Shown here piece by piece: positions 1 to 64,000 of a stretch of 64,000 nt of DNA. The stretch lies in NCBI GenBank assembly GCA_020852835.1, contig JADZAC010000076.1:1-64000 (forward strand), given 5' to 3'. A model generated the notes under the pieces. That model worked only from the letters and a program-made list of their open reading frames with translations. It was not told the DNA's origin and made no database searches. The position numbers and the translations under genes are program-made. Source of the DNA: Flavobacteriales bacterium (GTDB lineage: Bacteria > Bacteroidota > Bacteroidia > Flavobacteriales_F > PHOS-HE28). Within the stretch, counting starts at the first letter, position 1; each line of letters opens with the position of its first letter.

Positions 1-105
1 CTGGACAAGGGCCACGTGGTGGAAAGCGGCACGCACGACGAATTGATCGCCCTCGCCAACGGGCTCTACAGCTCCTTGAGCCGCTTGCAGGTCGTTCCCG
101 CTTGA
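1..105 (+). CDS. ABC transporter ATP-binding protein, C-terminal end (partial at left edge)
   Basis: Frame 1 reads LDKGHVVESGTHDELIALANGLYSSLSRLQVVPA*, typical ABC ATPase tail after the H-loop (GxVVExGTHDEL). Confidence 0.8.
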   Translation: MDKGHVVESGTHDELIALANGLYSSLSRLQVVPA

Positions 106-212
106 TCTTGCGGGCGGGCGCGCATGTTGAACGGCCTGTGTTCGCAAGTCGGCGCCCGCCGTTGGACAAGATCACCCGGGCATGCTTATTTTACCGGCTC
201 ATGCGCCCACCC

Positions 213-731
213 ATGAAACCCCTCGTTGCCGCAATTGCCATGGTTTGTGCTGCCGCCACTGCGGCATACGGCCAGAGCGACATCCTGATCCACCAGGATA
301 CCAGCCTCTACGTGTACGGTACCATCAATGCCTTCGAGACCGGGGATTCCCTGCCGGGTGCGGGCATCGTTATCCGGAGGCTTCCCGGTGACAATGTGCT
401 CCGATCGATCCATGCCAATGAGCGGGGGGAGTATGCATTCTACCTGGGCAAGAACGACCGTTTCCGGGTCACCTACACCTACATGGACCGGGTGGCCAAA
501 CATGTGGAGATCGATGCGGCCAGCGTGCCGGACAGCAGTTGGCACGGCGGCATGGCCATGGAGGTCACCATTGCGCTGCTCCAGCCTTTCAAAGGCTCGG
601 ATGACCCGCTTTTCGACAAGGCCATCGGCCGCAGCCGGTACGACCCCAAGGCCAACCTGCTGGAGTGGGACCTGGAGTACACCGAGCGCATGCGCGAAAA
701 GGTGCAGGCCTTCCTGGAAAAGCAGCAATAG
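213..731 (+). CDS. hypothetical secreted protein with carboxypeptidase-regulatory-like fold
   Basis: Signal peptide MKPLVAAIAMVCAAATAAYGQ; alternative start at 201. Confidence 0.6.
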   Translation: MKPLVAAIAMVCAAATAAYGQSDILIHQDTSLYVYGTINAFETGDSLPGAGIVIRRLPGDNVLRSIHANERGEYAFYLGKNDRFRVTYTYMDRVAKHVEIDAASVPDSSWHGGMAMEVTIALLQPFKGSDDPLFDKAIGRSRYDPKANLLEWDLEYTERMREKVQAFLEKQQ

Positions 732-770
732 CCGTTGCCGGGCACGGCGTGCAGCCGGACCGCGCGGCAA

Positions 771-1385
771 CTACAGCTCCACCTCCACCACCTTCTTGGT
801 GGCGAAGAACTCCTGGGGGAAAAATTGCGCCAGCGCGTGTACGCGCAAGCGCTGGCGCACTGGCCGGAGTTCATCGATGAGATCGCCGCCCTTGAGGTAA
901 AACAGCTTTCCCGCCCCTTTCGGCACCAGGTGCTTGGCCATGCGCAGAAAATCGGGCAGCGTGGTGACGGCCCTGCTCACGATGAAGTCGTAGCGCAGTT
1001 TGTGGTCCTCGCTGCGCACCTGCTCCGCCGTGCAGTTCTTCAACCCCAGGCCCTGCACCACGCCCTGCACGGCCATGATCTTCTTGCCGATGCCGTCGAT
1101 GCCGTGGAAGCTGCATTCGGGGAACAGGATGGCCAAGGGCACCAAGGGAAAGCCGCCGCCGGTGCCCACGTCCACAATGCGCGAACCCGGCGGGAACGAG
1201 ACCACCTTGGCGATGCCGAGCGCGTGCAGCACGTGCCGTTCGTAGAGGTGCCCGAAGTCTTTGCGCGAGATCAGGTTCACGCGTTCGTTCCACTCGGCGT
1301 AGAGCGACCCCAGCGCGGTGAACATGGCGCGTTGTTGCTGCAGGAGCCCGGGAAAATGCCGGAAAATCAGTTCTGCTTCCGTCAT
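771..1385 (-). CDS. rsmG: 16S rRNA (guanine527-N7)-methyltransferase RsmG
   Basis: IVDVGTGGGFPLVPLAILFPE and FIVSRAVTTLPDF motifs, about 204 aa. Confidence 0.9.
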   Translation of the reverse strand: MTEAELIFRHFPGLLQQQRAMFTALGSLYAEWNERVNLISRKDFGHLYERHVLHALGIAKVVSFPPGSRIVDVGTGGGFPLVPLAILFPECSFHGIDGIGKKIMAVQGVVQGLGLKNCTAEQVRSEDHKLRYDFIVSRAVTTLPDFLRMAKHLVPKGAGKLFYLKGGDLIDELRPVRQRLRVHALAQFFPQEFFATKKVVEVEL

Positions 1386-1479
1386 GGTGTGATCATTGCC
1401 ACGGAGGGCATCAGTTCGGAGGCGGGCCCGCTGGCGGTGGGCACCAGGTGCCGTGCCTCCCCGCGCACCCGGCGGGGCG

Positions 1480-2091
1480 TCAGATGTGGTCCTTCCGGGT
1501 ATCGAGCAGGTTCTCGAGGAATTCGCGCGCGCGGAAGAGCTGTGCCTTCACGGTGCCCAAGGGCAGGTCCAGCTCTTCGGCGATCTCCTCGTAGCTGTAT
1601 TCCTTGTAGTAGCGCAATTCCACCAAGGTGCGGTAGCGCGGCTTGAGCTTTTCCACCACCTCGCGCATCACTTCGCTCTTTTGTTCCTTGATCACGCTCT
1701 CCACGGGATCCAACCCGTGGCCCTTGAGCTCGATGTGCATTTCATCGCCGTCCTGCGTACCGATGGGGTTGTCGATGCTGAGCATCTTCTTCTTCTTCTG
1801 CTTGCGGATCCAATCGATGCAGTTGTTGGACGCGATCTTGAAGAGCCAGGTGCTGAAGGCGTAGTTGGGCGTGTATTGGTGCAGGCGGTGGAAGGCCTTG
1901 CCGAAGGCTTCGATGGTGAGGTCGTCCGCATCGTCCTTGTTGTTGATCATCTTCAGGAGCATGAAGTAGATCGAGTCGCGGTAGCGGGACATCAGCTCGG
2001 CGTAGGCCTTCTGGTCCTTTTTGTCCACCGCGCGGCGGACCAGTTCCAGGTCATAGACGGCCTTGTCGGACAGGTTCAGGTTCACTTCCAT
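1480..2091 (-). CDS. RNA polymerase sigma factor, sigma-70/ECF family
   Basis: MEVNLNLSDKAVYDLELVRRAVDKKDQKAYAELMSRY...; region 2 and region 4 (EYSYEEIAEELDLPLGTVKAQLFRARE). Confidence 0.9.
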   Translation of the reverse strand: MEVNLNLSDKAVYDLELVRRAVDKKDQKAYAELMSRYRDSIYFMLLKMINNKDDADDLTIEAFGKAFHRLHQYTPNYAFSTWLFKIASNNCIDWIRKQKKKKMLSIDNPIGTQDGDEMHIELKGHGLDPVESVIKEQKSEVMREVVEKLKPRYRTLVELRYYKEYSYEEIAEELDLPLGTVKAQLFRAREFLENLLDTRKDHI

Positions 2092-3158
2092 CGTTGGGGC
2101 TTGATGATGAGCGTGCTGAGGTAGATGCAGGGATCTAAAAGTAGGAAGAGCCATTCCAGCGGCAAGGAAAGCCAGATGATGCGGCCGGCCCCCAGCCTGC
2201 GCATGGCCAGCATGCCGATGGGCAGGAAGACAAGCAGCTCCACGGACAGGCCGATGAGCGCCGCCTGCAGGTTGCCGCTGAAGACCAGGTAAAGGATGGT
2301 GGCCCACAACAGCAGGCGTGCCGCGGGCAACAGGGTGAGCAGCAACTGGTGGCCCAGGCGGTAAAAGCGCGCCGTGGTGTAATGCCTGCGCTTGCGGCGG
2401 AACCAGGTGGCCAGGTCCGGGGTGGCGCGGGTGGACATATGGGCCCGCAGGTCGGCAACAGCGGCGGTGTTGTTGGCGCGGGCCACCTCGTTGATGAAGA
2501 GGTCATCATCGCCGCTCATCAGCTGGCGGTGGCGGTGCTGGCCCTTGGCCGCGAAGAACAGGTCGCTGGTGAAGGCCATGTTGCGGCCCACGCCCATGTA
2601 GGGCAGCCCGGCTTGCGCAAAGCTGATGTACTGCACGGCCTTGGTAAACCCGTCATACCGTTCCAGCAGGTTCGTGAGGCCGGGTTGATGCGCGTAGGGG
2701 CTGTGCCCGATCACGATCTGCCTGCCCCCCTTGAACCCGGAGGCCATCAGGCTGATCCAATCACGGCCCGATGGCAGGCAATCGGCATCGGTGACCAGCA
2801 CATGGGGGTGCTTGGCGCTGCGCACCCCCACCCCCAGGGCCAATTTCTTTCCGTAGCTGAATTTCTCATCAGCCTGGATGTTCACCGGCTTGAGCCGGGG
2901 CCAGGATGGCTTCATCCACTGTAGCACTTCCCAGGTATCGTCCTGGCTGCGGTCGTTCACCACCACCACTTCAAATTCACGGTGGTCCTGCTCCATCAGC
3001 AGAGGGATCAACCGCTGCAGGGAGGTGCTCTCATTGCGCCCGCACACCACCACGCTCACGGGCAGGTCGCGATCGGGCACGGCCTGCGGCTTGCGGAAGG
3101 CCAGGCGGCTGAACACGGCCAAATGGAAAAAGGCCAGCACAACAATGGCCGAGCCCAT
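2082..3158 (-). CDS. Glycosyltransferase family 2, membrane-associated
   Basis: VSVVVCGRNESTSLQRLIPLLMEQDHREFEVVVVNDRSQDDT, DADC motif, C-terminal TM helices. Start uncertain; may begin slightly upstream. Confidence 0.8.
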   Translation of the reverse strand: MGSAIVVLAFFHLAVFSRLAFRKPQAVPDRDLPVSVVVCGRNESTSLQRLIPLLMEQDHREFEVVVVNDRSQDDTWEVLQWMKPSWPRLKPVNIQADEKFSYGKKLALGVGVRSAKHPHVLVTDADCLPSGRDWISLMASGFKGGRQIVIGHSPYAHQPGLTNLLERYDGFTKAVQYISFAQAGLPYMGVGRNMAFTSDLFFAAKGQHRHRQLMSGDDDLFINEVARANNTAAVADLRAHMSTRATPDLATWFRRKRRHYTTARFYRLGHQLLLTLLPAARLLLWATILYLVFSGNLQAALIGLSVELLVFLPIGMLAMRRLGAGRIIWLSLPLEWLFLLLDPCIYLSTLIIKPQRWK

Positions 3159-3329
3159 GAGGTAGAACACGAAGGTGGCGGTCAAAACGGGTGGGCGCCA
3201 AGGCGCGTCAATGGTACGGGGCGAAGCTATCCGAAGCATCCTTCCGGGGGGCATCGGAGCTGTTGCAGTTATGAACAAGGGCGGCGTGGATGCCCGGAGC
3301 CGGGCCGCACCCCCATCTTCGCGCCTCCA

Positions 3330-4466
3330 ATGGAATTCAAACTTTTGGCCAACGACCCCGGCAGCAAGGCCCGCGCCGGTGAGCTGCACACCGCGCACGG
3401 CGTGGTGCCCACCCCGATCTTCATGCCCGTGGGCACGCTGGGCGGCGTGAAGGCCGTGCACATGCGGGAGTTGCGCGAGGATGTGAAGGCCTCCATCATC
3501 CTGGGCAACACCTACCACCTCTACCTGCGGCCCGGCACAGAGGTGATCGAACACGCGGGCGGGCTGCACAAGTTCAACGGCTGGAGCGGGCCCATCCTCA
3601 CCGACAGCGGCGGCTTCCAGGTGCATTCGCTGAACGAGATCCGCAAGATCACCGAGGAGGGCGTGAAGTTCCAAAGCCACATCGACGGCAGCCGCCACCT
3701 CTTCACTCCGGAGAACGTAGTGGACATCCAGCGCAGCATCGGCGCGGACATCATCATGGCCTTTGATGAATGTACCCCTTGGCCCTGCGAGCTGAAGTAC
3801 GCCACCGACAGCATGCACCGCACCCACCGCTGGCTGGACCGTTGCCTGCACCGCTTCAATGCAACGGACCCCAAGTACGGCCATGAGCAGGCGCTCTTCC
3901 CCATCGTACAGGGCAGCACCTTTCCGGAGCTGCGGAAAGCCAGCGCAGAATACGTGGCCGCCAAGCACACGCACGGCAATGCCATCGGCGGACTTAGCGT
4001 AGGCGAGCCGGAGGAAGAGATGTACGCCATGGCCGGGCTCTGCTGCGACATCCTGCCCAAGGACCGGCCCCGTTACCTGATGGGCGTGGGCACCCCTTGG
4101 AACCTGCTGGAGAACATGGCCGTCGGCATCGACATGTTCGATTGCGTGATGCCCACCCGCAACGGCCGCAACGGCATGCTGTTCACGCGGGAAGGCGTGG
4201 TGCAGATCAAGAACAAGGTGTGGGCGGACGACCATTCACCATTGGACCCCAACGGCACCAGCTTTGTGGACAGCGCGTACAGCAAGGCCTTCGTGCGCCA
4301 TCTCTTCGTTACCAACGAGATCCTCGGCCTGCAAATCGCCAGTTTGCACAACCTCGCTTTCTATGTTTCGCTGATGACGGAAGCGCGCCAGCACATCCTG
4401 GAGGGAACTTTCAGCTCTTGGAAGGCGCGGATGTTGCCCAAGCTGAAGAACAGGATCACAGGGTAG
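3330..4466 (+). CDS. tgt: tRNA-guanine(34) transglycosylase
   Basis: VVPTPIFMPVGTLGGVKAV, ILTDSGGFQVHSL, GLSVGEP, DCVMPTRNGRNG motifs. Confidence 0.95.
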   Translation: MEFKLLANDPGSKARAGELHTAHGVVPTPIFMPVGTLGGVKAVHMRELREDVKASIILGNTYHLYLRPGTEVIEHAGGLHKFNGWSGPILTDSGGFQVHSLNEIRKITEEGVKFQSHIDGSRHLFTPENVVDIQRSIGADIIMAFDECTPWPCELKYATDSMHRTHRWLDRCLHRFNATDPKYGHEQALFPIVQGSTFPELRKASAEYVAAKHTHGNAIGGLSVGEPEEEMYAMAGLCCDILPKDRPRYLMGVGTPWNLLENMAVGIDMFDCVMPTRNGRNGMLFTREGVVQIKNKVWADDHSPLDPNGTSFVDSAYSKAFVRHLFVTNEILGLQIASLHNLAFYVSLMTEARQHILEGTFSSWKARMLPKLKNRITG

Positions 4467-4664
4467 GGAGCAGGTGCATGATCAGTAGCGCATGGTTCGT
4501 AGTGCACAGCTCGCAGAACGGGGATGGAGGATAGCGTAGTGAACGGGGCCGACGACCTGCCGGCCACGCCCTACGGCCTACGGCCAACCATGCGATGGCC
4601 CTGGTGATGGTGCGAGCATGGACCGGTCGCAGGAAAGCCTCCCAACCCCGACCTTTGCACCGCG

Positions 4665-5810
4665 ATGTTCAACACCCTCGACCGTTACATCATCAGGCAG
4701 TTCCTGGGCACCTTCTTCCTGATCCTGGTGCTGATCATGAGCATTGCCGTGGTGTTCGACATCAGTGAGAAGACGGAGGATTTCGCCAAGACCTCGGCCA
4801 GCGTGCAGGAGATCGTGGTGGACTACTACGTGAACTTCGTGATCTACTACAGCAACCTGTTCAGCGGGCTGCTGATCTTCATTGCCGTGCTGTTGTTCAC
4901 CAGCCGTTTGGCGGGCCGCACCGAGGTGATCGCCATGCTGAGCAGCGGGGTGAGCTACCCGCGCTTTGTGCAACCTTACCTGCTCACGGCGACCATACTC
5001 ACCGTGCTGTCGCTGTATGTGAACATCTTCGTGCTGCCCGCCGCCAACCGCACGCGCCTGGCCTTTGAGAAAGCACACATCTGGACCACATACAAGCTGG
5101 AGGAGAAGAATGTGCTGCGCGAGATCGCCCCCGGCGAGATCGTGTACTTCGAGGCCGTGGACATGCCCAAGCTCACCGGATACCGTTTCAGCCTGGAACG
5201 GTGGGAGAACGGGCAGCTGCGCTCCAAGCTGCTCAGCGACCGCGCCGTGTACGATACGGCCAGCGGGCGCTGGGCCGTTTACGATTATGTGATCCGTGAG
5301 CTCCCCCCGGACCCGGGCATGGCGCCTGCGGGCCCCGGCCCCGCGCTACCGGCGCTGGCGGGCGATGCCGTGATGCCGCGCGAGCGGATCACGCGCGGGG
5401 CGCGGCTGGACACGGCCATCGCGCTGAAGCCTTCCGACCTGGGGCAGCGCCTGGCCATTGCCGCCGCCCTTGACCGCCAGGAGATCGCCGACTTCATCGA
5501 GGCCGAAAAGGCGCGCGGGGGCAGCACCGTGGCCTACTACGAGGTGGAACAGCAACAGCGCACCTCCTATCCGTTCGCCACATACGTGTTCACGCTCATG
5601 GGCGTGGGCATTGCCAGCCGCAAGGTGCGCGGCGGCACCGGGGTGCACATGGTGCTGGGCGTGCTGCTGTGCCTGCTGTACGTCTTCGCCATGAAGATGA
5701 CCACGGTGGCCGCCACCAACTCCGCCTTCAACCCCACCTTGGCGGTATGGTTGCCCAACATGCTTTTCGGCATCATCGCCGTGTGGATCTATTGGAAGGC
5801 GCCGAAGTAG
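4665..5810 (+). CDS. LptF/LptG family permease
   Basis: MFNTLDRYIIRQFLGTFFLILVLIMSIAVVFDISEK, YjgP/YjgQ-type N-terminus and C-terminal TM helices. Confidence 0.85.
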   Translation: MFNTLDRYIIRQFLGTFFLILVLIMSIAVVFDISEKTEDFAKTSASVQEIVVDYYVNFVIYYSNLFSGLLIFIAVLLFTSRLAGRTEVIAMLSSGVSYPRFVQPYLLTATILTVLSLYVNIFVLPAANRTRLAFEKAHIWTTYKLEEKNVLREIAPGEIVYFEAVDMPKLTGYRFSLERWENGQLRSKLLSDRAVYDTASGRWAVYDYVIRELPPDPGMAPAGPGPALPALAGDAVMPRERITRGARLDTAIALKPSDLGQRLAIAAALDRQEIADFIEAEKARGGSTVAYYEVEQQQRTSYPFATYVFTLMGVGIASRKVRGGTGVHMVLGVLLCLLYVFAMKMTTVAATNSAFNPTLAVWLPNMLFGIIAVWIYWKAPK

Positions 5811-5814
5811 GGAC

Positions 5815-6732
5815 CTACCAGGCAAATCTCTCGGCCAGCGCCCTGAAATCGGACGTGAGGTCGCCGGTGCGCACCGGTTGGAAGCCGGCCAAGCGGGCAT
5901 CGCGCGCCACCTGCATGCCCTGCAATTCCAGGTGCTGGTCCACGAAGAGCAGCTCCGTATCCGGGTACACGGACCGCAAGGCTTCCACAAGCTCCACCAC
6001 GGACCGGTCCTGCTCCACCAGGTCGAAGGTGCCCGCCAGCGGGTTGGGGCCGAGCAAAGCCGCCAAAGTGCCTACGGCGGCATCCACGTGGATGAAGGGG
6101 CGGCGCTGGTGGCCCGTGCCCCGCACGGTGACGCGGCCTTGGAAGTGGGCTTGGAAGAGGAAGCGGTTGATCACCGCATCGAACCGCATGCTGCGGCCGT
6201 AGCCGTGCACATTGCCCGAGCGCAGGATCACTACCTGGCGGTGATCGCCCAGGCGTTCCATGTGGCGTTCGCCCCGCCATTTGCTGTGGCCGTAGGCCGT
6301 GCGGGGCGAGGGGTCGTGGCCGCTCTGCGCCGACCCCTGCCCGGAGCCATAGACCGAGGCGCTGCTGAGGTAGATCACGCGCGCCTTCGGGGCCACCTCC
6401 TCGATGGCGTAGACCACTTCCGCCGTGCCCCAATGGTTCACCTGTTCAAACTGGCTGTGGCTGGCATCGGAGAAGGGGGTGGTGACCTTGGCGGCGAGGT
6501 GGTACACCACATCGCAACCGGCCAGTTCCTGCAGCAGGCGGCGTGAATCGAGCACATCACCCTGCACGAAACGCACCTTGGCGCGGCCCAGCTTGGGGCC
6601 CATGAAGATGCCGAAATGGCCGCGGTCCAGCAGGTCGTACACCACCAGTTCGCCCACACGTTCATCCCGGGCCAGCGCAGCGCACAGTTCTGCTCCGAGG
6701 TATCCGGCACCGCCAGTCACCAACACTTTCAT
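5815..6732 (-). CDS. NAD-dependent epimerase/dehydratase family protein
   Basis: MKVLVTGGAGYLGAELC Rossmann motif, YLSSASVYG, YGHSKWRGE. Confidence 0.85.
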   Translation of the reverse strand: MKVLVTGGAGYLGAELCAALARDERVGELVVYDLLDRGHFGIFMGPKLGRAKVRFVQGDVLDSRRLLQELAGCDVVYHLAAKVTTPFSDASHSQFEQVNHWGTAEVVYAIEEVAPKARVIYLSSASVYGSGQGSAQSGHDPSPRTAYGHSKWRGERHMERLGDHRQVVILRSGNVHGYGRSMRFDAVINRFLFQAHFQGRVTVRGTGHQRRPFIHVDAAVGTLAALLGPNPLAGTFDLVEQDRSVVELVEALRSVYPDTELLFVDQHLELQGMQVARDARLAGFQPVRTGDLTSDFRALAERFAW

Positions 6733-7403
6733 GGTTGTTTGATCTTGTCCGCCCCCAGGTCGGTGTTCAGCCCGCATTCCGTTTTCTTCAGCCCGTACCA
6801 GCGGCTGGTGCGTTCATCGTAGCCCTCGATGGCCTTGCGGGTGTAGGGCATGTCACCGATGCTCAGGTAACCTTGGGCCTCCAAGGGGTGCGGGGGCAGG
6901 TGGTGTTCCTGGATGTAAGCGTGCACCATCCGCGCGTTCCAGTCCAGCATGGGGTGGTAGCGCAGGCAGCCGTATGCCGCCGGTTGTTCCACGGCCATGG
7001 CCTTGCGCACCGCGCTCTGGTCGGCGCGCACGCCGTTGATCCATACGTCATACTCGGCCAACACCCGCTCCATGGGCTGCACCTTGTTGAGGTAGGAGCA
7101 GCGGTCCGGGTCCCAGCTGTACATCAGCGCGCCTTCGGCGTTGAGCTGCTGGCTCTTGGACACCAGGGGCCGCAGCTGGATGAACTGCAGGCCCAGCAGT
7201 TCCTTCAGCGTGTCGCGGTAGCGCAAGGTCTCCGGGAAGAGGTAGCCCGTGTTCACGTAGTACACCGGAATGGCGGGGTCGATGCGCATGAGCATGTGCA
7301 GCATCGGTATGCTGTGGCCTTGGAAGCTGGTGGAGGCGAAGATCTTCTTCCCCTCTTGGCGGAAGGCCTGCACCCGATCGCGGAACTGCTCGTAGGTGGG
7401 CAT
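6729..7403 (-). CDS. Phosphoadenylyl-sulfate reductase family protein (CysH-like)
   Basis: ASTSFQGHSIPML, VYYVNTGYLFPET, INGVRADQS, C-terminal KKTECGLN; overlaps the next gene by 4 bp (ATGA). Confidence 0.85.
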   Translation of the reverse strand: MPTYEQFRDRVQAFRQEGKKIFASTSFQGHSIPMLHMLMRIDPAIPVYYVNTGYLFPETLRYRDTLKELLGLQFIQLRPLVSKSQQLNAEGALMYSWDPDRCSYLNKVQPMERVLAEYDVWINGVRADQSAVRKAMAVEQPAAYGCLRYHPMLDWNARMVHAYIQEHHLPPHPLEAQGYLSIGDMPYTRKAIEGYDERTSRWYGLKKTECGLNTDLGADKIKQP

Positions 7404-7499
7404 GGCGCAAAGTAGGCACAGGTCATTCACACCCCGGCTGACGATCGGCAGTTTTGGCCCCGCTCCCCCGGCCCCGCCGCTACGCGCCACCTTTGCGGC

Positions 7500-8198
7500 A
7501 TGTTGGCCGAACGTTTGTTGAAGGAGGTCTTCGCGTTCAACCTCAAGCATGCCAAGCTGCCGCGGCACATTGGCGTGCTGGACCCCTTCCATGGGGAGCA
7601 CGCGGCGCAGGTCAGGGGCATGGTGACGGAATTCCACCGCCGCTACTATGGCGATGAGCGGCCGCGCATGCTCATGCTGGGCATCAACCCCGGAAGGCTG
7701 GGAGCAGGCAGCACCGGCATATGCTTCACCGACACCAAGCGGTGCGAGGCGGACCTGGGGATCCCGGTGACCGGCATGCGCACGCACGAGCCCAGCAGCG
7801 ACTTTTTCTACCGCGTGGTGCGGGCCGCAGGCGGGGCCGCGGCCTTCTACGGAAAGGTTTACGTGCAGGCACTTTGCCCGCTTGGTTTCACCCGCACCGG
7901 GCCCAAGGGCACCCCCGTGAACCTGAACTACTACGATGATGCCGCTTTGCAGCGCGCTGTTGCGCCCTTGGTGGTGAACTGGGTGCACGGCCTGATCGCC
8001 GCCGGCTTGCGCACCGATGTGATGTGCTGCATCGGCACCGGCAAAAACCTCGCGTTCCTCAACAAGCTGAATGCCGAACACCGCTTCTTCGAGCGCATTC
8101 TTCCGCTGGAGCACCCCCGCTTTGTGATGCAGTACCGCTTCAACCAGGTGGATACCTTTATTGACCGGTATTTGGCCGCTTTGGCGCAGGCCGGTTGA
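7500..8198 (+). CDS. SMUG2-like uracil-DNA glycosylase superfamily protein (DUF4918-type)
   Basis: MLMLGINPGRLGAGSTGICFTDTKRCE motif A-like region; HPRFVMQYR near the C-terminus. Confidence 0.7.
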   Translation: MLAERLLKEVFAFNLKHAKLPRHIGVLDPFHGEHAAQVRGMVTEFHRRYYGDERPRMLMLGINPGRLGAGSTGICFTDTKRCEADLGIPVTGMRTHEPSSDFFYRVVRAAGGAAAFYGKVYVQALCPLGFTRTGPKGTPVNLNYYDDAALQRAVAPLVVNWVHGLIAAGLRTDVMCCIGTGKNLAFLNKLNAEHRFFERILPLEHPRFVMQYRFNQVDTFIDRYLAALAQAG

Positions 8199-8241
8199 AA
8201 CGGCCGGTAACCTTTTTCCGGCCAGTGCGACTATCCGCTGC

Positions 8242-8787
8242 ATGTCCGCCGATCCACGCACCGAATTCATGCAGGCCTACGGCCCCTGCCACGAGCCGTT
8301 CACGCGCTACTGCACGGCGCTGGCCTACGGCCGCATGGACGTGCAGGACCTGATGCAGGAAGTACTGCTCAGCGCCTTCCAGCAATTCGACCGGATCCGC
8401 CGCAAGGACCAACTGCTGCACTACCTGGTGCGCGCCGCCCGCAACCGCGCCGTGAACCACTGGCGGCGCAACCGCCGCCAAGCCGATCTGTGCGAAGGCC
8501 ACCTTGCCCGCCTGAAGGACCGCGGCGCCCCGGCCGATCTGCTGGCCGACGTGGGCATTCTCTACGGCGCCTTGGACAAACTGCCCGCCCCGCTCCGCGA
8601 GGCGCTGGTGCTCTTCGAAGTTTCGGGCTTGCCCTTGGCCGAGGTGGCCGCCATACAAGGCATTACGCCCAATGCCGCCAAAACCCGGGTGAGCCGCGCC
8701 CGCGCCGGTTTGCGCGAGCTGCTCGCCGACCGGCCTGTGCCGGTGCGCAACGCCCTGTTGAACTCCCTGGCCAGCCTGTTGCTATGA
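8242..8787 (+). CDS. RNA polymerase ECF-type sigma factor
   Basis: LMQEVLLSAFQQFDRIR region 2, LPAPLREALVLFEVSGLPLAEVAAIQGITPNAAKTRVSRARAGLRELL region 4. Confidence 0.85.
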   Translation: MSADPRTEFMQAYGPCHEPFTRYCTALAYGRMDVQDLMQEVLLSAFQQFDRIRRKDQLLHYLVRAARNRAVNHWRRNRRQADLCEGHLARLKDRGAPADLLADVGILYGALDKLPAPLREALVLFEVSGLPLAEVAAIQGITPNAAKTRVSRARAGLRELLADRPVPVRNALLNSLASLLL

Positions 8788-9962
8788 ACACCCCGGACGA
8801 AAAGGACGAACTGCTCGCACCCTTGCGTGAACTGCCCGTGGAGGTGAGCCTCCAGGAGGTAGGCCGCATGGTGGCCGCATTCCCCTTGGCCATGGGCCTC
8901 ACGGCATGGCTCGCCCACCTCGCCAAAACCAACCTCAACACCTTGATCATGACCAGCGCAGGCACCCTCCTTCTCGGCACCGGCATCTTCCTGCTCAGCG
9001 GCAATGGCCCGCAACAACCGCCCGCGCCAGCTCCCATGGCCCATACCGTTGCGGCTCCGGCCCGCTCCACAAGCACGTCCCCGATCGAAGCCCCGAAGAC
9101 CGCAGTGCCCCGGCCCGGACCAGCGCATGCACCTCCCACGCCAGCGGCAGCAATGCCCGTGGACACTACCGCCCCGCCCCGACCGGCCGCCCCTGCAGCC
9201 CCAGCGCCCCTGCCGGTGGCTGCGGCTGCACCACTGCCCGCCGCGCAAATTCCACCGGCAGCACCCAAATCCCAGACCAATGAGCGCGTGTTCAACCTCT
9301 CCGGCTTCACCGGCATCGCCTTGTCCTCCAGCGTTGATGTGCGCTTGGAAGAAGGCGCATTCTCCGTGGTGGCCACCGGAACCCAGGAACTGCTGGACCG
9401 GCTGGACATCAAAACGGCGAGCAACCTGTTGGCCGTGGGCATGAACAGCGGCAACCGGGGCATGCGCAAGGACCAGCACCTCATGCTCACGGTGCGTATG
9501 CCGCGCGTTGAACAGCTCATCGTGCAAGGCTCGGGCTCCATCCATGCCACGCCCCTCACCAACTCCCCAAACCTGGAGCTCAGCGTGATGGGATCGGGGG
9601 ATATCAACCTGGTCGGAACCGGCAAAGTCGGCACGCTCACCATCAACGTGACCGGTTCGGGGGATGTGGCCTGTGTGCAGGTGGATGCTTCCAAAGCCAC
9701 CGTGGTCAACGTGACCGGCAGCGGCGACGTGAACCTCAGCGGCCGATCGGACCGGCTGCAGGTCAATGTGGTAGGCAGCGGAGACGTGAAGGCCGAAGGG
9801 CTGACGGCGATGCATGGCGAGGTGAACTTGTCGGGCTCGGGCGATGTGTTCATGGGCCCCGCCAACAGCCTGCAAGTGGTTAAGATGGGATCGGGCGATG
9901 TGCACACCACCGGGGCTACCGACGTGCAAACTTCCCCGGAAGATGACGGAGGGGAAGAATGA
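8784..9962 (+). CDS. Membrane-anchored head GIN domain (DUF2807-like) protein, candidate anti-sigma partner
   Basis: ATGA overlap with the upstream sigma gene; short cytoplasmic N-terminus, one TM segment, Pro/Ala-rich linker, then repeated GSGDV/I beta-helix motifs. Confidence 0.75.
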   Translation: MNTPDEKDELLAPLRELPVEVSLQEVGRMVAAFPLAMGLTAWLAHLAKTNLNTLIMTSAGTLLLGTGIFLLSGNGPQQPPAPAPMAHTVAAPARSTSTSPIEAPKTAVPRPGPAHAPPTPAAAMPVDTTAPPRPAAPAAPAPLPVAAAAPLPAAQIPPAAPKSQTNERVFNLSGFTGIALSSSVDVRLEEGAFSVVATGTQELLDRLDIKTASNLLAVGMNSGNRGMRKDQHLMLTVRMPRVEQLIVQGSGSIHATPLTNSPNLELSVMGSGDINLVGTGKVGTLTINVTGSGDVACVQVDASKATVVNVTGSGDVNLSGRSDRLQVNVVGSGDVKAEGLTAMHGEVNLSGSGDVFMGPANSLQVVKMGSGDVHTTGATDVQTSPEDDGGEE

Positions 9963-10040
9963 ACGGGCCCGCAGGTGGGCCCGCAGTTGGGCCCCTAGGC
10001 GCCCGTAGTGCCCGAGATCTTGCACCGGCAAACAGCGCAG

Positions 10041-10063
10041 GGCCGCCCCGAACAGGGGCGGCC
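10041..10063. terminator. Hairpin between convergent genes, putative bidirectional terminator
   Basis: Perfect 9-bp stem GGCCGCCCC-GAACA-GGGGCGGCC; no long T-tract. Confidence 0.5.
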
Positions 10064-10116
10064 TTGGCGTGCCCGGCTGGTCCCGGCCGCGTTACAACCC
10101 GCAGGGGAGCAGGCGC

Positions 10117-10506
10117 CTAAACCGGCTTGCGGAACAGGTAGCGTGTGAGGAAGATGCCCGTATTATCGGTGCTCTGCACGCCGGCCGTCACTTCGTACAG
10201 CTCCCAGCCCTCTGCGGTGTAGCGGTTGATGGCATCCACGATCACCCGGTCGTTGTTGGCCACGTTCTTGAAGTTGATGCCCGCCAGGCTGTAAAAGTTC
10301 AGCAGGTCCTTGCCCACCTCCTGGTCGCCTTCATCGCTGACGATCACCCGTGAACGCCCCAATCCGCCCGGGATCACGCTCTCGATGGTGCTGAACTGGC
10401 GGTAAGTGTACGGGGTGGCCTGGGGCGCCGGGCGGAAGCTGTATCCGGCGAACAGGGCGGCGGCAAAGCCGGCACCGAGGAGGATGGAACGGAAGTTTGT
10501 GGTCAT
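10117..10506 (-). CDS. hypothetical protein, DUF4177-like C-terminus
   Basis: N-terminal hydrophobic segment; VIVDAINRYTAEGWELYEVTAG. Confidence 0.55.
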   Translation of the reverse strand: MTTNFRSILLGAGFAAALFAGYSFRPAPQATPYTYRQFSTIESVIPGGLGRSRVIVSDEGDQEVGKDLLNFYSLAGINFKNVANNDRVIVDAINRYTAEGWELYEVTAGVQSTDNTGIFLTRYLFRKPV

Positions 10507-10558
10507 GACTGGGTGTTATTTTGTACGTTGGGCCAGCGAATTTGCGCGATCCCATCGA

Positions 10559-10995
10559 ATGACCATGACGCAGCGCTGCATCATTTTGTTACTGGCCATG
10601 TCCATGGGCCTGTGGGCCCGTGCGCAATCCAAGATCACCATCTCCCAGGTACAGGCCGTGGACGGGCAAACCACGCTGCAAGGCACCGATGCCACCATCC
10701 AACTGGGGCGTGCCGAGGGGAGGGGCAGTGCCACGGTCCTTTCCTCGGGCGGGGTGGAGGCCAAGGTGCAGGCCAAGGTGAGCAGCCACCACGTGCGGCG
10801 CAGCAGCGTGAAGGATTCGGCCGTGAACGTGATCTTGGAGATCAGCATGCGGGCCGGCAAGGACAAGGACACCCAGCGCGTGGAGAAGATCTTCTACCTG
10901 GAACAGTCGCGTACTTCGGTCGTATCGAAAACATTCAACTTCAAAAAGGGCATCACCATGCGGCCCATCGCGCTCACCTTCAATATTGCCTTGGA

Positions 10996-10999
<4 letters not shown>
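10559..10999 (+). CDS. hypothetical secreted protein
   Basis: Signal peptide MTMTQRCIILLLAMSMGLWARAQ; ATGA overlap with the next gene. Confidence 0.55.
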
Positions 11000-12765
<1,766 letters not shown>

Positions 12766-12779
12766 CCCAGAACACCGCC

Positions 12780-13187
12780 ATGACCTTCTCCAGATCTCCC
12801 TTGCGTGCCGCCACCTTGTTGCTGCTATCGCTCCTTCTTGCCACCGGATGCAAAAAGGAAGAAGGCGAAGGCGGCAAAGCCGTGATCAAAGGCATTGTGC
12901 TGCGCCAGGACGTGAACGCCGTGGGCAACCCGCTGGGCGACCCCTATCCCTTCCACGACACCCGCGTGTACATCATTTACGGCGACAACGAGTTCCAGGA
13001 TGATGACGTGCGCACCGGCCCGGAAGGCAACTACGAGTTCCGCTGGCTGCGCCCAGGCGACTACACCATCTACACGTTCGGTGAGTGCGATTGCCCCGGC
13101 AAGAGCGTAACCGTGAGCCACCGCGTGACCATTGACGGCAAGAAGGACGTGGTGACCGTGCCCACCATAACCGTGGACAACTTTTGA
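12780..13187 (+). CDS. hypothetical lipoprotein
   Basis: Lipobox LLLATGCKKEE. Confidence 0.65.
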   Translation: MTFSRSPLRAATLLLLSLLLATGCKKEEGEGGKAVIKGIVLRQDVNAVGNPLGDPYPFHDTRVYIIYGDNEFQDDDVRTGPEGNYEFRWLRPGDYTIYTFGECDCPGKSVTVSHRVTIDGKKDVVTVPTITVDNF

Positions 13188-13906
13188 GCGCCTTGCGACA
13201 TACCCTGGCCGCACTGTTGGCCACGGCCCTGAGCGGCCATGCCGCGGCACAAGGCGATAGCGGCCTGCATCCCGTCAACGATGCACAGCTCTGGTTCAGC
13301 GCGGGAACGGAGATCAAGCCCTTCCGCAAGCCCGAAGGCCAGCTTACCCAGGCCCGCTTCTTCAACAAGCTGCGCGCCACCGGCGAGCTGGACTGGCGGC
13401 TCTCGGAAAACGCCTCCCGCCTCAAGCAGTTCAACACCACCGCAGGCCTCTTCTACCCCATCACCAAGTACCTGCGCGTGGGCAGCGAATACCGCTACAG
13501 CTTCCGCGACCGCTACACCACCAACAAGAGCCGCGCCGACCTGCAAGTGCGCCTCAAATGGAAGACCGGCCGCCTCGACGGCAATTTCCGCAGCGTGTAC
13601 CAGCACAGCTTCGAGGAGGTCACCGAACTGCGCACCGAACTGCGCAACCGCATCGGCCTGGAATACGACATCCGCCAATGGAAGCTGGACCCCGTGGTGA
13701 ACGTGGAAACCTTCACTGCGCTGCACTACACCGGCAACCGCCTGATCGGCATGCGCTACGACCTGGGCACCAAGCTCAACTTGGACAAGGCCAAACAGAA
13801 CACCCTCGAGATCACCTTCCGCCTGGACCAGGAGCTGGACCGCAAGCGCCCCGATCACGATTGGATCCTCGCCCTGGCCTACGAATATTCCTTCAAGAAA
13901 AAGTGA
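13184..13906 (+). CDS. DUF2490-like outer-membrane-type protein
   Basis: Signal peptide, DAQLWFSAGTEIKPF, amphipathic beta repeats, TTG start overlapping the upstream stop. Confidence 0.65.
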   Translation: MSALRHTLAALLATALSGHAAAQGDSGLHPVNDAQLWFSAGTEIKPFRKPEGQLTQARFFNKLRATGELDWRLSENASRLKQFNTTAGLFYPITKYLRVGSEYRYSFRDRYTTNKSRADLQVRLKWKTGRLDGNFRSVYQHSFEEVTELRTELRNRIGLEYDIRQWKLDPVVNVETFTALHYTGNRLIGMRYDLGTKLNLDKAKQNTLEITFRLDQELDRKRPDHDWILALAYEYSFKKK

Positions 13907-14568
13907 AAAACGCACCCTTTCTCCGCGCTGCCATCTTCTTCGCGCTCTTTGCCGTGGCGGTCGTCATCGGTTACTTCATCCTGCGCCCCTCCGGCGAGCT
14001 GCCCATCTACCACCCCTCACAACTGGATCCGCGACTGGTGGACGGCAGCATGCGGAGCGACACGGGCGAACACCGGATCAAGGCCTTCCGGCTCATTGAC
14101 CAGAACGGCGACAGCGTCTTTCTGAAGGATGTGGCCGGCAAGGTGGTGCTCGCAGACTTCTTCTTCACCACCTGCGGCACCATCTGCCCCAAGATGAGCA
14201 CCCAGATGGCCCGCGTGCAGGCGGCCTTTGCCGAAGACCCGCGGGTGATGCTCCTCTCCCACTCGGTCACCCCCGAAGCCGATTCGGTGCCCGCCCTGCA
14301 CGCCTATGCCCGGGAATACGGCGTGGACCACCGCCGCTGGCGCCTGCTCACCGGCGACCGCAAACAGATCTACGCCCTTGCACGAACCAGCTACTTCGCC
14401 GTGCTGGACCACGGCGACGGCGGACCCGATGACTTTGTGCACACCGAGAACTTCGTGCTGGTGGACCCCCAGGGCCGCCTGCGCGGCTTCTATGACGGCA
14501 CCAAGGCGGCCGAAGCGGACCGGGCCATCAAGGACATGAGATGGCTGCTGAAAGCCATGCCGCAGTGA
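13903..14568 (+). CDS. SCO1/SenC family protein
   Basis: VVLADFFFTTCGTICPKMSTQM (CxxxC), GTG start overlapping the upstream stop. Confidence 0.85.
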   Translation: MKNAPFLRAAIFFALFAVAVVIGYFILRPSGELPIYHPSQLDPRLVDGSMRSDTGEHRIKAFRLIDQNGDSVFLKDVAGKVVLADFFFTTCGTICPKMSTQMARVQAAFAEDPRVMLLSHSVTPEADSVPALHAYAREYGVDHRRWRLLTGDRKQIYALARTSYFAVLDHGDGGPDDFVHTENFVLVDPQGRLRGFYDGTKAAEADRAIKDMRWLLKAMPQ

Positions 14569-14683
14569 GCCCGGGGCGGTGCCTGCAACCCGCGCCTGCG
14601 CACCGGCTGCAGGCCCGGACCCGATGACCTTCGCCGTGCCCCCACCCCCTACCTTCGCGCCCCCGCAACCGGCGGCACGCCTC

Positions 14684-16549
14684 ATGAATTGTCTCTCCGT
14701 TGAGCGCATCAGCAAGCGCTATGGTCCGCGCCTGTTGTTCGAGGACATCTCCTTCGGCCTGGAAAAAGGCCAGAAAACGGCCATTGTGGCGCGTAACGGC
14801 ACCGGTAAAAGCACCTTGTTGAAGTGCATTGCGGGCATTGAATCCCCCGACCAGGGCACCATCACCTTCAACAAGGGCCTGCGCGTGGGCTACCTGGACC
14901 AGAACGTGCACATGGCCGGCAGCCGCTCACTGGTGGATGAAATGCTGGACCGCAACGACCCGGTGAGCAATGCCATCCGCGCGTACGAGCACCTGGCCGC
15001 CAAACACACCGAAGGCGATGCGCTCAACGCCGCCATCGTGCGCATGACCGAGCTGGACGCCTGGGACCACGAAGCCCGCATCAAGCGCCTCCTCTTCCAG
15101 TTCGGCCTGCGCGACCTGGAACAACCCGTGAACACCCTTAGCGGCGGCCAGCAGAAACGCCTGGCCATGGCCAAGGTGCTCATCGACATGCCCGATGTGC
15201 TCATCCTGGACGAGCCCACCAACCACTTGGACCTGGCCATGATCGAGCAGCTGGAGGCGGAGCTCTCCGCGCCCAACGTCACCCTGCTGCTGGTCACCCA
15301 CGACCGCTGGTTCCTGGACAACGTATGCGATGAGATCATCGAACTGGAGTTCGGCGTGTTCACCCGTTTCAAGGGCAACTACAGCTGGTACGTGGAAAAG
15401 AAGGCCGAGCTGGAGGAGGTGCGCAACGCCACCCAGCAGCACCTGCGCGGCCTGATGCGCAGCGAACTGGAATGGGTGCGCAAGATGCCCCGCGCCCGCG
15501 GCACCAAGAGCAAAAGCCGCCTGCAGGCCTTCGATACGTTGAAAGAGCTCGCCGGCCGGGACTTCGACCATGGCCAGGTAAGCATCGACATCAAGAGCAC
15601 CCGCTTGGGCGGCAAGGTGATCGAAGCGCGCAACCTCACCAAAAGCTTCGGCGACCGGAAGATCGTGGCGCACTTCAACTACTCGCTCAAGGCCGGCGAC
15701 CGCATCGGCATCGTGGGCCCCAACGGCATCGGCAAGAGCACCTTCGTGCAACTGCTCACCAAGCAGCTCGAGCCCGACGCCGGCAAGGTGACCATCGGCG
15801 ATACCGTGGTGCTCGGCTACTTCGGCCAGCAGGGCCTGCAGCTCAAGGAGGACCTGCGCGTGATCGAGGTGGTGCGCGCCATCGCCGAGGAGATCCCCAT
15901 GAGCAAGGGCCGCACCCTCTCCGCCTCGCAGCTCCTGGAACGCTTCCTGTTCGACAAGGAACAGCAGTACCAGTACGCCAGCACCCTCAGCGGCGGCGAG
16001 CGCCGGCGCCTGCACCTGTGCACCGTGCTCATGGCCAACCCCAACGTGCTCGTGCTGGACGAACCCACCAACGACCTGGACATCCCCACGCTCAACGCCT
16101 TGGAGGATTTCCTCGCCGACCTGGGCATCTGCCTGCTGATCGTGAGCCACGACCGTTTCTTCATGGACAAGCTCTGCACCAAGCTGCTGGTGTTCGAGGG
16201 CGACGGCGTGGTGAAGGAATGGGTGCATACCTACACCGAGCTGCGCGAAATGCAGAAAGCACGCGAGCAGAACGAGGTGAAGGAAGTGAAGGCCGTGAAG
16301 GAGGTCCGCAAGGAACAAGCCGCCACCAACAAGCTCACCTATGGTGAGCGCCTGGAGCTGAAAAAGATCGACAAGGAGCTGCCCGCACTGGAAAAGAAGA
16401 AGGAGGAACTGCTCGCCGAAATGGCCGCAAAGGCAGCCGATCACCACGCGGTGATGGAGCTTTCCATCAAGCTGGAGAAAGTGACCAGCGAGCTGGAGCG
16501 CATGGGCGATCGCTGGTTGCTGCTGTCGGAGAAGGAGGAGGCTGGGTAG
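14684..16549 (+). CDS. ABC-F family ATP-binding protein
   Basis: Two nucleotide-binding domains (GTGKST, GIGKST; LSGGQQKRLAMAK, LSGGERRRLHL), C-terminal coiled coil. Confidence 0.92.
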   Translation: MNCLSVERISKRYGPRLLFEDISFGLEKGQKTAIVARNGTGKSTLLKCIAGIESPDQGTITFNKGLRVGYLDQNVHMAGSRSLVDEMLDRNDPVSNAIRAYEHLAAKHTEGDALNAAIVRMTELDAWDHEARIKRLLFQFGLRDLEQPVNTLSGGQQKRLAMAKVLIDMPDVLILDEPTNHLDLAMIEQLEAELSAPNVTLLLVTHDRWFLDNVCDEIIELEFGVFTRFKGNYSWYVEKKAELEEVRNATQQHLRGLMRSELEWVRKMPRARGTKSKSRLQAFDTLKELAGRDFDHGQVSIDIKSTRLGGKVIEARNLTKSFGDRKIVAHFNYSLKAGDRIGIVGPNGIGKSTFVQLLTKQLEPDAGKVTIGDTVVLGYFGQQGLQLKEDLRVIEVVRAIAEEIPMSKGRTLSASQLLERFLFDKEQQYQYASTLSGGERRRLHLCTVLMANPNVLVLDEPTNDLDIPTLNALEDFLADLGICLLIVSHDRFFMDKLCTKLLVFEGDGVVKEWVHTYTELREMQKAREQNEVKEVKAVKEVRKEQAATNKLTYGERLELKKIDKELPALEKKKEELLAEMAAKAADHHAVMELSIKLEKVTSELERMGDRWLLLSEKEEAG

Positions 16550-16568
16550 TGGTGTGGTGGGTAGGAGA

Positions 16569-16639
16569 CAGTTGTCAGTTGTCGGTTGTCTGTTGTTAGT
16601 TGTTAGGTCACCCCACTGACAACCGACAACTGACAACTG
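16569..16639. repeat. Inverted repeat of heptamer units (GTTGTCA/G), 22-bp perfect arms
   Basis: CAGTTGTCAGTTGTCGGTTGTC at 16569-16590 is the exact reverse complement of 16618-16639; lies between convergent genes. Confidence 0.85.
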
Positions 16640-16658
16640 CCATCTGAAGATCACCCGC

Positions 16659-17750
16659 TCACGGCTCCTCGCCCTGTACCTCCTCGGCCTCGTCCAGCGG
16701 GCGGGCGTTGGTGTAGGTACGCCAGCGGGCCAGCACCGCCTGCATGTCGGCGGGCAGCGGGCTTTCGAACCGCATGCGTTTGCCGCTCAGCGGATGGACG
16801 ATCTCCAGCAGGGCCGCGTGCAGCGCTTGGCGCGGCAGCAACTTGAAGCAGTTCTCCACGAACTGCTTGTACTTGGTGAAGACGGTGCCCTTGAGCACGC
16901 GGTCGCCACCGTAGGCCGCATCGTTGAACAGCGGGTGGCCGATGTGCTTCATGTGCGCCCGGATCTGGTGGGTGCGGCCGGTTTCCAGCTTGCACTCCAC
17001 CAAGGTGACGTAGGTGAAGCGCTCCAACACCTTCCAATGCGTAATGGCGGTTTTGCCTTGTTCGGGATCCAAGGGCACGGTCATCACCGTGCGGTCCTTG
17101 GGGGACCGGTCCAGGTTGCCTTCAATGGTGCCTTCTTCCTCGGTGAAGTCGCCCCAGACCAATGCCTGATAGCGGCGGTCGTTGGTGCGTTCGAAGAATT
17201 GGCGTGCCAGGTGCGCCATGGCATCCTCGGTCTTGCCGATCACCATCACCCCGCTGGTGTCCTTGTCCAGGCGGTGCACCAGCCCCGGGCGCGGCACAGG
17301 CTGGTTGGGCGAAGAAGGCAGCTGGCCGAAGTGGTAGAGCAGCGCGTTCACCAGGGTGCCCGTCCAGTTGCCGTGGCCCGGGTGCACCACCAGGCCCGCC
17401 TGCTTGTTGAGGATGAGGAGCTGTTCGTCCTCGAACATCACCTCCAGCGGTATGTTCTCCGGCACCAGTTCCACCTCGCGCACGGGGTGTGGCAGTACCA
17501 AGGTGACCACATCCTTGGGCTTCACTTTGTAGCTGGGCTTCTCGGCCTTGCCGTTCACCAGCACGTTGCCGTTGCGCGCGGCCGCCGCGATGCGCGTGCG
17601 CGATGCGCCCGCCAGGTGATCGAACAAGAACTTGTCCAAGCGCATCAATCCCTGCCCGGGATCGGCCACCACGCGGTGATGCTCAAAGAGCTCCTGGTCT
17701 TCCCCCCCGTCAACGGCCTCCTCCGGGGGTGCTTGTTTGCCTGTGGCCAT
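16659..17750 (-). CDS. RluA/RluD family pseudouridine synthase
   Basis: S4 domain, GLVHRLDKDTSGVMVIGKT, GRTHQIRAHMKHIGHPLFND. Confidence 0.92.
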   Translation of the reverse strand: MATGKQAPPEEAVDGGEDQELFEHHRVVADPGQGLMRLDKFLFDHLAGASRTRIAAAARNGNVLVNGKAEKPSYKVKPKDVVTLVLPHPVREVELVPENIPLEVMFEDEQLLILNKQAGLVVHPGHGNWTGTLVNALLYHFGQLPSSPNQPVPRPGLVHRLDKDTSGVMVIGKTEDAMAHLARQFFERTNDRRYQALVWGDFTEEEGTIEGNLDRSPKDRTVMTVPLDPEQGKTAITHWKVLERFTYVTLVECKLETGRTHQIRAHMKHIGHPLFNDAAYGGDRVLKGTVFTKYKQFVENCFKLLPRQALHAALLEIVHPLSGKRMRFESPLPADMQAVLARWRTYTNARPLDEAEEVQGEEP

Positions 17751-20017
17751 CAGTGCTGCACGATCAACCGTTCTTGCCCGATGGTTTCCCCTGCGGCACC
17801 GATGAGCCGCACCACGTAGAGCCCGGTGGCGACATCCTGCACGGACAGGTCCGTTGCAGTGCCGGCATAGCGGCGCACCGTGCGGCCCATGGGGTCCAAC
17901 AAGGCCACTTCCGCCACTTGCCCGGCGTGGCCCTCCATGTTGAGCCGGAAGGCATCACCTGCGGGATTGGGGTACAGGGTGAACGCGGCCGGAGCCTGTT
18001 CCCCGCCCACGCCGGCAAAGGGGTCCGCGGCAGCCACCATCACCGGCCGCATCATCCAGGAAGCCTGCTGCCCCGAGGTGGCCCAGCCTTGGCCCACCTT
18101 GTAAAACATCTTGTTCTGGTTGTTGCGGTTCTTGTCCATGCCCAGGTTCATGCGCGTGTCGTTGGTCTGCACCCAGCCCACGTAGAATGTGCCGTCCACG
18201 GCGATGGTGCTGTCCAACGGATACTCCATGAAATTGTCCGGCCCCCACAACCGGTATTGCGGGCTGCTGAAGGAGAGGTTTTGGAAGAGCACCACTTCGG
18301 GGTCCAAGCTTTTCCACACGGTGATGATGAACGAACCGTTCACCGGATCGTTCACGGGCGGCGGGTCGTAGGTGAAGATGGGCGCGAAGTAGAGGCGCAG
18401 GGCCCGCAGGGAATCCTCGCCCTGGGTATCGAAACGATAGGCCTGCATGGCGCCGGCGGCGTTCAGGCTGTAGCCCGCTTCTGCCGTGCCATCGTCGTAA
18501 GCGTAGTAGTTGCTGATCTCCTGGCGGTAACGCATGGTGTCGTTGTAGGCGCAGGCGTCGGGCGTGGCGTTGGTCCAAAACTTGGTGGTGACGAAAGCCG
18601 CATCCGCACAGCCGGAGAGGTCGTACACCAGGGGATCGGCGCCGCTGTTCACCGGGTGCACACTGTTGAAATTGCTGCCGGCGTTGTTGCTGATGTTGTT
18701 GCCGTACCCGCTGCGCGAAGCAGCCCATCCGCAGCCCGAGTTCACCTCATAGCCCCAGGTGATGAACTTGTCCTGGGTATCGTTGTTGCGCTGCTCCAAG
18801 TTTACTTGTTGCGCCATGTAGCTGGCCGGCGCGGTGATGAACTTGGCGTAGGGCACGGAGGTGAACGACTGGAGCAGTCCGGCTTCCTGGTACACGAAGG
18901 CCACGTCCTGCAGCACGGTGTCGGCCGCAGTGCGGTTGCGGTCAAGCCGCACATAGTCGATGTGCCATTGATCGACCATGCCGCCCAAGGTGGCATCGTT
19001 GCGGAAGCGCATGCGGAAGCCGTCCTTGAGGAACTTCACCTCGGTGATGGGCACCATCACTTGGCGGAACTGGTCGGGGGGGGCCGTGCCTGGCGCGCTC
19101 CAAACGGGATACCAAGCGTTCTCGTCCGGTGCATAGAGCTCCAGGTAAAGGCTGTCCTCGGCATGGGCCAGGTCGTCGCCGCTGCGGCCGATGGGCTCGC
19201 AGAAGAAGCTGAGGTACACGCTGTCGCTGGCGGGGTAGGCCAGGTCGATGGGCACCGAGGTGAGCTTGTCCGCCGACCCGTTCAGGTTGGGGTTGAGCGG
19301 TTCGTACGGATAGCCCGTGCGGTCCATGCCGTCCAGGGTGGCCACGCCGATGGTGGGCGGCGCCACCGGGAAGGTGTTGTTGACGTAGGCGTCATCATCT
19401 TCCCAAAGGATCCAGGGGCGCAGGCTGTTGTCCGGGTTGGTATAGGTGCGCGGGTCGGGGTCCACGGTGTACACCAGCATGGAATCCTGCAGCATGTCCG
19501 GCTCCAGGGCCAGGGTATCGGGCGTGGTGGTGCCCACGGTATCGATGACGGTATACGGCGGCCACAGGAACATGCTCTGCTCGCTGGGAGGATAGGCCGT
19601 GAGGTCGCGCACTATGGCCACCACCGCCGGGTTGGCCACGGTAGTAATGAGCACGGCCGTGTCCTGCACTTCCACCGTGTAGTGGAAGCTGGTGTCGGTG
19701 AGGTAGGCCATGCCCGGGGTGCTGATGCCGCCGACCTCAATGCGGTAGATGGTTTCCGAATAGTGCACATCGGCATCGCCCTGCTGGGCATTGCGGTGGC
19801 GGGTGCGGTCCACGGAGAAGTCGTCGATCACGGGCAAGGTTTGGCCGTTGTTGGTGTACAGGAACACCTCGTTGAGGCCGCCGCTTTTCTCCAGCCGTGC
19901 GGGGTTGTCCGGCCGGGGCATGAAGCCCAGGGGCGCAATGACCTCCTGTGCAGACAGCCCGTTGGCCGATAACAGGCCGGCCAACACGAGTATCCGCGGG
20001 CCAAGGGATGCAATCAT
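17750..20017 (-). CDS. T9SS type A sorting domain-containing secreted protein
   Basis: Signal peptide MIASLGPRILVLAGLLSANGLSAQ; C-terminus FTLYPNPAGDAFRLNMEG...TGLYVVRLIGAAGETIGQERLIVQH. Confidence 0.85.
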   Translation of the reverse strand: MIASLGPRILVLAGLLSANGLSAQEVIAPLGFMPRPDNPARLEKSGGLNEVFLYTNNGQTLPVIDDFSVDRTRHRNAQQGDADVHYSETIYRIEVGGISTPGMAYLTDTSFHYTVEVQDTAVLITTVANPAVVAIVRDLTAYPPSEQSMFLWPPYTVIDTVGTTTPDTLALEPDMLQDSMLVYTVDPDPRTYTNPDNSLRPWILWEDDDAYVNNTFPVAPPTIGVATLDGMDRTGYPYEPLNPNLNGSADKLTSVPIDLAYPASDSVYLSFFCEPIGRSGDDLAHAEDSLYLELYAPDENAWYPVWSAPGTAPPDQFRQVMVPITEVKFLKDGFRMRFRNDATLGGMVDQWHIDYVRLDRNRTAADTVLQDVAFVYQEAGLLQSFTSVPYAKFITAPASYMAQQVNLEQRNNDTQDKFITWGYEVNSGCGWAASRSGYGNNISNNAGSNFNSVHPVNSGADPLVYDLSGCADAAFVTTKFWTNATPDACAYNDTMRYRQEISNYYAYDDGTAEAGYSLNAAGAMQAYRFDTQGEDSLRALRLYFAPIFTYDPPPVNDPVNGSFIITVWKSLDPEVVLFQNLSFSSPQYRLWGPDNFMEYPLDSTIAVDGTFYVGWVQTNDTRMNLGMDKNRNNQNKMFYKVGQGWATSGQQASWMMRPVMVAAADPFAGVGGEQAPAAFTLYPNPAGDAFRLNMEGHAGQVAEVALLDPMGRTVRRYAGTATDLSVQDVATGLYVVRLIGAAGETIGQERLIVQH

Positions 20018-20031
20018 GTGAAGGGATTGTT

Positions 20032-20808
20032 TCAAGGGGTGGCCGAGGTGGTGTCCATGGAGAGCCAGACGTCCACCATGCCGCCCGGACTGATCATTTC
20101 TTCCGTATCCGGTGACGGGAATTGGCGTACTACCGTTGCCAACGCGGTATCGCACCCGCTATTGCCGCAGCCCTGCACTTCCACCACCAGGCCCAGGTTC
20201 AACGAGGCCATGGCCAGCACTGCTTTCATTTCCGCATAGGCCATGCCGCGCAGGTCGGGCACGGGCACCTGTTCCCCGCCATGCTGGCCCTGCCCCAGCA
20301 CCAGGGTGATGGCTTCCCCTTTGCGGATGCGGCTGTCCGGCGCGATGGCCTGGCCTTTGTACAATTGGGCCACCACACAATCCATGCAGGGATCGGGCCG
20401 GTATTCCACTGCGGCCACCTTCAACCCCAGGATCTCCATCACGCTCAAGGCCTGCCGCTTGCTCAGGTTCACCAGGTCGGGCATGTTGAGCATCTTCGGC
20501 TGGGTGGCGTTCATGACCAAGTACACCGTGCGGTCCGGCTTCACGAATTTCCCGCTGTCGGGATCCTGGTCCACCACGCTGGCCTTGGGCGCTTCCTCCG
20601 CATACACCGAGTCGATCACTTCCGCACGCAAGTCCAGTGCTTCCAATGCTTGCACCGCTTCCTCAAAGGTCATGGACTGGAGGTCGGGCACCTTTACCTG
20701 CACATTGTGCCGCGTATAGCCCGCCATCCACCACCAGGACGCCAGCACAACCAAGGCCGCCAGCGCCACGGGGGCCAGTAACAGGAACAAGCTTCTTCGC
20801 CCGGGCAT
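20032..20808 (-). CDS. PASTA domain-containing membrane protein
   Basis: N-terminal TM followed by repeated VPDL-type PASTA units (VKVPDLQSMTFEEAVQALE..., MPDLVNLSKRQALSVME..., VPVPDLRGMAYAEMKAVL...). Confidence 0.85.
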   Translation of the reverse strand: MPGRRSLFLLLAPVALAALVVLASWWWMAGYTRHNVQVKVPDLQSMTFEEAVQALEALDLRAEVIDSVYAEEAPKASVVDQDPDSGKFVKPDRTVYLVMNATQPKMLNMPDLVNLSKRQALSVMEILGLKVAAVEYRPDPCMDCVVAQLYKGQAIAPDSRIRKGEAITLVLGQGQHGGEQVPVPDLRGMAYAEMKAVLAMASLNLGLVVEVQGCGNSGCDTALATVVRQFPSPDTEEMISPGGMVDVWLSMDTTSATP

Positions 20809-20966
20809 GCGCAGGGCCGCAGGGCCGGATGGCCTTTTTGCGGCAAGGCGCGAATATACTCCCCGCGCTTGGGGCGGCATCAACAGGCCACCGTTCGCTT
20901 TTGTCCTCCGCCGCCTGCGGCCACCGGTTGCCCGTCCGCCACCTTTGGGCCAACCAGCCTGCCTCC

Positions 20967-21965
20967 ATGCCCCTGCCCTTCATCGCCGTAGTACGCGGCG
21001 GATATACCGGCGAATCGGTCATCAGCCACAAAAGCGCCCAAACCATGATGGACGCCATCGACCCCTCCCGGTTCGATCCCGTGTTCATCACCGTGGAACG
21101 CAGCGGATGGAGCTGCGTGCGCCGCGATGGCCACACCCTGCCCTTCAACCGCGGTGCCTTCACCGCCGATCGCGGACAGGGCCCTGAGCCGCTGGCCGCC
21201 GCCCTCATCGCCGTGCACGGCACCCCGGGCGAGGACGGCAAGCTGCAAGGCTACCTGGACATGCTGGGCGTGCCCTACCAGACCGGCGGGGTGCTGAACA
21301 TGGCGCTGACCATGAGTAAGTACAGCACCACGGGCCTGTTGCGGCAACTGGGCTTTCCCGTAGCCACCTCCGTGCGTGTGCACCGCAACCAGCCCGGCAT
21401 GGAGGCCCGCATCCTCACCGAGGTGGGCCTGCCCTGCTTTGTGAAGCCCGATACCAGCGGCAGCAGCTTGGGCATCACCAAGGTGAAGTCCGCCGGTGAG
21501 CTGCCCGCCGCGTTGGCCACGGCTTTCGCCGAAGACGAACTGGTGATGTGCGAGGCCGCCGTAACCGGCCGCGAGCTTACCTGCGGGGTGCTCCGCCACC
21601 AAGGCCGGGTGCAAGCGCTGCCCGTGTGCGAGGTCCGCACCAGCCACGAGTTCTTCGACTACCAGGCCAAGTACCACGCCGCCGATACGCAAGAGCTGGT
21701 GCCGGCGCCCATCCCCGATGCAGTTGCGGCCCTGCTACGGCAGCGCTCCGAAGCCATTTACCAAGCGCTGAACTGCCGCGGCCTGGTGCGCATCGACCAC
21801 TTCTGGCTGGAGGGCCAAGGCGACGGGCGCGAGGTGGTGACCATTGAGGTGAACACCGTGCCGGGCTTTACGCCGGTGAGCATCTACCCGCGCATGCTCC
21901 AGGCCGCCGGCATCCCCGTGGCGGAAGCCGTGAACGGGTTGCTGGCGGAGATGCTTCAGCGTTGA
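20967..21965 (+). CDS. ddl: D-alanine--D-alanine ligase
   Basis: IAVHGTPGEDGKLQGYLDMLGVPYQTGG, FVKPDTSGSSLGI, TIEVNTVPGFTPVSIYP. Confidence 0.92.
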   Translation: MPLPFIAVVRGGYTGESVISHKSAQTMMDAIDPSRFDPVFITVERSGWSCVRRDGHTLPFNRGAFTADRGQGPEPLAAALIAVHGTPGEDGKLQGYLDMLGVPYQTGGVLNMALTMSKYSTTGLLRQLGFPVATSVRVHRNQPGMEARILTEVGLPCFVKPDTSGSSLGITKVKSAGELPAALATAFAEDELVMCEAAVTGRELTCGVLRHQGRVQALPVCEVRTSHEFFDYQAKYHAADTQELVPAPIPDAVAALLRQRSEAIYQALNCRGLVRIDHFWLEGQGDGREVVTIEVNTVPGFTPVSIYPRMLQAAGIPVAEAVNGLLAEMLQR

Positions 21966-22534
21966 CGCTCCGAGAGGAACTGCACCAGCTTCCATACGGC
22001 ATGCCCGCGGTGGCTGATGGCATTCTTCAGTTTGGCATCCAGCTCGGCAAAGGTGAGGTCGCTCATCTCCGGCAGAAACACCGGATCGTAGCCGAACCCG
22101 TTAGTGCCGCGCCGCGCGCTGGTGATCGATCCGCGCACCTCCCCCTCGAAGAGGTGCTCCCCGCGGTCGTCCACCAGTGCGATCACCGTGCGGAAGCGGG
22201 CGCTGCGGTCCGTGGCGCCTTCCAGCTCCTTGAGCAGCTTGGCCATGTTGGCATGGTCGTCCTTGGCCGCCCCGGCATAGCGCGCAGAGAACACGCCCGG
22301 CGCTCCGCCCAGCGCATTCACCTCCAGGCCGGAATCGTCGGCGATGCAGGGCAGGCCCGTGCGCGCACGGGCAAAGCGCGCCTTCTGCAGCGCGTTGGCG
22401 GCGAAGCTGTCGCCGGTTTCCGGCAGGTCCGCAGGCAGGCCGGCATCCTTCAGTGACAGAAGTTCGATCCCGGGCAACATGGCGTGCAGCTCGTCGATCT
22501 TGCCGGGGTTGCCGGTGCAGAGCAGGTATTTCAT
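21956..22534 (-). CDS. Non-canonical purine NTP pyrophosphatase (RdgB/HAM1)
   Basis: LLCTGNPGKIDEL, CIADDSGLEVNALGGAPGVFSARYAG, GFGYDPVFLP, ISHRGHA. Confidence 0.93.
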   Translation of the reverse strand: MKYLLCTGNPGKIDELHAMLPGIELLSLKDAGLPADLPETGDSFAANALQKARFARARTGLPCIADDSGLEVNALGGAPGVFSARYAGAAKDDHANMAKLLKELEGATDRSARFRTVIALVDDRGEHLFEGEVRGSITSARRGTNGFGYDPVFLPEMSDLTFAELDAKLKNAISHRGHAVWKLVQFLSERQR

Positions 22535-22620
22535 GCAGCGAAGGTGGTAAAAGGGATCCGGGCGGCCTGCATGCGCCGGCGGCACGGCGCACGGCCCCCA
22601 AGTGCGGCACATGCCGCGGC

Positions 22621-22628
22621 TATCTTTG
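22621..22628 (+). promoter_or_regulatory. Candidate Bacteroidota -7 box TATCTTTG
   Basis: Exact TAnnTTTG match upstream of the 22689 CDS. Confidence 0.4.
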
Positions 22629-22688
22629 TCGGCATTCCAGTGGTCGTTGGACCGGGGTGTTGCAACGATCTCCACTTTCCACGCACAG

Positions 22689-23411
22689 ATGAGCTCCCAC
22701 GTACGGTCGTTCTATGATGCCTTTGCTGAAAAACAAGTGCGCACGGGCATCAACCTGCGCCACCGGCGCATCATGGACTGGCTGCGCACTTACGGCCTCA
22801 AGGATGGCATGAACGTGCTGGAGATCGGTTGCGGAGTGGGCACCCAAACCGCCCTGCTGGCTGATGCAGTGCCCAACGGCAAGCTGCTGGCCAACGACAT
22901 CAGCCCGGTGAGCGTGGATCACGCCCGGGAGCGGCTCCAAGGCCGCAACCACGTGAAGTTCCTGGTAGGCGACATCGTGCAGCTCCCCGTGGAAGGAACC
23001 TTCGACATGATCGTGCTGCCCGACGTGCTGGAGCATATCCCCCTTGGCGATCATGGCGCGTTGATCGGCAAACTGGCAGCCTTGCTCAAGGAGGATGGAA
23101 GGGTAGTGATCCACATCCCGGCACCGCAATTCCTGGACTTCGAGACCAAACACCGGCCCGAGGCCCTGCAAGTGATCGATCAGCCGATCCATCTCCACGT
23201 GTTGTTGCCCCATGTGGCGGCTGCCGGCCTCTACCTCCATGCGGCCGAACATTACAGCCTATGGACCGATGGCCCCGATGCTGCCGTGTTCGTGCTCAAA
23301 CATTACCGGAACGACCTTGCCTTCAAGTCCCTGCCGCCGCCGGTGGGCAAGGTGGGGCAGCTGCGGCGCCGCTTGGCACGTTTACGGCGCGGGGACCGTG
23401 CGGGCCAATGA
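22689..23411 (+). CDS. Class I SAM-dependent methyltransferase
   Basis: MNVLEIGCGVGTQTALLADAVPNGKLLANDIS. Confidence 0.85.
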   Translation: MSSHVRSFYDAFAEKQVRTGINLRHRRIMDWLRTYGLKDGMNVLEIGCGVGTQTALLADAVPNGKLLANDISPVSVDHARERLQGRNHVKFLVGDIVQLPVEGTFDMIVLPDVLEHIPLGDHGALIGKLAALLKEDGRVVIHIPAPQFLDFETKHRPEALQVIDQPIHLHVLLPHVAAAGLYLHAAEHYSLWTDGPDAAVFVLKHYRNDLAFKSLPPPVGKVGQLRRRLARLRRGDRAGQ

Positions 23412-24589
23412 CCGCGGCGGCCCAACGCCGGGAGGCCGTGCTCTTTCTGGCGGGCTGGTGGCCCAGCCCGGGCAACCCGCACGACGGCATCTTTATCCGC
23501 GAACATGCCATGGCCCTGCAATCCTTGCAACAGGTCGCCGTGGTGCACTTGCGCGTGGCCAAGCACCCGCGGCGCTTCCCTGGGATCACCTGGCAGGAGG
23601 AGCACGACCACGGCCTGGTGGTGTTGCGGGGCGAGATCACCACGCCGCTGCGCCGCTTCGGCAGCTACGACCTGCTGGTCCGCAAGGCCTACCGGCAGGC
23701 CTTGCGCCAACTGGGCCGCCGATTTGAATTCCGCGTGGCGCATGTGCATGTGCGCACCCCTGTAACGATGAACGCCCCTGCCGTGGCCGCCGGTCTTGGG
23801 CTGCCCGTGGTGGTAACCGAGCACAGCTCCTACTACCATACTGGCATCAACCAATTGCTGCCAGGCGAACGGGATGCCGCAGCGCAAGCGGTCAGGCGAT
23901 GGTTTGCCCTGCCTGCCATCAAAAAGGTGCTCCCCGTATCGCGGGACCTGGGCAACATCCTGCAACAACACTTTGGCGTGGCCCGGGAGAAGGTCCAAAC
24001 AGTGCCCAACGTGGCGGCGGATTGTTTTCATCCCAGGCCCATTGTTGACAATGGCCGCTTCCGCATGGTGCTGGCCGCACGCTGGGCAAGCCCCAAGGAC
24101 CCCGACCTGTTCATTGAGGTATTGCGGCGCATGCCTCAAGAGGTGCTCGCCCGGCTACAGGTGGATTGGGTGGGCGACGGTGAGCTCTACCCTCCGGCCC
24201 GTGATGCGTGCAAGGCCTGGGTGGAACGCGGCATGGTCCGCTTTCCGGGCCGCCTGGACAAGCTGGAGCTGGCCGGGCTGCTGGCCCAAGCCCATTTGCT
24301 CGTGCACCCCACCAAGGCGGAAAATTTGCCTTGCATCATTGCTGAGAGCCTGTGCTCGGGCACCCCCGTGCTGAGCATGGCCGTGAACGGGATCCCGGAG
24401 CTGGTGGACAGCTCCAACGGCATGCTCTGCCCGCCCGGCGACCCCCAAGCCTTTCTGGAAGCCCTGCTGCTCCTGATGAACAACTACCGCTTCGACCGGC
24501 AGCAGATCGCCCAGGCGGCGCAACAGCGCTTTGCACCCGGGCCGGTGGCGAGGCAGCTCTTGGGAATTTACGCCACGTTGATATCTTGA
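23408..24589 (+). CDS. Glycosyltransferase family 4 (type A)
   Basis: VVVTEHSSYYHTGINQLLPGER, VLPVSRDLGNILQQHFG, HPTKAENLPCIIAESLCSGTPVLSMAVNGIPELV. Confidence 0.88.
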   Translation: MTAAAQRREAVLFLAGWWPSPGNPHDGIFIREHAMALQSLQQVAVVHLRVAKHPRRFPGITWQEEHDHGLVVLRGEITTPLRRFGSYDLLVRKAYRQALRQLGRRFEFRVAHVHVRTPVTMNAPAVAAGLGLPVVVTEHSSYYHTGINQLLPGERDAAAQAVRRWFALPAIKKVLPVSRDLGNILQQHFGVAREKVQTVPNVAADCFHPRPIVDNGRFRMVLAARWASPKDPDLFIEVLRRMPQEVLARLQVDWVGDGELYPPARDACKAWVERGMVRFPGRLDKLELAGLLAQAHLLVHPTKAENLPCIIAESLCSGTPVLSMAVNGIPELVDSSNGMLCPPGDPQAFLEALLLLMNNYRFDRQQIAQAAQQRFAPGPVARQLLGIYATLIS

Positions 24590-24652
24590 CCGCCCCTTTC
24601 CCCCGGCCCGCCGGCTTTCCCGCTCACAGCGATACCCGCACGCCACACCCCG

Positions 24653-26014
24653 ATGAGCCTCCCCAGCGTGCTGATCGTTTGCACCTATTTCCCCCCGCTC
24701 AACCGTACCGGGGCGCGAAGGCCCTACTATTTGGCAAGGGCATTGCGTGATGCCGGGCATCGTGTTGGGGTGCTCACCTCGCTGGAAGATGCCGATGCGG
24801 AATGGCATGCCGACCTCTGCGGGATCGAAGTGATGCGCTGCTCGCGCACGCACCTCCAGCGCAGCATGCGCCCGTGGCAGTTGCAGTTGGCTTGGCTCCA
24901 TCACCGCCTGCGCAACACACCCGTCCATGGCCCCATAAGACTGCTGGCCGATTGCCTGTTGACGGAAGAGCATGCAGGGCGATGGGATGTATTGCCCCAT
25001 GAGGTGGCCGCCCGACTGGGCCGGTATGATGTGGTGCTCGCCACCGTGCCCGGTTGGGGACCGGCCCGCACCGCCCTTGAACTGGCCGCGGCATGGCGTT
25101 CCACATTCCTGCTCGATTACCGCGATCCCTGGTCCATTGCCGATCCCAGCGTGCATATGGATGTGGTGAGCGGTCACGGCACCGGCTTGTCCGGAGCCGT
25201 TCGCCGGGCCGTGTTCAAGGCCCGTGAACGAAAGCTTGGACAGGCTGCCTTTGCCATCACCGCGGTCAGCCAGGCCTTTCTGGAGAACGCCCGGTCGATC
25301 ACGGGAAATCCCAGGGGAAAGGTGTTCCGCAGCGGATTCGACCCCGCGATAAAACCAGTGGTGCCCGTGGCCAACGACAAATTCACCTTGGTTTACACCG
25401 GACGGCTCTACCCCGAACAGGACTGGGGGTTGGTCTTTGATGCGTTGGGGCGGCTGGCATCGGCCCTGCCCGACCTGGGCAAGCTGTTCAGGCTGCGCAT
25501 CGTTGGCGCGGTGAGCACGGACAAGGCCCTGATGGAACAGCTCGGGCTCGCTGCGGAACGGTGGGATTTCGTGGAGCTGGCCCGGCGTGTGCCCCGCGAA
25601 GAAGCCGTGCACCTGCAGCACAGCGCCGATGCCTTGCTGCACTTGACCTACCGCGGCCGCAAGGGCTACCTGCCGGTGAAATTCCTGGAATACATCGGCT
25701 CGGGCAAACCCATACTGCTGGTTACCGCTGAACAAGACGCCATGGAAAGCATACTGGCCGAAACCAACACCGGCAGCATGGTCCATGATGCTGCAACCAT
25801 GGCCCGCTTGCTGCACCATCGCATCTTGGAACACGGCCAAGGGGCCACCTGGCGTATTCGACCCGACCCCGCCGCCTTGGCACGTTACCAATATCCCGAT
25901 TGCCTGCGCCCGTGGACGGAACAGATCACCGCGTGGCACCGGGAAAGGATACTGGCGCAAAGCGGCAATGCGCACCAAGTGCCCAAAGACTGTCCCGTGC
26001 CCCATGCCCCGTAG
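24653..26014 (+). CDS. Glycosyltransferase (type B, GT4-like)
   Basis: FPPLNRTGARRPYYLARALRDAGH, LDYRDPWSIADPS, VYTGRLYPEQDWGLVFDAL, PVKFLEYIGSGKPIL. Confidence 0.82.
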   Translation: MSLPSVLIVCTYFPPLNRTGARRPYYLARALRDAGHRVGVLTSLEDADAEWHADLCGIEVMRCSRTHLQRSMRPWQLQLAWLHHRLRNTPVHGPIRLLADCLLTEEHAGRWDVLPHEVAARLGRYDVVLATVPGWGPARTALELAAAWRSTFLLDYRDPWSIADPSVHMDVVSGHGTGLSGAVRRAVFKARERKLGQAAFAITAVSQAFLENARSITGNPRGKVFRSGFDPAIKPVVPVANDKFTLVYTGRLYPEQDWGLVFDALGRLASALPDLGKLFRLRIVGAVSTDKALMEQLGLAAERWDFVELARRVPREEAVHLQHSADALLHLTYRGRKGYLPVKFLEYIGSGKPILLVTAEQDAMESILAETNTGSMVHDAATMARLLHHRILEHGQGATWRIRPDPAALARYQYPDCLRPWTEQITAWHRERILAQSGNAHQVPKDCPVPHAP

Positions 26015-26091
26015 CATACCGGCACACACCTCAACGCATCCCCGAAACCCCACCGTACTTTCCCTCCGCCAGCCCAGCTCCCGAACACCCA

Positions 26092-28452
26092 ATGTCCGTA
26101 CGCAAGAAGATCCTGTTCATCGCCGGTTGGCGGACCGACTTCGGCGACTTCGTCGCGGAGCACGCCAGGGCCGCAGGCCTCCACCACGACGTGTTCTATT
26201 TGCACGTTGAGTTCGTGAAGGAATTCCGCCTGTTCCCCCTGTACCGCATCCGGGAAACCTTGGTGGACAATGATCCACGCCAGGTGCGGCTCACCATATC
26301 CTGCTTCTTGCGGCGGTTCGGCATGTTCAAACATTTGGTGAACAAGGCCATGGGCCGCGCGCTCGGCCAATGGGGTACCGCCTTTGACCTGGTACATGTG
26401 AACGTGCGCACGCCGGAAACAGAGGTGCTCGTGTTCAACAAGCGGCTGGCCAAGGTGCCCAAGGTGCTCACCGAGCACAGCACCTTCTACCACACCAAGA
26501 TCAACACCCAATTCCCGGACCCGGCCGCCCGTCGTCGCGAAAAGGAACGCGTGACGCGCTGGCTGGAAGCAGCCGATTTCACCCAGGTCATGCCCGTATC
26601 CCGGGACCTTGGCCAGGTGCTTGTGGGCGAATACGGCATCGGTGCGGAACGTATCCGGGTGGTGCCCAATGTGGCTGCACCGGCCTTTCTGGAGGCCCGC
26701 GGCCAGCACCACCCACATCCCGGCACTGCGCGCCTGTTGCTGGTGGCCTTCTGGAGCGGCACCAAGAACCTGCAGCTTTTTGCCGATGCACTGGCGAAGT
26801 TGGCCCCTGAAACGATCGACCGCTTGGCGATCGACCTCGTTGGCGAAGGTGAACTCGTGCCGGGGTTCTTGGCCTTTATCAAGCAACGGATCCCTTCACT
26901 GAAGATCACCGCGCACGGATTCGTCGGCGATGCGAACAAGCTGGCCAACATGTACCGGGCAGCGGACTTTCTGGTGCACCCCACCGATGCCGAGAACCTG
27001 CCCTGCGTGATCATTGAAAGCCTCTGCTGCGGCACGCCCGTGCTCAGCAACCAGGTGAACGGCATCGGCGAACTTGTGCAACCCGGCGTGAACGGCCTGC
27101 TTGCCCCCAAGGGTGATGCGGATGCCTTCGCCCACCATCTCAGGCAGATCGCTTCGGGAGCCGTGCAATTCAACCGCGAGGCCGTTCGGCAAACCGCTGT
27201 GCACCGCTTCAGCCAGGCCACTATCGGCGCGCAGCTCTCCGGCATCTACCAGGAAGCCCTGGCTGCCAACGGCACGCTGGCCGCCGAGCGGCCGTTTCAG
27301 CAGTGCAGCCGCTGCCTGTTGGACACCCGGGATGACCGGCACATCCAGTTCGACGAGGACGGCGTGTGCACCTACTGCCACCGCTACGCCCGCTTGGAGC
27401 CAGTGCGCCTCTTCCGCGACAAGGACCGGCGCAAGGAGCTCGAAGCCGTGGTGGCCCGCATCAAGAGTTCCCGCAAGCATGCGAAGTACGATTGCGTGGC
27501 CGGGGTAAGCGGCGGGGTGGACAGCTCGTATGTGGCATTGAAGCTGAAGCAGCTTGGGCTGAACCCATTGCTCGTGCACTTGGACAATGGCTGGAACACG
27601 CAGATCTCGGAACGGAACATCCAGGGCATCGTACAGCACCTGGGCTTCGACCTGCACAAGGTGGCCCCGGACGGAGCCGAATTCAAGGACATCCAGCTCG
27701 CCTTTCTGCGCGCCTCGGTGGTGGACATTGAGCTGCCTACCGACCATGCCGTGGTGGCCTATATCTACAACCTTGCCGCAAGGCTCGGCATCGAGTACAT
27801 CATCTCCGGCGACAACTTCACCACCGAGGGGGTGAACCCGAAAGGCTGGTCGCATGATAAAAAAGACCTGCGCAACATCCGCTCCATCGTGCGCCGCTAC
27901 AGCGGCCGCCGCCTGCGCTCGCTGCCACGCCTGGGCTACTTCCGCCGGCAGTACCTGGTGTTGTTCAAGGGCATCAAAGTGGTGCCCCTGCTCAATTACT
28001 TGGACTATGACAAGGCCATGGCCAAGCAGGAGATCACGGCAGCGATCGGATGGACGGACTACGGCTTCAAGCATGGCGAATCCATCTTCACGCGCTTCTA
28101 CCAGGAATACATCCTGCCCGTGAAGTTCCATGTCAGCAAGCGCAAGGCCCACCTCTCCACGCTCATTTGCTCGGGCCAAATGAGCCGGCAGGCAGCCCTG
28201 GAAGCCCTGAAGCAGGACCACTACCCGGAGGACCTGCGCAAAGCCGACTTCAACATGGTGCTCCAACGTTTGGGGCTTTCACATGCGGAGTTTGACGCCC
28301 TGATGAAGGCGGAAGTGCGGCCGCATAGCGACTTCCCCACCTACGCCGCCAGGGAATACCTGTGGGAGAAGGCCCTGCGCGACCGGCTGCGGCCCATCAC
28401 CCGTTGGATCCGTGAACGGACCGGTGTTCGGCACGAAAGCAACTATGTATGA
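26092..28452 (+). CDS. Fusion: GT4 glycosyltransferase (type A') + N-acetyl sugar amidotransferase (WbpG/PseA-like, PP-loop)
   Basis: N-terminal GT4 (VLTEHSTFYHTKIN, HPTDAENLPCVIIESLCCGTPVL); from about 27304 CSRCLLDTRDDRHIQFDEDGVCTYC and CVAGVSGGVDSSYVALKLK PP-loop; single uninterrupted ORF. Confidence 0.85.
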   Translation: MSVRKKILFIAGWRTDFGDFVAEHARAAGLHHDVFYLHVEFVKEFRLFPLYRIRETLVDNDPRQVRLTISCFLRRFGMFKHLVNKAMGRALGQWGTAFDLVHVNVRTPETEVLVFNKRLAKVPKVLTEHSTFYHTKINTQFPDPAARRREKERVTRWLEAADFTQVMPVSRDLGQVLVGEYGIGAERIRVVPNVAAPAFLEARGQHHPHPGTARLLLVAFWSGTKNLQLFADALAKLAPETIDRLAIDLVGEGELVPGFLAFIKQRIPSLKITAHGFVGDANKLANMYRAADFLVHPTDAENLPCVIIESLCCGTPVLSNQVNGIGELVQPGVNGLLAPKGDADAFAHHLRQIASGAVQFNREAVRQTAVHRFSQATIGAQLSGIYQEALAANGTLAAERPFQQCSRCLLDTRDDRHIQFDEDGVCTYCHRYARLEPVRLFRDKDRRKELEAVVARIKSSRKHAKYDCVAGVSGGVDSSYVALKLKQLGLNPLLVHLDNGWNTQISERNIQGIVQHLGFDLHKVAPDGAEFKDIQLAFLRASVVDIELPTDHAVVAYIYNLAARLGIEYIISGDNFTTEGVNPKGWSHDKKDLRNIRSIVRRYSGRRLRSLPRLGYFRRQYLVLFKGIKVVPLLNYLDYDKAMAKQEITAAIGWTDYGFKHGESIFTRFYQEYILPVKFHVSKRKAHLSTLICSGQMSRQAALEALKQDHYPEDLRKADFNMVLQRLGLSHAEFDALMKAEVRPHSDFPTYAAREYLWEKALRDRLRPITRWIRERTGVRHESNYV

Positions 28453-28622
28453 ACAGGGCGGAGGAACGCCACCGATGGCCGCCATGCACATGACCAACCA
28501 CACCACCTCCGCCACGCCCGTCCACAAGGGCTCGCCGTACTGCTGCCCGGCCACCTCTCCCGATGTGCCCGGCATCACGGATCTTCAGCCGGAGCGCCTG
28601 CACGCCTGAACACATTCGCGGA

Positions 28623-29945
28623 ATGCGCATCCTCTTGCTCACCACCGCATTTCCACCTTCCAACCTCACGGGTGCGCGCCGGCCGTACCACATGGCGCGC
28701 ATGTTGCAAAGGGAGGGCCATGAGGTGACCGTGGTCCACGGCATGCACACCGGAACGAATTCCTGGCCTGCCGGTCTCGAGGGCATCCGCACGCTTCCAC
28801 TGGCCCTCACCAACATGCCCCCGGGCATGCCCCTGCACCAACGCCTGCTGGCCCGCCTATACCACCGCCTTACCGGCACCGCATTGCAAGGGCCGCTGCG
28901 CGTACTGGCCGACCTGATGCTCCCCTTGGACCACGGACAGCGCTGGGACATCACCCCGGATGCACTGGTGCGGCAGGCCGGGCCGCAAGACCTGGTGATC
29001 GCTACGGGCCCATCTTGGTCCACGTTCGACTTCGGGCACCATTTCGCCCACCGGACCAACAAGCCCTTGGTGTTGGACTATCGCGACCCGTGGTCCATTG
29101 CACGCCCTGAGGTAGGCCTGCACATGATCACCCACATGGGGCGCGGGCTGAGCGGAATACTGCGCCGCAGGCGCATGTGGCGGGCCGAACGCAAATTCGC
29201 CGGCAAGGCCGTGGCCATCACCGCTGCAACACCCCTGGTGCTGCAAAATGCGCTGGAGGTGATCGGCCCTAAACCCGCCTGGGTGGTGTACAACGGGTTC
29301 ACATCCGGAATACCGGCAAAGCATCAAGCGCCGAACAAATTGTTCACCGCTGTGTACCTGGGGTCGGCCTACCGCGAACAGGAATGGGACATTGTACAGG
29401 CAGGCCTGTCTTTGTTTGCCAAGCAGCAACCCCGGCTGGCCGAACACTTCAACCTGATCATTGCCGGCGCCCGGACCGAGATGGACACCCGGCTGAACGG
29501 CCTGCAAGCCTGGATGGAAAGCAACTCCCTGGTGACCCCCATGAACCGCCTCGGACAGGCCGATGCCGTTGCCTTGCAGGCCCAAGCCGACCTGTTCCTG
29601 CATGTGGGCTTCAAAGGCAAGCGGGGCATCTTCCCCATCAAGTTCATCGAATACCTCGGCACAGGCATTCCCATCCTTCAGGCCAGTACCGGAACTGACC
29701 TGGTGGAAGAAGCACTGAACCGCACCGGGGCAGGCTTGGTGGCCGGTACGCCGGCTGCTTTTGCCGCCTGCTTGGCCGAACAGGTGCATGCGTGGCTCGT
29801 GGGCGGGGCAACGCCTCGCCCGGTACAGGCTGAAGTGCTCACCACCTACAGTTGGGAACACCAGGCCCGTGCGTGGCATGCGTTCCTGATGGACCGTTGC
29901 AACACCGCCGGAGCGGCTCCCGCCACTGCGCCATTGAGCACCTGA
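28623..29945 (+). CDS. Glycosyltransferase (type B', GT4-like)
   Basis: FPPSNLTGARRPYHMARMLQREGH, LDYRDPWSIARPEV, FPIKFIEYLGTGIPIL; clear paralogue of the 24653 CDS. Confidence 0.82.
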   Translation: MRILLLTTAFPPSNLTGARRPYHMARMLQREGHEVTVVHGMHTGTNSWPAGLEGIRTLPLALTNMPPGMPLHQRLLARLYHRLTGTALQGPLRVLADLMLPLDHGQRWDITPDALVRQAGPQDLVIATGPSWSTFDFGHHFAHRTNKPLVLDYRDPWSIARPEVGLHMITHMGRGLSGILRRRRMWRAERKFAGKAVAITAATPLVLQNALEVIGPKPAWVVYNGFTSGIPAKHQAPNKLFTAVYLGSAYREQEWDIVQAGLSLFAKQQPRLAEHFNLIIAGARTEMDTRLNGLQAWMESNSLVTPMNRLGQADAVALQAQADLFLHVGFKGKRGIFPIKFIEYLGTGIPILQASTGTDLVEEALNRTGAGLVAGTPAAFAACLAEQVHAWLVGGATPRPVQAEVLTTYSWEHQARAWHAFLMDRCNTAGAAPATAPLST

Positions 29946-29974
29946 AGCCCGTGCGGTTTCCTGGGGCTGCCGCT

Positions 29975-31288
29975 CTACCGCAACTTGCCGCGCAACAACC
30001 GCCCCACATCCGCGGGCATCAGCACGAAGTAGTTGCCCCAAGGCACCCCCAGGCGGCGGAACACCACGTACATCACTACGCACATCACCGTGAAGTAGGC
30101 CATGGTGGAGGCGATGGCCGCACCTGCAGCCCCGTAGCCCGGGATCAGCCAAAGGTCCAACACCACCGTGATCAGCAAACCCGCACCGGATGCCAGCGCA
30201 TTGTATTTCACCTGGCCCGTGCGCACCACCAGCAGCACCAGCATCTTGGATATGCAGGCGAACACGATCCCCGGCATCAACAGCCGGAAAGGCACCGCCG
30301 AGGCCAGGAACACTTCACCGTACACCAACGGAAAGATCAACTCCGCCCCGGCAACGAACACCGCGCCGCCGAGCATCACGAGCGTGATGCACAAGCGCGC
30401 CCAGAACCGGAACTGGGCCAACAGCCCGGCCTGGTCGTCACTGACCAGATGGGGCTGCAGCACCCGCGTGATCGGCTCGGGCACCATGAAGAAAAACTGG
30501 GCCACGCCCACAGCCACTGCGTAGGTGCCCAGCTCCGCCATGCCCCGCAGGTCGCCCAGGATCCAAATGTCAAGCCGGTAGTTCAGCTGGTTCAACACGT
30601 CCGCCAGATAGCCCATGGCCGAGAACGCCAGTGCCGGGCCCAGCAGGCCGCTCCGCCCGAAGAGCACCGGCTTTACCCGCACGTAGGCCCGGTAATGCCA
30701 GGCCCACACGGCCGTCAGCACAGCCTGCACCGCAAGGCCGACCGTCAGCACGGCATGCACATGGTCGCCCGCCTGGCCTGTGGCCGCCCAGTAAAGCCCG
30801 CCGTAGGCCAGAAGATTGGCGGCGGCCGTGAGCACATACATGCGGTTGCCCGTGCGGAACTCGCGCTCCCCGAGGAAGATCGCCGCAAGGAAGGACTGCG
30901 CCAAGGTCAGCAGCAAGGAGGCGCCAACGAAGAACACGAAGAAGAACGGCGCCGGTGGCGGAAGCAGGCGGCCGGCATCCAGCCAGCCCGTGCCCGCCAG
31001 AAGCATCGCCGCGGCCACCAGCAGCCCAAGTACGGTGAAGATCGTCGCCGCCAGCCCGATCACCCGCTCTTTGGGATGCGCGCCTTTGGCCAGGAAATAC
31101 ACCAGGAAGGCGGGCACACCGCAGGACAGGAAGAGGGCAAGCATGGCCACATCCGCTTGCAGCGTGGTGAACACACCACGGCCTTCCTGCTGCAACAACC
31201 GGGTGATGCACACCCCGGAGGCGAAACTGAACACCACCGCAGGCACCTGCGACACGAAGGAAAAAACCACGCTGCGTTTGATCGACAT
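29975..31288 (-). CDS. Oligosaccharide flippase family protein (Wzx-like)
   Basis: Multi-TM, SIKRSVVFSFVSQVPAVVFSFASGVCITRLLQQEGRGVFTTLQA. Confidence 0.8.
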   Translation of the reverse strand: MSIKRSVVFSFVSQVPAVVFSFASGVCITRLLQQEGRGVFTTLQADVAMLALFLSCGVPAFLVYFLAKGAHPKERVIGLAATIFTVLGLLVAAAMLLAGTGWLDAGRLLPPPAPFFFVFFVGASLLLTLAQSFLAAIFLGEREFRTGNRMYVLTAAANLLAYGGLYWAATGQAGDHVHAVLTVGLAVQAVLTAVWAWHYRAYVRVKPVLFGRSGLLGPALAFSAMGYLADVLNQLNYRLDIWILGDLRGMAELGTYAVAVGVAQFFFMVPEPITRVLQPHLVSDDQAGLLAQFRFWARLCITLVMLGGAVFVAGAELIFPLVYGEVFLASAVPFRLLMPGIVFACISKMLVLLVVRTGQVKYNALASGAGLLITVVLDLWLIPGYGAAGAAIASTMAYFTVMCVVMYVVFRRLGVPWGNYFVLMPADVGRLLRGKLR

Positions 31289-31383
31289 CGAGCCCTCCCT
31301 CCGCCACCTATGGCGCGTGCAAAATACGGGTCCTTGCGCACAACGCAGACCTGATGCGCCGCATGGCCGCATCGTGCTGCGGC

Positions 31384-32847
31384 TCAGTGGCGGATTGCGG
31401 CGGTGTGCGCGGGGCGCCCTTGCGGCTTCGTCGGCGCGGACCGGGGTTCTCCGTGCTCGTAGGCCTCAAAATGAAATGGCCTCCCCCCCCGGATGGCCGC
31501 CAACCTGCGGTCCAAGATCAGCTTGGCAATGAACAGGGCGGAAACGAACATGGGCAGCAGCGGGATCTTGAAGCGCACCATCGCCCCGAAATTCGGCGTG
31601 GTGATGGCGATCATGAAGGCATAGCTGATGGAGAACAGCAGGAACATCTGCAGCAGCGGGTTCTTCAGCAGCAACGTGAAGAGGAAAAGGATGCGCGACC
31701 GTATCAGGATGTACAACGACAGCACCAGCAGAAAGGTGTTCTCCAAGGCGGTGAGCACCATCACCGCATTGTTCGCATCGGCCAGCGTGGGCCGGTACAG
31801 CCCGGCGAACACGGCCTGGGGAAACTTCGAGAACACGCTGCCCCAGGTATGGTCCACTTCGCCCAGGTCGAAGTAGTTGTGGCCATACTGCTCACTGCGC
31901 TTCATGTCCGCCTGGGTGAGCATGATCGTGTCCAACGCCTTGCCCAGCGAGTACTTCCCAAGGGAGCCTTCCAATTTGGTGAGGATGAAAAACGCCAGCC
32001 CCACCACCACCAGCACCCCCACCGGCAACAGAAAGAGCCGGAGGAACACATTGCGCATGCGCTTTACCCGGTAGTAGAGCACCCACAACAGACCCGCCGG
32101 TACGATCATCATGAACACGTAGGGTTTCATGGCGATCATCACGTAGGATGCCAAGAGCAGCAGCAGCCATGAACTCGCCACATTGCGCTTGAGGAAAAAG
32201 ATGCGGTCCATGGCGGTGATGAACCAGCACAAGCCGGTGAAGGTGAACGTATCCTTCATGATGCCGCCTCCCCAGAACACCACCGACGGGAAGAACAGCA
32301 CCGCAAACGCCAGTTGCCCCCGCAAACTGGGGTAGTACCTGGCCAGGGTGCGGTAGAAACCCCAGATGCCGCCATAGGCCAGCGTGCTCACCATGGCCAC
32401 GGTGAGCAATATGCTGTTGAACCCGAACAAGGCCAACAGGCTGGTGAACTTCACCAGGGCATAGGCATGATCATCCAGGTACACGTACTCCATGGGATAG
32501 CCGGTGCGATTATCGAACAACCGGTAATAGTTCTCCATGGTGTTGTCCGAGAACAGCGCGTGCAACCAATTTCCGGTGTCGCTGAGCGCCATGCGGGAGA
32601 GGATCACGCTGGAGTTGAAGTAGCTCAACGTGTCACCGTTGCCATAGTAGTAGATGTAGGTGAGGGTGAAGGCCACCCCGCCGAGGATCTTGGCGTACAG
32701 GGCCCACACGTAATAGCGGAACTCCGGGTTCAGCCGTACCTCCAAGTTCTTCCGCCGGGAAAACACGAAACCGATGAAGACCACATAGAGCAGGAGCACC
32801 ATGTACTCCCATGGCTCGATCTCCACGATACGCGTAGCGGACAGCAT
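31384..32847 (-). CDS. Polytopic membrane protein, candidate O-antigen polymerase-like (Wzy position)
   Basis: Many TM segments; long soluble loops; inside polysaccharide cluster. Confidence 0.5.
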
Positions 32848-32860
32848 GTGCGGGTGCGCC

Positions 32861-32868
32861 CAAATGTA
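32861..32868 (-). promoter_or_regulatory. Candidate -7 box TACATTTG for the 32847 CDS
   Basis: Exact TAnnTTTG on the minus strand, 13 nt before the start codon. Confidence 0.45.
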
Positions 32869-32899
32869 ACCGCCTCCGCCACCGCCGGGCAGGCACGGC

Positions 32900-32907
32900 T
32901 AGCTTTG
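32900..32907 (+). promoter_or_regulatory. Candidate -7 box TAGCTTTG for the GT2 gene
   Basis: Exact TAnnTTTG upstream of the 32955 CDS, divergent with 32861-32868. Confidence 0.45.
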
Positions 32908-32954
32908 CCGCCGGGCATGCAGTGGTCTTCATGCCCGCCCGCCACGTGGACCGC

Positions 32955-33800
32955 ATGCCGCAACAACCCCTGATCTCGGTGATCATGGCCGCGTACAACG
33001 CGGCGCCGTTCATCGCCGAAGCGGTAGGCTCGGTGCTCGCACAAACCTGGGAGCGCTTTGAACTCATCGTGGTGGACGATGGCAGCACGGACGGCACCGC
33101 TGCGGTGCTGGCCACGTTCACCGACTCCCGTATCCGCGTGGTGCGCCAAGCCAACGCGGGTGTAAGTGCCGCCCGCAACCACGGGCTCGACATGGCCAGG
33201 GGGGAATTCGCAGCCTTTTTCGATGCCGATGACCTGCTGCCGGCCAACAGCCTTGCCTGCAGGGCCCGGATCCTCATCGAGGAGCCGGATACCGCTTTTG
33301 CCGACGGGGCAGTACTGCGGATGGACCATGCCACGCGCGTCCTTCAGCCCGTCCATCAGCCCACCTTCCGGGGCCTTCCCTTCCCCCTGCTGATGGCACT
33401 GTGCCCGGAAGTGTTTTGCGGAAACACCTGGATGATGCGCCGATCGGTTGTCGGCGGGTGCCGTTTCCCGGTGCACATGAAATACGCCGAGGACCTGGCC
33501 TTCTACCTCCAACTGGCCCGCAGTGGCCGCTACGGCGCCGCCACCGAACCCGTGCTCTACATGCGCCGCGGCCATGTTTCGGCCATGACCGACCTGGACG
33601 GCCTGGACCAAGGCTACCTGCAGCTCTACCGCTTTGCCGGCCAATTGGCGCCCCCGCCCGGGCAGCAGCAGCTCGATGCCATGTGGCACCGGATCCGGCG
33701 CGTGATGGCACGCGGCTACCTCAAGGCAGGCAGGCCGCTGGCCGCGTTCAGGGCGTGGAGCCGCCAACGCCCCGGCCCGCTTCCCGCGCCAGGGCGCTGA
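32955..33800 (+). CDS. Glycosyltransferase family 2
   Basis: [48 protein letters not shown]; start could be 32922 or 32931. Confidence 0.9.
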
Positions 33801-34992
33801 ACATCTCCTCGTAGACCCGCTCAGCGATCTCCACCGAACGGTGTTCCTGGGCCAAGGCCATGATCGCCGACCGGTCCACGCCTTGGCCCACAAGCTCCTT
33901 CATGTGTTCAACGGCCCGGTCCACGCTTCCCGGCACGGCCAGATCGAACAAGGCACCGGCGTACGGCCGCTCCTGGATGATCCGGTGGTCATCACCAACG
34001 CCGTTGCAAAGCAGTATCGGAAGGCCGTTGGCCCAATACTCCCCGTTCTTTACTGGCGATTGGTACAGCCCGTGGCGGGCATAGCGGATCGTGGAGAAAG
34101 CCAGGTCTGAAGCACTCAGCCACGCCGGGATACGGTCGTGCCGCTCATAGCGTACGATCACCTTCCCATGCTCCAGCCCGGCCGCCGCCAACCGCCGGTC
34201 TACCTGCTCTACCGGCATGCTGGTCAGTAGCACCAACCGGAAATCCCGCCCGAACACCTCACTGGCCCGCTTGAAAATGGCGAAGGCTTCCTCATCGTAG
34301 TACAAACCGCCGAACTTCCCCACGTACACCCCCACGACCGCATGTTCCCACCCCAGTGCCGACCGCATCTTGGAACGGGCTGCGGCATTGTAGCGGAACT
34401 GCTCCAGCTCCGTGATGGAGGGGATGATGCGCACCCGGTCCTGCGGTACGCCCAAGCCCATTAGATAGGCCGCATAGTTCCGTGTAACGGTGACCAAGTA
34501 CCTGGCCGAACGCCGTTGCATCCGTTCCAGCCAGGTGGCCATGCGGTAATACAAGCCCTGGCGCGACCAGGTGCCCGTGTCCGCCATGTAGCCCGAATGC
34601 GGTTCAAAGGATTCCACGACGTAGGGCACGGCCGTGAGCTTATGCACCAGGTGCGCCAAACCGCCGGCCAAGGCCCCTTTGGCATCCACCACATGGATGC
34701 CATGCACCTTTACCAGCCTGCGTAGTACGAGCACCAACCGCACGAACAGTTCCGCTTTGGCCCACAAGCCCCGGCCCTTGTTGCGCATAGGCACCCCGAT
34801 GTGCTCCACGTGCGGCAGTTCTTCCAGGCCCGGCACCCGTGGATCGCCGCCCCGCTCCACGGTGACCAGCCACACGCGTTCCACCAGGTTGCTCCGCGAC
34901 ATCAGGCGCAGGTACGGCACAATGGTGCTGCGCACGAGCGGTTCCTCCGCGCTCCAATAGCTGATGAACAGCAACCTGATCCCCTTGGCCAT
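33748..34992 (-). CDS. Glycosyltransferase family 4-like
   Basis: [80 protein letters not shown]; overlaps the convergent GT2 gene by 53 bp. Confidence 0.8.
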
Positions 34993-35063
34993 GGCACCGG
35001 CGGCGAATGTAACCGGAGCGCTCCCCGCTTGCCTTGCACAGGCAACCTTTACTTTGGCAGGCC

Positions 35064-35942
35064 ATGTATCCTTCGCGCACCTGCCCATCGTGTGCATCCA
35101 CGGAGCGCACCCCCCTCCGCGGATACGAGCGCCACCACCTGGCCCGTTGCACGGCTTGCAGCATGATCTACGCCTTCCGGCAACCAACGGCCGAAGAGCT
35201 CGCCTCCACCTATGGCGACTACCCTGTCATCCCCGCGCTCAGCCCCCTCACACGGCAGCGGTACCTGGAGCTATTGCGCGCTTTTGAACCGTTCAAGAGC
35301 ACGGGCCGGTTGCTGGATGCCGGTTCGGGCAGCGGCTACTTCCTGGATACCGCCATGGCCTGCGGCTGGCAAGCGTATGGCAGCGAATACGACCCGCAGG
35401 TGGTGGAAGCCTGCCGAAGGCGGGGCATCCATATGCAGCAAGGCCTGCTCAACCCCGCCAACTATGAAGCCGGATCGTTTGATGTGATCACCAGCTTCGA
35501 GGTGCTGGAACACCTGGTGGACCCCGCTCGGGAGCTGGCCCATTTCACCACGCTGTTGCGGCCGGGAGGCGTGCTTTACCTCACTACGCCCAACTTCAAC
35601 GCATTGGCCCGGCACATCGGCCGCGACCGTTGGAACATGCTCAACTACCCCGAGCACCTCAACTATTACACGGGCCGTTCCCTTTCCCGCGCCATCAGCC
35701 GGGCGGGCCTGATCCCCGGCCGCTGCCGTTCCACCGGCATCAGCATCATGCGCATCCGCAATGCCATGGTGCCAGTGGAGAAGGCCCAGAAAAACCATGA
35801 TCCCGGCAACATGGACCAAGTGCTGCGAACACGGCTGGAGGGCAACCCGGTGCTCCGTTGGTTGAAATCCGCAGTGAACGGGGTGTTGTCCGCAACCGGC
35901 CAGGGCGATTCCCTGAAGATCTTCTGCCGCAAACCGGGCTAG
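35064..35942 (+). CDS. Class I SAM-dependent methyltransferase with N-terminal zinc-ribbon-like CxxC motifs
   Basis: CPSCASTERTPLRGYERHHLARCTAC; RLLDAGSGSGYFLDTAMACGW. Confidence 0.85.
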   Translation: MYPSRTCPSCASTERTPLRGYERHHLARCTACSMIYAFRQPTAEELASTYGDYPVIPALSPLTRQRYLELLRAFEPFKSTGRLLDAGSGSGYFLDTAMACGWQAYGSEYDPQVVEACRRRGIHMQQGLLNPANYEAGSFDVITSFEVLEHLVDPARELAHFTTLLRPGGVLYLTTPNFNALARHIGRDRWNMLNYPEHLNYYTGRSLSRAISRAGLIPGRCRSTGISIMRIRNAMVPVEKAQKNHDPGNMDQVLRTRLEGNPVLRWLKSAVNGVLSATGQGDSLKIFCRKPG

Positions 35943-35960
35943 CGCAGCGCCCTTCGCCCG

Positions 35961-36425
35961 CTAACCGTGGTGGTACCCCGTTCCCTTCAAAATGCTCAGT
36001 GCCCGGTACAGTTGTTCGGCGAACAATACGCGCACCAACTGGTGCGGAAAAACCATCGGCGACAAGGACAGCACCAGATCGGCACGCTCCCGCACCGCCT
36101 CCGTCATGCCATAAGCGCCGCCGATCACAAAGGCCAGTTCACGCGCACCTTGGTCGCGCCAGGTGCCCAACCGCTGTGCAAAGCCCGGGCTGGTGAGCTG
36201 TTTGCCCCGCTCATCCAGCACCACCACCTTCTCGCCGGGCTTCAACGCAGCGAGGATGCGCTCGCTCTCCGTGCGCTGCTGCCAGGCCGGTTCGCCCCGG
36301 CCGGCATCGGCCAGCACCACCTCTTCCAGCGGCGCCATGCGCCGGATGCGGTCCAGGTAATGACCGAGCCCATCGGCCACAAAGCCGCGCTCCGTGCGGC
36401 CCACCATGATCAAACGCATGCGCAT
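35961..36425 (-). CDS. rlmH: 23S rRNA (pseudouridine1915-N3)-methyltransferase RlmH
   Basis: VVVLDERGKQLTSPGFA, LAFVIGGAYGM, LSLSPMVFPHQLVRVLFAEQLYRALSILKGTGYHH. Confidence 0.95.
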   Translation of the reverse strand: MRMRLIMVGRTERGFVADGLGHYLDRIRRMAPLEEVVLADAGRGEPAWQQRTESERILAALKPGEKVVVLDERGKQLTSPGFAQRLGTWRDQGARELAFVIGGAYGMTEAVRERADLVLSLSPMVFPHQLVRVLFAEQLYRALSILKGTGYHHG

Positions 36426-36499
36426 ACCGGGCGGATTGTTCGTAACTCCTTGCCTTGCACCGGCCCAAATGTGGCCCGTTCTTTGCAAACTTGCTCCAC

Positions 36500-36913
36500 A
36501 TGCGCTCCCCGATCATCAAAAGAGCATCCCTGCTGTTGCTGCTGCTGCTCCCCTTCGCGGGCTTGCGTGCCCAAGGCACCGTGAAGGACCAAGTGGTGGC
36601 CGCCATCGGCACGGGCAATTCCGCCGCCTTGGCCCGGCACTTGGTGGCCAATGTGGACATGTCCCTGCCCAATGCCAGCGACTACTACAGCAAAGCACAG
36701 GCCGAGCAGATCCTGCGCAAGTTCTTCGAGGAGCATCCGCCCAGGGGGCTCACCATCGTGCACGAAGGCGCCAACCGCGGCGGCGACAGCTACTACATCG
36801 GCAACCTGGCCACCGCCAAAGGCGATTTCCGGGTAACCTTCTTCCTGAAAAAAAACGGTGATGTGTTCCAAGTGAAGCAATTGCGCTTGGAGGCCGGACG
36901 AAAGGACCCCTGA
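36500..36913 (+). CDS. DUF4783-like secreted protein
   Basis: Signal peptide; VVAAIGTGNSAALARHLVANVDMSLPN...YYSKAQAEQILRKFFEEHPP. Confidence 0.75.
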   Translation: MRSPIIKRASLLLLLLLPFAGLRAQGTVKDQVVAAIGTGNSAALARHLVANVDMSLPNASDYYSKAQAEQILRKFFEEHPPRGLTIVHEGANRGGDSYYIGNLATAKGDFRVTFFLKKNGDVFQVKQLRLEAGRKDP

Positions 36914-37758
36914 TGCTGCCCGAAGGAACCGAGGAATTGATCCAACGGGCCTTTGCCGAGGATACGGGCGATGGCGACCACACCTCCTTGGCCACCATCC
37001 CTGCGGATGCGAAGGGGGCGGCGCACTTGTTGGTGAAAGACCACGGGATCCTCGCCGGGCTGGAATTGGCGCAGGCCGTTTGCGCCCGCATGGACCAAGC
37101 CCTGCACCTGCGCCCCCTGCTGCTGGACGGAGCGCGCGTCGTCCCCGGCGACATCGCCTTCACCCTGCAAGGCCCCACGCGCAGCATCCTCCTCGTGGAG
37201 CGCGTGCTGCTCAATTTCATGCAGCGCATGAGCGGCATTGCCACCCTTACGCGCCGCTTCGTGGATGCCCTGGAAGGCACCGGGTGCCGCGTGCTCGATA
37301 CCCGCAAGACCACACCGGGCCTGCGGGCAATCGAAAAATGGGCCGTACGCACCGGCGGCGGCACCAACCACCGCATGGGCCTCTATGACATGATGATGAT
37401 CAAGGACAACCACGCCGATTTCGCCGGCGGGATCCCCCAGGCCATCCAGCGGGCCATCGCCTACCAGCGCGAACGCAACATTGCCATACCCATCGAAGTG
37501 GAAACGCGCAACCTCAAGGAGGTGGAGCTGGTACTGGCCACCGGCGGCGTGCAGCGCATCATGCTGGACAATTTCAACCTGCCCGACCTGCAACAGGCGG
37601 TGAAGCTCATCAACGGCCGCTGCGAGACCGAAGCCAGCGGCGGCATCACCTTGGAAACGGCACGCTCCTTCGCCGAGTGCGGGGTGGACTTCATCTCCGT
37701 CGGCGCGCTCACCCACTCGGTGCGCAGCTTGGACCTCAGCCTGAAAGCCATGGGCTGA
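36913..37758 (+). CDS. nadC: Carboxylating nicotinate-nucleotide diphosphorylase
   Basis: DTRKTTPGLRAIEKWAVRTGGGTNHRMGLYDMMMIKDNH; EASGGITLETARSFAECGVDFISVGALTHSV. Confidence 0.95.
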   Translation: MLPEGTEELIQRAFAEDTGDGDHTSLATIPADAKGAAHLLVKDHGILAGLELAQAVCARMDQALHLRPLLLDGARVVPGDIAFTLQGPTRSILLVERVLLNFMQRMSGIATLTRRFVDALEGTGCRVLDTRKTTPGLRAIEKWAVRTGGGTNHRMGLYDMMMIKDNHADFAGGIPQAIQRAIAYQRERNIAIPIEVETRNLKEVELVLATGGVQRIMLDNFNLPDLQQAVKLINGRCETEASGGITLETARSFAECGVDFISVGALTHSVRSLDLSLKAMG

Positions 37759-38735
37759 TGGCCGCGAAGCTGGTGCGCAAACTCCTCTTCAAGCGCCCGG
37801 TGCGCCGGGCCATCGGCCTGTTGCAGCGCATCGTGCCGCCCGGCTTCGGAGGCTTCAGCGTGTACCACATCTCCCGCTTCTTCTTCCATGCCCTCTTCAA
37901 GGGCAACCTGGTGGACCGCGCCGCCGCCATCGCCTTCCGCCTGTTCATCGCCCTCTTTCCCACACTGATCGTGCTGCTCACCCTGATCCCGTTCATTCCT
38001 GTACCGGACTTCCAAGCGAAACTGCTGGGTGCCTTCCACGCCATGCTCCCCGAGGAAGTGTACGCCTTCATCGAGGGCCTGTTGCACGACCTGGTGATCC
38101 GCAAGCACAGCACCTTGCTCAGCATCAGCTTCCTCTTCGGAACCTACCTCGCCAGCAACAGCATGCACGCCATCCTGCAGGGCTTCCGGCAAAGCACCAA
38201 TGTCACCGAATGGTACCGCCCCTGGAAACAGCGCCTGGTAAGCCTGCTGCTCATGGTGCTCTTCACCCTGCTGTGCGTGGCCGCCACTGCGGTGCTCACC
38301 GCCAGTTCCTGGGGCCGCTCCTTGCTGCATGACCATGGCGACCACTTCCACTTCCTGGAGAGCGCCGGCTTTACCATGGTGCGCTGGGCCACCTCGGTGA
38401 TGCTGGTGCTCGCCGCCATTTCCCTGCTTTACCACGCCGGAAGCCCGGGAAAACGGCGCTTCCACCTCGTTACCCCCGGGGCCGTGCTGGCCATCGTGCT
38501 CATCTTCCTGCTCTCGCGCGCTTTGGCCTATGTGTTCGAGAACATCACCGACTACAACGCCCTGTACGGCTCCATCGGCGTGATCCTCGCCGTGCAGCTA
38601 TGGCTGCATTTCAACATGATCGTGCTGCTCATCGGCTATGAGCTCAACACCAGCATCGCCAAGGCCCGCCGCGAGCACCGCAGCGAACTGGATCCCGCCC
38701 GGCCACCGCTTGCCCCCACCGCAAGGCCCCATTAG
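37758..38735 (+). CDS. YihY/virulence factor BrkB family membrane protein
   Basis: Multi-TM, AAAIAFRLFIALFPTLIVLLTLIPFIP, YGSIGVILAVQLWLHFNMIVLLIGYELN. Confidence 0.85.
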   Translation: MAAKLVRKLLFKRPVRRAIGLLQRIVPPGFGGFSVYHISRFFFHALFKGNLVDRAAAIAFRLFIALFPTLIVLLTLIPFIPVPDFQAKLLGAFHAMLPEEVYAFIEGLLHDLVIRKHSTLLSISFLFGTYLASNSMHAILQGFRQSTNVTEWYRPWKQRLVSLLLMVLFTLLCVAATAVLTASSWGRSLLHDHGDHFHFLESAGFTMVRWATSVMLVLAAISLLYHAGSPGKRRFHLVTPGAVLAIVLIFLLSRALAYVFENITDYNALYGSIGVILAVQLWLHFNMIVLLIGYELNTSIAKARREHRSELDPARPPLAPTARPH

Positions 38736-38837
38736 TCGCGCAACCTGAACCGACGGGAATAACACACGCACCGGTCAGGCATGCGCTTGTTTCCCGCCGC
38801 CAACGGGTAATTTGCACCCGTTCAGCCCACGTTCCCC

Positions 38838-41800
38838 ATGCGGAAATCCTCCCTCCTGCTCGCCTGCCTCGCCGCCAGTGCCGCCCTCGCCCAAGCCTAC
38901 GACCCGCTGCATCCGCCCAACACCTTCCGGCAGGCGGACAACCCCTACTATTGGAAGAACAACCCGCCCTACCCCGGCTACTGGCAGCAGGATGTGCACT
39001 ACAACATGGAGGTACGGCTGGACGAGGTGAACGACCTGGCCCAAGGCACCGTGGAACTCACCTACTGGAACAATTCACCCGACACGCTCCACGAGGCCTT
39101 CTTCCACCTCTACGCCAATGCGGCCAAGCCCAACAGCTACCTCGCCCAGCTCAGCGGCCGCGGCAACAGGCCGCTCAACAAGGAGCGCGGTACTTCGGTG
39201 AACGCCATGGCCGTGGACGGCACGCCGGCCGCAACCGAAGCGGACAACACCATCCTGCGCGTGACCCTTCCCCGGCCGTTGCCGCCTGGCGAACACGCCG
39301 AGTTTTCCTACTCCTTCACCACCTACTGGGGCGGCATGGGCCGTATGAAACTATACAAACAGTGGGGCTTCAAACACTTCGATGGCACCCAGTGGTATCC
39401 GCGCATCAGCGTGTACGACCGCAAATTCGGCTGGGACACCCAGCAGCACCTCGGCCACGAGTTCTACGGCGACTTCGGCACCTTCGACGTGGCCCTGGAC
39501 ATGCCCAACGACATGGTGGTGGAAGCCACCGGCTGGCTGCAGAACCCCGAAGAAGTGATGCCCGCCGACCTGCGCCGCAAGCTGGACATCACCAACTTCA
39601 AGGACAAGCCTTGGAACGAAGCTCCCGGCGTGATCACGCCCTACGAGCCCGGCGTGCGCAAGGTGTGGCGCTACCATGCCGAAAACGTGCACGATTTCGC
39701 CTTCACCGCCGACCCCACCTACCGCATCGGCCAAGCGGAATGGAACGGCATCCAATGCATCGCCGTGGCCAGCGAGCCCCACGCCTCCCGCTGGCAGAAC
39801 GCCGCGGAATACGCCGCCAAATGCATCCGCGCGCACAGCGAATACGTGGGCATGTACGCCTACCCCAAAATGGTGGTGGCCGATGCACGCGACGGCATGG
39901 AATACCCCATGCTCACCCTGGACAGCGACGAGGACCCGGGCTACCGCACCCTGTTCATGCACGAAATCGCCCACAACTGGTTCTTCGGCATGGTGGGCAA
40001 CAACGAAACCTACCGGGCCATGCTCGATGAAGGCTTCACCCAGTTCATTGAAACCGTGGGCATGGGCCATGTGGGCGAAGACACCCTGGTGGCCGCGCCC
40101 GCCGCCTCCGCTTACGAACGGCGCTACACCGAACCGCAACTGGCCCGCGACCGGCTAGCCTACAACAGCTTCATGCATGCCGCCGTGCGCAACGAGATGC
40201 CCCCGATCAATGTGCACAGCGACGAATTCTCCGGGCTGCATACCGGCTACCGCATGGTGTACTACAAAACCGCCGCCATGCTCTTCAACCTGCAATACGT
40301 GCTCGGCGATTCCCTCTTCAACGGCGCGCTGCGCCACTACTTCAACCAGTGGAAGTTCAAGCACCCCTATATGGAGGACATGCGGCAGAGCTTCACTGAC
40401 TACACCAAGACCGACCTCAACTGGTTCTTCGACCAGTGGATCGAGACCGGCAAGCTGCTGGACTACGCGGTGAAGCGCGTGAAGCACCGCAACGCCGACG
40501 CCGGCCAGCAGATCCACCTGCGCCGCGTGGGCGACATGCAGATGCCGATCGATCTCACCGTTGCCGCCAACGACGGAAAACAGTACCACTTCCACATCCC
40601 GAACAATTGGTTCGTGAAGCCCACCACCGCCACCGTGCTGCCCCGCTGGATCAGCTTCGATGAACTGCAACGTGACTACTACGCCGAGGTCAACATCCCT
40701 TCGGGCATCGCCGACGTGCGCATCGACACCAGCTACCGGCTGGGCGACGCCAACATGCTCAACAACAGCCTGCGCTTCCCCTTCACCAGCACCTTCGACA
40801 GCCATATCGGCAATTGGCCCGATCGGCGCAACTACCAAGGCTTCGCCCGGCCCGACCTCTGGTACAACGGCTACGACGGCCTCAAGGTGGGCGCCCATTT
40901 CCACGGCAGCTACCTGCGCTACAAGCACCAGGTGTGGTTCAGTGCCTGGCTGAACACCGGCCTGGGCCAGAGCCTTCCTGGCGGCGGGGTGAACACCGCC
41001 TACGACCCCATCAACTTCAACTTCCGCTATGAGAACGGCACCGGCCGATTGCTCAACGGCTCCAGCATGTACGTGGCGGCACGGCTGCTCGACGGACTGG
41101 AACAGTATGAGGGCGGTTTCAAGTGGGACATCCCCTTCACCGAAACCTCCCTCTACACCAACGCCAAGTTCATGCTGCGGCGGGATAGCGCCGACCTCAC
41201 CTACCTGCTCTACCCGGGCCTGTGGCAGCTGAACGCGTTGAACAGCACCTGGAACACCGGCGTGGAGCACCGCTACGACTGGAGCAAGGGCAACGGATCC
41301 GTGGCGCTGGATGTGCGCACCGCCAGCGTGGGCGCCGCATTCCCCTTTGCACAAGCCGCCGCCACCGCGATCAACAGCACCCGTTTGGGCCGCTTGAATT
41401 TGCGCACCCGGGCGATGGCGCAGTACGGCAGCGGCAACACCCCGCGCGAAAGCCAGCTCTACCTCGCGGGCGCCTCACCCGAGGACCTGATGGACAACAA
41501 GTACGTGCGCAGCATCAGCTTCGTGCCCTTCGATTGGATGGGCTACGGCGCGGGCCTCAACCACTTCCACCAAAGCGGCGGCCTCGGCCTGCGCGGCTAT
41601 GCGGGCTATCTGGCCCCCGAGGACATCGGTGGCGGCAACACCATCCTCACCTACGCGGGCAACACCGGCGCGGCCATCAACGCCGAGCTGGACCTGGACG
41701 GGCTGGTGCGCTTCCATCCGGGTAAGCTCGCCGATTACCTGCACTTGGACGTGTATCTCTTCGGCGACGTGGGCACCATGGGCTACCGCACCATCACCGA

Positions 41801-42008
41801 CCTGGGCACGCCGCAGGTGAAGCTGGCCCTGCCCCGTGCCGATGCCGGCGCGGGTGCTGCGCTCACCATCAAAAAATTCGGCCCCTTGGACCACATCAAG
41901 CCGCTCACCATCCGCTTCGACATGCCCTTGGTACTCTCCGCCATCCCCGCCGGTGAAACAGACCATGTGGCCTTCCGGTATGTGGTGGGGATCGGGAGGA
42001 GTTTTTGA
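38838..42008 (+). CDS. M1 family metallopeptidase with C-terminal beta-barrel-like region
   Basis: [32 protein letters not shown] (HExxH-18-E); C-terminal half beta-rich and ends [11 protein letters not shown]. Confidence 0.85.
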   Translation: [1056 protein letters not shown]

Positions 42009-42059
42009 GTTTGGAACCGAATCCTCCTACATTGCGTCATCCTTATCAACCATCGGAAC

Positions 42060-43253
42060 ATGAAACCCTTGGTCCTGCTCGCCAGTTCCCTTCTGTATGT
42101 GAACTGCACAGCCCAGTACTGGAGCCAAGACCCGAACCTTGCAGGCACGGCCCGCTGGGGGGCGGTGGGCTTCGCCACGGCCACCCATGGCTACATCTGC
42201 ACCGGCGTAAGCAATGGCGGCAGCAACCTCGGTGACCTGTGGCAGTGGAACCCCGTCACCAACGCATGGGCGCAGAAAGCGGATTTCCCCGGCGGCCCAC
42301 GCAGGGAGGGTGCAGCGTTCTCCATCAACGGCATCGGCTACGTCGGCTTTGGGCGCTTGGGCCCTTCCGGTCCTTTCTTCAACGACCTGTGGGCCTACGA
42401 TCCCGCCACGAACGCATGGGACCAGAAAGCTTCCCTGCCCACTGCGGGCAGAGCCGCCCCCGGTGTTTTCGTGCTGAACGGCAAGGCCTACCTCGTGAGT
42501 GGCTGCACCGGGCCGGCTCCCTACCCGAACGATTTTTGGGAATATGACCCGGCAACCAATGCCTGGACCCAGCGGGCAAACCTGCCGTTCACGGGCCGCT
42601 CCGGGCCCATTGCCTTCGCCGTGTGGGGAAAAGGCTACATCGGTGGAGGGAATGACAACAGCAGCGACCTGAACTCCACGGATTTCTGGGCATACAACCC
42701 GGCCACGGACAGCTGGGCCCAACGCGCGGACGTGCCCGGGCCTGCCCGCAGAACAGGAAATGCCTTTGTGGTGAACAACATTCCGTACGCGGGTGGTGGA
42801 TGGAACGGATCCTCCTACCTGGTGGACATGTACGCCTATAACCCATGGGCAAACAGTTGGACGGCCATCAGCAACTTCGGCGGTGCAGGCGCCCACACTC
42901 CGGTGGCGTTTTCCATCGGCGGCACTGGCTACATGGGCACGGGCAACACCAGCAGTGGTGCCACTGCCCAGTTCTGGGAGTACAAAGGCGGGCCCGTGGG
43001 CATCGATGAGACCCTTGCTGCGTCCACCATTCATCCGGCGTTCCAGCAAGACCGGATCACCTTGAACGGCTGGGCCCCAGGCCTGGCCGATGCTTACAGC
43101 ATCCTGGATGCCAGTGGCCGCATCATCAGCACGGGGCACGTGGGCAACTTGCTGATCGAGATGCCGAGGGACTGCGGCGACGGCGTGTACGCCTTGCTGC
43201 TTTCCAAGGGGAATGCACCGCTCGGCACTTGGCGCTTTGCCGTAGTGCATTGA
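42060..43253 (+). CDS. Kelch repeat-containing secreted protein
   Basis: Repeated DLWxYDPATNAWxQKA-type kelch units; C-terminal region like a degenerate T9SS sorting domain. Confidence 0.75.
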   Translation: MKPLVLLASSLLYVNCTAQYWSQDPNLAGTARWGAVGFATATHGYICTGVSNGGSNLGDLWQWNPVTNAWAQKADFPGGPRREGAAFSINGIGYVGFGRLGPSGPFFNDLWAYDPATNAWDQKASLPTAGRAAPGVFVLNGKAYLVSGCTGPAPYPNDFWEYDPATNAWTQRANLPFTGRSGPIAFAVWGKGYIGGGNDNSSDLNSTDFWAYNPATDSWAQRADVPGPARRTGNAFVVNNIPYAGGGWNGSSYLVDMYAYNPWANSWTAISNFGGAGAHTPVAFSIGGTGYMGTGNTSSGATAQFWEYKGGPVGIDETLAASTIHPAFQQDRITLNGWAPGLADAYSILDASGRIISTGHVGNLLIEMPRDCGDGVYALLLSKGNAPLGTWRFAVVH

Positions 43254-43302
43254 CCTAACCCGGAATGGAGGGAACGGCCCGGTGCGGCGTGGTACGCCCG
43301 TG

Positions 43303-44370
43303 CTACTTGGCCATCCCTTCCACCAGTGCAAGAAACTTCCGCCTTTCGGACGGAGGGAACTTGTCCATGATGCGTTGCCGCGCCCGTTTGCCCATGGCCT
43401 CCAGATCGGCAGCCAAGGCCAGTTCGATCAACTGCTGCAAGCGTTCCGGGTCCTTGCGCTCCAATAGGAAGCCCGTATCACCCACTATTTCCGGCAAGGC
43501 GGCCACGGTGCTGGCAATGGGCACGCATTCGCACAGCATGGCCTCGCAAGGCGCACTGGGGAATCCTTCCCAAATGCTGAGCTGCAAGTAGAACCGGTGC
43601 CGTGCATAGAACCCCGGAAGTTCCTCATAGGGGATGAAGTTGTGCAGCGCCACGTTCGGAGGCACCCGTTCATACTTCATGGTCGGCGTATTGCCCAGAA
43701 TGGTGAACGTACACTGCGGAAACCGGTCGGCCATGGCGAAGATCAGGTCGATGCCCTTGCGATGGAAATTCGGCGGGTTCATCTGGGCCGCCGTAATGAA
43801 GCTCATCGGCTGCTTCTCCACATCGCAACGGAACCGTGCAGGATCGTACCCGTAGGCGATCACCGTGCAGGGCGTACGGATCTCCGGGAACAGCCCACGA
43901 TAGCCCTGTACCTGGGGATCGCGCGGATCGGAGGTGTAGGCCTGTCGGCTTTCCACCAAGGCCTCATCCACCGGTGCCAGGTGGTGCGCCAATTGCAAGG
44001 ACCATTTGGTGATGGCCCCGAGCGGCCAACGGGTATAGTTGCCGTAGCGTATCGAAGGAAACTTCACGCAGTCCGTGCCGCCGAGCACCAGCAGCACAGT
44101 CTTCCCCATCAGGCGGCCCAGCACGGCCGGCAGCAAGGAGTGGTAGCCGGCAAACTGGCACACGGCGATCCGGCTTGATGGCAGGTGGCGTGCCAGGAAG
44201 AGCAACTGGCGCAAGAGGGTGAGCGGGGTATGCCACTTGCGCCGGGGTTTGAACTGAAAAACCTTCACATCAAACCTTTCGCCCAACAGGTTGATGTCAT
44301 TGGCGGCAAAGGACACCAGCACGGGCGTGCAATAAACCAGCTTGGGCCGGGCACCGGCAGGCTTCACCAT
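43303..44370 (-). CDS. Glycosyltransferase family 4
   Basis: GIDLIFAMADRFPQCTFTILGN, LSIWEGFPSAPCEAMLCECVPIASTVAALPEIVGDTGFL. Confidence 0.87.
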   Translation of the reverse strand: MVKPAGARPKLVYCTPVLVSFAANDINLLGERFDVKVFQFKPRRKWHTPLTLLRQLLFLARHLPSSRIAVCQFAGYHSLLPAVLGRLMGKTVLLVLGGTDCVKFPSIRYGNYTRWPLGAITKWSLQLAHHLAPVDEALVESRQAYTSDPRDPQVQGYRGLFPEIRTPCTVIAYGYDPARFRCDVEKQPMSFITAAQMNPPNFHRKGIDLIFAMADRFPQCTFTILGNTPTMKYERVPPNVALHNFIPYEELPGFYARHRFYLQLSIWEGFPSAPCEAMLCECVPIASTVAALPEIVGDTGFLLERKDPERLQQLIELALAADLEAMGKRARQRIMDKFPPSERRKFLALVEGMAK

Positions 44371-44374
44371 GCGG

Positions 44375-44382
44375 CGAAACTA
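44375..44382 (-). promoter_or_regulatory. Candidate -7 box TAGTTTCG immediately upstream of the 44370 start codon
   Basis: TAGTTTCG-CCGC-ATG on the minus strand (4-nt gap). Confidence 0.45.
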
Positions 44383-44421
44383 CGGGCGGCGGTTCATGCG
44401 CAACCCCTTTCTTTGCGCCCC

Positions 44422-45120
44422 ATGCTCCTCGGCTCCGGCTTGATCGCACGCGCTTTCGAACACTTCCGGGATGATGCCCGCGTGCTCATCTTCGCCTCGG
44501 GCGTGTCCAATTCCACCACGGCAACGGAAGCGGAATATGCCCGCGAACGGAACCTGCTGCTGCACCAGGAAGGCACTTCCGCCCGCCTCGTGTATTTCAG
44601 CACCTGCAGTTTGTTCGACCCTGCCCTGGGTGGATCGGGGTACATCCGCCACAAACTGGCCATGGAGGAGCTGGTCCGCAGCCGGTTCCCGGACCACTTG
44701 ATCTTGCGCTTGCCCAACGTGGTGGGCCATACGCACAACCCGCACACCTTGACCAACCACATCCGCAACTGCCTGCTCTCCGGAGAGCCGCTCACCATAC
44801 AGACCAAAGCCTGCCGGTATTTGATGGGTGCGGACATGGCGGCGATGGCATGCACACCACTGATCCTTTGCCCGACCTTGGACGAACGCACCGTGAACGT
44901 GTGCTTGGACAAGCCCGTGCCGGTACCGGACCTGGTGGGGGCCATGGAAGCATTGGTTGAACGCAGGGCCAAGGCACAGCCCGTGGACAAGGGTTCCTGC
45001 TATGAGGTGGACAATACCCTCTTCAAGCGCCATTGGCTGGCAACCATGAAGCTCCCCTGGCCTGATGACGACCATTGGCGAACGATGTTGGCCAGCAACT
45101 ACGGGAATGCGGCACAGTGA
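44422..45120 (+). CDS. NAD-dependent epimerase-like protein (short SDR)
   Basis: MLLGSGLIARAFEHF, LVYFSTCSLFDPALGGSGYIRHKLAMEELV, LRLPNVVGHTHNPHTLTNHI. Confidence 0.7.
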   Translation: MLLGSGLIARAFEHFRDDARVLIFASGVSNSTTATEAEYARERNLLLHQEGTSARLVYFSTCSLFDPALGGSGYIRHKLAMEELVRSRFPDHLILRLPNVVGHTHNPHTLTNHIRNCLLSGEPLTIQTKACRYLMGADMAAMACTPLILCPTLDERTVNVCLDKPVPVPDLVGAMEALVERRAKAQPVDKGSCYEVDNTLFKRHWLATMKLPWPDDDHWRTMLASNYGNAAQ

Positions 45121-45138
45121 GGATCGGGCTGGCCTGGT

Positions 45139-45903
45139 TCAGGCCTTTATGCCAATTCGCCCCGTGTAATCGATCCGGTTGAGCAGCATGTGGATCTTCT
45201 GCTCGCCGAAGTACTCCAGCACCGCTTTGCGCGCTCCCTCCCAATGGCCGAAATCATCGATGATGAGCACGCCGCGCTGCACCAGTTTGGGGTAGAGGTG
45301 CACCAGTTCATGCCGTGTGGAGGCATACCAATCCGTGTCCAGCCGCAGTAACGCGATGCCACTTGCCGGTACGGAGGATGGCAAGGTGTCCTCCACCTTT
45401 CCCTTGACAAAATGGACCCGCTCCGCCGGGTAGCCGGTGCGGTGCAAGTTCTGCATTACCTCCTCCAAGGGAGAGCGGCACCAGTCAGATGCATCGTCGG
45501 CAGTGGCGGTTTCCTCAAATGTTCCCGATGCTCCTTCCCCCCTGAACGTGCGGTCAACCTCCTCCGGCTTGCTCATCCCCTCGAACGTATCGAACAGGTA
45601 GATGTCCCGGTCGGTGATGCCGCGCTGCTTCAGGCAGAGGGCCATCATCATGGCACTCCCGCCCTTCCAAACGCCGCATTCCACGAAAGCCCCTTGCAGC
45701 CCGGCGTCCACCACGTACATGCACGCGTTGTACAACGCATGCAACCGCTCCCTGGAGGTCATGGTGAACGGGCTGCAACGGGCGTACAGGTCCGTGAACA
45801 CGGGGTCGTCCATCAATGCGGGGTCGCGTACTTCCGTGCCGCTCTGTTTCAACAGCCACTGGCCGGAATTCCTCAACACTTTCGCTGCGATGCTGTTTCC
45901 CAT
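45139..45903 (-). CDS. TylF/MycF family (macrocin-O-methyltransferase-like) methyltransferase
   Basis: VECGVWKGGSAMMMALCLKQRG, YLFDTFEGMSKPE, LLRLDTDWYASTRHELVHLYPKLVQRGVLIIDDFGHW; alternative start 45951. Confidence 0.87.
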   Translation of the reverse strand: MGNSIAAKVLRNSGQWLLKQSGTEVRDPALMDDPVFTDLYARCSPFTMTSRERLHALYNACMYVVDAGLQGAFVECGVWKGGSAMMMALCLKQRGITDRDIYLFDTFEGMSKPEEVDRTFRGEGASGTFEETATADDASDWCRSPLEEVMQNLHRTGYPAERVHFVKGKVEDTLPSSVPASGIALLRLDTDWYASTRHELVHLYPKLVQRGVLIIDDFGHWEGARKAVLEYFGEQKIHMLLNRIDYTGRIGIKA

Positions 45904-46001
45904 GGGAAGTGGATGGCCCTGTTGGTGCCAGGTGGTGATTCCTGCCACCATGGCGTTGTTGGGGGGGCGAAAATTAACTTGCGCCGCCCCAAACCGCCCG
46001 G

Positions 46002-46682
46002 ATGTCCTGGATCGAACTCCTTCCCAGAAGCGTGGCCAAGCCCGCTTTCCGCACCTTGAACCGCCTGATGGGCAAGGTGCGCAAAGCGCAAAGCGGGCGC
46101 ATACCCCGGGTGGAACTGGAAGCCCGCCACCTCCGCAACCTTCGGGTGGTGTTGGACAGGAGCGCCTTTCTGGAAGCCCTCCCCAAAGGGGGCGAGGTGG
46201 CCGAAATGGGAGTGGCCCATGGTGACTTTTCCGCCATGATCCTGGACATCTGCAAGCCAAGCAAGCTCCATCTCGTCGATTTCTGGGGCAGCGAGCGCTA
46301 TGCTTCGGGAAGGGTGCGCGTGGAAACACGGTTCCAGCAGCAGATCCAGGAGGGGCGCGTGGTGATCGACCTGGGCCTCTCAACGGACGTGCTGCCGAGG
46401 TTCCGCAACGGGCAGTTTGATTGGGTGTACATCGATACGGACCACGGCTATGAGGTGACCGCCGCTGAGCTGGAACTGGCCCGCACCAAGGTGAAACCGG
46501 GGGGCATCATCGCCGGGCACGATTACATCACGGGCAACTGGGATGGCGGTGTGCGCTACGGGGTGGTGGAGGCCGTCCACGAGTTCTGCGTGAAGTACAA
46601 CTGGGAGCTGATCCTGCTGACGCATGAAACGGACCGGCACTTGAGCTTCGCGATCCGCGCGCTGCCTGCACCCCAAGCCTAA
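46002..46682 (+). CDS. Class I SAM-dependent methyltransferase
   Basis: GGEVAEMGVAHGDFSAMILDI, FDWVYIDTDHGYEVTAAELELARTKVKPGGIIAGHDY. Confidence 0.82.
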   Translation: MSWIELLPRSVAKPAFRTLNRLMGKVRKAQSGRIPRVELEARHLRNLRVVLDRSAFLEALPKGGEVAEMGVAHGDFSAMILDICKPSKLHLVDFWGSERYASGRVRVETRFQQQIQEGRVVIDLGLSTDVLPRFRNGQFDWVYIDTDHGYEVTAAELELARTKVKPGGIIAGHDYITGNWDGGVRYGVVEAVHEFCVKYNWELILLTHETDRHLSFAIRALPAPQA

Positions 46683-46707
46683 CGGCTGGGGTCCATCCGG
46701 CGAAGGC

Positions 46708-48207
46708 TCAGGGCTTCCTCACCATCCCAGCCAGACCGCCCGTCAATTTGCGCACCTGCGCACCCAGCTCGGGTGCAATGCCCAGCAAGTGCACCAACGG
46801 CCAGTATAGGGCCGCCAGCAGGAGCGTGCGCCAGATGATGTCCACCACCACCGGACCATGGTGGGGCAACCACGAAATGGCGGCAAGCACCACCAGTATC
46901 ACGCCCATGGCGCGAAGTGTCTGCCCGTCAAAAGGCCACAACTTGAACTTCCGGTAGAGGAAAACAATGCGCCAGCCCACCACGGCAACAATGGAAAAGA
47001 GCGAGCTCCAGGCAGCACCGGGCATGCCCCAGAGCAGGATCAGCACATAGTCCAATACAATGGTCAGCACCAGCAGCACGGCACCGCTCACCGCATCGAA
47101 CCAATAGCTGCGCGAAGTGCTGATGACCCCGGCACCAAGGCCGCCAGCCAGGCTCAGTACGTTTGTGGCGCCCAGGATCAGCAGCACGGGCTTGCCCACG
47201 GCATACGCGGGGTCCAGGAAGCTGAACAAGGCATCCACATTGGCCCACAGGCAGAGGAAGATGAAGGCCGCCACCACGATCTGAATGATCGCCGTGCGGT
47301 GGTACAGCATCTGGATCTTCGCCAGATCGCGTTGCTTCCACGCCTCGGCCAGCAGCGGGATCACCGGCTGCATCAACGCGCGGGCGGGCAGCATGATCAC
47401 GCTCGCCAGGAACATGGCCACCGCGTAGTACGCCACCTGTGAGAGGCCATTGGTGAGCATGGCGCCGATCATCACCTGGTCGATGTTGCCCACCGCGATC
47501 GCTGCCAAGCCGCTGCCGAAAGTGAACAGGCTGTACCGCACCATGCTCCTGCGCATGCGCTTGCCCACCCGCATGCGGCCAAGGCCCAGCCTGAATTCAC
47601 CGGCACGCCACAGATCGAACAGCAGCACGACGGTGGTGAGCACGAAGGTGGCCACGTACAGCCACAGGAACAGGGTGAAGCCCATATCTAACAACGCATA
47701 AGCCGCGATCAGCGCCGTTTGCAGCACGCGCAACAGGAACTCGCGGGCAAAGACGGGGGCGATGCTGCGGTGTACCGATCGGCTGAACCCGCGCAGCACC
47801 AGCAACCACACTTCGGCCATCACCAAGGGCAGCACCAGCATACCGAAGCGCTGGTAGAGGCCGCTGCCATCGTTGAACCAGATCGTGAAGCGATGGTGGA
47901 ACACGGCCAGCACCAGCATGGCAATGAGACCGCCCACGGTGGCCACGCCGAGGATAAGACCGAAGAGGCCCCGGTGGCCGTTGGCCTTGTCGCGGAAGTA
48001 CGGGAAGTAGCGGATCGCGGTGTTCTCGCCGCCGAGGTGCGCCACCTGTGCCGCCACCACGGCAATGCTCACCAGCAGGCGCGTCAGGCCGAACTCATCG
48101 GGAGAGAGCAGGCGCGGGAAGAGCAGCGCCATGTTGATGAAGCCCAAGCCCATGCCCACTACGGTGAGCAGGGTGTTCCAAGTGGCTTGGCGTGCTACGA
48201 TGCCCAT
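46708..48207 (-). CDS. Oligosaccharide flippase family protein (Wzx-like)
   Basis: Multi-TM, ARQATWNTLLTVVGMGLGFINMALLFPRLLSPDEFGLTRLL. Confidence 0.85.
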   Translation of the reverse strand: MGIVARQATWNTLLTVVGMGLGFINMALLFPRLLSPDEFGLTRLLVSIAVVAAQVAHLGGENTAIRYFPYFRDKANGHRGLFGLILGVATVGGLIAMLVLAVFHHRFTIWFNDGSGLYQRFGMLVLPLVMAEVWLLVLRGFSRSVHRSIAPVFAREFLLRVLQTALIAAYALLDMGFTLFLWLYVATFVLTTVVLLFDLWRAGEFRLGLGRMRVGKRMRRSMVRYSLFTFGSGLAAIAVGNIDQVMIGAMLTNGLSQVAYYAVAMFLASVIMLPARALMQPVIPLLAEAWKQRDLAKIQMLYHRTAIIQIVVAAFIFLCLWANVDALFSFLDPAYAVGKPVLLILGATNVLSLAGGLGAGVISTSRSYWFDAVSGAVLLVLTIVLDYVLILLWGMPGAAWSSLFSIVAVVGWRIVFLYRKFKLWPFDGQTLRAMGVILVVLAAISWLPHHGPVVVDIIWRTLLLAALYWPLVHLLGIAPELGAQVRKLTGGLAGMVRKP

Positions 48208-48235
48208 TCCGTCCGCAAGATGCGCAATGACCGCG

Positions 48236-49504
48236 TCACAGGGTGTTGAGCTCCTCCACCACCTGCCCGCATGTGGCTTTCCGCGACCACCTCGGGTCGG
48301 GTTCACTGGTCCCAGCCGTGAACATGTCCTTGATGTGCCCGCGCTGCTCCATCAAGCCCGGCCTGTTGATCACGGCATGCGGTGCCCGGTCCAGCACGCG
48401 CGACACATCGCCTTCCACCGGGCCAACGGCCAGGATGGGCCTGCCCGTGCTCACGTATTCGAAGAGCTTGCCCGGCAGGATGCCCATGAGGTTGGGCGTG
48501 TCGTTCACCAGCAACAGCAGGGCCCGTGCACGCTGTATATGGCGCATGGCTTCTTCATGCGAAACGCGCCCGGTGCGCTCCAAGTGCCCGCCCAGCCCGG
48601 CCTGCGCAACGCTTTCCGCAATGGTGTGGTCCACCGGGCCCACGAAGCGCAGCTTGAAGCGGGCGGCAAAAGCCGGGTCTTCATCGCAGAGCTGCTTCAA
48701 GGCACTCCACAGTTCCGGGGCATTGCGTGAAGGCGAAAGCGAGCCGATGTGTACCAGGCTGTAGGCTTCATCCACCGGCTCCGACGGTGATGGCAGGTCA
48801 TCGGGGTCGTAGCCGTTGGTGATCACCTCCACGCGTTTCGCGCCGAGTTTTTCAAGGTCTTGCGCCCAATGCCAGCTCACGCAGGTCACCCGGTCCGCTT
48901 CGCGCAGCACCTCCCCTTCCAACCGCTTGTGCTTCGCATCGGCCCAGCTGGTCAGTTTCAGTTGCACATAAAAGTCGATGTCCGTCCACGGGTCGCGGAA
49001 GTCGGCGATCCACTTCACGCCCAGCGCACGCTTGAGGCCCAGGCCGATCAAATGCATGCTGTGCGGCGGGCCGGTGGAGATGATGGCGTCCACCGGGTGC
49101 TCTTTCAAATAGGCCTTCAGGAACTTCACGGAGGGCCTCACCCACCACACCCGCGCATCGGGAATGAAAAAATTGCTGCGCACCCACAGCGCGAAGTCCT
49201 CTTTCCAACCGCCTTGCTTCTTCTCGTTCAAGAACCCCACTTGCACTTTCTCCTTGGTGCTGCGGCCGGTGAAGCGCTTGTACAAATTGAACGGTTCGGT
49301 GATGGGCCGTTTGATCACTTCGAGGTCACTGCGGACATCCTTCTCCAAGCCGGGATCATCGGCCACCACTTCGGGGTTTGCCGGCGTGTAGATCACCGGT
49401 TGCCAACCGTGCTCCGGCAACAGCTTGCTGAGCTTCAGCCAGCGGTACACGCCCGCGCCACCATTTGGCGGCCAGTAGTAGGTGATGATGAGGACGCGTT
49501 TCAT
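48236..49504 (-). CDS. Glycosyltransferase family 4
   Basis: MKRVLIITYYWPPNGGAGVYRWLKLSKLLPEHGW, WIADFRDPWTDIDFYVQLKLTSWADAKHKRLEGEVLREADRVTCVS, KLFEYVSTGRPILAVGP. Confidence 0.88.
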   Translation of the reverse strand: MKRVLIITYYWPPNGGAGVYRWLKLSKLLPEHGWQPVIYTPANPEVVADDPGLEKDVRSDLEVIKRPITEPFNLYKRFTGRSTKEKVQVGFLNEKKQGGWKEDFALWVRSNFFIPDARVWWVRPSVKFLKAYLKEHPVDAIISTGPPHSMHLIGLGLKRALGVKWIADFRDPWTDIDFYVQLKLTSWADAKHKRLEGEVLREADRVTCVSWHWAQDLEKLGAKRVEVITNGYDPDDLPSPSEPVDEAYSLVHIGSLSPSRNAPELWSALKQLCDEDPAFAARFKLRFVGPVDHTIAESVAQAGLGGHLERTGRVSHEEAMRHIQRARALLLLVNDTPNLMGILPGKLFEYVSTGRPILAVGPVEGDVSRVLDRAPHAVINRPGLMEQRGHIKDMFTAGTSEPDPRWSRKATCGQVVEELNTL

Positions 49505-49534
49505 GGTGCTTTACTCCCTGTTCTCGTAGGGTGA

Positions 49535-49637
49535 AGTTCGTAGGGCGTAGGGCGTAGGGCACGGTACTCCATCGATGTCCACTCCTTTGTACACCCTGCA
49601 CGCTGCCCGTTGCCCTACGCCCTACGCCCTACGAACT
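49535..49637. repeat. Inverted repeat of heptamer units (CGTAGGG x3), 27-bp perfect arms
   Basis: AGTTCGTAGGGCGTAGGGCGTAGGGCA at 49535-49561 is the exact reverse complement of 49611-49637. Confidence 0.88.
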
Positions 49638-49661
49638 ATTCACAGCCCTCCACACAACGAA

Positions 49662-52484
49662 CTATTCACTGCGTCCTTCTGCACCCCGTGACCGTTTCCA
49701 CTCCACTCCCAGCGCCAACAGCACCAAGGCCAACAACACGAAGGAACCGATCGACGCCACGGTGCCGCCCACCTGGTAAGGCTTGCTTTCAATGTAGAAC
49801 CGCACGGTGTGCTCCCCTGCGGGCACCTGCATGGCGCGCAGCACGTAGTCGGCGCGCACGTACGGCGCGGGCTTGCCGTCGATCTCCGCCTTCCAGTCCG
49901 GTCCGTACCAGATCTCGCTGAACACCACCACGCCGCCGTTGGCGCTGTTCACCTTGTAGGTGAGCGCATTGGTGCGGTACTCAAACAGGCTGGCCTTGGC
50001 GGCGGGGTCGGGCTTGGCAGCGCCGGCCACTTCCCCGAAGTAGCGGGCATCCACCAAGGCAGTGCGCTTGGGATCGATGGTGCCCAGCGCGGTGATCTCC
50101 TCATCGGCGTTCTTCACCTGGCGCACCTCGTCCACGAACCAGGCGGAGCCCAGTGCATGGGTGTTGGTGATGGGCGCGCGGTCTTCTGCGTAAATGATGT
50201 ACTTGGTGTTGAGCATGTTCAGCACGGGCTGGTGCGCCAGCACGCTGTCGATGCGCTGCATGGTGGCGCCTTCGCCGAAGGCGCCGATCACGTTGTTCAT
50301 CTCGGGCGAGATCCGGAATTCGATGAGCTCCTGGTAGCGCTTGAGCTTGGCACCGTGGTAGCCGCCAATGCTGCGGTGGAAGTAGCTCTCCCGCGTGCTT
50401 TGGAAGGTGCCGCGCAAGGACAGCACGCGGAAATCCGTGGTGCGGCGCAGGCTGGCAAAGCGCGTGTACACTTCGTCCTCCTTGCTCACCAGGCGCTGCG
50501 TGCCGCTGAGCTTGCTCTTGGCCTGCTTCAACCGCGCAATGGCCTGCTCGTAGTCGGCATCGGTGGCCGCGTTGCTTTCCGCCTGCAGGATGGCCATATC
50601 CGCCGGTTGCGGCTTGTAGGGGCGGTCGCTGCTGCTCTGGTCTTCCCAGGCGATGTATTGCCCCTTGGCATCCTTGTCGTTGTTCACCCAGCGGCGGTCC
50701 ACGCTCCAGAGGTCGCCCAGCACCAGCGCGCCGATGCCCGCGAACAGCACGGCCGGGCCAATGCGCCTGCGGCCGAAGAGGAACAACAGGCCGCTGCCCA
50801 GGAGCACCAGCAGCAGGCTGCGCCAGGCATCGGCGCTGGCCACGCCCGTGCGCAGCGCTTTCAGGTTGTCGATGTATTGCTGTGTGCCCGGGTTGTTGGC
50901 GGCCTGGGCGCTGAGCTGCGCCACTTCCTTATCGCTGAAGAACTCCAGGAAGCTGGCCGGGACCACGGCCAACAGCAGCAGCACCAAGGACAAGGCCCCT
51001 GCCGTGATGAGGAAGGCCTTTTCCGCAGGTTTGTCCCATTTGTCCCCTTTTACCAAGCGCTGCAGGTAAAGCACGCCCAGCACGGGGGCGGCCAGTTCCA
51101 CGATGACCAGGATGATGGTGACCGCGCGGAACTTGTTGTAGCCGGGCACGTGGTCCAGGAAGAAGTCCGTGAGCGGCATGAAGTTATCGCCCCAGCTGAG
51201 CAGCAGCGTGAGCAGGAACGCGGCAAAGAGCGCGTACGCCAAGGTGTCCTTCCACAGAAACAAGCCCGCCAGCAGGTATGCGATCAGCAGCAGGCCCACC
51301 AGCACCGGGCTGCCTAATTGGCCCATGAGCACCACCATGGGGATGGCCGCCAGCATCCACCAGCGCGCACGGGCCTCGGCCCCTACCAGCAGCAACAGCA
51401 TCAGCAACACCACCACGGCCCCGATGTACACCGGCCCGCTGGTGAATTCCTGGTCGCCCCAGTAGTTGTTCACGTATCCGCCGCCCTGATAGATGTCCAG
51501 CACGGCCTTGCGGAAACCGGGGTCCTGGATGGCGGCAAGGTCTTCCTGGCTTTGGATCATCGATCCGCTGGCGCCGCCCTTGATGTTGGGCACCAGCAAG
51601 GAGAGGCTCTCCTGCTTGCCGTAGCTCCAGTGCGTTACGTAGTCGCGGTCCAGGCCGCTGGTCTTGTTGGCCACGTCGGGTGCACCATCGGGGCCGATGG
51701 TGAGCTCGCTTTTGCCACGCGTGGTGTACTGCCCGTACTCCCACGTGCTCCAAAGCAGGCCCGTGTTGCACAACAGGGCGAAGGCCAAGGCCACCACGCC
51801 CAGCGCGGCCCTGCCCGCAAAGCCGGGCAGCTGCTTCTCCCGCACGGCGCGCACCAGCTCGGCCAGGCCGAACAAGGCCAACAACAGGGCCAGGTAGTAG
51901 GTGACCTGCAGGTGGTTGGCGTGGACCTGCATGGCGAGGAACAGGGCGAACAACGCGGCGCCCAGCAGCTTGCGCCCGCGCAGCAGCACATACAGCCCGC
52001 CCAGCACCATGGGCATGTAGCCCACCGCCGTGGCTTTGCTATTGTGCCCCGCATGGATGATGATGAGGAAGTAGGAGGATAAAGCGAAGGCGATGGCCCC
52101 GATGAGCGCCAGCCATGGATCCACCCGCAGGCAGGAGAGCAGGATGAACATGCCCACCAGATAGAGGAAGATGAACGAGGCCGGGCGCGGCAGGAAGCCG
52201 TGCATCACCGCATCCAGCCAGTTGAGCGCATTGGAAGGCCATACCACCCCGATCTGGTAGGCGGGCATGCCGCTGAACATGCTGCCGGTCCACAAGGGTT
52301 CATCACCAGCGTATGCCTCGCGGTGCTCCACCATTTCCTGGGCCATGCCCCGGTATTGCATGATGTCCTGCTGCTTCAACCGCTTGCCTTCCAGCACCGG
52401 ACTGAAGTAGCCTACGGCCAACACGAAAAATGCAGCAATGGCCACCGCGTACGGCAGCCATTTCTTCCAAGGGGCGTTGCTCAT
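49662..52484 (-). CDS. YfhO family membrane protein
   Basis: Large polytopic protein; LKQQDIMQYRGMAQEMVEHREAYAGDEPLWTGSMFSGMPAYQIGV; C-terminal soluble domain ending in IESKPYQVGGTVASIGSFVLLALVLL. Confidence 0.82.
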   Translation of the reverse strand: MSNAPWKKWLPYAVAIAAFFVLAVGYFSPVLEGKRLKQQDIMQYRGMAQEMVEHREAYAGDEPLWTGSMFSGMPAYQIGVVWPSNALNWLDAVMHGFLPRPASFIFLYLVGMFILLSCLRVDPWLALIGAIAFALSSYFLIIIHAGHNSKATAVGYMPMVLGGLYVLLRGRKLLGAALFALFLAMQVHANHLQVTYYLALLLALFGLAELVRAVREKQLPGFAGRAALGVVALAFALLCNTGLLWSTWEYGQYTTRGKSELTIGPDGAPDVANKTSGLDRDYVTHWSYGKQESLSLLVPNIKGGASGSMIQSQEDLAAIQDPGFRKAVLDIYQGGGYVNNYWGDQEFTSGPVYIGAVVVLLMLLLLVGAEARARWWMLAAIPMVVLMGQLGSPVLVGLLLIAYLLAGLFLWKDTLAYALFAAFLLTLLLSWGDNFMPLTDFFLDHVPGYNKFRAVTIILVIVELAAPVLGVLYLQRLVKGDKWDKPAEKAFLITAGALSLVLLLLAVVPASFLEFFSDKEVAQLSAQAANNPGTQQYIDNLKALRTGVASADAWRSLLLVLLGSGLLFLFGRRRIGPAVLFAGIGALVLGDLWSVDRRWVNNDKDAKGQYIAWEDQSSSDRPYKPQPADMAILQAESNAATDADYEQAIARLKQAKSKLSGTQRLVSKEDEVYTRFASLRRTTDFRVLSLRGTFQSTRESYFHRSIGGYHGAKLKRYQELIEFRISPEMNNVIGAFGEGATMQRIDSVLAHQPVLNMLNTKYIIYAEDRAPITNTHALGSAWFVDEVRQVKNADEEITALGTIDPKRTALVDARYFGEVAGAAKPDPAAKASLFEYRTNALTYKVNSANGGVVVFSEIWYGPDWKAEIDGKPAPYVRADYVLRAMQVPAGEHTVRFYIESKPYQVGGTVASIGSFVLLALVLLALGVEWKRSRGAEGRSE

Positions 52485-52735
52485 CAATGCTCGGGTTTGT
52501 CCTTGATCACTTCGAAGTCGGCATCCTCCACATCTCTTGGCGGGGGGCGCCGCTCCGTCCCTTCCACCCGCTCGATGCGCACTTCCCCCTTGGGCCGCTG
52601 GGGATCGGCCGTCCAGCGCGTGCCGCTTCCGGGCCGTTTGCCCTGCTGCACCTTCATCCACAGCCGCAATAGCTGCCAAATGATGAGCAGGATGAGGATG
52701 GTGCGCAGGGTGCCGTTGGCCGAGAGCAGGTACAT
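52484..52735 (-). CDS. DUF4834-like small membrane protein
   Basis: MYLLSANGTLRTILILLIIWQLLRLWMKVQ; C-terminal DVEDADFEVIKDK. Confidence 0.65.
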   Translation of the reverse strand: MYLLSANGTLRTILILLIIWQLLRLWMKVQQGKRPGSGTRWTADPQRPKGEVRIERVEGTERRPPPRDVEDADFEVIKDKPEH

Positions 52736-52740
52736 CGGCG

Positions 52741-52748
52741 CGAATGTA
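52741..52748 (-). promoter_or_regulatory. Candidate -7 box TACATTCG
   Basis: TACATTCG-CGCCG-ATG on the minus strand (5-nt gap to start 52735). Confidence 0.45.
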
Positions 52749-52828
52749 GGGGCACGGGTGTGCACCGCATTTCCCGGCCCCGGACCTGGGCCATGGCATT
52801 CACTCCACCCCATTCATTCCCAAAAGCT

Positions 52829-52836
52829 TACCTTTG
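52829..52836 (+). promoter_or_regulatory. Candidate -7 box TACCTTTG upstream of the DEAD-box helicase
   Basis: Exact TAnnTTTG match. Confidence 0.45.
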
Positions 52837-52884
52837 CGCCCCCTTTGCCGCGATCGGCACTGGATTTCCCCCCTTCCACTTCCC

Positions 52885-54591
52885 ATGGCCTCCTTTGAAA
52901 CGCTCGGTATTCGGGCCGAGATCCTGCGTGCCCTCACTGACCTCGGCTTCAAGGAGCCTACGCCCGTGCAGGCCAGAACGATCCCGATGCTCCTGCAAGG
53001 ACATGGTGATGTGGTGGCCTTGGCGCAGACCGGCACCGGGAAAACCGCCGCCTTCGGCATTCCCTTGCTGGAGGCGATCGATGTGGAGGACCGGCACGTG
53101 CAGGCCCTGGTGCTGGCGCCCACCCGGGAGCTGTGCGTGCAGATCGCCAAGGACCTGGAACACTTCGCCAAGCACCTGCCCGGCATCCGCGTGGTGCCCG
53201 TGTACGGCGGCGCCAATATCCGCGAACAGATACGCGGCATCCAGCGCGGCGCCAACGTGGTGGTGGCCACGCCCGGCCGCCTGATCGACCTCCTGGAGCG
53301 CGAAGCCGTGGCACTGGACCAGGTACGCGTGGCCGTGCTGGACGAGGCCGACGAGATGCTCAACATGGGCTTCCAGGAGGACATCACCACCATCCTGGAG
53401 CGCACCCCCGCTGAGAAACGCACCTGGCTCTTCAGCGCCACCATGGGCCAGGAAGTGCGGCGCATCGCAGGCAACTACATGCGCGAGGCCGAAGAGGTGA
53501 GCGTGGGCGGCGGCAACAAGGCCAACGAGGCCATCACCCACCAGTACACCGTGGTGATGGCCCGCGACCGCTACCTCGCACTGCGGCGCTTCGTGGACGC
53601 CGATCCCGAGATGTTCGCCATCGTCTTCTGCCGCACCAAGCAGGATACGCAGGAACTGGCCGAGCACCTCACGCGCGATGGCTACAACGCCGATGCCATC
53701 CACGGCGACCTTAGCCAGCAGCAGCGCGACCGTGTAATGGCACGCTACCGCGCGAAGAACCTGCAACTGCTGATCGCCACCGACGTGGCCGCGCGCGGCA
53801 TCGACGTGAGCAACGTGAGCCACGTGGTCCACTTCGACCTGCCCGGCGAGCTGGAGAGCTACACCCACCGCAGCGGCCGTACCGGGCGCGCGGGCAAGAC
53901 CGGCATCTCCTTGAGCATCATCGGCAGCCGCGACATCGCAAAGATCCGCGGACTGGAACGCCAGCTCAAGGTCCGTTTCGGTTATGTGCGCGTGCCGGAC
54001 GGGGCCGAGATCTGCGAGCGGCAACTGCTCGCCATGGTGCGCCGCATCAAGGAAGTGAAGGTGGACCAGGAAGGCATCGGGCGGTTCCTGGATGCCGTAC
54101 AGCTGGACCTGGCCGACCTCAGCCGCGAGGAGCTGATCCAGCGTATCGTCTCGCTCGAGTTCGAGCGCGTCCTCAAGAACTACGTGGGCGCCCGCGACCT
54201 CAATGTGGACCTCGCCCGCAAGGACCACAATCCGCGCGAACGCAAGGAGAAGTCCGAGTTCGGCCGTGCCCACGCCGGTCCCATGCGCTCCATGTTCATC
54301 AACCTGGGCACCAAGGACGGTTTCGACAAAGGCCGCATGCTCGGCTACCTCTGCGGCATCACCGGCCTCACCGGACAGCACTTCGGGCGCATCCTGCTCA
54401 AGGACATGTACAGCTTCATCGACATCGACGCCAACCATTTCGACGAGGCCATGGGCCACTTCAAGGCCGCCAACTACAAGGGCCGCAAGGTGCGCGTAGA
54501 CGAAGGCAGCGGTGGCGGGGCCACCGGGGCCCGCGACTTCAAGGCCGACAAGAAGCGCTTCAACAAGGCACGCTACGCGGACCAGGCATAG
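52885..54591 (+). CDS. DEAD/DEAH box RNA helicase with DbpA-like C-terminal RNA-binding domain
   Basis: AQTGTGKTAAF, PTRELCVQ, VLDEADEMLNMGF, SATM, HRSGRTGRAG; C-terminal FINLGTKDGFDKGRMLGYLCGITGL. Confidence 0.93.
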   Translation: MASFETLGIRAEILRALTDLGFKEPTPVQARTIPMLLQGHGDVVALAQTGTGKTAAFGIPLLEAIDVEDRHVQALVLAPTRELCVQIAKDLEHFAKHLPGIRVVPVYGGANIREQIRGIQRGANVVVATPGRLIDLLEREAVALDQVRVAVLDEADEMLNMGFQEDITTILERTPAEKRTWLFSATMGQEVRRIAGNYMREAEEVSVGGGNKANEAITHQYTVVMARDRYLALRRFVDADPEMFAIVFCRTKQDTQELAEHLTRDGYNADAIHGDLSQQQRDRVMARYRAKNLQLLIATDVAARGIDVSNVSHVVHFDLPGELESYTHRSGRTGRAGKTGISLSIIGSRDIAKIRGLERQLKVRFGYVRVPDGAEICERQLLAMVRRIKEVKVDQEGIGRFLDAVQLDLADLSREELIQRIVSLEFERVLKNYVGARDLNVDLARKDHNPRERKEKSEFGRAHAGPMRSMFINLGTKDGFDKGRMLGYLCGITGLTGQHFGRILLKDMYSFIDIDANHFDEAMGHFKAANYKGRKVRVDEGSGGGATGARDFKADKKRFNKARYADQA

Positions 54592-54600
54592 CCCACGGGA

Positions 54601-54626
54601 AGAGGCGGCCCCTGCGGACCGCCTCT
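54601..54626. terminator. Hairpin between convergent helicase and katG genes
   Basis: AGAGGCGG...CCGCCTCT stem. Confidence 0.5.
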
Positions 54627-54646
54627 GCTCTTTCGCTGCGCACTGA

Positions 54647-56917
<2,271 letters not shown>

Positions 56918-57143
56918 TTAGTGTTCGCGTAACTCTTGTATCCGGCCCGGATCCCGCCCTTCATGCCGAACCATCCAGCCGATAGGGAAACGGTTACCGA
57001 ACAGGACACGGCTAAAGTTAATGGCCCCGTTTCAATCCAGGCGCACATGGCCCGCATCCTGAAGTAGGGACCCCCATCCGGTCAACGGGCACCTATCGAC
57101 AAGCCCCGCACACCGATCCGGCCCGAACTGCGTTTGCACATGG

Positions 57144-57151
57144 TACCTTTG
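57144..57151 (+). promoter_or_regulatory. Candidate -7 box TACCTTTG upstream of msrA
   Basis: Exact TAnnTTTG, 10 nt before the 57162 ATG. Confidence 0.45.
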
Positions 57152-57161
57152 CACACCCCGC

Positions 57162-57809
57162 ATGGAACGCTTGACGGCATTTGCCCTGCCGGTGGTCTTA
57201 CTGGCAGCCTGTGGAAATACAATGAACGACACGAACCCGGCGCGTGCCGCCGCCCGCGAACAACAGCCGGTGGGCGCCCACCTCAGCGTGGCCCACTTCG
57301 CTGAAGGCTGCTTTTGGTGCGCCGAGGAGATCTTCCAGCATGTGCGCGGCGTGAAGTCCGTGATCAATGGCTATTCCGGCGGCACGGAACCCAACCCCAC
57401 CTATGAGGAGGTGAGCGATGGCAAAACCGGCCACGCCGAAGCCGTGGAAGTGCATTATGACAGCAGCGTAGTGGATTACCCTACACTCTTGAAGGTCTTC
57501 TTTGCCAGCCAAGACCCCACTACCCCCAGCCGGCAAGGCCCCGACGCGGGCCCTCAGTACCGATCCGTGGCATTCTATGACACGCCCGAACAAAAGGCGT
57601 TCATTGAAGGCTATATCCGGGAACTGGATGCCTCCGGCCGGTACAACAGCCCCATCGTGACCGAAGTAGCACCTTTCGTGAAATTCTGGCCGGCCGAGGA
57701 ATACCACCAGAACTACGCCGAACGGAACCCCGACCAGCCCTACATCCGGGGCGTTTCCAAACCACGCTTTGAACGGTTCAAGGCCATCATGCCGGACGTG
57801 CTCAAATAA
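57162..57809 (+). CDS. msrA: Peptide-methionine (S)-S-oxide reductase MsrA, lipobox-like N-terminus
   Basis: AHFAEGCFWCAEEIFQHVRGVKSVINGYSGG (GCFWC); LLAACGN lipobox. Confidence 0.93.
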   Translation: MERLTAFALPVVLLAACGNTMNDTNPARAAAREQQPVGAHLSVAHFAEGCFWCAEEIFQHVRGVKSVINGYSGGTEPNPTYEEVSDGKTGHAEAVEVHYDSSVVDYPTLLKVFFASQDPTTPSRQGPDAGPQYRSVAFYDTPEQKAFIEGYIRELDASGRYNSPIVTEVAPFVKFWPAEEYHQNYAERNPDQPYIRGVSKPRFERFKAIMPDVLK

Positions 57810-57883
57810 TGTCCGCTGGAACGGCCTGCTGCAAAGGCAACATCCTCCTTCCGTCACGCGTTTACCGGGCCGTTCCCGCTGCC

Positions 57884-59371
57884 ATGCGCGCATTGGTCCA
57901 CGTGCTGCTTTTCGCCTTGGCGTGGCCCTTGCATGCGCAGGAGCCCTGCGATGTCTCCGTGGTGATCGACCCGCCCACCTGCCCGGATGATGCCGATGCG
58001 TCCATCACCGTGGTGCTCAACTCCCCGGGCCAGTACACCTTCAACTGGCAGCATGCGCCCGGGCTGAACGCCGCCACGGCGGGCGGCCTCACGGCCGGGC
58101 CCTATTCGGTCACGGTAACGGACACCTCCGGGTGCGTGAGCCAGATCGATACCGTCATCGTACCGCCCGTGGTACAGGACTTGGGCACGCTCACCGTTAC
58201 CGAAAACATCAGTTGCGCGGGCATGAGCGATGGCAGCATCACCCTTACGGTGAACCCCGGGCCATATACCTGGGAATGGACGGACGACCCCGCCATTACC
58301 ACCATGACCCGCACCGGGCTGCCTGCCGGGGTTTATGTGGCCTTGATCAACGGCGGCCCATGCCCCAACTGGCTCTTCGTCACCTTGGGCGAGCCGGGCG
58401 TCACCATCGGCGGGGCCACCTCCTACTGCCCTTCGGAACCGCCTGTGCTCTCGGCCGATCCCCAATGGGGCTTTGAACCCAACCTCTGGGTATGGAGCAC
58501 GGGCGACTCCACGGAGTCGTTCACCGTGCCCGTAGGCTTGGAAGGCCTGGTTAGCGTAACCGCCACGGACACCACCATCGGCTGCACCGCCACGGAAGAT
58601 CTGTTCTTGACCCTGCTTCCCGCGCCTACGGTCTCATTTACCGCACCGGACAGCCTCTGCCTGAACTCCCCCGGCACGGCCATCTTGATCCAATCCAATG
58701 CGGATTCCCTGGCGTGGCACTGGGGCAGCGATGGCTTCAGCAAGGAGGCCTTCCCCACCATCACCTTCCACCAACCCGGGTGGCAGCCCATTTCGCTCAG
58801 CGGGTACGATACCTTGGGCTGCGGCAGCATCCCGGTAGTGGACAGCGTGTATGTGCGCCCCCGTTTCCCGGCCCTGTTCACCGCAGAACAGGTGCCGTGC
58901 ACACCGGGCATCCGGGTGCAATTCTCCAGCGATGCCGATTCCTGCGCCTTCTTCGTTGGCAATCGCCTGGTGCTGAACCAATGCAGGGGCGCCTTCCAAG
59001 TGGACCTGGAGCACTACGCCGAATACGACTTCACCTTCTACAGCACCCGGCCCGACCATTGCGACGACACGGCCAGCGTGCACATTGACGTGCGCACCGC
59101 GCCCACCGCTTTTCTGCCCACCGCCTTTACGCCCAACAACGACGGCATCAACGATACCTGGCCCGGTGAACTGGACATTCCCGGCCTGAACTACCAAGTG
59201 GAGGTGTTCGACCGCTGGGGCAACGGCCTCTGGACCGCATCAGACCCGCTGCAAAAGTGGGACGGCGCCAGCCTGCCGACCGGGGTCTATGTGTACCGCA
59301 TGACCATGCGCGACCCGTGTGATCCAGCTTCGGACCTGGAGCGCAACGGTTTCATCACCCTGCTGCGTTGA
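57884..59371 (+). CDS. Gliding motility-associated / T9SS type B C-terminal domain protein
   Basis: Signal peptide; C-terminus FLPTAFTPNNDGINDTWPGELDIPGLNYQVEVFDRWGNGLW...WDGASLPTGVYVYRMTMRD. Confidence 0.88.
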   Translation: MRALVHVLLFALAWPLHAQEPCDVSVVIDPPTCPDDADASITVVLNSPGQYTFNWQHAPGLNAATAGGLTAGPYSVTVTDTSGCVSQIDTVIVPPVVQDLGTLTVTENISCAGMSDGSITLTVNPGPYTWEWTDDPAITTMTRTGLPAGVYVALINGGPCPNWLFVTLGEPGVTIGGATSYCPSEPPVLSADPQWGFEPNLWVWSTGDSTESFTVPVGLEGLVSVTATDTTIGCTATEDLFLTLLPAPTVSFTAPDSLCLNSPGTAILIQSNADSLAWHWGSDGFSKEAFPTITFHQPGWQPISLSGYDTLGCGSIPVVDSVYVRPRFPALFTAEQVPCTPGIRVQFSSDADSCAFFVGNRLVLNQCRGAFQVDLEHYAEYDFTFYSTRPDHCDDTASVHIDVRTAPTAFLPTAFTPNNDGINDTWPGELDIPGLNYQVEVFDRWGNGLWTASDPLQKWDGASLPTGVYVYRMTMRDPCDPASDLERNGFITLLR

Positions 59372-59408
59372 GCCGCATTCCGGTTGCTCCATCCGGGCAG
59401 GCCCCCGT

Positions 59409-59792
59409 TCACAGCACCAGCTCCCCGAACAACCGCTCGGTTACGGCCTCCAGGTCCGCACAGATGCCCGCATGCGGGCGCGATGTTTGAATGGCCGTGC
59501 TGCGCACGGCCGTAAGCCAGCGGAAGCGCTCTTCCACCGGCAGCCGGGCGATGGCCCCTGCCGCCTGATCGCCCCTCGCGATCTGTTCCAAGGCCAACAG
59601 GTTCGCCCGCACCTGCTCCAGGTCCAGGTCGCTGCGGAATGCCTTCAACCGCGCCTCGTTCAGTGCGGTCCGAACGCCGATGTAGCGCTGCCGCTTGCTG
59701 AAGAGCAGTATGCCCACGTTGATGAACTCCTCCCGGTCCAACACGGGCACCACGCGGATCACCGCATATTCATACAAGTGCCTGCCTTGCAT
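59409..59792 (-). CDS. DUF3037-like protein
   Basis: YEYAVIRVVPVLDREEFINVGILLFSKRQRYIGVR; 23-bp overlap with upstream HipA-like gene. Confidence 0.75.
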   Translation of the reverse strand: MQGRHLYEYAVIRVVPVLDREEFINVGILLFSKRQRYIGVRTALNEARLKAFRSDLDLEQVRANLLALEQIARGDQAAGAIARLPVEERFRWLTAVRSTAIQTSRPHAGICADLEAVTERLFGELVL

Positions 59793-60573
59793 GTTCTGCT
59801 TTGTGGATGAATACGTCCATGTGCTCCAACCGCATCGACAGGAATTTTTTGTACACCGCCCGCAGGTCGTCCGGCGTTCCTTCCTCGCCATGGCCTTGCA
59901 GCCATGCATCCGGCACCAGGTCCACAATACTGCCGAGCAGCGCGGGGGTGAGCCGCTGACGGAATGCCCGGTCCACTTCCCCGAGCCGCCGGGCCTGGGC
60001 CAGCAGCACATGGTCCTTGATCAGCGGGAAGCCGCCCTTGGCATGCTCTTCCCAGGTGGTCCAAGCGTGTTGGAAGTACAGGCAGGAGCCATGGTCGATC
60101 AACCACAGGTCCTTGTGCCACACCAGCATGTTCGGGTTCCTCACCGTCCGGTCGATATTGGTGAGAAAGCCATCCAACCATACGATCTGCGAGGCCAGCA
60201 CCGGCCCGATCTCCGTGGCACCGGGATCGAAGGTGATGGCGCCCTGCAGAAAATGCAGCCCCAGGTTCATCCCCCGGCTGGCCTTCAGCAGGTCCTGTAT
60301 CTCTTCGTCGCCCTCCGTGCGGCCAAAGGCTTCATCGAGTTCCGCAAACACCAGCTCCGGCACGCGCAATCCCAGGGCGCGTGCCACTTCTCCCCCGATC
60401 AATTCCGAGATCAAGGCCTTGGGGCCATGGCCCGTGCCGCGGAATTTCAGCACGTACTTGAACCCGTCGTCCGCCTCCGCCAAGGCCGGCAAGGAGCCCC
60501 CCTCGCGCAACGGCGTGATGTAGCGCGTGACGGCTACGGTGCGCAATTCGGGGAGGGTGGTCACCGGTGGCAT
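59770..60573 (-). CDS. HipA-like kinase family protein (short form)
   Basis: YVLKFRGTGHGPKALISELIGGEVARALGLRVPE; WLDGFLTNIDRTVRNPNMLVWHKDLWLIDHGSCLYFQH. Confidence 0.75.
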   Translation of the reverse strand: MPPVTTLPELRTVAVTRYITPLREGGSLPALAEADDGFKYVLKFRGTGHGPKALISELIGGEVARALGLRVPELVFAELDEAFGRTEGDEEIQDLLKASRGMNLGLHFLQGAITFDPGATEIGPVLASQIVWLDGFLTNIDRTVRNPNMLVWHKDLWLIDHGSCLYFQHAWTTWEEHAKGGFPLIKDHVLLAQARRLGEVDRAFRQRLTPALLGSIVDLVPDAWLQGHGEEGTPDDLRAVYKKFLSMRLEHMDVFIHKAEHARQALV

Positions 60574-60580
60574 GCGGGCA

Positions 60581-60598
60581 CTTGGCCGCTGGGCCAAG
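60581..60598. promoter_or_regulatory. Hairpin in the leader of the HipA-like gene
   Basis: CTTGGCC-GCTG-GGCCAAG, 7-bp stem located 7 nt upstream of the start codon. Confidence 0.4.
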
Positions 60599-60762
60599 CG
60601 GCGGCAAGGTACGCGCGTGCCGTTGGCCCGGCCGGTTGAAATAAAGCCCCTCACATGCCTGTGGGGCGTGCTTGCGGGCCCGTGGAGCAAGGATGCTTGG
60701 GAGCAAGCTCCGGGGCCTGGCACGAACTGACCGGCCCCCTCCTTCGCCTCGCCGGTGCAAGG

Positions 60763-62094
60763 TCAGTGCTTCACAATACGCCGGGTGCGCACAACGCCTT
60801 GTCCACGCAGCTCCAAGGTGTAAACACCTGCAGCCAGGCCGGAGAGGTCCAGTTGAACGCTGCCCGGCACGGCCTGGTGCAGCACCACGGCACCGTCCAC
60901 GCCGGCAAGGGTCAGTTCGGCCGCACCATCGTTCTCAAGGTTCAGCACATCAATCACGGGGTTGGGCCAAGCATTGATCGCCCCTTTGGCGTGATCCGGG
61001 AAAAGCCCGGTGGTGGTGCCAAGTTCCAGGCGGAAGGCGAACATGTCGAATGAGCTGCCCATGCCGGTGCCGGTGATGTAGTGCCCGTCGGGCGAAATGT
61101 CGCTGGCCGAATACAATTGCTGGCCGTTGAGGACAACGCCCAGCACCGTGGTGGCATACGTGTTCAGGTCCTGCAAGCCGTCCGCTTCGGTCCAAATGAA
61201 TGCCTTGCGCGGCGAGCCGAAAAACTGGCCGTCGAACCAGCCCACCACGATCGATCCATCGGCGCTCATGCCCGAAACAAAGCCCCGGCCCATGTTGGGC
61301 AATGCACCCAGGCTCAACATGCCCGTGGCCTCGCTCCAGATCCAGGGTTCGTTGTTGTTCGCGTAGTCGCCGTATCCGCCGATCCATGTGCCATCCTCCG
61401 ATACGGCGCTGCATTCCCCGGCCTGGTTGAAATCACTGTTCGGGTCGCCTTCGGGATCGATCAGAATGAATTCGTTCGGGAAGTAGCCGCCCAGCGGGTT
61501 CTTCCGCCACACCGCGGATTTCCACGGACCATTGAAATCCTGCCAGCCCACCACTACGCTGCCATCGCCGTTCACCGCGTTGGCGCGGGTACTGGCACCG
61601 GGGTACACACTGCCGAGGTCCAACATGCCCTCCGTTGAGTTCCAGGCAATGCCGTGGGCGGAAAAACTCGCCAGCCACCCCAGGCCCACCACCGTTGCGC
61701 CATCACCTGAGATATCCCAGGCACTGCTCACATTGCCGTCCATTTCACCGCCGATGCCCCCATGTACGGCCCAAGTGCCCGCAGTGCGGTCGTAAGTGGC
61801 CATTTCAGAGCCTTGCCCGCCCGCATCGGTTCCGCACACCAACTGCCCGTCCGTGGAGAACTTCGGCTGTCCGGCCCCGCCGCCATCGGGAGACATGCCG
61901 CCGATGTCCTCGGTGGTGCCCAGGTCCGGGTTCCACAACTGGTAGGTGGGCCCGCCGGCCATGTAGCCGGCAACCAGGCCGTCATTGTTCACACCGCTAG
62001 CCCAGAACGGGCTCGACAATACTTCATACTGCGCGCTGGCCGCACCGGCGAGAAGCAAGGCGGCGCAAATGGTCAGGGAGGAGAAATGCTTCAT
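60763..62094 (-). CDS. Secreted protein with HAF-like repeats and T9SS type A sorting domain
   Basis: Repeated GDGATVVG/GDGSVVVGW/ADGSIVVGW units; C-terminus AWPNPVIDVLNLEN...LAAGVYTLELRGQGVVRTRRIVKH. Confidence 0.8.
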   Translation of the reverse strand: MKHFSSLTICAALLLAGAASAQYEVLSSPFWASGVNNDGLVAGYMAGGPTYQLWNPDLGTTEDIGGMSPDGGGAGQPKFSTDGQLVCGTDAGGQGSEMATYDRTAGTWAVHGGIGGEMDGNVSSAWDISGDGATVVGLGWLASFSAHGIAWNSTEGMLDLGSVYPGASTRANAVNGDGSVVVGWQDFNGPWKSAVWRKNPLGGYFPNEFILIDPEGDPNSDFNQAGECSAVSEDGTWIGGYGDYANNNEPWIWSEATGMLSLGALPNMGRGFVSGMSADGSIVVGWFDGQFFGSPRKAFIWTEADGLQDLNTYATTVLGVVLNGQQLYSASDISPDGHYITGTGMGSSFDMFAFRLELGTTTGLFPDHAKGAINAWPNPVIDVLNLENDGAAELTLAGVDGAVVLHQAVPGSVQLDLSGLAAGVYTLELRGQGVVRTRRIVKH

Positions 62095-62703
62095 TGGGTT
62101 GGATCTGTTGAACTCACCGATCCCGTCAAAGGTCGCTCAACACGATCCTGCTTCGCCCCAATAACCCAACAGAACCGGGAAGATGTTGGATGTCCAACCG
62201 CGGCGAATAGTCCAGCAAAGCAGACAACCAATGCAATATCCGGTCCGAGTGCCCTCGCGCTGGCCCCCGTTGCCGATCTAGTACCCTGATACGACACGAT
62301 ACGCCGATCATAGCCTGGCATTCAGAAACCCGTTGTTGATCTTCATGGCCGCTGGTCTGTGGCAAAAGCAATGTACCCGAACTGCTACCATTGGTCCCTG
62401 GGCTGCAGCTTGCCGTTCAACACGCGGAAAACAGACCCACCAGGGAGAAGCGCAACGCGCAGGCATGAACACTAGCACCGATGGAGGTATTCACCGGGCC
62501 CTGGGAATTACCGATGACGCACCCCGCTGGCGCTATCTGCTCGATCGCGCAACCTTGCACAACCGCAATTTGGTGCGGCCATGTTCCATGACCTAACTTT
62601 CGGTTGCGTTCATCCTTGTGGGCCATTCGTGGGTGAAAAGTGAGGGCGCGTACACAGGCGATCGGACGTGGAAGATCACCGATCCACCTCTACCCTCCAT
62701 GCC

Positions 62704-63192
62704 ATGATCAAACAAATCCTCCTCAGCCTTTTGCCCACTGCCCTGTTCGTCTGGGACCTGAATGCCCAGAACAAGCGTGAGATCATCCCAAGAGATAGCA
62801 TCACGGACAAATACTGCTACCAGGCCGTGAGCGATAGTCTCCCTTTCATGAAGGAGGAATTGCGTATTAAACTGGAGAAGTGGATCAAGCAGAACTACAA
62901 CGCCCTGGAAAACAAGTACGTGAAGCTGGGCGTTGACGGCGACACCTACACCATGCACGACCGCGAGGCCTTGCCGGGCCGTGCGCGCAAGTTCGTGGAG
63001 TATGACCTCACCGTGGATCTCAAGGAGAACCGCTACCGGTACAAACTCACCAACCTACAGTACGCGGCAGTGGGCATGTATCCCCTGGAAGACAAGATGG
63101 CCACCGACAAGCGCAGCGACTTCGAGGAGATGGACGTGATCCTGCGCGGCATCATCGCCAGCATGGAGGCTGCGCTGAAGAGCACGTGGTGA
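62704..63192 (+). CDS. hypothetical secreted protein
   Basis: Signal-peptide-like MIKQILLSLLPTALFVWDLNAQ. Confidence 0.55.
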   Translation: MIKQILLSLLPTALFVWDLNAQNKREIIPRDSITDKYCYQAVSDSLPFMKEELRIKLEKWIKQNYNALENKYVKLGVDGDTYTMHDREALPGRARKFVEYDLTVDLKENRYRYKLTNLQYAAVGMYPLEDKMATDKRSDFEEMDVILRGIIASMEAALKSTW

Positions 63193-63331
63193 AGCCACTT
63201 GCGATTCCGCCGCTCGGCTGCGCGGAGTGGCCCTGCGTTCAAGGCCGCTTGCCCATGACCATTTGAAACACCGAATGCCAGAGGTGGAATGAGTTTGGCA
63301 CTCGCGACACGCGAGCGCCGGTTGGGGGAGG

Positions 63332-64000
63332 TCATTCAGCAAGTTCCCGCTCGATCTCCTTCACGCTCGGCAGTGTACCGCGCAACTTCTTGGGCAATGT
63401 GGACACGAGCCTCGTGCGCCATTCGGCCACACCGATGGGTTTGGCCACGTCGCGCAGCGCGTACTCCACCACCAACTTGTCGTTGTCCTTGCAGAGCAGC
63501 AGCCCAATGGAGGGTTTATCGTCCGGGTGCCGCATCCGCTCATCCACGGCCGTGAGGTAGAAGTTCATCTTTCCCGCGTGTTCCGGCTCGAAAGCTTCCA
63601 TCTTCAGGTCCACCACCACATAGCAGCGCAGTTTCAGGTGGTAGAACAACAGATCGACGAAGTAGTCCTTGCGCCCCACCTTCAGGGGCACCTGCCTGCC
63701 TACGAAGGCGAAGCCCGCGCCGAGCTCGAGCAGCACCTTCCGGATGTGTGCCACAAGCGCCTGCTCCAGGTCGCGTTCGCGCATGCCTTCCGCGATCCCC
63801 AGGAATTCGAACGTATACGGATCCTTGAGCGCCTGCTGCGCCAGGTCCGAACGCCCGGCGGGCAGCGTCCGCTTGAAGTTGGTGATGGCCTTCCCTTGCC
63901 TGCGGTGCGCGTGCGTGGCGATCTGCGCGTCGAGCACCGCGCGGCTCCAGCCATTGGCGATGGTGGCCTGGGCGTACCAGAGGCGATGTTCGGGCCTTTT
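63332..64000 (-). CDS. DUF1016/YhcG-type PDDEXK nuclease family protein (N-terminus beyond right edge)
   Basis: LWYAQATIANGWSRAVLDAQI, DPYTFEFLGIAEGMRERDLEQALVAHIRKVLLELGAGFAFVGRQVPLKVGRKDYFVDLLFYHLKLRCYVVVDLK; open to the window end. Confidence 0.85.
   Translation of the reverse strand, partial: KRPEHRLWYAQATIANGWSRAVLDAQIATHAHRRQGKAITNFKRTLPAGRSDLAQQALKDPYTFEFLGIAEGMRERDLEQALVAHIRKVLLELGAGFAFVGRQVPLKVGRKDYFVDLLFYHLKLRCYVVVDLKMEAFEPEHAGKMNFYLTAVDERMRHPDDKPSIGLLLCKDNDKLVVEYALRDVAKPIGVAEWRTRLVSTLPKKLRGTLPSVKEIERELAE

What the first reader, a model, noticed from the sequence alone, without database searches (positions are those of the whole stretch)
4650..52748. Recurrent -7 box placed 4-8 nt before the start codon: predicted leaderless or near-leaderless genes
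Seen directly: many genes have a box resembling the Bacteroidota -7 element (TAnnTTTG, here also TAnnTTCG) almost abutting the ATG. Examples: cysH-like 7403(-) TACTTTG-CGCC-ATG; SMUG2-like 7500(+) CACCTTTG-CGGC-ATG; rdgB-like 22534(-) CACCTTCG-CTGC-ATG; GT 28623(+) CACATTCG-CGGA-ATG; GT 44370(-) TAGTTTCG-CCGC-ATG; DUF4834-like 52735(-) TACATTCG-CGCCG-ATG; 44422(+) TTTCTTTG-CGCCCC-ATG; LptF/G-like 4665(+) GACCTTTG-CACCGCG-ATG; 35064(+) TTACTTTG-GCAGGCC-ATG; tgt 3330(+) CATCTTCG-CGCCTCCA-ATG. The Bacteroidetes sigma-A -7 consensus TAnnTTTG is established. Inference: with 4-7 nt to the ATG the transcription start would fall on or next to the A of ATG, giving leaderless mRNAs; the T-to-C change (TTCG) may be a lineage variant of the box.
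Basis: partly seen in the sequence, partly recalled or inferred. Interest (0 to 1): 0.75.

Follow-up and report, generated by a model that had tools for sequence, protein, structure and literature searches.

The report
Promoter boxes abutting Bacteroidota start codons
In this GC-rich Bacteroidota bacterium and its relatives, roughly one gene in six that starts its own transcript (one in five of those transcribed away from a neighbour) has its promoter box so close to the start codon that the messenger RNA should begin at, or within about three bases of, the first codon, which was thought rare in this phylum.

Summary
In 1.78 Mb of the window's genome, motif discovery from random seeds upstream of genes called without any motif finds TAccTT(T/C)G. 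The box occurs before 124 of 788 free-standing ATG genes at 4-7 nt from the ATG (shuffle 6.2), against 6 at 0-3 nt (shuffle 6.0). The edge falls exactly at 4 nt, the box-to-start-site spacing measured in Flavobacterium johnsoniae. The near box is most frequent before divergently transcribed genes (20.5%), absent before overlapping operon genes (0 of 170) and rare before GTG/TTG starts. The same box appears at 15-40 nt before other genes. Genus-mates 66-74% identical in the protein keep it with otherwise diverged flanks: rpe 6 of 6 genomes at d=4-6, surE 5 of 6 at d=6-7. Across 149 Bacteroidia genomes, this genus and one other family stand out (near/control 2.8-5.2; class median 1.18); 38 genomes show some excess. 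The TTCG form is a box variant that grows with GC (33% at 62% GC, 50% at 66%). Best reading: sigma-A promoters giving leaderless or near-leaderless (0-3 nt) mRNAs, several-fold more often than in mapped Bacteroidota species. No start-site data exist, so leader lengths are inferred.

The parts
3314..3321 (+). box CATCTTCG, 8 nt before ATG of tgt (3330)
   Evidence: 7.5 bits with the genome-derived matrix; TGT Pfam domain from residue 13
4650..4657 (+). box GACCTTTG, 7 nt before ATG of LptF/LptG-like gene (4665)
   Evidence: 9.4 bits; LptF_LptG domain from residue 7
7407..7414 (-). box TACTTTGC (shortened TAnTTTG, or TAnnTTGY-like form), 3-4 nt before ATG of PAPS-reductase-like gene (7403)
   Evidence: 7.0 bits, weak fit; PAPS_reduct from residue 21; the coding-potential caller preferred a GTG at 7637
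7488..7495 (+). box CACCTTTG, 4 nt before ATG of UDG-family gene (7500)
   Evidence: 9.1 bits; UDG domain
22539..22546 (-). box CACCTTCG, 4 nt before ATG of Ham1/rdgB (22534)
   Evidence: 7.9 bits; Ham1 domain from residue 4 fixes the start
28611..28618 (+). box CACATTCG, 4 nt before ATG of glycosyltransferase (28623)
   Evidence: 6.6 bits, marginal; start ambiguous, caller preferred 28692
35049..35056 (+). box TTACTTTG (or TACTTTGG shifted by one), 6-7 nt before ATG of methyltransferase (35064)
   Evidence: 9.6 bits for TACTTTGG at d=6; caller preferred start 35163
44375..44382 (-). box TAGTTTCG, 4 nt before ATG of glycosyltransferase (44370); divergent from 44422
   Evidence: 8.6 bits; Glycos_transf_1
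44408..44415 (+). box TTTCTTTG, 6 nt before ATG of gene 44422; two back-to-back near-leaderless promoters within 51 bp
   Evidence: 8.9 bits; gene without Pfam match
52741..52748 (-). box TACATTCG, 5 nt before ATG of small protein gene (52735)
   Evidence: 9.6 bits; start called independently of motif
35004..35011 (-). box TACATTCG 11 nt before ATG of gene 33748-34992: same box at an intermediate distance, for contrast
   Evidence: sequence listing

Best explanation
The boxes are -7 elements of ordinary Bacteroidota sigma-A promoters, in a GC-enriched form TAccTT(T/C)G followed by a C-rich spacer. In this genus a large minority of promoters sit so close to the gene that RNA polymerase, starting 4-5 nt after the box, begins at the A of the ATG or 1-3 nt before it. 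These mRNAs are leaderless or nearly so and must be started by ribosomes that recognise the 5'-terminal AUG with initiator tRNA. Other genes in the same genome use the same promoter 15-40 nt upstream and an A-rich, Shine-Dalgarno-free leader. Shown here: the motif, its position distribution, context dependence and conservation. Inferred: the exact start sites and the initiation route.
For: Motif found from random seeds at spacings with mode 4 and onset between 3 (2.2 expected sites) and 4 (53). 124 vs 6.2 shuffled at d=4-7; 6 vs 6.0 at d=0-3. The same matrix describes boxes at d=15-35. Gradient with gene context: divergent 70/341, codirectional 36-100 nt 29/196, overlapping 0/170; divergent vs all coupled P=1e-10; ATG 121/788 vs GTG/TTG 5/145, P=3e-5. 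Base composition changes from promoter-like to leader-like 4-5 nt after the box in genes with leaders. In F. johnsoniae the box-to-start spacing is 4-5 nt (PMC6847099). Conservation across species with diverged flanks and fixed N-termini: rpe at d=4-6 in 6/6 genus genomes and d=4 in three other families; surE at d=6-7 in 5/6; purB at d=6 in SZAS-76. Independent replication in genus-mate sequence: TACCTTCGCC found de novo in G141, d=4-7 in 31/241 genes of the pooled set vs 5 at d=0-3. All six genus genomes show 3.1-5.2-fold whole-genome excess. Sigma-A is of the phylum's short type.
Against: No transcription start site data. A -33 element is not visible, though it is also unclear in F. johnsoniae (PMC6847099). 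Mapped relatives report few leaderless mRNAs: 5.5% in F. psychrophilum, 3.7% of leaders under 10 nt in B. thetaiotaomicron. Not every ortholog keeps the distance: purB boxes are at d=9-19 in five genus-mates and apbC at 8-30. The wider ortholog comparison is small: 4/13 near-box genes keep a near box vs 1/55 without a box and 5/42 with a far box.
Confidence: 0.86

Rival explanations
1. The boxes are real promoters, but these genes are mainly transcribed from other, more distant promoters, so the working mRNAs have leaders and the near box is secondary or gives a minor transcript.
For: Distances vary between orthologs (purB, apbC). Relatives in culture show mostly leadered mRNAs.
Against: For rpe and surE a strong near box is kept across most or all of the genus while the flanks diverge. 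The sharp edge at 4 nt means the position itself is constrained relative to the ATG.
Confidence: 0.08
2. The box is a translation-initiation signal in the mRNA (a Kozak-like or ribosome-binding element), not a promoter.
For: It sits at a fixed short distance from the start codon, and the phylum lacks Shine-Dalgarno signals and uses other upstream bases (PMC6847099).
Against: It is missing before overlapping operon genes (0/170) and scarcer before closely coupled ones, where a translation signal is just as necessary; the same box is frequent 15-40 nt upstream of other genes. Its sequence is the phylum's -7 box.
Confidence: 0.03
3. The ATGs are wrongly placed and true starts lie downstream, so leaders are really longer.
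For: For several quoted genes (7403, 28623, 35064) the motif-blind caller chose another start, and YicC-like L014:8617 has a likelier Met four codons in.
Against: Starts of rdgB, LptF/G, tgt, rpe, surE and purB are fixed by domains or orthologs beginning within a few residues. Misplacement would blur, not create, a sharp onset at 4 nt.
Confidence: 0.02
4. Chance or base-composition artefact.
For: Individual boxes are degenerate; a motif like CANNTTCG shows a codon-phase pattern without any promoter meaning.
Against: Enrichment is 20-fold over shuffles and absent at d=0-3, in the reverse complement and at d=60-63, and replicates in six genomes.
Confidence: 0.01

Closest known systems
Bacteroidota sigma-A (sigma-ABfr) promoter, -7 TAnnTTTG
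   Same: Box sequence, position of the invariant TA and TT, near-absence of G at the position before TT, short sigma-A without region 1.1, 4-5 nt to the presumed start.
   Different: GC-shifted: C at both n positions and T/C (sometimes G) at -6; no visible -33 element; a large share placed against the start codon.
Leaderless genes of Actinobacteria and Deinococcus-Thermus with a -10 box next to the start codon
   Same: Promoter box a few bases before ATG, alongside leadered genes; comparable share (19% and 39% average predicted in PMC3160421).
   Different: Uses the Bacteroidota -7 box, which Pribnow-box-based surveys do not recognise: Zheng et al. detected leaderless genes in 1 of 37 Bacteroidetes/Chlorobi genomes and thought a large missed fraction unlikely.
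Leaderless mRNAs in F. psychrophilum, F. johnsoniae and B. thetaiotaomicron
   Same: Same promoter; a small leaderless class exists.
   Different: There 5.5% of mRNAs are leaderless (F. psychrophilum), 3.7% of leaders are under 10 nt (B. thetaiotaomicron) and about 13% are 10 nt or less (F. johnsoniae); here about 16% of free-standing and 20% of divergent ATG genes are predicted to have 0-3 nt.

Membership tests
Bacteroidota sigma-A promoter | -7 element TAnnTTTG | tested here: met
   De novo matrix T73 A82 c50 c58 T95 T100 T51/C33 G76; replicated in genus-mates
Bacteroidota sigma-A promoter | -33 element TTTG/TTG | tested here: not met
   No positional peak of TTG or TTTG upstream in either class. 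Also reported as hardly evident in F. johnsoniae, so weak as a defining feature; I therefore claim the -7 box, not a complete two-element promoter
Bacteroidota sigma-A promoter | Primary sigma factor of short sigma-ABfr type present | tested here: met
   291-aa ORF (287 aa from MRQLKITK) aligning with the C-terminal parts of other sigma-A/RpoD proteins, no long N-terminal region
Bacteroidota sigma-A promoter | Transcription starts 4-5 nt after the box | tested here: inconclusive
   Only indirect: distance onset at 4 nt and composition change 4-5 nt after the box
Leaderless gene | mRNA 5' end at or within a few nt of the start codon | not testable with these tools
   Needs start-site mapping; inferred from spacing
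Leaderless gene | Strong preference for ATG | tested here: met
   121/788 ATG vs 5/145 GTG/TTG genes have the near box, P=3e-5
Leaderless gene | First gene of its transcript | tested here: met
   20.5% of divergent vs 0% of overlapping codirectional ATG genes
Leaderless gene | No Shine-Dalgarno sequence | tested here: met
   G is depleted, not enriched, at -14 to -7; applies to nearly all genes in this phylum, so not discriminating

The most novel reading that the evidence does not exclude
Near-leaderless transcription is a major expression mode in several Bacteroidia lineages. It is a sizeable minority in this genus and possibly the dominant mode in family f41, where the box is in large excess at 4-7 nt and in no excess at 20-23 nt. 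This overturns the view, drawn from three mapped species, that leaderless mRNAs are rare throughout the phylum, and links high or low use to lineage.
Probability: 0.6. Interest if true: 0.7.

Novelty: new variant of a known kind. Interest (0 to 1): 0.6.

Why it matters
How Bacteroidota ribosomes pick start codons without Shine-Dalgarno pairing is an active question, and leaderless mRNAs were dismissed as a contributor because three model species have few. A genus and a second family with many predicted leaderless genes would give a natural comparison within the phylum, let gene finders use the -7 box to place starts, and guide promoter design in GC-rich Bacteroidota. The prediction is directly testable by start-site sequencing.

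Tried and rejected
Searching for a -33 TTG/TTTG element: no positional signal. Explaining the box as a codon-phase artefact: true for CANNTTCG in bulk counts (period of 3) but not for TANNTTYG. Anti-Shine-Dalgarno check by pattern on the 16S 3' end: trailing Ns are ignored by the tool, so nothing learned. Rfam search of the window: no hits. Strict same-codon ortholog comparison was too sparse (48 of 122 pairs share the ATG). The tempting reading that TTCG marks leaderless genes was rejected: it is nearly as common in far boxes.

Full report
SETTING. The window is contig C76 of G000, a 3.44 Mb, 96-contig genome in the class that the search tool samples as Bacteroidia-type relatives. The 1.78 Mb analysed is 62% GC. 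No name is available; the closest named relative by purB is the MAG 'Bacteroidetes bacterium SZAS-76' (76% identity). I drew 1.71 Mb of the genome beyond the window.

OBSERVATION. All ten quoted sites are present as described. Nine fit the matrix later learned from the genome at d=4-8, where d is the number of bases between box end and start codon; cysH fits only a shortened or TAnnTTGY-like form. Several are off-consensus, so single examples prove little and I tested the set genome-wide.

GENE-FREE TEST. Counting every TANNTTTG and TANNTTCG on both strands and asking where ATG follows, the count is at background for d=0-3 and rises three- to four-fold at most of d=4-7.

GENE-BASED TEST. Genes were called from codon usage with starts chosen without any motif. 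Among 788 ATG genes with at least 35 nt of free upstream sequence, motif discovery from random seeds converges on TACCTTTGCC. Its distance distribution has almost nothing below 4 nt, a mode at 4, a cluster at 4-7 and a second broad group at 16-28. With a fixed score cut-off, 124 sites fall at d=4-7 (6.2 in shuffles) and 6 at d=0-3 (6.0 in shuffles); the reverse complement shows no such peak. Strict TANNTTTG and TANNTTCG occur zero times at d=0-3 and 9 and 8 times at d=4.

WHY A PROMOTER. First, the sequence is the sigma-A -7 box known from Bacteroides and Flavobacterium (PMC6847099, PMC9723704, PMC7366714), and the genome encodes the phylum's short sigma-A. Second, the near and far boxes have the same matrix. 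Third, the near box depends on gene context as a promoter should: 20.5% of divergent genes, 14.8% and 8.8% of codirectional genes with gaps of 36-100 and over 100 nt, 8.9% with gaps of 0-35 nt, and 0 of 170 overlapping genes. A ribosome signal would not avoid operon-internal genes.

WHY LEADERLESS. In F. johnsoniae transcription starts 4 or 5 nt after the box. With d=4 the start is the A of ATG; d=5-7 gives 0-3 nt. The abrupt lower limit at d=4 is what selection would produce if the A must be transcribed. In genes with longer leaders, base composition turns from promoter-like (G 37% at 3 nt after the box) to leader-like (22% at 4, 18% at 5) at the same distance. Near boxes also prefer ATG over GTG/TTG starts (P=3e-5). 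The bases before the ATG are C-rich (C at -1 in 89% of d=4 genes), leaving the A of ATG as the nearest favoured purine to start on; this last point is inference.

CONSERVATION. For rpe, whose N-terminus is fixed (M-A/P-H-hydrophobic-APSLLSADF), all six genus genomes have a box at d=4-6 although the flanking DNA is unrecognisable, and members of three other families have it at d=4. surE has it at d=6-7 in five of six genus genomes and at d=5-6 in three distant ones. purB (6 to 19) and apbC (7 to 30) show that the distance can drift and that a gene can move between the two modes. A broader ortholog comparison is consistent but small. The complete pipeline rerun on genus-mate sequence finds TACCTTCGCC unprompted in G141, with 31 of 241 genes of the pooled genus-mate set at d=4-7 and 5 at d=0-3.

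TTCG. C at -6 is found in 33% of boxes here (62% GC) and 50% in genus-mates (66% GC), in near and far promoters alike (35% vs 28%). It looks like a GC-driven relaxation of the box in this lineage. Whether sigma-A contacts changed was not tested.

HOW WIDESPREAD. Whole-genome counts of TANNTTYG-N(4-7)-ATG against N(60-63) in 149 genomes of the same class give a median ratio of 1.18. The six genomes of this genus have 3.1-5.2 and four genomes of family f41 have 2.8-3.9; the next highest is 2.1; 38 genomes exceed z=4. The control N(0-3) agrees for these clades, and at N(20-23) family f41 has no clear excess while this genus has about 40-50% of its near excess. Because high-GC genomes have fewer chance matches, the ratio flatters this genus; in absolute excess per Mb f41 and f37 are higher and several other families are similar. 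Use of near-leaderless promoters is thus lineage-variable in the class, not unique to this genome.

AGAINST THE LITERATURE. Leaderless mRNAs were put at 5.5% in F. psychrophilum and 3.7% of leaders under 10 nt in B. thetaiotaomicron, and 87% of F. johnsoniae leaders exceed 10 nt. Zheng et al. 2011, who looked for Pribnow-like boxes, found leaderless genes in 1 of 37 Bacteroidetes/Chlorobi genomes and judged a large missed fraction unlikely; later gene-start work describes the FCB group by AT-rich non-canonical ribosome sites. Nakagawa et al. 2017 did raise leaderless mRNAs as a possible cause of upstream biases in Bacteroidetes. I found no paper reporting frequent near-start -7 boxes in a GC-rich Bacteroidota lineage, within open-access text and a handful of searches.

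LIMITS. No start-site data; roughly half of the genome was analysed base by base; gene starts are computational; the same pipeline was not calibrated on the mapped model species; the matrix cut-off gives a share (15-16% of free-standing ATG genes), not a census. The wording that stands is 'predicted leaderless or near-leaderless'.

Noticed in passing
L001:1006-1881(-) and L002:1000-1878(-): The genome has two sigma-A-type genes beginning MRQLKI; the second lies beside a gene whose product ends like polynucleotide phosphorylase (KH and S1 regions, by eye). A second primary-like sigma factor could divide promoters; not pursued.
   Followed up: partly
genome-wide, upstream of ATG: C at -1 in 69% and at -2 in 52% of ATG genes, with T at -1 only 4%, also before operon-internal genes; plus A-enrichment at -14 to -11 in genes with leaders. 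A Kozak-like context distinct from the promoter box.
   Followed up: partly
window 44371-44421: Two divergent genes share 51 bp that hold two back-to-back near-leaderless promoters, so each gene's coding start lies within the other's upstream promoter region.
   Followed up: no
genomes G041, G078, G108, G137 (family f41): Box in 2.8-3.9-fold excess at 4-7 nt and no clear excess at 20-23 nt: predicted to be almost wholly near-leaderless.
   Followed up: partly
genomes G075 and G105 (family f37): The reversed control string ACNAGGTCGGCGT occurs 339 and 216 times but once in the sister genome G037: an unexplained abundant repeat.
   Followed up: no
genome G000: 22 Sigma70 region-2 matches, including two in the window near 1.8-2.0 kb(-) and 8.3-8.5 kb(+).
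   Followed up: no
upstream of free ATG genes: TAnnTTGY, the SM5 motif of F. psychrophilum, also peaks at d=4 (9 sites, none at d=0-3), so a second promoter class may also give leaderless genes.
   Followed up: no
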